Positions 1-64,000 of a stretch of DNA of 64,000 nucleotides are shown here, in pieces (the first letter of the stretch is position 1; each line of letters starts with the position of its first letter). The notes under the pieces are model-generated. The model ran no database searches. It was not told where the DNA came from and was given only the letters and a program-made list of their open reading frames with translations. The DNA lies in NCBI GenBank assembly GCA_963920765.1, contig OY987243.1:24175419-24239418 (forward strand), given 5' to 3'. The position numbers were made by a program, and so were the translations under genes. Source of the DNA: Ulota crispa. Taxonomy: Eukaryota > Streptophyta > Bryopsida > Orthotrichales > Orthotrichaceae.

Positions 1-522
1 CACTTGCTTCTAAATATTTTCGAAAAGCTTCCTTTTTGGATTCACTTGCCTATTGATCCAACATTCCAAATAATGATTTATATGTTGTTAGAGAAGAACT
101 TTGCATAATTTATTTCTATTACATATTTAAACATTTTTTAATTGGATGCTATTTTTCAAGGTATTGAAATTAATCTAATTCTAAATTGAAATCAATAAGA
201 TTTTTCCATTAAAATGAAGGCAAGGAAAGACATCATACATACCATTTATGCTAGGTGTTACAAGTTGTGTGATTTGAAATAGCACAATTTAATGTATTGC
301 TCTTAGAAGTTGCATCAAGATATATTTAGGTCATTTGAAAATTTAGCAAATGGACTTATAGAGCATATCACTTGTACAAACTAACATAACTCCAAATGGA
401 TGAAAATCATTCTTAGTGGTGAAATGATTAAAAAACTAAAAATAAAATGTACTTTGTGAATGAAATTAGCAATGATAATGTAGTAATGTAGTAATTTCAT
501 TTTAATGAATGCCATTTTATTT
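1..522. other. AT-rich intergenic DNA
   Basis: AT-rich sequence with no open reading frame or repeat structure I can support. It runs up to the inverted-repeat element that begins at 523. Confidence 0.5.
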
Positions 523-841
523 AGGGGAAATTACAAATAGGGGCACAAAAATGAAAAATATTACAAATAGGGGCACAGTTTCAGAATAATTACAAATAGG
601 GGCACAATTCCAAGACCCCTTCACGAAAGTTTCCTTACTTATGCTTGATTTGGAGAGGCTTTTCAAGTTTTTGGAAGTTGGCTAACATTTAATGTGATGT
701 ATCTAAATCAACCAATGTCCAAACCAAAGTTATACTAGACTTTACAACAAAAAAAATTGTGCCCCTATTTGTAATTATTTTGAAAGTGTGCCCCTATTTG
801 TAATATCTTTCATTTTTGTGCCCCTATTTGTAATTTCCCCT
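523..841. mobile_element. 319-bp MITE with repeated ends (family G)
   Basis: Both ends carry three spaced copies of the motif TACAAATAGGGGCACA, in opposite orientation on the two sides, giving terminal inverted repeats of about 80 bp around a short unique core. The element starts AGGGGAAATT and ends AATTTCCCCT. It is flanked by the direct repeat TTATTT (517-522 and 842-847). A diverged relative lies at 21705-21987. It has no coding capacity. The superfamily is uncertain, with Mutator-like the best guess because the second copy has an 8-bp flanking repeat. Confidence 0.85.
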
Positions 842-1662
842 TTATTTCATGTTACATTTTTTAATTATCAAAATGCATCCAAATTTATATCACAATGCAA
901 TTCTCATTAACAAATTTAGTAAAAGGATCATCCATTATAAAAGATGCAAAATAAGAATGAATGAAAGAGATTTGGAGACCAATAGCATCTTGTGAAATAT
1001 TAGTTGAAATTTTCAAAAGGTCAATACTTTATTAAAATATATTATGACGTTATTGATACAATAAAAACATGAGATTTGACAATAAAATGGTTTAGCTTGT
1101 TAGTTACAAGTACTTCAAATTGTGTTGAATGTTGTTGGTATAAATTCTTTTTGATTTGTGTTTATTTTTTGGATAAAATTAAAGAGAAAATATGTGTATT
1201 CAAGCATGTGAACTTGGAATGAGTTTTTAATAAGATAAAAAATATATATAACGAAGTTCAATTTTTTAATAAAAGAATTCATATGTCAATGTAAAGATGG
1301 TAATGTTATTTGTGTTTGAATGACATAGGTACCGTACATTTTTTATAACCGCAATTGACTTTGTGCTAAAAAAAATTTGCACAAACGTATGCAAATTTTT
1401 GGAAAACATTTGAGTTCTTTTTTTGGCTTTTGTTGTTTTTGCATCTAATGTTGTTGTTGCATTTGCGGCCCACCTAAGAGAGAATTTAGGTTGTATTTGT
1501 GTTTCTACTAGCCATGGAGGCCAAGTGTATGATCACAAATCTAAGTGCAAAAAATGACAAGTTGGGTTTTCAGGCGCTGAATTTCTTATTAACCAATGAT
1601 TTTGACTATTACAAAGGTTTCATTTTATATTCTTGAATAGGTTTTACATAACCTTTTGTTTT
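842..1662. other. AT-rich intergenic DNA
   Basis: No gene or clear repeat boundary seen. Short open frames here look random. Confidence 0.45.
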
Positions 1663-1666
1663 TTAA

Positions 1667-2520
1667 CCCCTTATGCTCAATGCATCAAATTTTGGGTATT
1701 TAATAAATTTTGAAACTTTAATGAAGGCAAAGATGTGATTTTTTTAACTTTTTGTTTTTTGAGAAATGCGGTCTAAAGTTAGCTTTGATGTTCAATTTTG
1801 ATGTCTTTTGTACTAAATTTCATTCCAAATATTTTTAGTGGAAGCTAAATTGCAAGCCTATTGTGCATTGAACTGTGTGATGAATAGTGTCACTAAAAAG
1901 CTTGTAACAAGCTGCCACAATGGAAAAATGGGTAGGAAGTTGAGAACAAAGTCTTGATCTCTCCTAAGGGGCCCTTCTATTGAAAACTTATCATCTAATA
2001 CAACCCAATTGTGTTTTTGGGCTAATTTCACTTGGAATGCCTTTGTGATACAAATCAAAATTCATTCACCCTTGAATCCTCTTTGTTCATAATGATTTTA
2101 GGCCAACAATTGGAACTAATTTTTTCTTTATGTTAAGTGGTAGCTCTTTGATTGTTGTAATGCAAGCTCACTTGTGAAATGGTGATCATGGATTTGGGAG
2201 TCATCAATTTTGAAGTAACAACAGTAAGCACTAAGTCATCATGGCTATTCCCCAAATTTGTACACAAAAGTTACCATTTTTACATTAGAGGTTTTGAGCC
2301 GCTCCAAAAGAACCAAAAAATTTCATACATATCCACATTTAGTCACAAATATCTTAATATCCATGTGGTTGTCTTGGATTATTTTTGGCAACACCATTTA
2401 AAAACCTTGAAGTTCAAGATCTTATGGTAACAATCTTGTTTCAATGATTAATTATGATAATACAATTACAATTCAAAAACTTCTAGAATGCAAAGAAAAA
2501 TACCCTCAAGCATTTAGGAG
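1667..2520. mobile_element. TTAA-flanked element 1 (piggyBac-like, non-autonomous)
   Basis: Left end CCCCTTATGCTCAATG follows TTAA (1663-1666). Right end CTCAAGCATTTAGGAG precedes TTAA (2521-2524). The interior is clearly related to the element at 43481-44379: both share stretches around 'aatagtgtcac', 'gccacattgaaaaaatggg' and 'ctaatttcacttggaatg'. No transposase frame is present. The end structure and target are those of the piggyBac superfamily, but the assignment is inferred from ends only. Confidence 0.7.
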
Positions 2521-2524
2521 TTAA

Positions 2525-3290
2525 ACATTAAAACATTAATTTTTGAAATGATCAATATATTTAAAAAGAAGGCATTTCTTTTTACAAATTAATTTGTGTG
2601 CTAAATTAATCACTAGTGTTCAAAAATTTATCACATCTTCTCCATATTTGTTTCTTCTTCAAAGCCAACATTTCCTTATCCTAACGTGACAAATTTCCCC
2701 AAATACAAAAATAGAATTATATTGTAGGTTGTAAAATCTATAAAAAAAAATCCAAATTTCTTGAATCATTTGTCATTTTGTATTACGATTTATATCATTC
2801 TATTAAAGTTGGCAGTTGGCTTTAACAAATCCATTGTATTTTTAGCAATTGCCTTTTTAACAACCAGGACAACACTAATAATTATGTCGAACATATAGAA
2901 TTGGAGTTCATTCAATTTTTGCTATTTTTGTATTATTTTTATATAATAAGATTAGACTATAAATGCTAAAATGACAAAGAAACAGTTCTTTTTCAAAAGT
3001 TAGACATGAACCTTCATCAATTAAACTTCATAATGGTCACAATTCAAAAATTTCATAGGATTATTCACTAATTTAATTATAAAATCCATTTGAATTTTTT
3101 CTTGTTGTCATTCTAAATTTTATATCAGTGAGTCGCATATGTCCACCAAATTCTTGTTGAATAATGATTTTATTACCTATTTTCAACCTATTTCTTTGAC
3201 CTCTAAAGAAAATTTGGTCATTCAATCCCATGGCCTCTCTATTTGGTTGGCCATAATGTGAAACTGTGGCATATAGTACCACAATATATA
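2525..3290. other. AT-rich intergenic DNA
   Basis: No supported gene. The last 50 bp (from about 3290) match the repeat at 28149-28200, which helps define the insertion at 3339. Confidence 0.4.
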
Positions 3291-3338
3291 TAGTAAAAAC
3301 TAGTTAAAATCATATTAATACAATTAAGTAAAAGGTTA

Positions 3339-5126
3339 CCCCTAAAATTCCTTTGTGTTTACATGCTCAAATGACTTGAAACTAATCTCTCCCAATAAAA
3401 CAATTAGTGGATCAAATTTTAAACATTTTCAATAATTCAATTGTAAGATCTAATTTTTCACTCACTTATGTGCACCTTCTCAAAATTTCAAATTTTGTAA
3501 GGGCATAAGTTATTAGATAATAACACTCAAAGTAGGATCAAAACCTTTTTTTGAAGCTTCTCTAGAATGTCAATTCTTATTTTGGTCATCCAAAATAATG
3601 TCTTCCACTATATGAAATTTTTGTGCAATTTGAATTTCTTGTAGAACATGAAGTTGGCTATATGCCTCACAATTTCATGATCATCCAAAGCTTAAAACAT
3701 AGTGGAGTTTTTTTGGAAGTGGGAACTACTTTTGTGAAATTGTCATTACACTAAGAAAACTTTGCTAAAGAGGTTCTCATAGTAATAAATCTCAATTGCA
3801 AAATTTGTTTTGTATAAACCTAAAACATCATGTAGAGTACTTGCCAAAGGAATTTCTTCCTCAAAATATACAGTAAAATAGAAGTTATCACATAGTCAAG
3901 GACAATTGACTGCATATTTTGCCTAGTGACCAAGCCATTATAAAGTGCTTTTGAACACTCTGTGGGCAACATCTTTCCCAATCTCTTTGTTTTTGATTTT
4001 ATTTAAAGATGCTTGACAAATAAATCACATATGGTACCATATCTGACTCAAAATTTATTCAATTCCAACTTTTCTGGAAGGAATGCAAGCTTTTCAATAT
4101 GAACACATACACCCTTATTTTCATACTCTCATCTAGTCCTCATAAATTCATTTTTCATTTTTAGCTTCACTTGCTAAAATTGTGGATTGTAGGTCAAAAA
4201 TTTTGCTACCTACCTTGTATTATGTAGAGGGCAAGTTGCAATAGTTTGTCTATTTGTTTAGTATTTTGCCTATAAAATTTTCCTTGGCTAGAAACTTTCA
4301 GCTACATGTCTTGCAACTTATTGAGATATAAATGGTAACAAGTTTTTAATATGTATTCTCCAACTATGTGAATTGGTGATGTTTAAAATCAATCTTCCAT
4401 AGTTGTTTTGTTTTGTTGGTTATCATGCTAAACGTGGACATTTGCAAAGTATAAACTAACAATGCAAATTGAAAATACATAGCTCTACAATGGCAATACA
4501 ACAAAAATGGAAGCAAGAGTAAATTTGTCAAGCAAATAATAGCTTCTAAACACCAATAGTTCTCCAAGGGTCAATTTCATCTCACATCTCCAATGTTTGT
4601 GTATATAAATGATATGATGTCAAATTTACAATTCCCTTGCTTTTGCAGAGCAAATAGGGCAGAAACTCATCAAGCAACAAGGCCCAATAAAGTTGCAATT
4701 TTGATGAAGTTGACAATTATTGCAATTGCTATCAAGAGTTACCAAAATGGGTACCTACATTTTACCCTTTTGATTCTACCAAAGGCGAAGCAGCACCCAA
4801 CTTATAGCTTGAATGCGAAGTGGGGGAAAATTATATGTGGTTCCTAGCTACTCAAGTTGTCTGGATCTAAGATCTCATTAGCTACTAGGTCACACCTCAA
4901 ATTACACCTCATCTCACAAGCGGTTAGACTTCTTGAGATTTTGATTATTTTTGTTTTTTGTTTTTGTTTTTTTACAATACACTTTTAGCACAATCAAAGT
5001 TGAGCTGGAAATTTTGCAAAATTTAGCTAGAAATATTACAACTGCTCTCATCTCAAATATTCACGTAGAAAATGCTTGCCCAAATATCCAAAAAGCCCAA
5101 AGTGGGCTCCACGGTCCTTTAGGGGG
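3339..5126. mobile_element. TTAA-flanked element 2 (piggyBac-like), with matching empty site
   Basis: Left end CCCCTAAAATTCC follows TTA (3336-3338; one A of the target appears lost). Right end GGTCCTTTAGGGGG precedes TTAA (5127-5130). The flanks 'acaattaagtaaaagg' and 'gtataattagaag' match 28181-28210, where the two flanks are joined by a single TTAA at 28195-28198. This is a paralogous empty site and fixes both boundaries. At 1788 bp it is the longest family member here without an obvious nested insertion. I find no long reading frame. Confidence 0.75.
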
Positions 5127-5194
5127 TTAAGTATAATTAGAAGAAAAAAACAAAGGAAAAATAAAAGATAAAGTAAAAGTAAACTACAATAAAT

Positions 5195-5205
5195 AGATAT
5201 ATATG

Positions 5206-5272
<67 letters not shown>
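5195..5272. repeat. (TA)n microsatellite with TATATG interruptions
   Basis: A run of alternating TA with several ATATGT interruptions and an uninterrupted 3' half. It lies just past the right end of the TTAA element that stops at 5126. The rest of 5131-5690 is AT-rich with nothing I can name. Confidence 0.9.
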
Positions 5273-5273
<1 letters not shown>

Positions 5274-5689
5274 TTGAGAGACTTTTTTTTTGTTATTATT
5301 TATTATTCATTTTTCTTAATCAAACTTTTTGTGAAATAAAACCCTCTGTGTTCCCAACACAAAACTCTCTCCACAACAACAACCCCAATATGTTTAGTTT
5401 TCAGGGACACCATAAGTTATTGAAAAAAATTACTTTTACGGTTCAATAAATTTAGTAACTTTGGGAATTCCCAAAAATAGGGGGCATATTTAGCGTTTAA
5501 TAAGTTGGTGAATTTTTGCCTAAATCTTACCTCAAATCTCAGGTGGCTATTGGTACACTAAGATTTTTGTGTGAAAAGTTGGATGAAATTGCCAAATTCT
5601 TCCTAGAACATGATCCAATTATTAGTAATTTTTTGGACCGTAGATCATTCATTTGTTCCAATTGCAGCTAAAATTTCCCTACCTGCCTG

Positions 5690-6551
5690 CATTCTGGGGT
5701 GCGGGTTGCTCTACCCCGGCGAAAACAAAAATTAAACCCTGGGCATATTTTAAAGTGTAAGCCCGAAGAAAAGAGATTCCCTTGGCCACGTCACCTTCTC
5801 CCTCGCCAACCAAACCACCTGTCGATGCTGTCTTTCTCTGTCCCCTTCCTTTCCCCCGAAACCCTAATTTGCTCTCCGCTGCCATTGCGGTATCCGCACC
5901 AGCTTCCCTCATCGCTCTTCCCCGCTCGATAGTCCTTTTCTCTCACAGTTTACATTTCCCCGCTGCTCCTCCGCCGTATAACGAAGCGCTGTTGGCCAAC
6001 TCGCTTCCAACTCTGCCTATTCTGCGGCCATTCCTGCTTTTCTTTTGTCCAGGTGCTCGCTCCGCACTCTTCTCAGGGTTTGCTCGTGTCTTATCTTAGT
6101 TCGAGCGCATTGGAACGAAGCCGTTGGACGCAGTAAAAGCATTATTGAGCGTTAGCGTCTTGCATCGTAATCATCTTTTCAAAGAATAGAATTCCTATCG
6201 TCCCTAAGAATATCGCCGGTGGTGTGCCTGTAGTTGTTCACGCGAGAGCTTTATCTGTTCTCAATTAGCGTGTGTTTGCAATTCGTGCAAGGCTGATTAT
6301 TGACATTCGAATAGTTCTGGCGGCTACTTAAGGAGTGTCATCGGTATACGATACGATTTGAAGCTCTTGAGCTGGGACGGCACGAATTAGAGTGATCGGT
6401 GTACGATTCGATTTGAAGGATTTGAGCTTTGACGGCAGGAGTTGGAGGCGTTATTTGATCTTACAGACGCGGTGCCGCAGCCGCAGTTGTAGTTGTGAAT
6501 TCTCACGTCGTTATTCCATTTTTTTTTTAAAAAGGAGCTTGCTGTGTGAAG
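5690..6551 (+). promoter_or_regulatory. Promoter and 5' leader of the CCCH/RING gene
   Basis: A GC-rich island directly upstream of the start codon, in sharp contrast to the AT-rich DNA before it. It holds an AAACCCTAA telo-box-like motif (5859-5867), a plant promoter element common in genes for RNA handling and translation. Frames of up to about 105 codons run through it, but they show no protein features and are taken as leader or promoter sequence. The transcription start is not determined. Confidence 0.5.
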
Positions 6552-8616
<2,065 letters not shown>

Positions 8617-8943
8617 TGCTCTCATGGTTCATGTCATGGAACTTTCTTTCTCTCAATTGTTAAAAAGTTGCCTAGTTGAACGATTTGGCATAAAATCTGA
8701 TAGTTTCTTGTTTTCAATAACGAAATGTGAGCATATTTGAATTACAGAGTTGACCAAAAAGATTCATTCTTCACTTGTATCTTTTCCCTCATGCTCTTCC
8801 CACACAATAAATTCCTCACCAAATTCAAAACCAACTACATTCACTCAAAGTTGAGGAAGAGGAATACAACATATTACAATTTGAGGTGTACAATTCTACC
8901 CCTATTTTTTGAACATAAACGTCATCAACATTAGCCCCTAACA
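8617..8943 (+). other. 3' flank of the CCCH/RING gene
   Basis: Probable 3' UTR and terminator region. It is AT-rich, with no second gene before the TTAA element at 8948. A poly(A) site cannot be placed from sequence alone. Confidence 0.4.
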
Positions 8944-8947
8944 TTAA

Positions 8948-9976
8948 CCCCTAATTGCCTAAGGCACCAAGTTTTGGTGTCAACAATACTATGAAGTTCA
9001 ATAAAACCTAACTCAGTGGCTATTTCTAATAGTTTGTATTTATGAAATATTCTTTTAGAAGTTTGGTTTTAGCATCAAAAGTCCAATTTTGAAAATGATT
9101 GATTAAGATTATTCTATTCAAGATTTTATGCAAGGGCCATTGCAATCTTGACTTTCCGTAGTGTTGAGAGCTCTTGGAAATGAGCCTCAAACTCACTAGA
9201 TCTTGGAGAAAATTCTACATTACAAATTTGTTTAGAAAAATTATAGAATAGATTTTGAAAAGTTGTAAGTTGATTAGAGTTATGTATGTTATGTAATTTT
9301 TTTTGGTTACCAATTTTTTAAATTCAACATGTGAAAAGTGGAATAAAAGACTTCAAGCCATTTTTTGCAATTTTAACACCCTTATGATCAAACATTATAC
9401 TGTAGGTTGAGAGCAAATTCAACATGTCAGTGCCAAATCAATTATTTTTTGAGAAAAAACAAATTTGGCATTTGCATTTGTAATTAAACAAGATTGGGCA
9501 CTTTTAGAAAAAGTTATTATTTGGTATTCAACCAAATTTTCTAGTAGAATTAAGCCTTTTTCTAAGCATCTTCCACCTTCTAAAATTAGCCCTTGGTATA
9601 AAATTTGCAGTAGATTGAGCCCTCTTGGAATCAACCTTAAACTTCCATTGTTAGTTAAGCTTAATGTCTTTTATAATATTTGGCATTTCAATTTTTTGAT
9701 CTGTTTGACATTGGGCATTTTTGAAGAATAATTTATGGAATAATTGGGCAAAATTTTGAGGAATTATTTTATGCCGAATTTGCTCTCAACCTACAATAGT
9801 CTTTCAATCCATAATTGATATTGTTGTGTTTTCTTTTCTTATTTGACCCCTAATTTAGTTTGAATCTTTACGATTACAATCTATTAAAAAATGCTATGAC
9901 TAATCAAAATGTTATCTTTTTGTTCAATTTAGAACAAATTCCTAGAAGCTCAAAAAGGGCCTTAGGAATTTAGGGG
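8948..9976. mobile_element. TTAA-flanked element 3 (piggyBac-like), interrupted
   Basis: Left end CCCCTAATTGCCTAAGGC follows TTAA (8944-8947); right end GGAATTTAGGGG precedes TTAA (9977-9980). The interior matches the element at 13735-14478 (shared 'ctattcaagatttt', 'ttgcaa(t)cttgactttc', 'gatcaaacattata'). A 397-bp TA-flanked MITE sits inside it at 9400-9796. Parts of its interior also match, in reverse orientation, the element at 11944-12581. Confidence 0.7.
9400..9796. mobile_element. 397-bp TA-flanked MITE nested in TTAA element 3
   Basis: Ends CTGTAGGTTGAGAGCAAATT and its inverted partner AATTTGCTCTCAACCTACA, flanked by TA on both sides (9398-9399, 9797-9798). The related host at 14187-14210 lacks it and has a single TA there, an empty site. 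A TA duplication points to the Tc1/mariner group. No coding capacity is seen. Confidence 0.8.
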
Positions 9977-10039
9977 TTAACAAACACTTTTTTTTTAACA
10001 TAGGATCACTCTTTAGAAGTTGAAAGTGCTTCATTTTAA

Positions 10040-10774
10040 CCTTTGAGCACCCATGGTGTTTTCATCAAAATTAGGGTTTTGGGAGACCTATAACTTTGAT
10101 GCATTGTATCTTAGTCAATCAAGTGATCCACAAATTGTGACCATTGAAGATAGTGGAACACCTACTTAGAAACTGGCTTGCAAATTTTGGAAACAAATGA
10201 CCTTGGGAGATGGGAGATTATAACATTTGATCAAACAACTTGTGATGACAAAATCTCATTTTTGGCAAGTAGTTTTTTTTAATGATTTTTACAGAAATTC
10301 TATAAGACTGTGATTCATCTCAAAAAATTTGAATAGCAAGATTAGATGTGAATGCACACACTTGCAAATTATTGAAGATTCTACTTCTTTGTATGTTAAG
10401 TTTTAGGGTTTCAATTTGCTATTGTGCAGAAAACAATGACCGGCACAATTGGTGAGGGTTGCCTAAACATTCTTGAACCCTTGCTAGTGAATTTTTTGCT
10501 ACCACAAAGCACATGCAAAGCTTGCAATGAGTATTGATTAGTCGTAACTTGTAAGACATTGCTTGCCACCATGCCTGTATGGTGTTTCACGCAACTAAGA
10601 CTCTTGAGACACCTGTATAACATTTGAGTTACCTTGCCATTACTCCACTTGCATGGACCACTTGAGTACTTTGATAATTATAATTTACGACAAAGACAAA
10701 AATTTAGATCCAATACCTCAAACAATCATGTGAAATCATGTGAAACCATTTTGGTCCTCAAGGACGTTCAGGGG
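10040..10774. mobile_element. TTAA-flanked element 4 (piggyBac-like, diverged)
   Basis: Left end CCTTTGAGCACC follows TTAA (10036-10039); right end GGACGTTCAGGGG precedes TTAA (10775-10778). The ends are more diverged than in other copies, so the call is weaker. Confidence 0.5.
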
Positions 10775-10778
10775 TTAA

Positions 10779-11272
10779 ACAAGCATCTTCTATTTGGTGG
10801 CAGGTTGATAGTGGATTTGAAGTAACTTTATAAGTACTTAAAATCTAACATGCTTTTCAAATTCTTTTTTTATACACCTTCAAATTTCTACACCTAATAT
10901 TAAAAAATGAAGCACTTGATTACCTACACACTAATTTTGTCAATATTTTATATTAATTTTGTCAATATTTTATATTAAAGCTGTAGATTACAGAAAAATC
11001 TAAGAAAAAGAATAAGAACTTAAATTGCGATTGATTCATAACTTGAGCTTTTGGGTGCTGTGGCTGTTCAGAGTCCCACATCCCATTGAAATCTCAGAAT
11101 TTAATTAGCTGACTCGTCAAATGTAAATGTTGAGGACTGTGCTCAAGGTTTGGGTTGTTCAGGTCTCACCAATTTATTTGCATGAAATGATACTCATGGT
11201 TTTATTCAGTACTCATGTTTGTCCCCCATAATCGCCAAAGGGGACAATTTTGTCCTCTAGGCATAAAGAAGA
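10779..11272. other. AT-rich intergenic DNA
   Basis: Nothing recognised apart from a short direct repeat of 'ttttgtcaatattttatatta' type near 10935-10978. Confidence 0.4.
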
Positions 11273-11615
11273 GGGAAATTTTCATGGATACCTTTGAAAT
11301 TTACAATATTTTCATAGATACCTTTGCTTTTTCAGAAATTACACAAATATCTTTGGACCAAAAATTTTAGGTGTTTATTTTTGTTGTGCATGTCATTTCT
11401 CTTCTTCCTTTGTACGCACATTATTACTTTCTTGTTGTGCATGCGCATAAAGGAAGAAGGGAAGTGGCATGCACAACAAAACAAACACTTGAATATTTTG
11501 GTCTAAGGGTATTTGTGTAATTTTTGAAAAAGCAAGGGTATCTATGAAAATATTGCAAACTTTAGGGATATCCATAAAAATATTGTAAACTATAGGGGTA
11601 TATATGATATTTCCC
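11273..11615. mobile_element. Mutator-like MITE, family M copy 1
   Basis: Starts GGGAAATTTTCATGGATACC and ends with its inverted partner (...GGTATATATGATATTTCCC). Inner arms carry inverted copies of 'aagggtatttgtgtaatttt'. The same family occurs at 18751-19053, 27579-28699 (interrupted), 32050-32350 and 49324-49640. Two of those copies have clean 9-10 bp flanking duplications, typical of Mutator-like elements; in this copy the duplication has decayed. No protein is encoded. Confidence 0.8.
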
Positions 11616-11939
11616 TAAAAAAAAATACTATGGGGCAAAACAAAGCAATTTTTTATTTGATTTCTTTTTGAAAGTGATCATACACATGGTTCATTGTAAG
11701 AGGTAAAAATTTACCCTATTAAATGCACTCATTTTTATAAGTTACCCAAATTGTGAGAATATTCAAAATTATGATGTTAGGTCCTAGGGTGCCCTTTTTG
11801 TCATGAGGGCACCGTACACTGTTGACTTTTGCAACTTTCAAAACTAATACCTTAATGGGTGGGCACCACTATAGATAACATTGTTCATTGTGAAACACTA
11901 TAGAATGGGCAAGCATGGTGGCCCCCTGGCATTTAGGGG
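11616..11939. other. Intergenic DNA ending in an orphan TTAA-element end
   Basis: No gene. The last bases (GGCATTTAGGGG, to 11939) look like the right end of another TTAA-family element abutting the one at 11944. I cannot find its left end. Confidence 0.45.
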
Positions 11940-11943
11940 TTAA

Positions 11944-12581
11944 CCCCTAAATGCCCAAGCCCTATTTGAGTGTCTTGGAATTTCCATTAAAAAAAATAAT
12001 CAATCAACATTTTCAAAAATTCATCAAGTTCAATTGTAACCGTACAAATTTAAACTGAATGTGTTAGAGATTACATGGGAAAAGAAAACACAACAATGTC
12101 ACTTATAGTTTGAAAGATTATAATATTTGAACATGAGGGTGTTAAAATTGCAAATGTGACTTATAATTTCCTAATCCTCATTTCACATGTCAAATCTAAA
12201 AAGTTGGTTTCCAATAAATTTGAGGTTTAAGGTCATTACATGTTTAACTTTAATCAATTTATGACTTTCAAAATCTACTTCTATATATATTTTAAATGGG
12301 TTTCTAATGTGATTTTTTCTCTAAGCTCTAGTGTATTTGAGGCCCACTTTTAAGATCTTCCAACATTAGAAAAATCAAGATTGGAGTGGATACCGTTGTA
12401 CAAATTCATGAGTAGAAAAATCATCAATTTTCATTTTCAAAATCAGATTTTTGACTTTGAAAATAGACTTCAAAACCAACTTACTTTGAAAAAAAAATAC
12501 TGAAAATAGTGATTTGATAAGGTTTTATTCATCTTCAAAGTTTTGTTGCAACCCAAATCTGGTTGCTTGGGCATTTAGGGG
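11944..12581. mobile_element. TTAA-flanked element 5 (piggyBac-like)
   Basis: Left end CCCCTAAATGCCCAAGCC follows TTAA (11940-11943); right end GGGCATTTAGGGG precedes TTAA (12582-12585). It closely matches the outer parts of the element at 22663-24256, for which it serves as an intact reference: the run 'gtgttagagattacatgg' is whole here and split there by a hAT insertion. 638 bp, non-coding. Confidence 0.8.
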
Positions 12582-12754
12582 TTAATAACCCAACAAAGGA
12601 CAATCTTGCATTGAGGTTAGACTTGCAAAAATGAGATTTGGGACAAAGTGTGAACTTACCCCTCCAACATGCCACAATGTTTACATGTAAAACATCCCTA
12701 CAACAACCAACTCAAGAATGAATATGGAATGGTCCTTGCATGAACCCTCTTTAA

Positions 12755-13411
12755 CCCTTAAATGACCATAGGGCATAGTATATACATTGATGTATAATTG
12801 CCATTTGCTACCAGTAAGAAATTTTAATTTGGTATCTCAAGTATTTCACTAGATCTGCATTGATCTATTCTCCAACTTCTTTGTTGGTCTCAAATGTAGT
12901 AGAGGTGTGGATCCATTTCAAACACAAGAAAAATACCCTGTATTGTATTAGTCGCAAAAGACCTCTTAGAGCCAGTTTCCATGGAAGGCCGGAACTGGAG
13001 GCCCATCCAAGCTCTAGGCAGCGCACATCAAATTTTCTGAAATCCCCACACGAAGAAGAGTTTAGAGAAGATCCTCCAGGCAAGGGTCCAAAGAGAAAGC
13101 CGCGTAGGTCAACTTCAACTTCACCGGAGCCTAGACCCCTCCGGTTGCCCCATGGAAACTGGCTCTTAGTTGTTTAACCCTTGAATGACCAAGCAACCCT
13201 TTGTGACTAGTAAAATATAGAGTATTTTTCTTGTATTTGGAGTGCATCCACACCTTTATTACATTTGAGATTAACAAAGACGTTGAAATATAGATCAATG
13301 TTGATCTAATGAGATAGTCAAGATCCCAAATTAAAACTTTTTATTGGTAGCAAATGCCAATTGTACATCGGTGTACATCATATATATTATAGTAGCTCGG
13401 TCCTTTAAGGG
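12755..13411. mobile_element. TTAA-flanked element 6 (foldback, piggyBac-like)
   Basis: Left end CCCTTAAATGACCA follows TTAA (12751-12754); right end GGTCCTTTAAGGG precedes TTAA (13412-13415). The two halves are long diverged inverted repeats (both contain the 'gcatttgctaccaataa...ttttaatttgg' type sequence in opposite senses), so the transcript would fold back. A 197-bp MITE interrupts the centre at 12969-13165. A second left-type end, TTAACCCTTGAATGACC, lies just after that insertion near 13175. Confidence 0.7.
12969..13165. mobile_element. 197-bp PIF/Harbinger-like MITE nested in TTAA element 6
   Basis: Terminal inverted repeats GAGCCAGTTTCCATGG and CCATGGAAACTGGCTC with TTA on both sides (12966-12968, 13166-13168). 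A 3-bp TTA duplication is typical of PIF/Harbinger (Tourist-type) elements. It is GC-richer than its host. Confidence 0.8.
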
Positions 13412-13415
13412 TTAA

Positions 13416-13730
13416 CCAATGAGTGGAGAGAAAAAAATGTATTCTATTGCAAAAACCTATGTATTCTATTGCAAAAGCCTATCATACTCCTTGTTTCACC
13501 TCACCTCTTTACAAATTGCAAGTGAACAGATTTTGGGAGACTTGCAAGTCACAGGTACAAAGAGGTGCCTACTATGGAAAGCTTTGAAAATTCATCAACA
13601 CAAATTCAATAATGCTTCAAAAAATACATAGAAAATTGTGTGACATTTGGCATCTATTTCTTTTAGTCTAGAAATTAGACAAAACATCTTCTTCCTATCT
13701 CAGAAAGCCCATGAAAAGACAAGGCAACCC
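13416..13730. repeat. Partial copy of repeat shared with 30516-30902
   Basis: Sequence around 13560-13710 (near 'aattcatcaacacaaattcaataatgcttcaa') matches 30560-30700 in reverse orientation. Terminal repeats are not visible on this copy, so it is treated as a fragment. Confidence 0.5.
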
Positions 13731-13734
13731 TTAA

Positions 13735-14478
13735 CCCCTCTCCGTCAAAGGGGCCCAAACCGAGCCCCTCTGAATTTTATTTAGAGATGTGCAACCTTGC
13801 TCCAAGATTTTTTTTAGTGATTATTATTATTTTTAAATTCATATTGAAGTCTAGTTTTAGCATCAAGAGTTTGATTTTGAAAATGAATTAAAGTAATTTG
13901 TCTATTCAAGATTTTGTGCAAGGGTGTCCATTGCAAATCTTCACTTTCTAGTATTGAGGGCTCTTAGAAATGAGCCTCAAGTACAATAGAACTTGGAGAA
14001 AAAATCACATTAAAAATTCAATTTAAAAAATTATAGAAGAGATTTTGAGAAGCCGTAAATTGATTTGGGGTTATGCATGTTATACTTTATATACCCATAT
14101 TTTTTTGATACCCTCAATTTTAAGTTTTGAGATGCAAAAAGAGGATTAAAAGACTTCAAATCACTTTTGCAGTTTTAACACCATGATCAAACATTATAAT
14201 CTTTCGATCCATAAATGATATTGTTGTGATTTCTTGTCCTATGTGATCTATAACATGTGTACTTTGAATATAACATGTGTACTTTGAATTTGTACAATTG
14301 CACTTCACAGAAATTTTATAAGATTGATCAAAAAGCTGACATTTTGTTCACTTTCAAACAAATTGAATTTGTACAGTTGCACTTCACAGAAATTTGATAA
14401 GATTGATCAAAAAGCTGACATTTTGTTCAGTTTCAAACAAATTCTAAGAAACTCCAAACTACCATGGGCGGTGAGGGG
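13735..14478. mobile_element. TTAA-flanked element 7 (piggyBac-like)
   Basis: Left end CCCCTCTCCGTC follows TTAA (13731-13734); right end GGCGGTGAGGGG precedes TTAA (14479-14482). The interior matches the element at 8948-9976. It carries an internal 78-bp tandem duplication (14286-14363, 14364-14441), which accounts for part of its length difference from relatives. Confidence 0.65.
14286..14441. repeat. 78-bp tandem duplication inside TTAA element 7
   Basis: Two copies beginning GAATTTGTACA, about 95 percent identical by eye. The absence of a second copy in the related element at 8948-9976 suggests it arose after insertion. Confidence 0.85.
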
Positions 14479-14880
14479 TTAAATGGTTAAAAGTGTTGCT
14501 TCTCAATTTCAAGCACAGTACCTTAAAAACCAATGATGTTAATTCAATGATATTTCCAATAAGAAAAAAAGTCCCTGACCAAGACAACGACAACCACCAC
14601 CGCCACAAAAAACAAAAGGATGGGAGCCAAATCCACATTTACCTTTAAATTAGAAACCTGTGATATCCACATCTGGTATCGCACTGTGAAAAGAAAGTTC
14701 CTCAGCTGATCTTCCTACTTTGTTCTAGTCCTACACAAAAAAAATCGCACATTCACTAGGCGATGGGAACATCGAATATTCCCTGCACGACAAGCAAAAA
14801 GGATAGATTCCCTTTTCACTCACGCCCGTCTCACTCTGGAATCTTCTCAATTGAACAGCATCTTCTAGTCTTCAAGCGTA

Positions 14881-17800
14881 CTACGTCTGCACACAAACAA
14901 AACAAAAGAAAACAATCAAGCCTAGTTTAAAAAAAGGCAAAGGTTCATTTACGAAAACCATACAAGTAACAAATAAAATGAAAAGAAAGAAGAAGTCTCA
15001 AATCAGCTTTAACAAGATTAGCACAATAAATTCATACCCCTAACAAAGCCCGCACCACATTTCATTGTCCTAGATGGAATTTAAAGTTGTTCATCAATTC
15101 ATACACAAAAAGTATTCAAAAGTATACAAGAGTGATTGAGATGTACTTTTGCAGTTGTGATATTGGTTTATAATGGTTGTGACACTTTCGCAATCTATAT
15201 TCGCCTACCATTTCTACAATATCCCTCAGCACTCTTAGCGGTTAAAATTAGTGTGATGTTAATATAACATGCTAATCAAACTTGAAGTTTACACTTTACA
15301 CTGGCAAACATTAGAGAGAATTAAACTTTGATTTGACATTTATTATTATACCATGTAGATCAATTACGTTGACAGAAAAACTTATCAGAACTAACTTTGT
15401 CGGTGTAAGGTAGGAGGCTCTAATTCGGCTCAGGCTCTAAAATGGATCACCTTCTCAAATGTGCTATTGTTGCACATGTCTTTTCATAAGCTTCAACAAG
15501 GTATAGACAATGCACATTTGAGGAGGTGATCCATTTTAGAGCTTTCAACTTCAAATTTTCATAACTAATTCCACAAAGCTCCAAAAAATATGAAACAACT
15601 TGGGTTTGATGCCAATTCTCATGTCTTGAAGGAAAATTTACTGAAAAATATTTCAAGAAGTTTCACCTCCCCAAAGCTCAGTTTCAGCCCTTAGGTGTGA
15701 TCCATTCATGAGCCTCCTACCTTAATGAGGGAAATGTTTTCAGCTTTTGGAAAAAAGTCAGTGGTTAGATTACTGACCGACGTTCTGTATGGCAGTCCCC
15801 GGATCTTGGATGACGAGGAAGGATCGAATGAAGAAACAGGAGAACCAGAAGAGCCCGTCAACCCCGCTGCTTGGCGTTGGTAAAAGCTCGCTGCAGCAGC
15901 AGCAGCGTTCTGCATATCAGCCCAGCTGCCTGTTGTAGCCTGGGCGCCCATTAGCCCTGACATCCCAAAAGCCCCAGCAGCAGCTGCCTGCAAAAAACAA
16001 AAAACAAAAAACCAAGGTCCCAAGCTAATGAAAAAACCAAAATGATCATGAGTGTGGAAGTATTTGTCAGTAAAAAGCTAAGGTAGGAGGCTCATGAATG
16101 GAGCATCTAAGGGCTGTAACTGAATTTTAGGGAGGTGAAACTTCTTGAAATATTTTTCAGTGAGTTTTCCTTCAAAGACAAGAGGAATTGGCATCTAACT
16201 CAAGTTGTTTCATATTATTTGGAGCTTTGTGGAATTAGTTATGAAATTTTGAAGTGGAAAGACCATAGGGCTCTAAAATGGTGCACCTCCTCAAATGTAC
16301 CTTCCCTGTACATTGTTGAAGGGCTATGAAAAACAACATGTACAAACAGAGTACGTTTGAGGAGGTGCACCAGTTTAGAGTCCGCACGCTTTTAGAACCT
16401 CTTACCTTACCACTAAGAACATGACTTTCAACATATCATACCGACCCTGCCTACTTAGTAAAATTCTGACTAAGTCCGACAACATTTGGTTTTCAAGTTT
16501 CAACTATTCAGATCATTTTCAAAGCAATCATACTGAACAGCTTCTACATCAGACAATACACTTCCAAAAAGTCGGAAGTAAATCATATGTTGTTACTTCA
16601 ACAATTTGTCTGAAATTTAGTAGAGGCAGTGAGGGATTAAAAACAAAGAAGCATACCTGCTGCTGGAGAAGTAGCAGTTGTACACTTGGGTCCATGGGTT
16701 GTGCCATTCCAAAACTTGACAATCCTCCGGTTGCGAGCAACATTTCACTGTACAGGATTTCAACATAAAACTTATCAGATGGTCAACCGCATGGAGGATT
16801 AACAAAAAGGAATTCAGAGTTGTATGAGAGACTACGTAACAATTTCATATGCTCCGTACAATCTAGATTCCACACAAGGGTGTATTCAGATGAAATGTAA
16901 AGTAATATAAATATTTTCTACATTGAGGACTCGAGAGTACAAACCTCTTAGTGGCTCTAAAGAGCTCTATGTAACGTGAGCCGATGTTCTGCCGATGGCG
17001 CTCCATAGCACGCTGAGCTTCATCCGAAGTGATGAACTCCACAAAGGCCTCCCCTGTGGGACGATCTGTGGCTCCCATAACAATATGGATGCCATTTGGC
17101 AAGATGTTATACCCTTCGAAGAAATCCATGATCTCTCTCTGACCAGCATTGTAAGGAAGCCCACGCATCTTGATACACACGTTTTCAGATGTATCAGATA
17201 ATCCTTGAAGCCCCGCCATGCTCCCCAAGCCAGCGGCTTGCATGGCTGCTACATTCATCCCCGTCAAACCCTGAACTCCGAAAGCTCCCATCATTCCCGG
17301 AATCTGCAATTACACGTAACTCACCTCTGGTAAACCTCACAGTTCTAACCACCAGCAGATTATATCGGTGTCCACTAAAAAAAACACCAAAAAAAAACCA
17401 AACCCCAACATGTTTCTCTTACCTGGCCAACACCAAACTGAGAAAAGCCTCCAGCACCAGAAAACATGCCATACATTCGCTGCTGCACGGCTGTCATCAT
17501 TTCCCCTTTTGTGCTTCGAAAGAGTTCCACGTAACGCTGTTGTGATAAAACACAGAAAAAAAGAAACCTCAAATAATGTCCAGATGGTGGTTTTCACAAT
17601 AAAATGAAAAAAAACAAGAATATGACCAAAATCCCAACATTGAAAGAGCAGGATGAGAAACACTCACCGAGCCCATCGGTTCTCTATGTAACTGCATTGC
17701 TCGTGCAGCTGTTTCTTCATTTGCAAACTCAACAAACGCCTGTCAGTCCAAACCAAAGATTTAGAAACCAGATCTCTAAAAATTACAAACGAAATAGAAA

Positions 17801-19646
17801 AACGTAGACAGAAATGCTCACAATTCAAATATCACTAACCTCTCCTGTCGGACGCCCATCAGCATGAGTACAAAGGAAGATGCCATCAGCCACAACTTGC
17901 ATTCCTTTGAAGAAAGCTGTGATGTCTGCTGATGTACAGCTGCTCACAATAAAAAAAACAGAAAGCCACTCCAAGATCTCAGACTCAAGGGCGACTGTTA
18001 CTCCAATCAGATGCCGAGATCAACAAAAGATTCTGTTAACTTTCATCAAATTCCAAGACCTTTGCAACAAATAAGACTCCAAAACCAACGTTTGTTTGTT
18101 TAAAATTTGATGCTTTCAATTGCGTATTGAATTGCCATGGGCATCGATAATTAATAACTCGGCTAAGCTGACCTGTAAGGCATGCCCCGCATGCGCACCA
18201 CTCCGGTGTAGCGCATGTCTGGATTACCAGACATGCCCGGGATACCAGTGTTGAGAATACCTCCAGTAGCAATAGCACTACTCCCAGTAACAGTCCCACT
18301 TCCTCGGCCCACCATTCGCAAGGCTCCCTATCAACAAAATGCTCGACTCAATGACATCCACAGACAGTCTACCATAACTAAAACAAAACAAAAAAAACAG
18401 AAAAACAAAAATGCAGTGCAAGTACAAAAAAACGTGCATATACAATTACCTGCATATCTGCAGGATGGCCTTTGAAAACCTCGATGTAACGGCTTCCAAT
18501 ATGTTGCCTGGATTACGAGGACAATGTTATTTAAAAACCGGTCTTGCAAAAAAATGATTTCCATGAAAAAGGATGAACTGAGTGAGTGGAAGTCATTGTA
18601 GCATACCGATTGCGATCAAGGGCTTTGTTAGCAAGTTCAGCAGTTGCAAACTGAACATATGCTTGTCCGGTTGACCTTCCTGCACATGATTTCCAACAGT
18701 GAGAACAACGATTTTTCTCATTAATTGAAGATGTTTTGCATTAAATAAAAGGGAAGATTTCATGGATACCCTTAAGTTTGCAAAATTTTCATAAGATACC
18801 CCTGCTTTTTCAGAAATATCACAAATACCCTTGGACCAAAAAAATTAGGCATTTGTTTTGTTATGCATAACACTTCCTTGCGCACACTACTTCTTTCTTG
18901 TTATGCGTGCGCACAAAGGAAGAAGGGAAAGTGGCATGCACAACAAAACAAACACCTGAAATTTTTGGTCCAAGAGTATTTGTGATATTTCTGAAAAAGC
19001 AGGAGTATCTATGAAAATATTGCAAACTTCAGGGATATCCATGAAACTTTCCCTTAAATAAAATAACTGTTAAGGAATTTTTATCCATTGTAAAACAAAA
19101 AAGGCGCAGAAAAAAACGTACCTTGGAAATTGACACAAATAACTACCCCATCTGGCCCCATCTCCAGCCCCTTAAAAAAATCAGAGATGTCCGACTCGGA
19201 GGCGCTGAACGGAAGTCCCCGGAGGCGGACGACATTGCTTCGTTTCCTGAAAAGCACAACCGTGACGACAATAAGGAAAACACGTGCTTGATGAAAAAGA
19301 AAAACCAGGAAAAAAAGAAATCTCCAAGAACTATAGAAACAATTATTTTCTTTCTTTTTCTTTTTCTTTTTTAGTTTTCAAGGAATAGCCAGATGTTGTC
19401 CAAGTCGCCAAGACAGTGAGTAGTAGTAGTTCTTCAGTTTTTTTTTTTATACCAAAAAAAAAAGAGGAGTAGCAGGACGGTGCCAACACAATAAGTACGA
19501 GGGAGGGGGAAAAGGAGAAGAAGAGGCACTCGTCCAAAGAGGGGGGATAAAGGGGAGCCCATGAAAAATTGAAGTCACCCGGACCACAACACTCACAATT
19601 CATCATCGAGAGCACTTCCTCCCACAAGCCCTCCTATGCCCGCCAT
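14881..19646 (-). CDS. qRRM RNA-binding protein, hnRNP F/H - ESRP type
   Basis: Exons (- strand): 19597-19646, 19122-19246, 18607-18679, 18450-18507, 18173-18327, 17840-17939, 17668-17739, 17423-17536, 16945-17303, 16657-16747, 15778-15987, 14881-14886. All are in phase, about 470 aa, starting MAGIGGLVGG. Three qRRMs: about 22-97, 145-224 and 291-366, each with an RGLP(F/Y)-type RNP2 strand and GQAYVQFA or GEAFVEF-type RNP1. Low-complexity Gly/Met/Ala/Gln linkers follow. Family members bind G-tracts and steer alternative splicing in the nucleus. A fourth domain begins (KIRGLPYRTS, about 460) but is not completed. The 3' end is uncertain. The donor may be TCG|GTCAGT at 15777, or AAG|GTAGGA near 15721. 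Without splicing the frame stops at 15706 (492 aa) inside a MITE. The last two-codon exon is the weakest part. Confidence 0.85.
15406..15724. mobile_element. 319-bp MITE, family T copy 1, in the qRRM gene
   Basis: Ends TAAGGTAGGAGGCTC and GAGCCTCCTACCTTA. It lies at or just past the end of the last large coding exon. It is the reverse complement of copy 2 (16079-16409); both share 'ggaattggcatc', 'aagttgtttcatat' and 'gctctaaaatgg'-type blocks. A third, looser relative is 30516-30902. An apparent frame of 60-70 codons is shared by copies 1 and 2, but it is likely a by-product of DNA similarity. Confidence 0.85.
16079..16409. mobile_element. 331-bp MITE, family T copy 2, in an intron of the qRRM gene
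   Basis: Ends TAAGGTAGGAGGCTC and AGAACCTCTTACCTTA. It sits in the intron between exons 16657-16747 and 15778-15987, in the orientation opposite to copy 1, so the two copies bracket exon 15778-15987. Confidence 0.85.
18751..19053. mobile_element. Mutator-like MITE, family M copy 2, intronic
   Basis: 303 bp, starting GGGAAGATTTCATGGATACC and ending ATGAAACTTTCCC, with a perfect 10-bp flanking direct repeat TTAAATAAAA (18741-18750, 19054-19063). It lies in the intron between exons 2 and 3 of the qRRM gene. The duplication length supports Mutator-like origin. Confidence 0.9.
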
Positions 19647-20433
19647 GCTGTGCCACCAACCCTAAAACCTCTGATGAGCTGCAAGCCAAACGCATGAGTC
19701 ACCACAAGCAAGCACCCATAAGCCAGCCAGTCAAACCTTTCAAACCTTTCAAACCATCCAACCAACCAACCAGCCCTTCTCAAGTCACCGCCACCACGAC
19801 CACCGCCCTAAAATCTCCCGCCTCGCTCGCGACAAACGCACAAACAACAACAAACCCTAACTCCCACACCCTGCAGCATTTCCGTCCCAAACACCGCCAC
19901 CGTAACACAAGAATTTCGTATTCTAATCACATGTACATCTCCATGTATCTCTCTCTCTCTCGCATCGCATCATCGCCCGTCATACACGCCCCCTTCCCGA
20001 GGTGTCCAATCACAACCAACCTTCCTCAACTGCCTGCCTTGCCTGCCAAGGGCGGGCTGCTGCGACTATTATTCGGCGCCTCTTCGCCTCTCTTCGAGCG
20101 CTCTTCTCGACTGTAGTGATGCTACAGCGCTTCACCCTTTCCTCCTGCGGGGCCTGATGGTTGTTTGGCGTGGCGATGGCGCCTTGACGCAGCAAACGAG
20201 GCGCAACGGAGGTCGGGACGAGGATCGGTCGAGGATGCCAATTGGTTTCGATAATGGTGTTCTTTGCTTTACCCTAGGAGCACGTCCCTCACTCCCTCTC
20301 ACCTACGGTGGTTACGCGGGGGGGAACGGCACATACCCGGGTTGATGCCCTTCTGGGATGGATCGGGTATCAATTTGGGCAGTTCCGGGTCTCAGAATGT
20401 CCAGTTCCAGGCCATGATCAGGAAGAACCGGCT
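19647..20433 (-). promoter_or_regulatory. Promoter and 5' leader region of the qRRM gene
   Basis: Pyrimidine-rich and GC-richer DNA upstream of the start at 19646. On the + strand it shows AAACCCTAA (about 19853-19861), a telo-box-like motif, and a short CT run near 19948-19960. Frames through it look like leader or promoter sequence. The transcription start is unknown. Confidence 0.45.
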
Positions 20434-20775
20434 AGGAGCATCTCCACCCCGGCCGCCGGGCCGGACGTTAGCGGGGCAGCGGGGTGGCTCGAGCGGCTCA
20501 CCCCGGTCAGAACGTCGGGCCGTTGCCTTGCTCAGTCTCTCGACTATTGATCCAGGAAGCTCATGTCTCGCCAACACGCGTCGCGTGATGGTTGAGTGTC
20601 TTTCCCGGCATTTTCCCTCCCTGCCGACCAAAATAAAAGAAAATGTCAGTGTGCTTGCTCCCCAATCACCAATCCGGCCTGACGTTGGCAACATTGGGTG
20701 GGGGAGGGTGAGCTCCCGCGCCCTGCCAGGCCAGAGCTGCAGAGCCGGGTCAGCGGGCGCGGTGGAGAAGCCTTA
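20434..20775. mobile_element. GC-rich MITE-like repeat
   Basis: Left end GAGCATCTCCACCCCGG and right end GCGCGGTGGAGAAGCC are imperfect inverted repeats, related to the ends of the element at 20847. GC content is far above its surroundings. Flanking duplication is not clear. Long frames inside are a result of the high GC. Confidence 0.5.
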
Positions 20776-20846
20776 AGAGCATCATCAACCCGTACACTAG
20801 GAATGAAACTGGGAATTGGCTGCTCTTGTGTCACTCTCAGCCCTAA

Positions 20847-21136
20847 GGGCATCTCCACCAATGATTCCAACTCGCTCATGAAAAGTGTTGAGGCTCCTCT
20901 CAAAACCCTCTCAAGACACTTTGTCCTACCTTGTTTAGCAAGGGTCCTTCAAACCACTATTTATCTTAAGTTTAGTGGACTTTATCCTCTACATTCCTTG
21001 ATAACTCGTCAATTGATTATTTATGGGGCATGTTGGAGTGCAAGGCCACTTTTTTTGAGGAGCATGGGGTGGAGATCAAGGGGCTTGCCAAAATAGATGG
21101 AAAACTTTGAAAGAGCCCAGACTGGTGGAGATGCTC
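20847..21136. mobile_element. 290-bp PIF/Harbinger-like MITE (family Y)
   Basis: Ends GGGCATCTCCACCAATG and ACTGGTGGAGATGCTC, with TAA on both sides (20844-20846, 21137-21139). Related copies or fragments are at about 34085-34290, 48052-48373 (TIR only) and around 54070-55675, where a hAT element splits it. Shared core: 'actatttatcttaagtttagtg'. Confidence 0.8.
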
Positions 21137-21139
21137 TAA

Positions 21140-21700
21140 GTTTGCAATCTCTTTCACCAAACGGATCCTCCCAACCCTAATGCAACTCCCTTAGTAGATT
21201 TAGGCATAGGACAAGATGTTTGCAAGACGTTTGCAAGTACTTGTAAGTTGTTGCCCATAAATTGCAAGCTACTACAAGCATCGAGTCATTCTAGTAGCAA
21301 ACGCAATGACAGTCCCAAGGCATTGGGAAAAGAGCAAATTTTCCATCTAAGGAAGTTAATTTGGCAAGGCCATCTCATGGTTATGTGTTGTTGTGATTGT
21401 ATTAAAAGCCCTAAAAGTTCCTCATTCTCCCACACAACTAGCCCCCACCAAGAGAAATGCAATTACCCATTCCTTGTCTTGGATTGATGATGCTCTAACC
21501 ATACAAAGTCAGCTAATTGAAACAAAACAAAAAAAGACCCCAAAAATTAATTGGCCCAATTTTCCAAAAAATGTAATTATAGTGTATTAGCTTATAAATA
21601 TAGATAAAATATCTTGTCATTTGAAACTAGGAAATACCAAATTTTATCGAGGAAGCTCAAAAATCTCCCCGAATGCTAGTTCAAGATACTCATACTAAAA
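21140..21700. other. Intergenic DNA
   Basis: No supported gene. Short frames only. Confidence 0.4.
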
Positions 21701-21704
21701 TTAT

Positions 21705-21987
21705 TAGGGAAATTACAAATAGGGACATGAAAACAAAAAATGCTATAAATAAAAACAAAGTTTCAAAATAATTAAAAATAGGGGCACAATTTCAAAATAT
21801 CCCTATATTAAGATCTCATTATTTAGGCTTAATTTGTGGAGAGGCCTCTAAGTTTTTTGGAAGTTAATGTGATGTATCTAAATTAACCAATGTCCCAACC
21901 AAAATTTTATGGGAATTTATAAAGTATTTTCAAAATACACCCCTATTTATAATTTATTTTTTAAAATCCCTAATTATGAATTCCCCG
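21705..21987. mobile_element. Family G MITE, diverged copy
   Basis: Starts AGGGAAATTACAAATAGGG and ends GAATTCCCCG. The core matches 640-740 ('gagaggc...ttttggaagtt', 'gtgatgtatctaaat.aaccaatgtcc'). The flanking direct repeat AAATTATT (8 bp) is visible on both sides. Confidence 0.75.
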
Positions 21988-21989
21988 AA

Positions 21990-22655
21990 ATTATTTGACA
22001 AGACAAAAATGCTCCCTTGTAGTATTGATTGATTTTAATAAAATGAAGCAAAATTGTGTACAAGGAAATTTGTAGACAGTTTCATCAGAGACGAACGGAG
22101 ACAAAGAAATCTGGTGATTGATAAAGTGATAAAAAAAATCAAAATCATGAACTTAATGAAACATAAAATAAATCGAATGTATTATGTAGTAAAGCAATGA
22201 ATATCTTAATGTAGTTTGTTGGGAAACCTTTATTGATTAGTAATATTTTTAGGTCAAGTTTATGATTTAGGATAAGAAGTAAATGAAATTAAGTAATAAA
22301 CGGTGCAATTTTTAGTTTTGTTTTTGTTGTTGTTGTATGGAACTAGGTTTAGTTTCAAAGGTGTTGTTTTATTGAGGCTACTCAATAAAAAAATCTTGGA
22401 AATGAAATTTTACTTCTCATCCCTCATAAATTGCATTTTTGATGCTAGATTTAAGCTAATATTTATAATTGTCACACAAATGAAAATTCAATAAGCAAGT
22501 AACTTAGTTTAGAGAAGGTTCATGCGCATAGGATGATACTGGAGCATGTGAGAAAGACTCCAAAAGTGAAAGAATATTAGCACTAGTGCAAACTAATTTC
22601 TTTTGGAAGTCTTTAGTTCACAATATTGAGTAACATATTCTTATAATCTTCCGTG
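21990..22655. other. AT-rich intergenic DNA
   Basis: Nothing recognised. Confidence 0.4.
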
Positions 22656-22795
22656 ACTTTAACCCCTAAATGCCCAAGGTATTTCTGAACTTCTTGGCAT
22701 TTTCAAGAAAGTGAAAAATCAATCAACTTTTACATAAATCTTATTAATTTTTTTTAACCTGTAACCGTACAAATTTAAACTTGACATGTTAGAGA

Positions 22796-23736
22796 CCTGG
22801 GTGGATCTAGCGTATTTTAGAAATGACGTGTGACCACTAGAAGAAATCTTGTCCTAAACAACTGGTTCACAACGACTGCAAATGTCCTAAACGACTCAAT
22901 TTTACTGTAATTGAATCATTGTATAGTCATCTAGGACATTTGCAGTCGTTGTGAACCAGTCATTTAGGACATGTTTTTCTTCTAGTGGACATAAGATAGC
23001 AAAGGATTTATTCATTGGAGATAGAATTTATAAAAAACTTACAACTAAATTAGGGAGCACTCAAATTGATAAATGTAGTATAAATAATATAGGTATCTAT
23101 TTATAGTAGTGCATTAATTTTTTGTAAAAGTAATGTAGGGGTTGATTACTGGTTTTACAGTACCATCAGGTATCCTATGTATACCAGGCTCGGTCGATGG
23201 TATTTAGTATGGCGCATGGTATACTATGTGTTGGATGAAAAGTTGAAGCCACTCGGATGAACGGTTAATGAGGGACATTTTTTTGTCCAGGTAGTACCTA
23301 TAAGGATTTGCACATTACAATTTTAGGGTTCCAACCTTACCATTTCACAAAATTTGGTTGCTGACTCTGTTTTGCCTCCAAAGACTTTGCTTTTGTGTGT
23401 GCAAGAGAGCATATGGACATTGTTGTTCAATTTCATTGTGTGAGGGTTCATTTCTAGAAAATTGGCTTTGCCTAAGTTCTCTATGTTGATGTTGCAGAAA
23501 AAAAAATTGTCCAAAGTTATTAACCACTACATTTGAAATATAAATAATATAGTGTGGAAAAAATGGGAGTGTTTAGGTCTTATAAGTAATTATAGGAGTT
23601 CACTAAATAGGTTCATAACCCAAATTATGTAATTAAGGGATCCTTTTATTCATGCCCGGGAGGTAAATAGCCCCTTAAAAATTACCCCCTTGTTGCATGG
23701 GGGGTACCCAAATATACAAAGAGTGATCTACCCAAG
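22796..23736. mobile_element. 941-bp hAT-like element nested in TTAA element 8
   Basis: Ends CCTGGGTGGATC and GATCTACCCAAG are imperfect inverted repeats. The 8-bp target GTTAGAGA is duplicated exactly (22788-22795, 23737-23744). The relative at about 12064-12071 has GTTAGAGA once, an empty site. GGGTGGATC-type ends and 8-bp duplications are typical of plant hAT elements. No transposase frame, so it is non-autonomous. Confidence 0.9.
22835..22987. mobile_element. 153-bp CACTA-type MITE nested in the hAT element
   Basis: Starts CACTAGAAGAAA and ends TTTTTCTTCTAGTG, with GAC on both sides (22832-22834, 22988-22990). CACTA ends and a 3-bp duplication identify the CACTA (CMC) group. Inner arms are long inverted repeats built on 'gtcctaaa...ggttcacaacgactgcaaatg'. 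Confidence 0.9.
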
Positions 23737-24794
23737 GTTAGAGATTACATGGAAAAATAAAACACAACAATTTCACTTATAATTTGAAAGATTATTACGT
23801 TTGAACTTGAGGGTGTTAAAACTGAAAAAGTGACTTGAAGTTTTCTAATCCTCATTTCACACATGTCAAATCTAAAAATTTGGTCATCAAAAAAATATGA
23901 GGTTTAATGTCATTACATTTTTAACCTCTACCAATTTATGGCTTACAAAATCTACTCCTATATTTTTTTTAATGGATTTCTAATGCAGATTTTTCTCCAA
24001 GCTCTGGTGTATTTGAGGCTCATTTTCAAGATCTTCCAACACTAGAAAACTCAAGATTGCAATGGACACCCTTGTACAAAATCTTGAGTAGAAAAATCAT
24101 AAATATTCATTTTTTAAATCAGGTTTTTGATGTTGAAAATAAACTTCAAAACAAACTTGTGTTAAAAAAAAATACCAAAAAAAGTGATTTGATAGGATTT
24201 TATTAGTCTTCAAAGTTTTGCAAACACCCAAATTGGGTGCCTTGGGCATTTAGAAGTTAAAAGAGACGCTACTACCATTACTAGGTAGGGTTATGCTCAA
24301 TTTAATTTCGAGCCATTTTAAATTACCAAAATTGATTTAACCATTACGTTTTCTAATTTGAACAAATATTATGAGCAATCAAGGGAGGCAAAATAAAATG
24401 CTTTTGAGAATCAAAATATTGATACCTTACAATGTATGTGAAGTGACCAATGTCTAATCCACCTTAGTCTCTAATGAACCAAAATACGGTTGATTCTAAA
24501 ATATAGTTCATTATGCAGATAGTGTAATTCTCATAAATATGGTCTGTTCAAAGTTAGATGCAGGTACAAGTCTCATGAAGAAAGTAAAATTTCAATGAAA
24601 AAAACAGGAACCAAAAAATGTTAATATGGTAAATGCATTGAAATAACTTAAGTAAATGGTATGCAAAAAATAATCATGTTACCAATCTACATTTAAATGT
24701 AAATTTGTTTGTTAATATTTATACATAAAAAGAGTACAAGTTGATCAACTTGACCATGCAATGTATCTTTTTTAAAGTTACAACTACTAGTACT

Positions 24795-25088
24795 ACAACA
24801 AAAACGTGTTCTAAATGATTATTCCATAATGACAATAAATGTTTCCAATCATAAGAAGAAAAACAAGTCCTAAATGACTAAGTGATAGCAACTAAATCAT
24901 AATTATACAAGTGAAATTGAGTCATTTTTTAGTTGTTGTATAGTCAGTGGTTTGGTTGTTGCCACTTAGTCATTTGTTACCATTTTCTACTAGTGAATGA
25001 TTATAATTGTAATTGAGTCATTTAATAATCATTATATACATTTTTAATTGTTGAGAACCAATCATTTTTGCACACTTTTCTTATAGTG
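24795..25088. mobile_element. CACTA-like MITE cluster
   Basis: Right end TTTTCTTATAGTG and left end near ACTACAACAAAAACGTG resemble CACTA ends. A second unit seems to lie inside (about 24855-24998), ending TTTTCTACTAGTG. Both carry 'cctaaatgacta' blocks like those at 22835-22987. Clear flanking duplications were not found. Confidence 0.5.
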
Positions 25089-25094
25089 CAAGAT

Positions 25095-25480
25095 AATAAT
25101 TACATACAACTTGACTTTGTCTCTATGACATTATTCATACTCAAATCAAGTATTGTACAACTTACAACAATAGCACTACTATAGACATTAGAGAAATGAG
25201 ACTTCTAATAATTCAAATTGTATACTAAATTGAAGGTCTTCTAACTTTACAATCTTATCATGTAAGGAAAAACATGGTTGGTAAGTTTTCAACTCTTTTC
25301 ATGACATAAGTGATTGATGTATTACCTTTCACTATATAAATATAACAAAATACAAAATACAAAATACAAAATATTCTTTGAAAACTTTTCACTTCTAGAA
25401 AATCAACACCCTTGTTTGCACAAGGCATCCATCAATATATAGCAATGATTCATCCATGCAAGTACATAATGTTAGACCCT
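25095..25480. other. AT-rich intergenic DNA
   Basis: No gene seen. A short AAATAC tandem run lies near 25346-25372. Confidence 0.4.
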
Positions 25481-25485
25481 TTTAA

Positions 25486-26407
25486 CCCCTAAAGGACCAT
25501 GGCCTTTATTTTGTCAAAAGACACTCAAAATTGCCACTTCTATGGCAAAAAGCAAAAAAGTTTGAAAATTGGTCTCTTTGCATATTTGACCAAAGGATCT
25601 TGTATTAGACTAGTATGAGAATGTGTCATACAAAACTCAAGAACTTTAATCACACAGATTGGAAGATTTTTGCATTCAAAGTGTAAAATACAAGGTTCTT
25701 TGCACCTTGCATGACTAGATTATTTAACTATGAACTTATTTAACTTCAAAATTTTGCACCACAAAGTTTGGAGCTTTATTTTTTTGTGGTGAGAAGTTGA
25801 GTTGGGAATCTCGGGAAAAAAATGTAAACAAAAAAATACTTGATTTTCATTCTTAAAATAAACATTAGGTAGAAGAAGGTATGAAATTGAACAAAAACTT
25901 AAATTGCTAATAACCATGCCATGGAATTGAAATGCAATAATCCCAACAGTGAGATTAATCTAGAAAGCAAACTTCACCTTTTCCAACAATTTTTTTGGAA
26001 AAATGTTGAACTTGCATTCAAAAATGAAGTTTATAAGTTATTTTTTCAAGAAAATGCTTGAATTGCCCAAAAGACAAGATTGTCCATAACTTTCTCATAA
26101 CTAGTCCAAATGGAATGAACCAAAGCTTCAGATGTAGACAAAGATATAATATATGAGATTTTTATTTTTATTTTTAAATACTTCAAGTTTTTGTAAATTT
26201 TTTTTTGCCCGGACTCCCCAAATTTGTGCTTATTTGGGCATAACTTGTCCTCCCTAGCATCAATTGGAATAAAAATTATATTCCCCAAAAGCTAATGTGA
26301 TTTTCTATCTTCAAAAAAAGTTTCAAAAAATCAAGACAAAAATTGAGGCTGTAGGTACTTGCCCAAAATCCCATTTGTCCCTTGTAGGAACAATGGTCCT
26401 TTAGAGG
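25486..26407. mobile_element. TTAA-flanked element 9 (piggyBac-like)
   Basis: Left end CCCCTAAAGGACCATGG follows TTAA (25482-25485); right end ACAATGGTCCTTTAGAGG precedes TTAA (26408-26411). Similar in size and ends to 56140-57062. The interior seems built from repeated modules of roughly 150 bp, each with a 'cataact' core (near 26084 and 26238). Confidence 0.75.
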
Positions 26408-26411
26408 TTAA

Positions 26412-26780
26412 CGGTCATGATACAATAGGTCAATGATATGTTTATGCCTATTTAGCAATTTATGAAAGGTGCATATTCAAGGTTTGAAATTGTTTTTTGT
26501 CATCAAAATGATACTATTGTACAATACTAGAAGAACAAATTTTGCCGGTATGACGAAGTTTTGTAAAATAGATATAGCTATTTTTTGATTGATTTTTGGC
26601 AAAGTGAACATATCATTGTGCTCAAAGGTACAAGTTTAATGACAATGTCTGAGTCAAATAGCCAAACCCAATTACATAAAGAATGTCTTTTTTACAAAAT
26701 TTGGAAATAAACATCACAACATTGAATTCTCTATAGAAAGAAGTTGAAACTTTATTGAAAACTACCTTGCAAAACTATGA
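26412..26780. repeat. Foldback hairpin unit, decayed (related to 44.46-47.98 kb)
   Basis: Imperfect inverted arms around 26545-26590 and 26680-26700. The loop contains 'aaaggtacaagtttaatgacaatg', the same loop sequence as in the three hairpins at 44.46-47.98 kb. The arms have largely decayed. Confidence 0.55.
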
Positions 26781-27570
26781 TTACAATACAAAATAACTTA
26801 CCAAATCAAAAAATTGGATTTTGATGTTTTGGAATTGAATTTTGATATACTTGATTGGAATTATTGATAAGAATTAAATATTGATGATGCAAGATGATAA
26901 AATACCGGTTACATCTTAAAATATGCTAAGTTCTTTGAAAAATAAAGGAGCGGCAACAATATTTTTCCGAGGACTGTACAATACATGCAAAACCAACATT
27001 TACATTGCTAAAGTAAATTCTCCGTCCTTTTAAAAGTTTTTTTGAAAATTTCATAAGATTTCAAGTTACTATTTGTAGTATTTAGCTCCTCTTGTCGTTT
27101 TTCATAATGCTTGCTAATCAACCTAGATCTTTACCTTTTACCTTTAAAACAAGCACAACTGACTTTTAGCATTACTGTTACTGCAAAGCTACAAAGTATG
27201 GTTTCCAATTTTGCTTTGGAGATTAAATAAAATAAAAGAAACTGAAACGTTTATTGCAAATGCAAGTCAGCTTGAGGTAGATACAATTTTTTATAGTAAG
27301 AATAACCGAAATAACTTGTAATCAAAATTTTAGGTCCATCATTTTTTCATCATACGACTAAAATCATAACGCCATCTAAAATATCACATCTCTACCTCTG
27401 TAGTATCTTACCTCCAATTCATGTGATACTCAGTCTCACATAAATACAATATGATTTTATATTGATTTTTTTTGCTTTGCATTCTTTTTAACATATGAAA
27501 ATCTTAACAAAATTTTAATGTTGCATAAATGTCTACTTTGCATCCTATCTAACATATGAAAATTCAAATG
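26781..27570. other. AT-rich intergenic DNA
   Basis: Nothing recognised. Confidence 0.4.
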
Positions 27571-27871
27571 AAATTGTAGGAAAAGTTTCATCAACATCCA
27601 CGAAGTTTGCAATGTTTGCATAGATATCCTTGCTTTTACATAAATTGCATAAATATCCTTGGACCATAATTTTTAGGTGTTTATATTGTTGTGCTTGTAC
27701 TTCCTTCATGGCTGATGTTGAAGAAGGGAATGTGATGAAACAAAAAAGAAGCAACGTATGCACGAAGGAAGTAGGGAAGTGGCATGCACAACGAAACAAA
27801 TGCCTAGAATTTTTGGTCTAAGGGTGTTTGTGTAATTTTTGAAAAAGCAAGGGTATCTATGCAAATATTAA

Positions 27872-28667
27872 AGGTAGTCACACCTTCTCCGAGATTGAAA
27901 TTTCTTTGAAGATTGAGAATTGGTTGAGTGAAATAGGAGCCAATTGCAAAACAACTTCACAAAGAAGGTGTGACACTCCTTTTGTAGATGGAGAATGGAG
28001 AATGGAGAATGATTTATTGGCCCCAAGGAACAATTGTGAGGAGAGACCACTAGGGTAAATTAACAATGAGGAGCGGTGAAAACAAAATAGTGTGAGGTGA
28101 AAACTTTGCAGCCAAAGAAGTTCTCAAGCCCATTCTTTGTTGGTGCAAACAATAAAAACTAGTTAAAATTACTTTAACACAATTAAGTAAATAGTTAAGT
28201 ATAATTAGAGAAAAATACAATATAAGGTAATAGATAAAGGTAAAAAATAAAAGTATACTATGATTATAAAAGTAGGAAGGAAGGTGTTATTTATGATTAT
28301 GAAAGATTATGAGAGATTATTATGATATATGAATTATGAGAGGTGTATGAGAGTTATTGTATTATGAAACATATACACACTTTCTTCTTATATATTTTGG
28401 TTTGATATCTTTTTGTAACTTAATTTGTTTTGGAAACTCAATAACATTTTATTATACCTTTCCATTTGTTAATTTGAACTAGGTTGCATCTAGAATCCCA
28501 AGGATTTCCCTAAGGCAAAACCCTCACTACTCAACACCACCTGCAAGAGAGAGAGAAAAAAAAATCTCCTACTTCAAAGAACTAAGCTCGTGCCAAACGT
28601 GCTTGTGCTGCCATGCCTAAATTTTCTAAATATTGAAAACACACTAGAGAAGGTGTGACTATCCCCA
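27872..28667. mobile_element. Insertion with TAGTCACACCTTCTC ends
   Basis: Inverted ends GGTAGTCACACCTTCTC and GAGAAGGTGTGACTATCC bound the block that splits the family M MITE. A smaller inverted unit (about 27874-27980) repeats this end. Inside, 28149-28260 is an older repeat also found split at 3290-5190. The superfamily is unclear; PIF/Harbinger-like is possible. Confidence 0.55.
28195..28198. other. Empty TTAA target site (paralogue of the 3339-5126 insertion site)
   Basis: Flanks 'acaattaagtaaatag' and 'gtataattagag' match those around the element at 3339-5126, but here a single TTAA joins them. This is direct sequence evidence for TTAA as the duplicated target. Confidence 0.75.
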
Positions 28668-28699
28668 CTGCAAAACTTCAAGGTATCCATGAAAATTTC

Positions 28700-29041
28700 T
28701 CAAAATTTCATGATAAACGCATATAGTAGAACTCCTCTACACTCATATGGTTGAGATTCCAAGAATTAGATTAGTTTAAGTAAATTATTTGTTGATTTTG
28801 TGAAAGTGTAAATGAAAGGACCTTGAGGCTAGTACCAGGATAACCAAGGAACATTACTACTATTAGATTAATTGCTTTGATTTATGACTGACATATGGTT
28901 TCACATTGAAAATTGTGTTATGCATTAGTTTAGAGGATATTAGCCTACAGAAGTTCTACTGTAGCATACCAAGCGCCACCCGCTCGTGTAATTCTAAAGG
29001 AACAGTAAGCCTTCCATCAAAAAGTTGGTTCGCACTTCCGC
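28700..29041. other. Intergenic DNA upstream of the MOS11-like gene
   Basis: AT-rich at first, turning GC-rich from about 28970. No separate gene seen. Confidence 0.4.
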
Positions 29042-29121
29042 GGTCAAAGGGCCCGCGGTCAAAGGGGCCACAATCAAAGGGGCCACGGTCAAAGGGGCCA
29101 CGGTCAAAGGGGCCACGGTCG
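29042..29121. repeat. 15-bp tandem repeat in the MOS11-like promoter
   Basis: About five copies of GGTCAAAGGGGCCAC, 320-400 bp upstream of the start codon. Because 15 is divisible by three, every frame reads as a repeated pentapeptide, which explains the apparent small ORFs here. Confidence 0.9.
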
Positions 29122-29444
29122 AATACCCTTCTTCACCATCAGTTCGGCTTCTCCGAGTTTTGCAAACCCTAAGTGAACGTTTTTCCTGTTGCTCGGGCAC
29201 CGTCGACCTCGACCGCAAGCTCTCCGCCATCGCCTGCATTGCTTTCCAGCACGTGCAACCTCGCTATGAATCTCCTCGACCTAAGCGCAGCAACAGCATC
29301 ATAGAACCGGAACAACGCTCGTTTTTACGAGCCTCTGTTTCATGCTTGTGAAGCGTGAAAACGTGCGCTGCGTCGGAGTTTGAGGCGATAGCAGTAGTGT
29401 GGAGTTTATTATTGCAGAGAAGCGAGAGAGAGAGAGAGAGTGCG

Positions 29445-30059
29445 ATGGCAACCGCCGGTGGAAAGGAGCAGGATGCGCAGTTTGAAGAAGGAGTGCAGCA
29501 GCAGCAGGAAGCAGCAGCAGCAGCAGCGATACATGGTCTCGAAGATGGCGAGCATGTGGCTGCTGGAGACGAAAGTGATATTGACATGAAATTGGATGTG
29601 AGTGGGAATGTGGAGGCAGGTAAGGAGGACGGTTCGGTAACCGCGACGACGACGACGACGCCGGCGGCGGCGGTGACCGACATCGAGAAGAAGCGGAGGC
29701 GAGCGGAGCGGTTCGGCACCGACTTGAAGATCAGCGAGGCTGATAAACGGAAGCTCCGAGCTGCGAGGTTTAACGATGTTACAAAGAATGGAGCATCAAC
29801 TGATGTGAAAACTGATGTGAAAACAGATGGCGATAAAGTGCTTGATAGTTCGAAGACGATTGCTTCAACTGAGTCTAAGAGTGCTTTGATTGCTGCTGAG
29901 AATGCTAAGAGGAAAGCTCGGGCGGAGCGGTTTGGAAGCATTCCGCAAGAACTCGCCGTGAAACCTAAAAACGAGGTGTCGGCGAAATCGAAGTTGTCTC
30001 AAGATGAGGAGGCGAAGAAAAAGGCTCGCATGGCGAGATTTGCCATGGCGGCGAAATAA
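29445..30059 (+). CDS. MOS11: MOS11/CIP29-like mRNA-export protein (Tho1-type)
   Basis: A single uninterrupted frame of 204 aa, starting at GCGATGGCA after a GA-rich leader; no upstream in-frame ATG. The N-terminal 80 residues are acidic and low complexity, with Gln/Ala runs (17-28) and a Thr run. The basic second half carries four K/R-rich motifs ending in R-A-x-R-F or close variants (about 85-90, 104-109, 158-163, 194-199), as in the Tho1/MOS11 C-terminal domain. No N-terminal SAP domain is evident. Arabidopsis MOS11 and human CIP29/SARNP work with the TREX helicase UAP56 in nuclear mRNA export; Arabidopsis MOS11 was found through immune signalling (modifier of snc1). I see no introns. Length is close to the family's. 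A retrocopy is possible, but the promoter island argues for an active gene. Confidence 0.85.
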   Translation: MATAGGKEQDAQFEEGVQQQQEAAAAAAIHGLEDGEHVAAGDESDIDMKLDVSGNVEAGKEDGSVTATTTTTPAAAVTDIEKKRRRAERFGTDLKISEADKRKLRAARFNDVTKNGASTDVKTDVKTDGDKVLDSSKTIASTESKSALIAAENAKRKARAERFGSIPQELAVKPKNEVSAKSKLSQDEEAKKKARMARFAMAAK

Positions 30060-30515
30060 GAGATCTGGTGCAAGCGTTTTTTCTCACTCATCTCTTACGT
30101 CTTTTTATATCGTTCTTTTTTTCTGTGCATAGAGAGAGCTCCAGGTTCGTTGTAGAATTTTTTTAGAGAGTCGTCAAGGTGCTGCAAGCATTTCGTTTTT
30201 TGGTGTTGAACTTTCGACATGTTTTTCATTATAAATTCTCACCGTCGTTTTGTCTGAATGAAGGTGCGAGGCGAGGACTTTGGCATTTTTTGTTTGGAAG
30301 CTCTTATTATTAGTCTTCTCCTCGTGAATAGACAAGTGTGTGCAAGAATGATTGTAAGGAATGATTTTTTCTCATCAATGCAATGTGCCTTTTTTCCTCA
30401 AAGTTTGAGTTTTGGTGTATTAAATGATCTGAACAGATGTTAAGGTTGATAACTCGTCCTTGAGGTGACTACAGTTTGGCTGATAACGTGTTGAAAGTTA
30501 GTCATTTTGAACATT
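30060..30515 (+). other. 3' flank of the MOS11-like gene
   Basis: Likely 3' UTR; T-rich with no further coding signal. The poly(A) site cannot be placed. Confidence 0.4.
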
Positions 30516-30902
30516 TAAGGTAGGGTGCTCCTAAACCGTCACTTTAAGAGCAGAGCAGGTCTAGATTTTCATGGGCTTTTCAAGACAATGGGATTTTTTT
30601 GTCTAATTTTCAGTCAAAGAGAAATGGATGTCAAATGTAACACAATTTTTTTCATATTTTTTGAAGCATTATTGAGTTGATGAATTTTCAAAGTTTTTTG
30701 TAGTAGACACCTATTTGTGGCTCTAGGTCTCCATAGCTCTAGGTCTCCATAAAGCAAGATGAGGTGAAACCAAGGAATATGATTGGTTCTTGCAATAGAA
30801 TGCACCTTTTCTCTTATGACTTGAAGAGTTTAATTCAAGTACAACTTCATAACTTTTGGGACAGTTTATGTGAAAGGGTCACTTTTAGAGCAGTCTACCT
30901 TA
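30516..30902. mobile_element. Family T-like MITE, diverged
   Basis: Ends TAAGGTAGGGTGCTC and GAGCAGTCTACCTTA resemble the family T ends in the qRRM gene. Part of the interior recurs, reversed, at 13560-13710. Confidence 0.6.
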
Positions 30903-32040
30903 CGTTTGTAGCTGGTGTTGTCCTCAATTTTAAAACCAATGCATCCCTCTAAAAACCTTTCTAGTCATGTCAAGCATGGTAAAGCTCTCCTTTGCATGGT
31001 TTGCCAAAACCTTGCGGTTTTTGTATTGCATGTCTTTAAAGGTGAGGAAATGTATTTATCTTATAGCACCTTAGGGGTTTTTTATGTAGTTCACATTGAC
31101 AGCATTAAGTTATAGATAGAAACATTTTGCAAAAGAGCTGTTTTTATGTTCACCACTTTAGGGGAATTGCAAGAAAACTCCAGTCATTTTTAGGAGGCTC
31201 CAAATTTGGGCCTTTGGATTGCATAGAGACAATTTAGGGTGCTTTTCACTTATTCAACTTTGGGTTTGTCCACCTCACCATTGGTTTGTGATTTCTAGCT
31301 CTAGTATGCTTTGTAGCAAGGTACTATAGTAGTGGTGATTGTCTCGACAAAGTTTGCATTTGTGTTTGTTTTGCAAGGACCTAGTCCTGACAATCTTCTT
31401 AGTGAGTTCGGTTGCAAAAAAAGTGCTTTGAAAGTGGAAACGCATGGAAACTAACTTTCGTTTTTCATTGTCTGTGCTAAAACAATAGTCAACTAGATAC
31501 CATGTTGAGAAGTCAAATTGGAGTATCCAACCGAGTGTAATGCTAGTTTCAATAACACTAAGGTAGTGACACTCTTCTCCGTGAGAGTCCCCATTGGCGT
31601 TGACTAGTGTCCCCATCTGTGTTGAATCTGACAGATTAAAAATGTGTTAGATTAAAAATGAAAAATAAAACAAGTAAAAAAATTGGTTATGGGTCACAAA
31701 GTGGTAGTATTGGGTGATAGTTTTGAGTATCCCATCTCACTATATAAGAACTCCTTAAGTTGGTATGATGAGCATATGAGCACATTAAAAGATTTTAGTA
31801 AGCATTGTTTTTACATCTCCTATACACAATTATACATTTTCAGTGATTTTGGACTTTGGAAAATCTTTGTGAATAGATGGCTGCAATTGAAGCTTTGAAA
31901 TTGATGCCAATATTTTTTGTTGTCTTCTTAAATTAATAGTATTTTTTCGAAGTTCATCAATTGGTTTTCCTCCTCCAAAACCCTTAGTTTTACACTTATG
32001 TTAATACCTTATTGTGAAACCTTCTCCATCAAAGTGCCTT
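30903..32040. other. Intergenic DNA
   Basis: No supported gene. Frames up to 113 codons (31275-31616, - strand) show no recognisable features. Confidence 0.4.
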
Positions 32041-32049
32041 TAGAAACTA

Positions 32050-32350
32050 GGGAAAGTTTCATGGATACCCTTGAAGTTTGCAATATTTACATAGATACCC
32101 TTGTTGTTTCAAAAAGTACACAAGCCCTTGAACCATAACTTTTTGGCATTTATCTTTGTGCTTGTACTTCATGATCAATGTTGAAGAAAGGAATGTAATG
32201 AAACAAAAAAGAAACAATGTACACACAAAGGAAGAAGGGAAATAGCATGCACAACAAATCAAGCGTTTGATAATTTTGGTCTAAGGATATCTATGTAATT
32301 TTTGAAAATGTAAATATTCCAAACTTTTGGGGTATCCATGAAATTATCCC
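32050..32350. mobile_element. Mutator-like MITE, family M copy 4
   Basis: Starts GGGAAAGTTTCATGGATACC and ends GGTATCCATGAAATTATCCC. The flanking repeats are only partly preserved, so it looks older than the copies at 18751 and 49324. Confidence 0.8.
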
Positions 32351-34084
32351 TATAGAATTTAGGGTTATATGGCATTTAGTGTTATAAAAAATTGCTTTGT
32401 GGATGACACCATTCATAAATTGTCCTTGTAGACACTTAGCATTAGTGACACTAGTTGGTGGTTTACATTTACAGTTGGTGATACTAAATATCATTTTTGG
32501 TGTAATGTAGAAACACTCATAACCATCACCTCTAAAATCTTGAAAAATTTGTGGAAGTGGATAGATGTAATTACAAGAATGTAAAATATATGAATATGAA
32601 ACCTTAGTGTTGGTATTAGATACAATTGTAGTTGACCCTTTAAAAATTCACAACTTATTTTCATAGTATCCAAATAGTACATTCAAAATTGCAAACTCAT
32701 CATTTTTCTCTTGCTAATAGGATTCTATAATTTGCTAGATGTTTATTAATAATCATCATGTTCAAAACCCTTAATTTGATGGTTATGGGTGCTGCTACCT
32801 TAGTTGCTCAAATTTTGTAAGACTAGAATTTGCTTGGAGCAAATATTATTTACAAAACTTGTGGTGCAAAACAGTTGCACGTAATTGTTAAGACTCCAAA
32901 AAAAAGAAGCATGAAGCCATTAATCAGGATGATTGTCAAAAGAGAAATTGCAATATGTCTTGGACATACTCTAAAATTTCATTTAAGTAAATACAGGAGT
33001 TGAACTAGATGCCAAAAGATGAACAACGTCCCTTACTTGCTCCAAAGTCACATTGAATGAAACATTCCAAAATCTTCATCCTTAGACCAACTCTACAGTG
33101 AGAAAAACGATAAGATTAAACTTACACTAAATAGTGCATTTAGTTTGCCTTAATAATTAAGTTGCCTCATCTTGGCAAAGTTGCCTCATGACTTATCCTT
33201 GGGCCTTGGCCATTTAGGAGGGGCATGCAACTCTCTTTGTGTTACATTGATTTTTGGTTTTGTCTAAAGTTCCAACTTCCCTACTTCCTCACTTTGATGC
33301 TTATTGCTGTGCCCAACGTCTTCTTCCTTCCTCCATTGTTTGTAACAATAATTATTGATGAAAGTTACCTTAATCTTGGTAAGTATTTAAATAGTGTGAA
33401 ATGTTGAATAAAATTAGTATGGGGCAACCTAAATGCACTATATGGTGTAAAAGCTTTTAGCCAAACTTCTTTTAAAATTAGTATCTAACTTAATGGGCAT
33501 GTAACTCCCCACATGGTAAACCACAAAAAACATAAAATAAACAAATCTACAACAAATTCCACAAAGCGTAAATCTCTATCTTGTTTTGCACACAATCTTG
33601 AGAGAAGGTTAAACCCTTTGTAGGAAAAGATAACATGGGATGTTTGTAGCCTTGGCAATTAGCGTGGCTTGGCACGTTGACCCACTCTTTCTACTCCCAC
33701 AGCTTGTCTAGTAACAATGCCTACATTGACTTATTCCTACAACTCAAAATTATACTATAATGTTTCACACAAAGACATTCAAGACTTTACCACAAGCCAT
33801 GTGGTTAACCCATGATGTCAACTCCCATGTTAATTGCTCTATCTTGCTAGTTTCACCAAAGTAGGTTGTCATACTATGGACAATGGTGCCACAAACCTCT
33901 TTGTTGAAGTCCTAAGAAAGTGAATAGGTGACTCAAGCCTTTGTTTTAATAATAGTGCTTATGCCCAACAAATATCACATACACAATGATTCTAGTTTTA
34001 CCCATATCCTCAAAGCATCTTCCCTTAAAGGTCTGCAAGGGTGTAATACACAAGAAGCATGGATGATTAGTGCTTTAGGCCCCT
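32351..34084. other. Intergenic DNA, nothing recognised
   Basis: AT-rich, with somewhat higher GC from 33600. I translated the more protein-like stretches and recognised no family. Confidence 0.4.
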
Positions 34085-34290
34085 CTAAATACTCTCATGG
34101 CACTCCATCCTAGTGTGTCAAGCAATGGCCCTTTGAAACACTATTCATCTTAAATTTAGTGTATTTTGTCCTATGTTCTCCTTATTGACATGTTTGAAAT
34201 GCAAAAGTGGAGAACAAGAATTTTGAAAACTTGCCAACTATAGATGTAATCTCTTGAAGTGCCAAATTTGAAATACAAAGCTACGGATGC
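34085..34290. repeat. Fragment of family Y repeat
   Basis: Contains 'gtcaagcaatggccctttgaaacactattcatcttaaatttagtg'-type sequence, shared with 20930-20990 and 55469-55530. It ends near GATGCTCTCATTAG. Boundaries are unclear. Confidence 0.55.
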
Positions 34291-35135
34291 TCTCATTAGC
34301 CATCACTTTTGCAATTTTTAGAGCTATGATAAGGATGCTTTTCCAAAAAATCCGCAACCTTTTGATTCCAAGAGGGAGCAACTGGAGCTGGTAACCCAAG
34401 GTCTCCATCCTCACTCATTCATAGTTTATACTACACCTCATTTTTGTACCCAAGACAATGAAGTGTACCATAACTCAATGCCATCCATATTCAGGCACCT
34501 TATCTACCAAACCGCCTATGGTATGTCAGGGGACATGACTCCACATTGTCCACAGCGGCCTTTATAGTTTGGGTTGATTAGCCCTATATTGGTGGTGTTG
34601 CAGCATTCAGCATTTGTTTGAATTGTGATAGCTCTCCAACATCAAGATTCTATACTGCTTGCAGTTGAATGCGTCTGATCCATCTCATGATCTTGTTGAC
34701 AATGTCACCGCTGTTCCTACCCTTTATTTGCATAATCTCCAACAAAATGCGATGGTGTGCAAGTGAAAGGAAGACCCCCCCCCCCAAGAACTCCAAATAT
34801 TTGATGAAAAATATTATGCACTCACCTTCAAACACTAATTACTACTCCTTTTGTCACTCTAAAAACATCCAAAAAGCTTCCTTGCAAAGAAGTAATTGTG
34901 TTTTCAATCCTTGTGCTAGTGACACATGCATTCTAGAATCAATACACCAACTACCAAATGTATGCAAAATCTTGAGCTTTGATATCGCCATTTGGGCACC
35001 CAATTTCCATGCAAAAAATACCATATTTGTGCATGTTGCCAACTCCTCATTATTGATGATTTAAAAATTAGTAGCAACAATGGTACCTCATATGGGCAAG
35101 GCCAAGCTTGCTAGGAGAGGAATGCTCCTAATCGC
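34291..35135. other. Possible decayed coding remnant
   Basis: GC content and frame length are above local background on both strands (for example 34669-35064 + and 34650-34835 -), but I recognise no domain and stops interrupt each frame. It could be host or transposon debris. No function is proposed. Confidence 0.2.
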
Positions 35136-35270
35136 TTAACTTGCCCCCATGAGATCATTGAACATGACAAACGCTTTCTCTTAACTTGCCCCCATGAGAT
35201 CATTAAACATGACAAACGCTTTCTCTTAACTTGCCCCCATGAGATCATTGAACATGACAAACGCTTTCTC
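35136..35270. repeat. Three tandem copies of a 45-bp unit
   Basis: Copies 35136-35180, 35181-35225 and 35226-35270, differing at one or two positions. Each contains CCCCCATGAGATCATT and ACAAACGCTTTC. Located about 630 bp past the stop codon of the SnRK1 subunit gene. Confidence 0.95.
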
Positions 35271-35896
35271 AGCGCTCAAAATCAGCAAAAGGGAACATTT
35301 TACTGGTACAAGCAATAAACACAACCAAATTTTCCCATACGATGCTTCAAACCTAGGTTAAATCCAAATACGACAATCGAGTATTCCACAAAAAACTATA
35401 AAAGGTCAAAGTCAGTTCAAAGACTTTCCAAGTTCAACCTCTGATTTTGGCCCTATAAGTAGACGTTCTACATTGCATATCTACTTATCCTGCAAGGCAT
35501 GCTTTAGGGTGACCGTACTTACGAATATCGTGTAGATTTGGAGGAATCTACGAAAAAATTAAATTCAAATATAAAAGCGACCTAAAATATGGAAAAAGGA
35601 CATGGCAGAAGGATGAAATACCTTACAGATTCCTTAAGCTTGCATGGGTGAATGGTGAAGAACGAATATTTGCACAAATTTGGCACGTGTAGAGTATTAT
35701 CAATTGTACACAGTTGAAGGCGTCCAACATTTAGGAACAACCTATTAGGAGCACGTTCCACAATATTTTGCATCGAACTCATAAAATAATGGAGAACTGG
35801 AACAACCAGAAGCTCAAGTTCAAACCCCCGTTCAGGAAAAAGTAAAAAAAATGCCAGCAACCTATCAACTGTCCTTCACTGGACGAGGTTTTTCAT
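35271..35896 (-). other. 3' flank of the SnRK1 betagamma gene
   Basis: Likely 3' UTR and terminator of the gene ending at 35897. No further exon was found. Confidence 0.4.
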
Positions 35897-38800
35897 TTAA
35901 AGCAAGAACTGGAAAACGTCACGTAGCGTGATAATTCCCTCCACTTGCCTGCTCCCAGCTTCAATGCAAATTAGTCTCCGCACCCCTGCCACAACAATTA
36001 GCAAATTACTATAGACTGCAAAGTACGCAACTTGAGTCGCCATGATAACTCTTGCACTCATATCAGCAGTTTGGTTCAAAGGTAATACGAAAGCCGGCTA
36101 ATCAATCATAAGTGTACCTACACCCAAGTAGAAATTGCATAATTTGACAAGTCTCTTTCCTTATAACCCTTACTACAATCCTTAACATAATGCTCACTGA
36201 TTAACGTATCAATCAATAATATGTTCCTACAACTACATGCTGCAATTGTACCAAACATAAAACATTCATTCTTAAAAATGATGGGTCTCCAAAAAGCTTG
36301 TGTTGAGTTTTAACAAGTTTCATCGAGTATCATGACTTTCCACATTTAAACTATTGATTATCCTCTTCCCTTGCGGTAGAAACAAAAATACCATTTTTCT
36401 ATCAAAAAAAGGACGTATAAGCAAAACTTAAATACGGCAATTAGAAATAGTTTTGTCTAAAAGCCTACCTGGAAGAGCTAGACACTCGATTACGTGACGT
36501 AAGGTGTCTGATCTGAGGCACACGAGGTAACGACTGCCGTTAAGAAGGCCAGGCCCTTGCCAATCTTGTGTAGTGCCCATCTGCAATGCCTGTTGCACCA
36601 AGACGTAACCTGTCAGGCCAAGCTGTGCAACCAGTGGCATACCAAACCGAAATTGGCTTGTGCTGCAGCCACACAGTAAGTCGCGTGGTACGTTGAAAAA
36701 AAGATACAAGCTTAAATAAACAACTAGTAAGAACCGCAGATGCCGAGTTCCATTCCGGGATCATGTTAAAACCAAACATGCAGGCTGTAATCAAGATCCG
36801 ACCTGGTTGACGGTCAGGTCATTTAGCTGAGGACGAGCATATGTGCTATCCCTTGCAAGAGCAGTAATGTCCCTAGAAGATTTCAACAACAGATGAAAAC
36901 GTTTATAAGCTGCATCAACTCGGCACTAAAAGAATACCTTAGAACGTGAAAAACCACAATAAAGCAACCAGCTCGAAAGGACGGCTAGCGCAAATATTTC
37001 CGAAGTAAACATTTCACCAAAAATGGCAAGTACAAATGTCATCAATGATGCACACTAGGAACGAAGTCCTGCTTTAGAGTGGCAAAAAACTAAAATCCTC
37101 AAAATAAAATTTGAGAGAAAAACTCGTTGTGAAGCATACCCCCGAGCATAAACGTCTTGAAAGACACCATTTTCGTCTACAATAGGGAGAGCACTGATCC
37201 GAGCTGCAAAAAGAAATACATTGCGAACGCTAAATCAGCTGAAATGTGAGATCCTGAACTCAGAAACAAATTTTGTTTTTCTAGGGATGTTGAATACGTA
37301 AACGAGACAAACACGCAAGCCGAGAGTAAGAACCTTCGAGAAGTAGAGCTAGTGCACGACTAAGGGGTTCATCACGTCGTAATACTCGTAACGTTCGGCT
37401 TCCCGGTTCTGCAATGCCTGTAACCCAAATTCCAATAGGTAATGTACCAATCGCTTGTGAAAAAAGAGGGACGGATGAGGGAACATGCCGGAAATGTCTG
37501 CAGATGCCTGCAAAACCAAAAACGAAGAAAACATCAGAAACAGGATTAAATTCTATTTGATTTCAACAAAGGGAATGAAACTTTAGACCAGAGATGTCAC
37601 AAACATTGGACACAATAAAAAAATTACTCCAAATTCTATAAAAGAAAGCAGTATACCAGAAATTTGACGAGGCCTCTAATGTACAACATGCCATTGAGGA
37701 TTTCTAATAGAGAATATAAGCCCAGCATCAAACAATAGAGTAATCCTCGAACAACATTCAGGCACTTTTTAGAGCAGAAATGTTTGAATTCTATGTTAGA
37801 GACTGTCAATGCAAAATTTGAACCCACTCACACAGAAGACAGAACACAAAGCTTGAATGGGAAAAATGAGGCCAAATAGGAACCCAGCCCTACCAAGTTT
37901 AGGCATAACATAAAAAGGTTCTTTAAAATGTCGATGTGCTGGAATAACCAAAACCTTCCGCTGATTAAACTTTATGATAGTAGGATAGGGATTGCACAAC
38001 CCCCAGCACAAATCCAACAAACTTATGAAAAATTCTATACATCTACGTGTGCGCTCATACAACTTTATACAACCAAAGACAGGCGGCAGGAAGAGAACCT
38101 ACATCTTAAAATGCCAGAGAGACAAGCCAGATGCAACAGCTCTGGAACCAAAGCGTGGGCTGGATAATGCAAAACAGGAAGCTGTGCGACATCAAGCCGC
38201 ATGAGCTCACTGGCCACATGAGCCAGTGTATCATCTGGTCCCACCTGCAAATTCATCACTGAAACCGATAACTATGGGCAGACCGATCAACTGAGTAAAG
38301 TACAAAGATGTCAGGCCTCTCCCACCCTTTAGCAAAGAGTAAATTCATCATACTATATTTTCTACTCGCAAGCTCAAAAAATAGGTATTTAGGATGTAAT
38401 GTAGAAACAATATGGATACTAGCACAAGGACAATTTAAGGTGTATAATCCCATATCCATTCTAAAAGATAGCATATTACATTTACGCTACTGATAGGTTG
38501 CCACAAACAAGGAAACAAATCAAAGCACTCACATATGCAAGCGCATTGATGGGAGATGGGAAAAGCGCTTGCTTCTCCTTCTTCCATTCTTCAATTGTAT
38601 GCATTTCCAACTCTTCCTCAGAAAATACAGAAGCACCATTGCTTCCAAGCTGAGGACATAACGAGCAATTATAATGAGTTTCAAATGAGAGTAGCAGATG
38701 AAGCAATCTTTCAAGGTCTTTGACTACAAGCATTGTCCATAATTTTTTCATTATAAAATATCATTCATGCAAATGGGGATCAACCAAGATGCAACTGTGT

Positions 38801-41800
38801 CAAGAGCAGCTTCACTCAGAAAATATTAAGTAGATTACATCTAGGAAATCGCATCCCTGGTACAACATCGACAGAATATGATAAAATCGGCAAATAAAGA
38901 CAATTGTGAAATGCAGAAACGTACGCGTTGCAATATGGATATAAAATCCGAAGCCGTAAGCATGCCAACGAACTGCTGTAATGAAGAATCCCATAATGGT
39001 GCCCCAGGAATACCCTGCAAGTAAAAACGTCTTATTGAGGTCAACCGCTCATTCAATTTCTAAAGACGCTCAAAGAATATTGAGTACAGAAGCTGTTGGA
39101 CAATACGACCTCAAAGTGTGACGTTGAATTTAATCGAGTAAATCATATCCTTGAAGTGGTTATCATGATACCTGTTCATAAAGTGCATGAAAAGCTTGTT
39201 TCACAGGCAATGCCACATCCAGAGCCACAACCTGTACACGCCACGCATCTGTTCAGACAACAGACCAATAATTTCAATCCTGATACTCAGCAGTTCTAAG
39301 TAAGTTGACACCATTCTCAACAACAGAAATAAATTGCAATACTCAGCGTTTAGGAATATCATCTTCAAGACCAGATTTTACTGATTCCTTGCTAAATAGA
39401 GTTTGCAATTCAACAGGGTGCGACTCAAACTACTGAAAGCCAACTAGATCGAAAGTAAAGAGGACAAGAATTAAAAATGTTCCTTGGGATAACCATCTGA
39501 AAGGATATTGGGAAAGTATGAAAACAGTGAAATATTCTACAACGGCTTTGTGTACCAAGAGTGCAATGCGTGTTAATCAATTCTCACTATCAACCACTAT
39601 TTCAGCAGATGAGGACCCTTGTTGTAAAAAACGAACCAACATATAGATTGGCTCCATTGACATCGTGAACACGCAATCCACGTCTCAATGAGCTGGTTTA
39701 TACAACTACATCTGTTTATGCATAACAAAGATAGCATAGAATAGATAAGGCAGAAAAATCATACCTTGCCAGATTCAGGCAGCAATTCATAAGCACAATG
39801 GTGCTTCAAAAATTCCTGAATATTTTTTCTAGACGCTTCTGCTTCAGCAGAGGTTACTACAGTAGCTCCAGATTCTGCCATGAGAGCTCTATCTAGTTGA
39901 TGTTGATCCTGCTGCGCACCGTCATGCAGTTGTAGGAGATCTTCAACTCCTGAACCCTGTCAAGCGTCAAACAACTTATCTACGTCAACCAAATACATGT
40001 TACAAAACATTCCGTTTTGTTCACGTGAAATTGGCAAAGCTAGAGTATCACAATGAGTTCACAACTGACAGGGAAATGAATCACATGCTGATAGCACTTT
40101 CTCCATGACTTCAATTACCAATCAACAAGATTCCTAAAACTACAACAACTATTAACAGACAATATCAAAATGAGATCGTCTTTGTCCAGGGACGAGGTGC
40201 TCACCACTTGATGAACCATTTCTTGGTCCACATCCATGGTTATACCAGAGGTTCCCATATCAGGATCAGGAGGGAGGATATGGTGATGCTGATGCTGCCT
40301 TGTGATCAGCAGCCAATTGTTGACGTGACCATGTGAATCCGCCATGTGAGCCTGCTGCTCATCATGCCTCCATTCCCCATCCACGATGAACTTGTACTGC
40401 AGCCAAATCCAAACATATCAGTTCATGCATTCAGGCACCTCGCCAACGGGAGTCAAGTAACCTAAAACCACAAACCTCGATCAGATGCTCTCCTAATTGG
40501 AAGCCTATCGAAACGGCGTCTAACACGTGGTGCGCATAGAACAGCATACCTGGTGATAACCTGGTGAAAGGCTGCATATCACTTGGAAAACCAAGGAGGA
40601 ACCTTCGACGGGAGACAAGGGCAATGTTTCCTGCCATCTGTAGCCATGTGCAACTCAGTAATGTACAGCTCGCTTTCGGTTCACAGTCAACAAAAATTCC
40701 GGCAAAGGCTACAATCGATCCACTGGATATAAACTCTATTGCTTCGGCACGAGGACAGATTATTCGAGCGCATCCCTACCAGTTTAAACCTCATAAATCT
40801 GCCCGAGCATACAAGCGATTCAGAGCACTATTTCTTAAGATGCTGCAATTGAAAGGGCTCCACGGCTTAACAAAAAAATAGTTTAGCCCATAAACGCTAG
40901 TAACTAATCGATAGCACGTATAACGTAGCCACTTAATCTCATTCGATTAGTTCAAACACTCTAACTACGTAATTAGAAGTTCTACAAATTCGAACACAGA
41001 AAGAAGACATATAAACAGTAGGCAGCTCAGAAATAAAATGGCAGACAAATATGAATCTTAGTAAACGATCAAGCGGTATGTAGACGGTAATTAGGTACCG
41101 CTAATTATAGATCTACATTTCTACCAAACCCTATTAGTCTGCAGATAAAAACCATCTAGTAAACTGCACATAATTCAAACATATGTGTGCATACGGCCCG
41201 AATATCAGCCAAGCTCGCACTAATATCACGAACGCGCTCAGCAGAAGAGATTTATATAAGCCCATCCTCGCACAGAAAAGAATGCCATAATCGACAGGTA
41301 ATTCAGAATGCTGCCGTTTCTCTGTGCTGTTATATGTCACATGTTTGACTACATCTAACTTAATTTCGACGTGGTGGCAAGCATGATAAGATCACAGAAT
41401 TGACTTGTGACGTATTCATCCTTCAAACGATAGTACAGTCATGTTATGAAGTGTCACAAATAAAAGTTAGACTGTATGTCTGACCAGGCAGCCCAGACGG
41501 CTCTCTATTCACAGCTTTGCCATGCCACCCGGCCTGGATGCCAAACTATTGACCTATAAGGAACTAGGTCCACAATTGACCCTCAACAGTGCTTGATGCA
41601 CGATACTATCATAATCCTGCAAACCTAATCAGACAAGACTTGTCACTTCAAGAATCCATTCACGTAGAAACCCCGAATCAAAAATTATAAAAGCAATCCT
41701 CTCTCCACTACCAAAATCCCGATAATAAATGGCTGCAACACTCTCCCCTAATACCAGCGATCTCAGTGCAGAAGAGCGATACAACCACACGGTACTATCA

Positions 41801-42856
41801 CTAGCTTAATAAATCTAATCACCTAATCCCTCATCACATCAGAAAACCTTTACATCACGACTAAGAACGAACCAAATCCGCCGTTTCATTCCACTTTTTT
41901 TATACTTTCATTATTACCGTAGATTAGAATTTATTCAGAGAAAAAATCTGCTCGTCAGCTGCAAGTTAAATTCCGTATATTCCAGCTACAGTACTTCCCC
42001 GAATCAAACCAAAGCCAATCAATCGCCTCTTCCACTACCAAAATCCGATAAATAAATAAAAAATGCCTGCAACACTGTCTCTCATCCGCACAGCGATCTC
42101 ATTGCTTGAATAATATTAGAGTAAGTGATTATTAAGCCCACGATACCTTTTACTATCCTAAAAAAACCTGACTCTCCTGATCGCGTCAAGAATCTTTTAC
42201 AATGCCAAAAATTAAATCCTCTCCGTCCGCTACTAAATTCCTTCCTGGCGGCAACACTCTCTCTCTCTCCACTTCCAAGCGATCTCTCCTTTCCTTATCC
42301 CGCCCTAAGCAAAATAAAAGCAAAGATCCCGACCACAAAATTAATAATAAAAATAGGAATAAAGCTATGAAAGAAAACCGGAGATGATTTCACGGAACGG
42401 TCTCTCATCCGCACAGCGATCTCATTGCTTGAATAAGAGTAAGTGATTATTAAGTCCACGATACCTTTTACTATCCTAAAAAACCTGACCTCCTGATCGA
42501 GTCAAGAATCTTTACAATGCCAAAATTAAGTCCTCTCCGTCCGGTACTAAATTCCTGGCGGCAACACTCTCTCCTACTTCCAAGCGATCTCTCCTTCCTT
42601 ATCCCGCCCTAAGCAAAACAAAAGCAAGGATCCCGAGCACAAAAATAATAAAAGCTATGAAAGAAAACCGGAGATGATTCATGGAACGGTGGAAGAGCCG
42701 GGGGAGCGAAAGCGCCAGGGTTTGATTGAAATGGTTTTTGTGTTACCTGGTGAAATCGCCGCACAAGTAGACGCGCCGTCCGCCGTGCGGCCAGACGAAA
42801 CGCGTGGGGACGAGGCCTGTGCCGGGCACGGCGGCCGCGCCTTCTTCACCGAACAT
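35897..42856 (-). CDS. SNF4: SnRK1 regulatory subunit betagamma (SNF4-like, CBM48 + 4 CBS)
   Basis: Thirteen exons (- strand) join in phase to 502 aa: 42747-42856, 40550-40637, 40205-40396, 39765-39956, 39172-39231, 38925-39014, 38533-38649, 38103-38244, 37334-37507, 37140-37203, 36803-36872, 36469-36589, 35897-35985. Arabidopsis SNF4 is 487 aa. The N-terminal CBM48 (about 18-105) has [21 protein letters not shown] and [13 protein letters not shown]-type segments. Four CBS motifs follow (roughly 187-245, 283-345, 365-420, 425-502), ending [14 protein letters not shown]. The CBM fused to a gamma subunit is plant-specific; the protein is the energy-sensing subunit of the SnRK1 kinase complex in cytosol and nucleus. 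The start MFGEE resembles the family's MFGS. The donor after exon 11 (GTCGGA) is weak. Intron 1 is 2.1 kb and carries a duplication. Confidence 0.95.
42077..42690. repeat. Tandem duplication of about 300 bp in intron 1 of the SnRK1 gene
   Basis: Copy 1 (about 42077-42400) and copy 2 (about 42401-42690) both run from CTCATCCGCACAGCGATCTC to GAGATGATT.CA.GGAACGG. Small indels separate them. A more diverged partial third copy is near 41672-41790. Copy 2 ends about 55 bp from the intron's 5' splice site. Confidence 0.9.
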
Positions 42857-43090
42857 GGGAGGGCCAGCAAGGCGAAATGGAGCTATGGCGATGGCGATGG
42901 CGATGGCGATGGACGAAGCAGGGCGACGGTGCTGTCGCGCTCGCTCGAGAGCGAAGTGGAAGCAGTCGAGGGCTGCGAGGTTTTCTCCGCTAACTTAGCA
43001 GCAACAACAACAAGGGGTGCGCATCTCCGCGCGCATGAGTGTTGGTGAGCTTAGTTGTTGCTACAGTGGTCGCCTCGCCTTCCATTGAAA
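42857..43090 (-). promoter_or_regulatory. 5' leader and proximal promoter of the SnRK1 gene
   Basis: A GC-rich island upstream of the start at 42856. It contains a (GGCGAT)n-type hexamer run (42885-42912). On the - strand it also holds a short upstream frame at 43036-42995 (ATG to TAA, 13 codons, ending in five Cys codons). Whether this lies in the transcript is unknown. Confidence 0.45.
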
Positions 43091-43099
43091 GGCGAGGAA

Positions 43100-43476
43100 T
43101 CTTTGAAATGTATCCAATCCTAATTTTTTAAGAGAACGACTAGGTGGACACCCCCAATTGCTTCGCGGACACCCTTCAATTGCTACGCAGACATCCCATA
43201 GTCTAGCCTATTAAATTTGAGACTATGAAATAAAATCAAAGTAATATTTTAGTGTATATTTGCATCTACAAGCAATGCAAATATACAACAAATTTGCCTT
43301 ATTTGTGACACGGTTAGGAATTAAACTAATTGCTCCCTTCATTTACTGATTTAACTCTTGACTAAGTCACAAATGAGACAGAATTGTTGTATGTTTGCAA
43401 TGCTTGTAAACACAAATGTACGCAAATTTATTGCTTTGATTTTATTTCATATTTTAGCATAATAATAATCTCAAAT
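43100..43476. other. AT-rich intergenic DNA
   Basis: Contains imperfect inverted sequences around 43230-43285 and 43380-43445 ('aaatttgc..tatttgtgac' type) that flank its centre. No gene. Confidence 0.4.
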
Positions 43477-43480
43477 TTAA

Positions 43481-44379
43481 TCCCCAAATGCCTAAGGCAC
43501 CCAAATTGGGTGTCCAAAAAACTTCAAGAAACTTTGAAACCTTGTTGAAGGTAAGGATTTTATCATTTTCAAGTTTTTTTTTGGAAAAGTTGCGCGCTCA
43601 AGCTAGCTCCAGCGTTCAAATTCAACTTCTTCCATATCTTATTCCAATTGTTTTTGGTAGAAGGTTAATTACAAGCATACATTTTGTGACATGAATAGTG
43701 TTGTGAATAGTGTCACAAAGCCTATGAGAAGTTGCCACATTGAAAAAATGGGCATCAAGTTGAGCAAAAGGTGAAGATTTCTCTTGGGCACTCCCTTGGG
43801 CAATAAGGGCCTTTTTTCTAAAATTCTGACATCTAACAAAATCTAAAAGTGCTTTTGGACTAATTTCACTTGGAATGTCTTTGTTATACTAATTAGAATC
43901 TATTCACCATTGAAAATTCTTTCATTCATAATGATTTTTGGGCAATAATTGAAGCTGAAAATTTTCTTTGTATTGGACGGTTGCGTTTTGACAGTTGCAT
44001 TGCAGGGCTCATTTGTGAAATTGTGGTCATGGATTTGGAAGAGGGGCCATTGGTTTTGAAGTAACAACAATAAATACTAAAACATCCTAAGTGGTTGTTT
44101 CCCAATTTTGTATCCAAAAGTTGCCAATTTGCATTAGAAGTTTTGGGCAGTTCCAAAAAAGTAAAAAATTCCATACTTGTCATCATTCAATCACAAATAT
44201 CTTGAAATATGTGCAGCCATTTTGGATTCTTTTTGGGTAGTGCCATTTAGAAACCTTGAAGTTCAAGATTCAATGGTCACAATTTTATTTTGATATTTAA
44301 TAATGATCTTACAAGGACAATTCAAAAACTTCAAAACTACCTTCTGAAAACAAGAAAAACACCCTTGGGCATTTAGGGG
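43481..44379. mobile_element. TTAA-flanked element 10 (piggyBac-like)
   Basis: Left end TCCCCAAATGCCTAAGGC follows TTAA (43477-43480); right end CTTGGGCATTTAGGGG precedes TTAA (44380-44383). Homologous to 1667-2520 over much of its length. The first base of the left end differs from the family C. Confidence 0.75.
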
Positions 44380-44460
44380 TTAATAGACTGGGCTATGGGG
44401 ATGTCCTTGTAGCAATTGGGGGGTGTCCACCTAGTCATTCCCTTTTTTAACGCCATGGAG

Positions 44461-45400
44461 GTGCAATACAATGGCCTCAATAAAGTTTGTTGCCCTCCTT
44501 TTTATCAGTTACAAGTCATGTCATGTTATGTTATGTTTTGAAATTGAGGTCAATTGGGCTATTTTGAACTTGCGTTTTTTATATCTCATTCTTGCCCCCA
44601 ATGCCAACCAAGCCTACCAAAATTCAACCTCAAAAAACTAAGATTCAACTTTTAACAAATTGCTTTGTGTCACAAATCAAGATTTTACATGGTTTTACAA
44701 GAAAACTGATTGAAAAACATTGATGATGAATTTTGGAGATTTGATTGCATGGGTGTATAGGTAACATCCATATGCACATCTTCCTTGCTACAAAAAACCC
44801 CTTAAGTAAATAGAAATTGATCTTCATAAGGTTTAGTGTGACATGTGATATGTCCAATCTTGTAAAATAGATATTTTCTTCTAATAATCAAATTTGCTAT
44901 TTTACTCATACATTATGACTAAGTTTGTAACTTTGAACATGATTTTGTGTTTATTTGGTGAAAAGCTAACTAAAACTTAAGAATATCTATTTTACAAGAT
45001 TGGACATATCACATGTCACACTAAACCTTATGAAGATCAATTTCTATTTACTTAAGGGGTTTTTTTAGCAAGGAAGATGTGCATATGGATGTGCATATGG
45101 ATGTGCATATGGATGTTACCTATACACCCATGCAATCAAATCTCCAAAATTCATCATCAATTTTTTTCAATTAGTTTTCTTGTAAAACCATGTAAAATCT
45201 TGATTTGTGACACAAAGCAATTTGTTAAAAGTTGAATCTTAGTTTTTTGAGGTTGAATTTTGGTAGGCTTGGTTGGCATTGGGGGCAAGAATGAGATATA
45301 AAAAACGCAAGTTCAAAATAGCCCAATTGACCTCAATTTCAAAACATAACATGACATGACCTATAACTAAAAAAATAGAGGGCGACAAACTTTACTCAAG
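44461..45400. repeat. Long foldback hairpin 1
   Basis: Left arm about 44461-44880 and right arm about 44980-45400 are near-perfect inverted copies. They contain, for example, 'ttgcgttttttatatctcat' and its complement, and 'gacatgtgatatgtcc' and its complement. The loop of about 95 bp includes 'atgactaagtttgtaac'. No coding potential beyond by-products of symmetry. Confidence 0.9.
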
Positions 45401-45404
45401 GGTA

Positions 45405-46315
45405 TTGTACAGTACCCCAAAGGATACATATGTACCTGCCCTTTCAACATTGAAAAAACTTGCAGTTATTGATTCAAAATGGGGGTCAGTTTGCCTCTTT
45501 TAGGCTTGAATATTTTATATTTTGTTCTTACCCCAATCCAAATCAAGCATATCAAAATCCAACCTCAAAAAATTCAAATCCAATTTTTGATAATATGTTT
45601 TGTGTCAAATATCATGGTTTTACAAGAAACCCAATTGGAAAACATTGGTGATGAATTTTTGAGATTTGATTGCATGGGTACATAAGTAACATCCATACGC
45701 ACATCCTCCATGCTAATTAAAAAAAAGACCTTAAGTAACAAAGCTTTGATCTTCAAAGGATTTAGTGTGACTTGTGATATGCCCAAACTTTGTAAATTAG
45801 ATTTTTTTTTATAATAATTGTTTGCTATTTGACTCATTCATTGTGACTAAGTTTATACCTTTAGACATGATGTTGTGTTTGTTTGGTGAAAAGCTTACTA
45901 GAAATTAAAAATATCTAATATACAAAATTTGGACATATCACAAGTCACACTAAATCCTTTGAAGATCAAAGCTTTGTTACTTAAGGTCTTTTTTATTAGC
46001 ATGGAGGATGTGCATATGGATGTTATTTATGTACCCATGCAATCAAATCTCAAAAATTCATCACCAATATTTTCCAATCGAGTTTCTTGTAAAACCATGA
46101 TATTTGACACAAAACATATTATCAAAAATTGGATTTGAATTTTTTGAGGTTGGATTTTGATATGCTTGATTTGGATTGGGGTAAGAACAAAATATAAAAT
46201 ATTCTAGCCTAAAGGAGGCAAACCGCCCCCCATTTTGAATCAATAACTGCAAGTTTTTTTAATGTAAAAAGGGCAGGTACATATGTATCCTTTGGGGTAT
46301 TGAACAGTACCCTCA
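45405..46315. repeat. Long foldback hairpin 2
   Basis: Arms about 45405-45815 and 45905-46315. The inner arm matches hairpin 1 ('tcaaatctc.aaaattcatca', 'cacactaaa.cctt.gaagatcaa'), while the outer arm differs. The loop again has 'gtgactaagtttatacc'. Identical 63-codon frames on both arms follow from the symmetry. Confidence 0.9.
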
Positions 46316-47980
46316 AGAAAGTCTATATACCACCCTCTCATAGCATTCAAAAAAGTTGGTATAACAAAGAACTTAATTGGCATTTTATCCTCAGATTTTT
46401 GTATGTGATCCTCATGCAATCATGATCAAGCATACAAAATTTCAGTTACTAAAAACCAAAATACTATTTTTGGTAAATGGTTTTGTGTCAAAATCATGGG
46501 TTTACAAGAAAGTTAATTAATAAACATTGGTGATGATTTTTGAGATTTGATTGCATGAATATGTAGGAGACATCTATATGCACATCTTTCTTTCAAACAA
46601 ACATTTCCAAAAAAATTCAAAATTCCTTCTATAGAGATTTTAATGTTAAGGTGATCATGACCAAATTTAGTAAACTACATATTTCTTCATGGAAATTAGA
46701 TTTTAGCAAAAAAAACATATTATCTTGTTTAAAGGTACAAACTTAATCACAATGTATGAGTCAAATAACAAAAACTAATTTCCATGAAGAAATATGTAGT
46801 TTACTAAATTTGGTCATGATCACCCTAACATTGAAATCTCTATAGAAGGAAGTTTGAAACTTTTTGGAGATGTTTGTTTGAAAGAAAGATGTGCATATGG
46901 GATGTCTCCTACATATGTCCATGCAATCAAATCTCAAAAAATCATCACCAATGTTTATTAATCAACTCTTGGGGGGTTACTCTCCAATTTTTACTAAACT
47001 ACATGAGATAAAAAATAGGGTCAATTTTATTCATTGGAGGTAAATTTTATATATTTTTTAGAAATACCATAGCATCAAAAATATTTCTCCTACTTCATTA
47101 TATGTAAAATAGGGTGGTGAATAATTCCTTCATTTTAGAATTCCGTAGAAAAAAATAGGGTAGGAAATATAGGATCCTCTAAAAAATGTTTAGTAGGATA
47201 AGTTTGATTATTATTGTTTGACAAGTTTGAATGAAAAATTAAGTACGTTCTGTCCAAGTTTTGAAAAGAATGGAGGGAAATTTGATCAAAATTACTTGGA
47301 CAGCTCAGCAAGAGTGTGCAAGCTTGTGTGTGATGTGGAATTGTGATGGGTTCTTTGCTTAAGCTTCTATATGGTGGGGGAGTGTAATTGGTTGTCTACA
47401 TAAGATTGTGTGTGGTGTAGGACTGATTGGTTGTTTGCTTTAGCTTCATGTTGATTGCTACGTTTTCTCTTTCAAAGGTGCTTTTTTGTAATCCAAATGC
47501 TTGTAAGAGCCAAAATCTTTTATAAATCCATTGTATGCGCATAATTTGTTCTTATGATACTTTTGTGTTTGTAAAAAAATAGGGTCTGAAAAATTAGGTC
47601 ATATAACCATTTAGAAATAAGCATAGGGTACCTTAAAATACACTAAAGTAGCTTTTTATCTAAAGAAAGGGAGGAAAAAATTACCTTAAAAAATCTAAAT
47701 ACCCCTCATTTAATTGCCCTATTATTGCAGGTGGTATCCAATTGTAAAGAGGTGTGACCCCCCCCCCAAGAATCAACTTCCTTTTAAACCCATGATTTTG
47801 ACACAAAACCATTTACCAAAAATAGTATTTTGGTTTCTACTAACTGAAATTTTGTATGCTTGATCATGATTGCATGAGGATCACACACAAAAAATCTAAG
47901 GACAAAATGCCAATTAAATTCTTTGTTATACCAACTTTTTTGAATGCCATGAGAGGGTGGTTGTAGACTTTCTTGAGGGT
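46316..47980. repeat. Long foldback hairpin 3, right arm split by a hAT element
   Basis: Left arm about 46316-46690; right arm about 46765-46967 continued at 47771-47980. The loop (about 46692-46765) has the same conserved sequence, in reverse ('aaaggtacaaacttaatcacaatg'). The insertion at 46968-47770 divides the right arm. Confidence 0.85.
46968..47770. mobile_element. 803-bp hAT-like element (family H copy 1)
   Basis: Ends CTTGGGGGGTTACTCTCC and GTGTGACCCCCCCCCAAG. The 8-bp target AATCAACT is duplicated exactly (46960-46967, 47771-47778). It shares its terminal sequences with 54153-55468. No transposase frame. Confidence 0.9.
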
Positions 47981-48051
47981 GCTATATAATGGGACTAGTG
48001 GGTACTTTATACTCCAAAAAATGTGAAGATGAGTTGTAAAATGAAATGTAA

Positions 48052-48373
48052 GAGCATCTCCTGCAACACGCCAACTTTTTAGGCCCCGGTCCCTTCCAGA
48101 TGAAAAGTAAATAATCTTAGCAATGTTGGCCTCTACATTTATCTCCCCCCTTTAAATAAGCCATATTTGAAGGGGGCCTCTAAACCCTTTACAAGCTATA
48201 TATTATGGTGATCTTAGCTTACTTTATTGCTTTTGGAAGTTCTTTGACTTGTGATTGGTTAACACTATATTTAACAAGTTGCACTGTTGGGGATAAAAGT
48301 GGTCATTCCCTCTAAAATGAATAGAGAGGAATTGGAGGGACCAAGAAATTTGGAGGGTTGCAAGAGATGCCCC
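48052..48373. mobile_element. PIF/Harbinger-like MITE (GAGCATCTC ends)
   Basis: Starts GAGCATCTCCTGCAAC and ends GTTGCAAGAGATGCCCC. The related sequence at 49680-49700 lacks it, which places the insertion next to a TAA. It is interior to a segment duplicated at 49290-49740. Confidence 0.75.
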
Positions 48374-48527
48374 AAGTGTAGGAAATTGACATATGTATCA
48401 CACCTTTTCTACTATTTTGCAACACCTTTTTGATTATTCTTCCACACCTATTAAATATAGGCTGATATTTAAATGTTATAGTGGGTGTGAAAGCAAGGGA
48501 TCTTTGAAGTGTATCCAATCCCATTAA

Positions 48528-49257
48528 CCCCTCAAGGCCTAGGAAGTGTATTTTGAGCTGTTTGGTGATTTTGGGCAATTCATAACAAACGGGTTTTGCA
48601 TTTTTTTTATTTTTATTTTCACACATGAAGTACCCAAGGAGTAGCTTTAAGGCCCAACAATTTTCATAACTTTTGACTATATGGTTCAAAAGTTATTGCA
48701 TGATTTGTTGTTTTCTTTGCTTGTCAAGACAGCCCAAGCAGCTCAAAAACTTCTTTAAAAATTACTTTTCAAGTTTGTTTTTTTGTAAAATTGATTCTTT
48801 AGACTTGCATACAGGTAGGAAGCTTTGAATCATTCAATTTCCATTAATGAGATGAAAGTTATGAGAAGTTTTAGTTTGTGGGTAGATTGACTCCACACCT
48901 ACCTGCAAACTAAAACTTCTCATAACTTTCATCTCATTAATGAAAATTGAATGATTCAAAGCTTCCCACATGTATGCAAGTGTAAAGAATCAATTTTATA
49001 AAAAAACAAACTTGAAAAGTAATTTTTAAAGAAGTTTTTGAGCTGCCCGGGCTGTCTTGACAAGCAAAGAAAACAACAAATCATGCAATAACTTTTGAAC
49101 CATGTAGTCAAAAGTTATGAAAATTGTTGGGCCTTAAAGCTACTCCTTGGATACTTCATGTGTGAAAACAAAATAAAAAACAAATGCAAAACCCGTTTGT
49201 TGTGACTTGCCCAAAATCACCCGACAGCTCAAAATACATTGCCTAGGCCTTGAGGGG
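48528..49257. mobile_element. TTAA-flanked element 11: near-perfect hairpin (piggyBac-like)
   Basis: Left end CCCCTCAAGGCCTAGG follows TTAA (48524-48527); right end CCTAGGCCTTGAGGGG precedes TTAA (49258-49261). The two halves are inverted copies, more than 90 percent identical by eye over about 350 bp, with a short loop near 48885-48900. The arm includes 'aatttttaaagaagtttttgagctgcc', also present in 56140-57062. Confidence 0.85.
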
Positions 49258-49323
49258 TTAACCCCTAATTCTTTACCTCCTTGGAGGTACAATGGGACCA
49301 ATGGGAACAATCGGTACTTTATA

Positions 49324-49640
49324 GGGAAAATTTCATGGATGCCCTTGAAGTTTGCAATAATTTCATAGATACCCCTGCTTTTTCAGAAATTGCACATATA
49401 CCCTTGGACCAAAAAAATTAGGTGATTGTTTTGTTGTGCATGCCACTTTCCTTCTTCCTTTGTGCAGCACACATAACAAGAAAGAAGTATTGTAGTGTGC
49501 GCAAAAAGGGAGAAGGAAGTGACATGCAGAATAAAACAAATACTTGAAATTTTTTGTCCAAGGGTATTTGTGAAATTTTTGAAAAAGTAGAGGTGTCTAT
49601 GAATATATGGCAAACTTTAGGGGTATTCATGAAATTTCCC
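49324..49640. mobile_element. Mutator-like MITE, family M copy 5
   Basis: Starts GGGAAAATTTCATGGATGCC and ends GGTATTCATGAAATTTCCC, with a perfect 9-bp direct repeat TACTTTATA (49315-49323, 49641-49649). The related sequence at 48003-48011 has TACTTTATA once, an empty site. Confidence 0.92.
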
Positions 49641-49649
49641 TACTTTATA

Positions 49650-50600
49650 CTCCAAAAAATTTGAAGATGAGTTGTACAACGCAATGTAAATGTAGAAAAT
49701 TGATGTATGTACTACACCATTTTTACTATTCTACCACATCAATGTTTTTTTTTGGGCAATTTAAGGTCCAATTGCCTCAAAAAAACAGGCTAGCTTCAAG
49801 CCTATAGGAAAAAAAGGGGGAAAATTTTCAAAAAATTCAAGATTGCAATAATGAAAATTGCATTGCACCCTAGGCTTTCATAAAATCCTTATCAAATTGA
49901 AAATTGATGCCATCATTTTAAAATTATTTGAGCATTTTAATTTTTTTGAGGTGTTGCCTAATCCAAATCAAGACAATATTTAAGTAATGACAATGGTTAT
50001 TTGGATGTTTTCAAAAAATGACCAAAGAATATTTTTTACCTACAAAAAATAATCCCATGATGTTCCAAAAATCCATGCATTAGGGCCACCTCTAGCTCCA
50101 ACCAAAATAGGGACGGAGCTAGCAAGCTACAAACCATTTTCAAAAAATGCCACCCAAGCATTGGTGAGAAAAAAAAAAAAAAAAACCTTGTACCACACCT
50201 ACTATGTCTGGCTAATATTTACAATGTTATAGTAGGTTTGAACCACACGCAAAACATCACTAATTTGAAAATATAGCTTGACTTTGTATTTCAGCTTTAT
50301 ATTCGGCTCATAGTATCAATTAAAAAACCTAATTTAGATTTTTAAATGGATACTATAAATAGGATTTAGAGTTCAAAAATAGAGTTAAAATAGCAACTTC
50401 TATGTTAGGTTGTGTTTTCAAACTACACTATTTATGATATTTAGTGTTATGTTACTAATAGTGTTACTTGCAATTTTACTTCACTCACTCTAAATCTCAA
50501 CTAGTTTGCATTTAGAGTTGCCTTCTTTTTATGCACACTCAAGTGCATACCACTCTTTGTTGTCTCCTCTCCTTATCATAAACCCCTTGTAGGGCCAAAG
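49650..50600. other. Intergenic DNA
   Basis: 49650-49740 matches 48010-48050 and 48374-48420. A poly(A) run lies near 50168-50185. No gene. Confidence 0.4.
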
Positions 50601-50608
50601 ACTATAAG

Positions 50609-50831
50609 TTCCCAAACTATGAGAAGTTTGGGAGTGTCATGTGGGAACTTTGGGAACTTTGAGAACGTCATGTGGGAACTTTGGGAGTGTCATTGGGAAA
50701 TTTGGGAAATTTGTTGTTGGAAACTTCGGGAACGTCATGTGGGAACTTTGGAAACTTTGAGAACTTCATTGAGAACTTTGGAAACGTCGTATGGGAACAT
50801 AGGGAACTTCAGTGGGAACTTTGGAAACATC
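50609..50831. repeat. GGGAACTTT-type minisatellite
   Basis: Degenerate tandem repeats of GGGAACTTTGGGAACTTTGA and GAACGTCATGTGGGAACTTT type, with a basic step of about 9-10 bp. Frames read through it because stops are rare in the unit. Confidence 0.85.
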
Positions 50832-50839
50832 AAATCCTA

Positions 50840-51900
50840 ACATTAAATAAAGTGCTTAACTTTTTTTTTGAAGACGACCTTTAGATTTATTTTTATTTCT
50901 ATGTTTTTGTTTTCAGATTTTTAGAAATTTGGATTTTCTTGGATTTCTTTTTATCATTTTTCATTAATGAATGGAGACAATGATTTTTATTTAATAGACA
51001 AACTTAATTTGGACCAAGTTCACAATTTGAACCAAATAGTTGTCTAGATATATTAACTCATGAACTTAATTTATAATTTTTACTTGTAATACAAAGGAAC
51101 CAATTTCTAACACTAAATTTAAACTTGTAAAAACAAAACTCCCAATAATTAGTGTTGCCAACACTAACTACAATAGATAGTGTAGTGATGTTTTTACCCA
51201 TATTTCCACTCTCACCTAGTAGATGCAAATCATGTGCCACAAGAGTCTCTCTCTTCAAATCCTACGGAATTGTCTTCTCTTATGTCATGCAAAATGAGAG
51301 AAAAAAATCCTCTCATTGGGGGCTCCATAAAGTGCAAGTGTAATTTAAAATAATACCTCAGAATCCTCAAGATTTTCAACAACTACTTTTGATGATATAA
51401 AAACAAATTTCAGAACAAGGAGGAGGCATGGAAGAGGCAATGAGGAGTCACTGTTTTGCATGCGGTAAAATCTAAAAAGTTACTCGGAAGTGAAGTTAAC
51501 AGAAAAATCAGTAAAAAGAAGCGTGTAAAGGCTAGGCTTGACAAGGAAGGTGGGGCAAACTGGGTTGGGTTGAACCAACCTCACTCCTCTCGGCTTTTAT
51601 TTGAGTTCTCGCACGAGCTAGTAAGGCCTTATGTGCAAGGCCCTATTGTTTGTATGTCTTCAAAGTTCTTGATTCAAACAATATGATTCAACAATAACCT
51701 ACTGCTTTGACAACCCTCTAAGATATTAAAGAATTCTACCTTGATACATCAATTGTATGTTGGGACACATTACAATTAGCAAGTGATTTGGCTCCTGCGT
51801 CTGATGTACAAAATTTTGATTTTTTTTTGTTTTTGCATCTTCTATTTATAATGTTGATTAGATTAGATTGCATGCTAGAGTTTCTCATGGGCCATGTTCA
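50840..51900. other. Intergenic DNA
   Basis: No supported gene. A 76-codon frame at 51456-51686 (+) has a Lys/Arg-rich stretch but no recognised family. Confidence 0.35.
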
Positions 51901-51904
51901 GCTG

Positions 51905-52530
51905 ATGAGTTGTTAGTTATTTGAACAACTTACCAAAAGTGGTCGAAAACTCTAAGACAAATAATGCTAATTTGCATGTATTGCATCTAAGAAGCACTAA
52001 AGATGGTAATGTAACTTGGAAAGGTGTTTTAGATTAGGAGTTAGCATATGTCCAAATTGGTGTAATAATATGTCATATGTAGGATCAAGTGAGAGCTAAT
52101 TTGAAATAAACAATATGACTACATGGTTTCAAGAGGGGTGTTTCTAAGAGTATTGTAACACTTGAGCATGCTTGTTGCATGCGTTGAAGAGATCAAAGTT
52201 GTCATCCATGAATGATTGAACATGGCAATGCTAGAATGCTTGACCTCCTTGAGAATGAGGTATTCAAGGTGTGTGTCCCAGCTGTGCTTTTCCTACTGGG
52301 CCATGGTCTTATGATGAGTTGTTGGTTCTTTGTAAAGCTTACCAAGAGTGGTCAAACACTGGAGGACCAATAGTGCTAATTTGCGTGAATTGCATCTAAC
52401 AAACAACCAAATGTGAGAATGTATCTTGGAATTTAGGTGTTTTAAATTAGGAGTCATTAGAAGTCCAAATCAATGTATTGACATGTGGAATCAAGTGAGA
52501 GTTGATTCTTCAAAACACGTATGCCTACGT
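51905..52530. repeat. Diverged tandem duplication, about 215-bp copies
   Basis: 51905-52125 and about 52313-52530 share 'gatgagttgttngtt', 'cttacca.agtggtc' and 'gctaatttgc.tg.attgcatcta' in order. The step is about 408 bp. Origin unknown. Confidence 0.7.
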
Positions 52531-53047
52531 TTTCTTTTTTCTTTTTTGTTTTTTCAATGTGTGGTAGAAGAATAGTTTTTTGACCTCCATTGTGATCTTT
52601 GCAAATGAAGAAACCATAAGCATTTTGATCTCTGCAAAGGAAAAAACTATGTACCAATTGTTGAGGCTGTTTTTAATTGATGCAAGGCTTTTGGAACACC
52701 AAAGTGAAGCTATTCCAACACATTTCATCTTTTTTTTGAACTAGGCTTCACATCAGTCACTTACCGTTTGTAGTTACTATTCTTATAGAGCTTCAGTTTC
52801 AATGCCGGCAACTGTAAGAAAAATTAAAAATGCCAAAAAACACGGCATCTCAATATCGTATGTAAAAGTTATGAACGGTCACAGGTTAACATAATGAATG
52901 TTGATCATGTAAATAAAAACAAATGAATCAACAATAACAATTATTTTTATTCAACGTATTGTAATTTGAAGCAAATATAGTCAAATTCAAATCAAATCAA
53001 ATAATTTTAATGCAAAATTGGAAACAAAATTCTAATGTCCACAACTT

Positions 53048-53745
53048 TTAGAAGGACATAACACATGAGAGAAAACACCTACTCTTCAAATTACTTGCAA
53101 AGTCCCTAGGTTCAAAAGCTTCTACAGACATGGCTGCCATTTGCATTTGATTTTGCATCATCATCTCCCTCATTTGCCTCTCATTGTCAATTATCTTTTT
53201 TGCTAACTCCAACTTCATCTTCCCACTTTTTAAAATACCCTTGGAAAAGTCCTTGTTGGCATTCATCTCTTACTGCCAACTTCCTCTTCCGCAACCCTCA
53301 ACACCTAGTTGGTTCACTGCCTTTGTGTGAGGCGACTGCAATGCATCATCTCCTATAGCAGAGGCTAGATGAGGAGTACTATGCACGTTTTCTTTGGCGT
53401 CATCACTAAAAACTACAAGCTCTTGGCGTTACATATGAACACCTGGTCAACACCATGAGAGACACCATGGATTCTAGCTATACCACCGTACATGTCGTCA
53501 AAAAACTCATACAAGGGAACCCATGTGGACGACAACGCTCCGTCTCTTCTTGCTTCAGTTTTTCTTTTTGGTGGAACGTGCTCTTCATATTGGCCCATTT
53601 GTCCCTGGTTTGCTGCCACGTGCGTTGTGGCTCCTCTGGAAACTGGTTGTTGAGCTCTTTGGTGAAGAATAGTTATCCAAATCTTTTGTCTAAAGGGCTT
53701 TCTATTGTATTCTAATAGTATTTGGTACACTTGTCTACTAGAAAC
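53048..53745 (-). pseudogene. Decayed trihelix (Myb/SANT-like) DNA-binding protein remnant
   Basis: Two - strand stretches read like parts of one protein. 53413-53730 has RKPFRQKIW and a later STWVPLYEFFDDMYGG motif, as in MYB/SANT-like trihelix proteins. 53048-53266 is a Met/Gln-rich coiled coil (KIIDNERQMREMMMQNQ), typical of their C-terminal part. The stretch between stays open for a while and then meets a stop, and no start exon was found upstream. Proteins of this kind occur as plant transcription factors and as the accessory protein of PIF/Harbinger transposons, so either origin is possible. Confidence 0.45.
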
Positions 53746-54144
53746 CTCAAATTACTCTTTGTCTCTTGTTCCTTTAAATGGACGTTTTGATTGCAAGACA
53801 CAACTCATTCATTTGAAGTTTTTTAATTCCAATCACATTTAGTTTTCTTGTCATTAATATCAGCATATAGTTAATATGTATTGTGGTTTATCATCATTTA
53901 TTGTATCCCTTATAGTGCCTATAGGACTAATGCCATATTTAACTAGTTATGAAAGTTTCTAACATTTTGAGTGAACAATCTAATAAGATTTTTCTTGGAA
54001 ACAAATGCAAAAGATTAGAATATTTTTGGACGCTTTGCTTCAAGCATCCTCATTGTTACATGCTTAAGATCTAACACATGCAATACTTGGATCATAAGTG
54101 CTCATGGGCCCTCAAAATGTTCTCTTGACAGTCAAATTGAATGT
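53746..54144. other. Intergenic DNA
   Basis: The last 80 bp belong to the family Y repeat that the hAT element at 54153 interrupts. Otherwise nothing recognised. Confidence 0.4.
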
Positions 54145-54152
54145 GTCAAGCA

Positions 54153-55468
54153 CTTGGGGAGGTGACTCTCCAATTTTTAGTAAACTATGTGCGATAAAAA
54201 ATAGGGTCAGCTTTATTCATTGGAGATAAATTTTATATCTTTTTTAGATTTGCCATAGCATTGGAAGAATATGTCTTGCTTCATTATATGTAAAATATGG
54301 TGGTGTATAATCCTCCATTTAGAATACTATAGGAAAAAAAAGGTAGGAATTATATGATTATCCTAAAAGAGTTTAGTAGGATGAGTATAGGGTTTAGACT
54401 TCATGAGCAATATGGATGAAAAATGGTTTCTTCTGTCCAAGTTTTGGGTTGTAACGGTTTAGGATTTAGCAACGGGCTGTAGGGTAATTGAAGAAGGGTC
54501 GGGCGTGTTGGCGAAGGCTAGCATTGTTGTGGAATCTTGAAAATAGGATTTGTGCTAGCAAACACATTGGATTCTTTACACAATGGCTTCTTACACGCTG
54601 TTATGCTAAGCTTACCATTGCTCTTGCCGGCACTTAGGATTCTCAGATTTGAGATGGCTTACTTGTTGTTTGCGATTTTGTTCTCTCCGGATTTTCTGTG
54701 CATGCTGAAAGTGGCGGCAAGGGTGCTGTACAATTGAAACTTCTCATCCTCCTTACATAATTTTCCTCACAGCAATGTACTTGCAAGCGCAAGAGTGTGA
54801 GCTTAGTAGGGTTTGCATTCAGGGTTGGATTTGTTTTCTTTGTTGGCGCGTTTAGGGTTGGATTTCTTATCTTCTTCCGCCAACGACGGTGGTGGACGTT
54901 GGCTTTATCACTCAATTCTTTTTGCAATTTTCAACAGTAAGAGCTCGAATTCACACTCAAACTTACATGTTGTCATTTGTCTGGTTTTCTTCCTCTCTTC
55001 TTTTCTTCATTTTACGGTTCAATGCTTCAAAGCTCATCATTTGCAGTTTCGTGAGTATGCATGTGGTTGGGTAATCTGAATTGTTAGGAATGGGTTAGGG
55101 TTTAGGAAGGCTGCTTCATAAGTATGGAGGTTAGGGTTTAGGAAGGTTGCTTCATAAGTATGGTTTGAAAGACTTGCTATGTGTTAAATTCTTACGTTGT
55201 TTTCTTGCGGGCCAAATTCTTCTATAAACCCATTGTATACATATAATTTTTTCTTATGATACTTTTGTGTTTGTAAAACACAGGGTTTAAAAATTTAGGT
55301 CATATAACCATTTAGAAATAAGCATAGGGTACCCTAAAATATACTAAAGTATTTTTTTATCTAAAGAAAGGGAGGAAAAAATTACCTAAAAGAATTTAAA
55401 TACCCCCCATTTAATTACCCCATTATTGTAGGTGGTATCCAATCATAAAGGGGTGTGACCCCCCTGAG
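54153..55468. mobile_element. 1316-bp hAT-like element (family H copy 2) with extra cargo
   Basis: Ends CTTGGGGAGGTGACTCTCC and GGTGTGACCCCCCTGAG. The 8-bp target GTCAAGCA is duplicated exactly (54145-54152, 55469-55476). The ends match family H copy 1 (46968-47770) for about 200 bp on each side ('ggtcatataaccatttagaaataagcatagggtacc'). The centre (about 54430-55150) is GC-richer, differs from copy 1 and holds short frames; it may be a captured genomic fragment. Confidence 0.9.
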
Positions 55469-56135
55469 GTCAAGCAATGCCCTTGAAATCACTATTCATC
55501 CTAAGTTTAGTGAGCTTTATCCCATACTTGAGCTAACAATTGGTCAATTAACTCTTTGTGGAACATGCTTGAAGAGCTAGGGTGGGGGGACAAGAATTTT
55601 GAGGTCTCTCCAAAATTAGATGTAAACACTTGGCAAGTCAAATGTTGAGTGCAAGGGTACAGATGCTCTTATATTTCCAAACATCTCTCTATATTTTGCC
55701 AAAACATTGGAAGATGTTTCAATGTTAGATGTTTCAATGTTTTACATTATTCATGATGATTCATAATTGTATGAGTAGTTTAAAACTAGTCAAATAAATT
55801 ATGTTTAACAAAATGTACTTAAAACTCAATGAATTTTGAAGGTCTTGGAAAATCAATCTATCAAATGTTTTCCAAAATGAGAAGGTATTTGGCCTCAAGT
55901 TGTTTGAAGAACAAAAAGTAAGAACTTTTAACTTTCATGAACTATACATGTTTGAGCTTTGTGTAAAATTTTTAGGGATTTGGTTAAAGTTAAGAATGAA
56001 AATATCTAAGCATAATAAAAATAATAGACCCTATTAATATACAATTTTGGATAATTTAAATTTTTGTAAGTGATACGGGCCATTATCATGTGATATCACA
56101 TCTACTAAATCACAATATAGAGTTGATGCCCATGC
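55469..56135. other. Right part of a family Y repeat, then AT-rich DNA
   Basis: 55469-55675 matches 20930-21136 and ends with a GATGCTCTTA-type end. The remainder shows nothing recognised. Confidence 0.5.
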
Positions 56136-56139
56136 TTAA

Positions 56140-57062
56140 CCCCTAAAGGACCACACCCTTTTTTTTGTGAAAATCACTGAAAACTGCCATTTTTAGGAGG
56201 TTTGGTAAAAAGGGATTTCATGTTTGTTTTGGGAAATCCAACCATAGGATCTTGCCCAAAACTAGAAGAGGTACTTATAGGAAAAAATCAGCTCATTCCA
56301 GATGGAGAGGAGTGAGATATTTATAGCTAAAGTGAAAAAAAAGTTTTTTCCATGCTGCCCAAAAATTTCAAAAGCCTTTCACCACTATCATAATATAAAA
56401 GTTGCTCTACCCAAAGTTGCGCTTTTTTTTTCCATGTAGGGGATCAAGTTAGGTATGTGTGGGAGAATTTTCAAATCAATTGGAACTATACAACACATGG
56501 GAAAAATCAATAAGTAAAAAGAAGTAAAGAATGAGTCAAATCACTAAATTGTTAAGAATTTAATTATTGAAATGAAAAATGCAAATCCTAACGGTCATCT
56601 TGTTGTGATAAACAATCTACTCTCTTTGGTTTAATTTTTTTTCCAAAATAATGAAAATTGAGTAAAATAAAGGTCTTCAAAGTATATTATAGAGTAGAGA
56701 TTCCATAACTTCTTGCAAATAAAAACTCCTCATAACTTTCATGTCATTGATTGAGATTAAATGATCCAAAACTCCTCATGAATAAAAAAATCTAAAGAAC
56801 CAATTTCAGATTTGAGTTTTTAAAAAAGTAATTTTTAAAGAAGTTTTTGGGCTGCCCAAATGGGCACTTCCCCCCAAATTTTCTGAAATTCATGCATAAC
56901 TTCTTCATCAAATGTCAAAATGAAGAAAAAAATTAGATACCCACATAATCTTTGAATTCCTCACCTTCCACAAAAGTTTGGAAAAATCACCCAAAATAAT
57001 TTAACCATATGTACATGCCCAAAGTCCAACCTATACCCTAAAGGGACAATGGTCCTTTAGGG
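56140..57062. mobile_element. TTAA-flanked element 12 (piggyBac-like)
   Basis: Left end CCCCTAAAGGACCACACC follows TTAA (56136-56139); right end ACAATGGTCCTTTAGGG precedes TTAA (57063-57066). Similar to 25486-26407, and it shares an internal module with 48528-49257 ('aatttttaaagaagtttttg.gctgcc', 'cataactttcat'). Confidence 0.78.
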
Positions 57063-57066
57063 TTAA

Positions 57067-57800
57067 AGGACACGACAACCTACTATCAAATGGACTTGAA
57101 TATTCTTACGTAAAGTATGAGCACAAATGGTGAAAGAAAGCATAAAAATTTGCCTAAATGAAAGAAAGCCATTAAGTATGTTTCGTCATATGAGCCTAAT
57201 ATTAAACAAGATTCATTACGTGAATTAGTCATTTTGTATGTTTGATGTGTATTTTCAATTTTTTATTTAGATTTAATTAGTACTTTTATATCACATAGTA
57301 AAACTATTTAAGTGATTTTATACCATGATAAATTCCATGCATTGAGTTCTACAAATCTATCGTATCCCAAATCCTTCAAACTTTTGTTGTAGACTTGTAC
57401 TCATAATCATTAAATTTTTTTATTGAATCACATTTTGAAGTCTACCTATATTTCAGAGATGGATGAGAATATTTTGATTTTGCCTGAAGGCAACATAAGA
57501 CAAAAAATGTGTACAATACTTTCGTAACATTTGCAAATGCTAGTTTAGAATTCTAGTTATACATATTAAAGCATTGAGGCATTTTTGCCTCGTGCATTGA
57601 GGATATGTTACCACAACTGCCAATAAGCTTTTGTTTGTAACTTTGGTACCATATGGAATACTGTCGGGACTATCAATCTTGCAATAGTTAGATTTTGAAG
57701 AGGTAGATATGCAATATCAAAATAAGCTTCACAACATGTTCTTCACCCATTAGACAAACCAAAACCCAAAGAGTAGCGCGCACCAAATACGCATCATACA
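57067..57800. other. AT-rich intergenic DNA
   Basis: No gene recognised. Confidence 0.4.
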
Positions 57801-58294
57801 CAGGATCTATTCAACAAACTCTACAAAATCTTAGAGATAAAAAGAGATAGAATATAACTTTCATTTGTTTCAAACAGGAGAACTGCCATTATTCTATCTA
57901 AGGGCTGCTCGAACCCAGAACAGTGGATCAGGGTCAGGAAACAGTAAATCCGCCCTCCCCCCCTTGCAACTCTTCCCCTGGTCACTAAGCAGACTCCCAA
58001 ACGAACCATCATATACCAGCGCCTTGATATTTGTACATTTTTCTCTCTCTACACACACATTCCACACAATCCCCCTCTCAATTCAGAAGCCTATATACTT
58101 CCTACCATACACGACGACATTTAAGAGACCTCTTCGTTGTGGCCTGGCTCGCCAATCTCTCGATCATGCTGGCCATACAAACGAAAAGAGAACAAAAAGC
58201 ACGTGCTGGAGGGACTAGTGGCTATCACAGCAATCCTCACTTCAACTCTCTCTTTCTTCGCCATCGTTCACGTACCTGGCTTTGATCAAACTTC
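57801..58294 (-). other. Probable 3' UTR of the VARICOSE-like gene
   Basis: GC content rises and the sequence looks genic, but no exon was found past the stop at 58295. The frames on the + strand here are antisense shadows or UTR. Confidence 0.45.
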
Positions 58295-61200
58295 TCACTT
58301 GCATGCTGTGAGCATGGAGTTCACTACGTGTGTGACAAGTCGCATTTGGTTCGATAGGTCTCCAGGTCCTGCGATGTTGGTCTGCCGCTGCAGGTTTGAA
58401 AGCACTTGCTCCAAGATACTACGAACATGGCCAGCCACTGTGGGATCCTTGGGATTCAAGGACAACACGGCCTCCTGGATCCATCTCAGTTTGCCTTTTG
58501 TATCCTTCTCGATTTCAACGCCTAACTGTTGTATGAGAGAAAGCAAGACATTCTGACCAAGTGGCAATGGCGATCTTTGGAACACCACCATAGGATCGAT
58601 CTGCAAACATCACAAACAAAAAAGCGGAAAAGATAAGTATAGCGTGGTATGAGCTCATAAGACCATGGTTCGAACTGCAATTGATGCGATGCCCAAGCGA
58701 GCCACAATTAATATCTCAGGATGATTTTACTAGTATCAGATCAACGAGTCAATAGAATAGTCAGAAAGCTCTCAGTTTTCGTCATCAAAAATTGAACAGG
58801 GCTCTATTCCAGAGAGAACCAGAATCTTATCAAATTGCTGGAGAGGAATTTAGGTTGATGAACCAAGAACCACGTCACGTCTCTGTGCCCAGGTACTAAA
58901 TGACCGCCCAGGCGTTCCTAGTTGGGCTGGTTCACTAAAACATCAATAGACCAAAGCTCATGCAGAGAAAATATTAAGTCTCATAATAACCCGCTCTCGG
59001 TAGCTAAAAAAATAAATTTATGGCAAAAATTCTCCGCTTGTCAAGTGCGTCTGAGTTTACCATGCGACACCTACCACAGCACATCTGAAAGCAGGAAGGT
59101 CAACACATCTAGAATTCCAGAGAAAGTCCCGATCAAATGTTGCCTGAAATGACTGTATTACCTGGTTGCAAAGCCAGGCGACCAAATCAACGTCATCAGC
59201 AGATAAAGCCATATGAAAAGCCTCCTCAAGCTTGTCCTCTTTGAGGAACTTCGTCAGCTTCACTGTTGGATCTATTGTTTCCTCAACATGCTGCAGAGAA
59301 AGAATCTGCACAACAAACACAAAAAAACTCAACGCATTAGCAGTACAGACTAGACCGTTTTGCAGAGTCAGATGACATTCACAAGCACCGGTATAGATAA
59401 ACTCATCTGAATGTCCTTCCAAATCAAAGCAATAGGATCGGCAATGCAGTAGTAAAAAAACAGGTCGTTTCCGAAGTATATGTGTACCTTATCTAGGAAG
59501 GCGGTGGATTCACTGCGATTGGATCCGACCACTGTGCCAAGACTAGAAGTCTCTACCAGTGCCGCAAGTCTCTTGTTGCTTTCTGCCAAATCTCCCTTCA
59601 ATGATTGAGCAAGCGTTACAGCTGACATAACTGTGTCCTGTAGTCATCAAACACATGACGGTTAAAAAAAAGTAGCCACACCCCATCTTGAGGGTCTTAT
59701 TCAGTTAGCTTAAGTGAGGACCCACACATAAATGCAAAGACAACATCGTACTGACGGTAGAGCTACACAGGGAGGAAGACTGCAAGAGCGCTTCGCAACT
59801 GACCTGCAAAGTTGAGGCAAGAGGAGAATGCGTTGAAGAGAACTGTTGCTGCGCAATCACGACATGCTCCTCCATGCCACGTTTGAATACAGAATCTACA
59901 TGCTCGAACATGTTGCGGCAGGAGAGCTCGAATGTTGGGATTATGTATCCCTCGAAAGAGCTTCGGATCGCATCCTGTTACCACATACCAAATGACACCC
60001 ACTGATTCCGTGAAAAAATGACCCAAGCTAATGTAGTAGCTTACAGCCAAAAACTGCATGGCGTCATCACCCTAAAACAACGACAGGCCAAATGCATGTG
60101 AATTGATGACATACCTGCAGTGCCTGTTTACCCACAGTCTGAAATTGATTCTGCAATTGTCTTGAAATTGAAACTTCCAGCTTCGTAAGAATTAACTTCT
60201 CCAGCTGAGGCATAAGTTTATCGGTGATGCCCTTCTGCATAACCAATCCAAATAAACCCATTACAATCAATCCAACACTTTCTACGGACAAAATCAACAA
60301 ATTGTCTTCTTGTGATCTCCAGCCATAAACTTCAACAAAAAAAACTGTGAGTCAGGGTGGTTAACGATGCAAAAGCACATCCGCAAATACAGCAAAACGT
60401 TCTTCTTGCAATTCAAATGATTCCGTGCCATCTTGAACCAGTGAAGCCATGATTTAGGGCTTGTACCTGAAAAGATTCGTTTATGCCTGTGGATATAGCC
60501 TTCTGTATAGGAGGTAGAATAGCCTGGCTGATTGTAGGTATTAGAGCAAGGAACTCCTTCTTCATGCCACGCTCTATCACGGCTGGCATCTCCTTGTTGA
60601 AGAAATTGTTCAGAAGCGTGGTGATTTGTTGCAACCTCTCTTTTTCTACCTTCTCCCTCTTCGCATTCTCCTCGGCCAATCGTGCCCACATGGCATCTAC
60701 GTGAGCTTTCAGAACCTTCTCCATTCGCTGTCCCATAGCCACTGCTCACGAACAAAGGTGATGATATTTAGTCAAACATCTGGAAATAAAGGTGAAACCT
60801 CGAAGAACCCCTTATATAAGAAAAATGAATATGCTCGACATCATTGTCCTCAGAAATTTCAAACTCACTTAAAGTACCATCGGTTGTGTTCATGTACCTT
60901 CCAAGCGTTTCCCTTCCTTCGCAACTGGAACGGACACCATCACTGTCATCTGCTTTTGCAACTCCGCCTGCATGTTGACCAACTGAACCAACCCTCCAAC
61001 AGACAGTCAATGTCACAGCTATGCACTTACGGATGACAAAAGGAACCCAAGATTGCTGATAGAGTGGCCACGATCTGAAAGCAGATGGATGTCAATTTAA
61101 GATAAGAAATTCACAAATAAAATAGCGAGTCATGTACTGGACTGATATTTAATATGCAAAGCATCAAACCTTATAACTTCAGGTTGAGAAATTAAGTGTA

Positions 61201-63625
61201 CCAAAGACGTAACATATACAAAACACCCAGAAGCCATACGAAAAGCAAAGAGCCTTTGAAAATTGGAGTAAGAAATCAAGTACCTGATTCAAAGATTCTT
61301 GCATCAACGCAACCTGACCCGCCAACCCTGTTTCCGCGGAACCTGAGTTCCAGCTGCCAGTTGCCTGGTTTTCTGACACTATCACAGGGCTCAAAGTAGA
61401 AGGGACTGGCAACAAAGCAGATGCTGGTGGAATTATCGTTCCACCGCTGGTTTTGTTCTTGTTCTTCCTCTGCTTGCTCACCTGGGACGACGCGGCTGAT
61501 TCGCTACCCATATCACCCAACTGAGCATTTCTCTCTCGAGAATGATCCAGCCCGTCGTCAGCACTTGCATCCATCAACCCCTCGTCATCCGGGGAGTTGA
61601 AATCTGAATGACCGTATTCTGGCGAACCATACTCTTGCAATGGAGGTCCATCCACTTGGCTCAACATTTCCTGCTCGTTGGCCTCAAAGTGGGACGCATG
61701 CAAATCCTTGCTTGCTTCTGACTCTCTAGAAGCATTTGACTTTCCGCCGGGTGGCATTGGAAAACTAACCGACTCTAACTGCGCTGTCTCGATCTCTGCT
61801 CCAACTCGTGTATCCAGAGCCCCTGAACTATCCACCTCCGTATTTGTTGATCCTCCGTGTGCTGGCCTTGATCCATCGACGAGGGACATCAGTTCTTTAG
61901 GAGTGATCAGATGGTGATTTTGAGCATTTCGTACGCCTGTAGAAAATGTATTGAATGCCCCTCGCTGCTCCTCGTCCTCAATTGAGCTGTGCATCTCAGA
62001 ATCGATACTAGTAAAGGAGGAAATGATGTCCAAGGCAGCTGTACCAGGCTGCATGGGCGCTTCCATCATCCCAGATTCTCCCCGACTCTCTGATTGCAAC
62101 CTTCTAAACCCAGAGGAAGCACTCAAATTGTCCCTGTAGTCAACTTCCTTTTCAAAGCTACCAGACGCTTGCCGACCCAAACCGGTATTCCGCACCTTGA
62201 CGTTGCTGGACTCGTCTGTTGTCCCTACGGGTTCGCGTCGCAGCCCACCAGGGCTATAATTCAAGTCTGCCCTCTGTCTACTCCCTTCCATATTCTCACC
62301 ATTGCTTGCCAAGACGCCGGCTGACACGGGAACATGCCGCTGATCCGCGCTCTTTGATGGGCTTCTCGGCCGTGAAAGAATCTTCAAAGGGGGTACGTGA
62401 ACCTGTTCCAGGTTTGCAACCTTTTCAGCTTCGTACTTTGACGGTAACTTGTCACCTTGGGGAGATAGGATTTGCCCTTTTGGTACCCCTGTTTGTGTGA
62501 AGTTAGAAATTGCGGATCCAGAATTCTTGGTATCCTCTAAATTCTCTGCAATTTCTGTGGCACTTAGCTTGGTGGAAGCTATCAGCTTGGCCATCTCAGT
62601 TGTCGGCTGAGGTTGACCCCCATCCAACAGATTTTCAAACCCCGCTGTTACTCGTTCGTAACCTGGCGGAACGTTGGGAGCTGAGCCTGGTACAGTTCCA
62701 CCGTCGTTCAGTGGTGAATTGACGTTGGGCGCTATCTTCTCCAAAGAGGCTTGAGGAGTTGGTACAGGACTGGATGTTACCACCTTCACAGCTAATTTGT
62801 CAATCACCGGAGAAGCCTGCTTGATAAGTTTCTCGGCAGACATCGGCAGACATTGCGATACAAGTAACGAGTACTGCTGAATGGCTGCTGTTTGCACACA
62901 ATAAATCTGTACTGCTGCTCCTGGACCCCCTTCGGAACCGCGTTGCTCCTTCACAGTCAAGCTTAGAATCGGAATAGTCACAGAAAATTCAGCGAGATAG
63001 TTAATTTGAGCTCTTTCCGGTCGAGATCCAAACTGCACATGAAGCACATATATGGCGTTCTTCTTTGCATTCGCCACCACAATCAAGTTGGCTTGGGGAG
63101 CCACAGCCACCTGGTTGAAAAAGGCATTGTCCACGTCATCTCCGGCAGCGGAGCTCTGAAATTCCACGGTCTGGATGCACTCCCACAAGACATGGCTTCC
63201 AGACTTCGAGGGTGACGCGCTTTCTTCAGGAGCCCACAATTTCAACTCCCGATTCATCGGATATCCCTGCCAACACACAACAACGTAACTCTTTTCAGTT
63301 AGTCTATTAGAACCAAGTGATACTTTTATATCTATCCCTTCAATTCTCTCAGAAACTAGCCAGAATTAATCCCCTCTATGCGCCGCGCTCACTCCAAAAG
63401 CAATCTACTTAACAGCGAGTTCCTATCCACAAACACAAGGCCGACAACCAATGGTTAAGCCACCAAAGAACAATGCTGAAAAGATCATGTACATACCGCA
63501 GTGAGCAGAATTGAGTGCTCGGGAAACCCTGGGGCAGACAAGAAGGCAACAGCACCAACAATATCTCCCACGTGTGGAGCGAAGGAGGACAAATAAGCAG
63601 ATTTATTCTGCCCCCATACTCGCAC
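58295..63625 (-). CDS. VCS: VARICOSE / EDC4-like mRNA-decapping scaffold (partial, open at right edge)
   Basis: Nine exons (- strand) join in phase to the last 1120 aa: 63497-63625, 61284-63266, 60898-60982, 60467-60741, 60115-60234, 59804-59974, 59488-59637, 59162-59305, 58295-58600. The first begins VRVWGQ, the end of a WD40 blade; the rest of the WD40 domain must lie beyond 64000. A 661-codon exon follows: conserved start (GYPMNRELKLW, FFNQVAVAPQANLIVVANAKKNAIYVLH), then a long Ser/Gly/Pro-rich disordered linker. Next come coiled-coil helices (about in-window 700-860: LVNMQAELQKQM, VAKEGKRLEVAMGQRMEKV). The C-terminal alpha-helical domain ends LVTHVVNSMLTACK, matching Arabidopsis VCS (NSMLMGCK). 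Known role: scaffold linking DCP2 and DCP1 in cytoplasmic P-bodies. 59162-59305 carries DPTVKLTKFLKEDKLEEAF, a family hallmark. Confidence 0.95.
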
Positions 63626-64000
63626 CTATCAAAATCAACGGCACAAGTCCATTAATCGACAGTGAATGCAGAACGGTTAGGAATACCTGAAACTGCATCT
63701 GCTTCTCCTGGACAACCAAACTCTATGAAATGTTCGTCAACATGATCAAGGGACAGACGATTCAAAGGTCATACGGAGACTCTATAATTCACAAATATCT
63801 TCTACATACATCACACTCAGTCAATCCAGGAAAATGCTTGCCCGACATATTATATGGACATACTGGTTGTTCTGGACGATTGCCTTGCGCTGGATACAAT
63901 TAGGGTGCAGGGAGAATGCACGGCATCAGTTGCAACACTCAGGCTCTCAACCCTACTAAGCAACAAAGTACAACAATAAAGGGAAATGCCAAAGTCAAAG
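63626..64000 (-). other. Intron of the VARICOSE-like gene running off the window
   Basis: The next upstream exon should end with the preceding WD40 blade (a 'S-x-S-x-D-G' type end) in phase 0. I see no such sequence before 64000. A short piece at about 63690-63720 has splice-like borders but does not encode the expected motif. Confidence 0.5.

Follow-up and report, generated by a model that had tools for sequence, protein, structure and literature searches.

The window analysed here, i.e., the whole stretch of 64,000 nt, carries 13 related elements or fragments (E1–E13) with ends near CCCCTAAA(T/G)G(A/C)CC (Table 1). The terminal repeats were 13–17 bp long, and in most of the two-ended members the two ends differed inside the TIR. 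The first four end positions were occupied by C in 23, 22, 21, and 20 of the 24 accepted ends, respectively, and by T in the rest. The twelve TTAA-flanked elements proposed in the preceding sequence-only reading were present where it had placed them and probably correspond to E1–E4 and E6–E13; the lone right end E5 (11943) is an addition. Its estimate of about 11 kb covered by the elements was reached only with E2 taken at full length and the nested inserts included. The insert at 9405–9791 in E3 was absent from the relatives of this element. About a dozen of the elements are old, gene-less, and TTAA-inserting. The resemblance of CCCTAAA to plant telomeres was dropped, as the copies are not in tandem.

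Table 1. Elements, their ends, and associated features in the window.
Feature	Position	Strand	Remarks
E1	1663..2524	.	TTAA to TTAA; kin of E11, 71% over 876 columns
E2 left end, uncertain candidate	3339		10/13 match, GTTA outside
E2 right end	5113..5130	-	CCCCCTAAAGGACC, TTAA outside
E3	8944..9980	.	nested insert 9405-9791, insert ends GGTTGAGAGCAAATT
E4	10036..10778	.	right end 10/13 match; left end (10036) weak
E5	11927..11943	-	lone right end; one TTAA (11940-11943) common to E5 and E6
E6	11940..12585	.	84% identity with E9 over 526 columns
E7	12751..13415	.	fold-back element; extra end-like motif inside at 13174
MITE nested in E7	12969-13165		TTA either side; Harbinger-like
E8	13731..14482	.	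kin of E3/E6/E9; orientation inverted relative to E6
E9	22659..24260	.	longest complete member
CACTA-type MITE nested in E9	22835-22987		GAC either side
E10	25482..26411	.	CCCCTAAAGGACC subfamily
Older palindromic element hosting E11	43132..44442	.	TTTTTTAA on both flanks
Empty-site counterpart of E11	43167..43222	-	opposite arm of host palindrome, single TTAA
E11	43477..44383	.	in right arm of older palindromic element
Subterminal palindrome (E11 example)	43498..43512	+	CACCCAAATTGGGTG; element bp 18-32, centre bp 25
E12	48524..49261	.	fold-back element, 93% self-complementary over 740 columns
E13	56136..57066	.	CCCCTAAAGGACC subfamily; right end TTAACCCTAAAGG

When all the listed elements were scanned against Pfam in six frames (stops as X, E 0.1), no transposase or fragment of one, and no PF13843 (DDE_Tnp_1_7), was found. 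The scans took in non-autonomous copies only, and such copies are expected to be devoid of PF13843. Weak matches to TRAF6_Z2 and CENP-L fell below the cut-off and were taken as chance. Rfam gave nothing at gathering score, and a scan of IMG/VR for TTAACCCCTAAAKGMCCAWG, representing some of the end variants only, returned 0 stretches.

TTAA lay immediately outside all 24 accepted ends, at 23 separate sites of the 399 TTAA present in the window, as the right end of E5 and the left end of E6 share one. The next base outward was free (T in 11, G in six, A in four, and C in three ends). The sequence-only reading had reported TTAA outside 23 of 24 ends and TTA at the remaining one; the latter, probably the left end of E2 (3339, GTTA followed by CCCCTAAAATTCC), matched the motif at only 10 of 13 positions, so its status as an end is doubtful, and it was not counted among the 24. 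Since many of the ends had been located with TTAA in the query, a TTAA-free search is the fairer test; it was run with a 13-base motif, itself derived from the finding, and with five Markov-1 shuffles as controls. At a threshold of at least 11/13, 20 matches were obtained in the window, versus 5, 1, 3, 3, and 1 in the shuffles. Eighteen were TTAA-flanked, 16 with TTAA directly before the match and two with TTAA displaced by one base (the right ends of E2, with five C, and of E13, with three C), and two had no TTAA (33220 and 36829). At least 12/13 positions were matched 12 times in the window and never in any of the five shuffles, whereas at 10/13 or more the excess faded (56 versus 23–44). 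For seven of the 24 ends (E1L, E1R, E4L, E4R, E8L, E8R, and E11L), the motif alone is therefore not sufficient, and their acceptance relies on homology, position, or the presence of a partner end. When the window was compared with itself uncut, the alignments of the copies E3/E6/E8/E9 and of the right ends of E1/E11 stopped at TTAA or at most one base off; that of E10/E13 extended nine bases beyond TTAA.

Empty sites were sought with the joined flanks of the 11 elements (of 13) in which TTAA flanks both ends, and a paralogue across the junction was found for E11 only. This element lies within one arm of an older palindromic element; the opposite arm has a single TTAA where E11 is flanked by two and thus represents the empty site. 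The junction alignment was best with exactly one TTAA kept (score 66, versus 46 with none, 54 with TA, 58 with TTA, and 54 with two copies). The sequence matching the candidate empty site of E6 turned out to be the right flank of E6 itself, and the repeat beside E7/E8 (13460–13717, similar to 30566–30804) gave no clean empty site. E9 could not serve as the filled counterpart of E6 either, because its extra ~940 bp lie between TTAGAGA copies and thus represent a deletion or insertion relative to E6. Altogether, the ends abutting TTAA and the in-window empty site at E11 support the proposed role of TTAA as the target. Chance similarity of AT-rich repeats might be invoked for the weak left ends of E2 and E4 and for the motif barely in excess at 10/13 or more, but it is contradicted by the 12 strong matches that no shuffle reproduced, by homologous copies at separate places ending at or next to TTAA, and by the empty site; it is scarcely credible and, for the core set, already refuted.

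Whether 0, 2 (TA), or 4 bp (TTAA) are duplicated at a fixed TTAA target makes no difference to the filled and empty sequences. This leaves some room for Tc1/mariner-type elements (TA duplication, element ACCCC...GGGGT) or PIF/Harbinger elements (TTA/TAA) located in TTAA by coincidence, which we consider improbable. At all 24 accepted ends the outer T and A were invariant, and variation began with the base beyond them. With TTA or TAA duplicated, one of the outer bases would be free to vary, as is the fourth base in PIF/Harbinger, but full TTAA was present throughout; Tc1/mariner elements have free bases next to TA, and here the neighbouring T and A did not vary. A Harbinger-like MITE with TTA in the same window has quite different ends.

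A palindrome centred at bp 23–27 was detected in seven of the 24 ends, compared with 5.9% of 3000 random 100-mers from the window; the other five-base centre bins, from 15 to 74, held 0–4 ends each. Compensatory changes were examined in nine ends, chosen by subfamily and one per element. With the centre at 25, 40 of 63 pairs were formed (permuted mean 29.2, SD 2.6), a value reached by 0.005–0.01% of 20000 permutations, the position having been noticed by eye before the test and the tested ends being related to each other; other centres gave at most 29. Without one-base shifts, 36/63 pairs remained (0.19% of permutations). After addition of E12L and E12R (46/77 pairs), or of E12L, E12R, E4R, and E5R (54/91 pairs), the value was reached by 0/20000 permutations. 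Three of the nine ends paired poorly at this centre (E1L 3/7, E10R 2/7, and E13R 1/7), and E7 and E12 had no strong bp-25 palindrome.

The nine opposite ends showed no bp-25 palindrome signal (5/63 pairs); a different inverted repeat was seen near bp 46–49 in E3 and E8, and by eye in E9, and otherwise none was found there. Among all 24 ends, centre 33 was as good as centre 25 (66 and 67 of 168). An earlier version of the test, averaging over the 24 ends, was only weakly positive at centre 25 (2.92/8; random 2.10, SD 0.26). Higher averages were obtained at other centres, among them centre 14 (3.58), and the claim is therefore restricted to one end of each element. Within this limit, the pairing pattern suggests that the bp-25 palindrome at one end of several elements has been kept by compensatory changes, and it offers a sequence-only handle on how the transposase grips the ends.

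These data make it reasonably probable that a cut-and-paste DNA transposon of the piggyBac kind gave rise to the elements as non-autonomous copies, of MITE-like and fold-back form, in what appears to be a plant genome. The CCC(C) ends, which begin a large number of animal piggyBac ends (PMC10813416), and the bp-25 palindrome favour the piggyBac lineage put forward earlier; as no transposase was seen in the elements, membership is no more than likely. TTAA together with CC(C/T)-starting ends had been regarded as diagnostic, which it is not in itself. Nor is TTAA alone diagnostic, Kolobok having the same target. Kolobok-type elements are known in chlorophytes and rhodophytes, and their ends are described as 5'-RR...YY-3' (PMC9587614), unlike the 5'-CC...GG-3' ends found here, so that we regard this origin as very improbable. 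A less remote, though still unlikely, mover is another TTAA-targeting superfamily: Sola3, the target of which is TTAA, or an undescribed plant one that reached TTAA independently. The scans without a transposase leave scope for it, as does a survey of MITEs in 207 plants, in which five superfamilies and one "special group" were distinguished and the main text of which mentions neither TTAA nor PiggyBac (PMC12550479). Against it stand the CCC ends and the bp-25 palindrome, both of which agree with piggyBac. With plant MITEs mostly sorted into five superfamilies in this way, TTAA elements can be missed or misfiled.

For the piggyBac-type reading, the following course may be envisaged. A transposase presumably encoded elsewhere would recognise the terminal repeat and, at one end, the palindrome, the latter probably via a DNA-binding domain that acts as a dimer, similar to the cysteine-rich domain of piggyBac. 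It would then cut the element out and join it to TTAA, which comes to lie on both sides, as shown by the empty site at E11 and by the ends that abut TTAA exactly. Loss of coding sequence and duplication of ends might have produced the subfamilies, the longer member, and the fold-back forms observed. Harbinger-like, CACTA-like, and other inserts entered some of the elements later. We tentatively go further and suggest, at somewhat less than even confidence, a TTAA-targeting lineage indigenous to land plants, which would be a deep branch of piggyBac or else a superfamily of its own, with a transposase dimer on the one-end palindrome, the pairing of which was kept while the sequence drifted. If a native plant piggyBac-type lineage existed, a seamlessly excising type of transposon lived in plants.

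The elements resemble the Tourist/Harbinger and Stowaway/mariner MITEs of plants in being AT-rich, non-coding, short, and provided with TIRs. Stowaway/mariner MITEs duplicate TA, not TTAA. Tourist elements duplicate TTA/TAA, not TTAA (PMC10004981). With Kolobok/T2-MITEs and Sola3 the elements have the TTAA target in common. piggyBac is familiar from animals and hardly documented in plants, where elements of this type have been named in passing (PMC10004981; PMC8086355). The host here is apparently a plant, the copies carry no visible transposase, and the two ends have dissimilar inner repeats, whereas in piggyBac an internal repeat is common to both. We take the TIR beyond CCC to be unlike known piggyBac TIRs. 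Asymmetric ends of the T. ni type with a palindrome at bp 17–33 are not universal in piggyBac, piggyBat having simple 15-bp TIRs (PMC8086355), and here the bp-25 palindrome was seen in a part of the ends, being weak or absent in E7 and E12. The likeness lies in the exact TTAA target, the CCC-type ends, the differing left and right ends (PMC7351741; PMC10813416), and the palindrome that one end carries with its centre at bp 25, which corresponds in position to the palindrome at bp 17–33 bound by the CRD dimer in piggyBac (PMC7351741).

The window (64,000 bases, zero N) contains a family of elements with terminal inverted repeats (TIRs), whose ends lie near CCCCTAAA(T/G)G(A/C)CC. Its members, E1 to E13 (L and R denote left and right ends), are listed in the table below together with the copies of a second, MITE-like family. 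E3, E6, E8, and E9 form a kin group by sequence comparison, and E11 is 71% identical to E1 over 876 columns. Self-comparison of the window showed that E10 and E13 have common ends. A block near TTTGGGCA, about 40–50 bp inward, was read off the end sequences of E2R, E10R, E12, and E13R; E7 and E12 are fold-back forms.

Positions in the window of the TTAA-flanked elements and of the second MITE-like family
Feature	Start	End
E1	1663	2524
E2		5130
E3	8944	9980
E4	10036	10778
E5		11943
E6	11940	12585
E7	12751	13415
E8	13731	14482
E9	22659	24260
E10	25482	26411
E11	43477	44383
E12	48524	49261
E13	56136	57066
Second family, copy 1	11272	11581
Second family, copy 2	18742	19054
Second family, copy 3	27578	27869
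Second family, copy 4	32049	32351
Second family, copy 5	49323	49641

Other repeats are interspersed with, or inserted into, these elements. The five copies of the second family are self-complementary, with ends near GGGAAARTTTCATGGATACCC. A MITE nested in E7 (12969–13165; ends GAGCCAGTTTCCATGG, TTA on either side) looks like a Harbinger/Tourist element, and that in E9 (22835–22987; ends CACTAGAAGAAA, GAC on either side) is of the CACTA type, such ends and flanks being typical of plant CACTA elements; similar sequence lies near 24855–24995. The insert in E3 (9405–9791; ends GGTTGAGAGCAAATT), absent from E6, E8, and E9, has TA on either side. A palindromic repeat at 523–841, whose arms are built of ACAAATAGGGGCACA-like units and whose ends lie near GGGGAAATTACAAATAGGGG, has a degenerate second copy at 21707–21922. 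Overlapping long inverted repeats (arms up to 332 bases, 94%) form a dense nest at 44467–46967, in which no Pfam match exceeded the cut-off. Two copies of one further repeat (46968–47763 and 54153–55464) share blocks 79% and 89% identical and differ by several hundred bases mid-element.

A complete TTAA adjoins all 24 accepted ends, followed outward by T (11), G (6), A (4), or C (3); these represent 23 separate sites, as E5R and E6L have one TTAA in common. Many ends had been found with TTAA in the query, and a search with a 13-base end motif without TTAA was the fairer test, but the motif itself derived from the finding. At least 12 of 13 bases matched at 12 places, versus none in five Markov-1 shuffles, and at least 11 at 20 places, versus 1–5 per shuffle. 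Among these 20, TTAA directly preceded 16, was shifted by one base through a longer or shorter C run in two, and was absent from two (33220 and 36829). One of the 18 TTAA-associated matches (13178) is an extra motif copy inside E7, so 17 of the 24 ends pass at this threshold. Since the excess at 10 or more bases was small (56 versus 23–44), the remaining seven rest on homology, pairing, or position. In an uncut self-comparison, the alignment of relatives ended at TTAA or at most one base away for E3/E6/E8/E9 and for the right ends of E1/E11; that of E10/E13 extended nine bases past it.

E11 provided the sole empty site among 11 elements tested. Its host is a palindromic element with TTTTTTAA on either flank, in whose right arm E11 lies; the opposite arm reads CTCAAATTTAATAGGCT and the E11 flanks CTCAAATTTAA...TTAATAGACT, the comparison being of arm with arm within one diverged palindrome, not of alleles. 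The arm aligned best to the joined flanks when these kept exactly one TTAA (score 66); the score fell to 58 for TTA, to 54 for either TA or two copies, and to 46 for none. Insertion at precisely TTAA is shown; with a fixed target, duplications of 0, 2, and 4 bases yield identical filled and empty sequences, so their length is not distinguishable from sequence. The sequence-only observation of a TTAA-targeting family was right and is strengthened by this empty site.

The two ends of E3, E6, E8, E9, E10, and E11 are unlike each other inside the shared TIR. One end of each, and the only known end of E2, carries a palindrome centred 24–26 bp inward (7 of 24 ends; among 3000 random 100-mers from the window, 5.9% do so; each of the other five-base bins held 0–4). 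Nine ends picked by subfamily membership formed 40 of 63 possible pairs, versus a mean of 29.2 (SD 2.6) when right arms were redistributed among ends; 0.005% and 0.01% of 20,000 permutations reached 40 in two runs, the location having first been spotted by eye and the ends being related to one another. Arm letters vary by copy (CACCC/GGGTG, CACCA/TGGTG, CAACC/GGTTG, AGCCC/GGGCT; GGGGC/GCCCC in E8), and the excess over permutations indicates that different copies retain the palindrome with different letters. Shifting the centre by −8 to +11 gave at most 29 pairs. Three ends had been shifted by one base; with these shifts undone, 36 pairs of 63 remained (0.19% of permutations). Addition of E12L and E12R, initially left out, gave 46/77, and of these with E4R and E5R 54/91 (0 of 20,000 permutations each). 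Nine opposite ends formed 5/63 pairs, with no palindrome signal in this test. Of the nine ends picked by subfamily, E1L (3/7), E10R (2/7), and E13R (1/7) paired weakly at that centre. Over all 24 ends, centres 33 (66/168) and 25 (67/168) were equally good, and a plain average ranked centre 14 first. Opposite ends of E3 and E8 have inverted repeats at bp 47.5–48.5; one near bp 46.5 was seen by eye in E9.

Six-frame Pfam scans of the elements (stops read as X; E1 and E2 as a single stretch, 1663–5130) found no transposase at E 0.1; two sub-threshold matches were taken as chance. Of ten window ORFs, five matched Pfam (CCCH, RING, RRM_1, Tho1/MOS11_C; EDC4_C slightly below the cut-off), and a 728-aa ORF (61182–63365) had no Pfam match. 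The CCCH and RING exons presumably come from a CWC24-like plant gene; the EDC4_C and 728-aa ORFs belong to what we take to be Varicose. The host is probably a land plant; in an animal, a family of this kind would be ordinary. The proposed piggyBac lineage is favoured by target, end letters, and end architecture rather than by a transposase; on these features, piggyBac is the best available reading and probably the right one.

Kolobok elements also target TTAA, but their ends are RR...YY (PMC9587614; PMC6004289), and many piggyBac ends in animals start with CCC (PMC10813416). PiggyBac is named among angiosperm MITE superfamilies in a review (PMC10004981), and piggyBac-like elements are said to occur in plants (PMC8086355); a 207-plant MITE survey distinguished five superfamilies and one special group, its main text containing neither TTAA nor PiggyBac (PMC12550479). 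In T. ni piggyBac, the palindromic repeat bound by a dimer of the cysteine-rich domain spans bp 17–33, with its centre near bp 25; the native enzyme transposes fully in cells only when the ends are asymmetric (PMC7351741). Here, the repeats at about bp 46–49 in the opposite ends of E3, E8, and E9 loosely resemble the right-end repeat of piggyBac, which lies further inward, but differ in sequence from the bp-25 palindrome.
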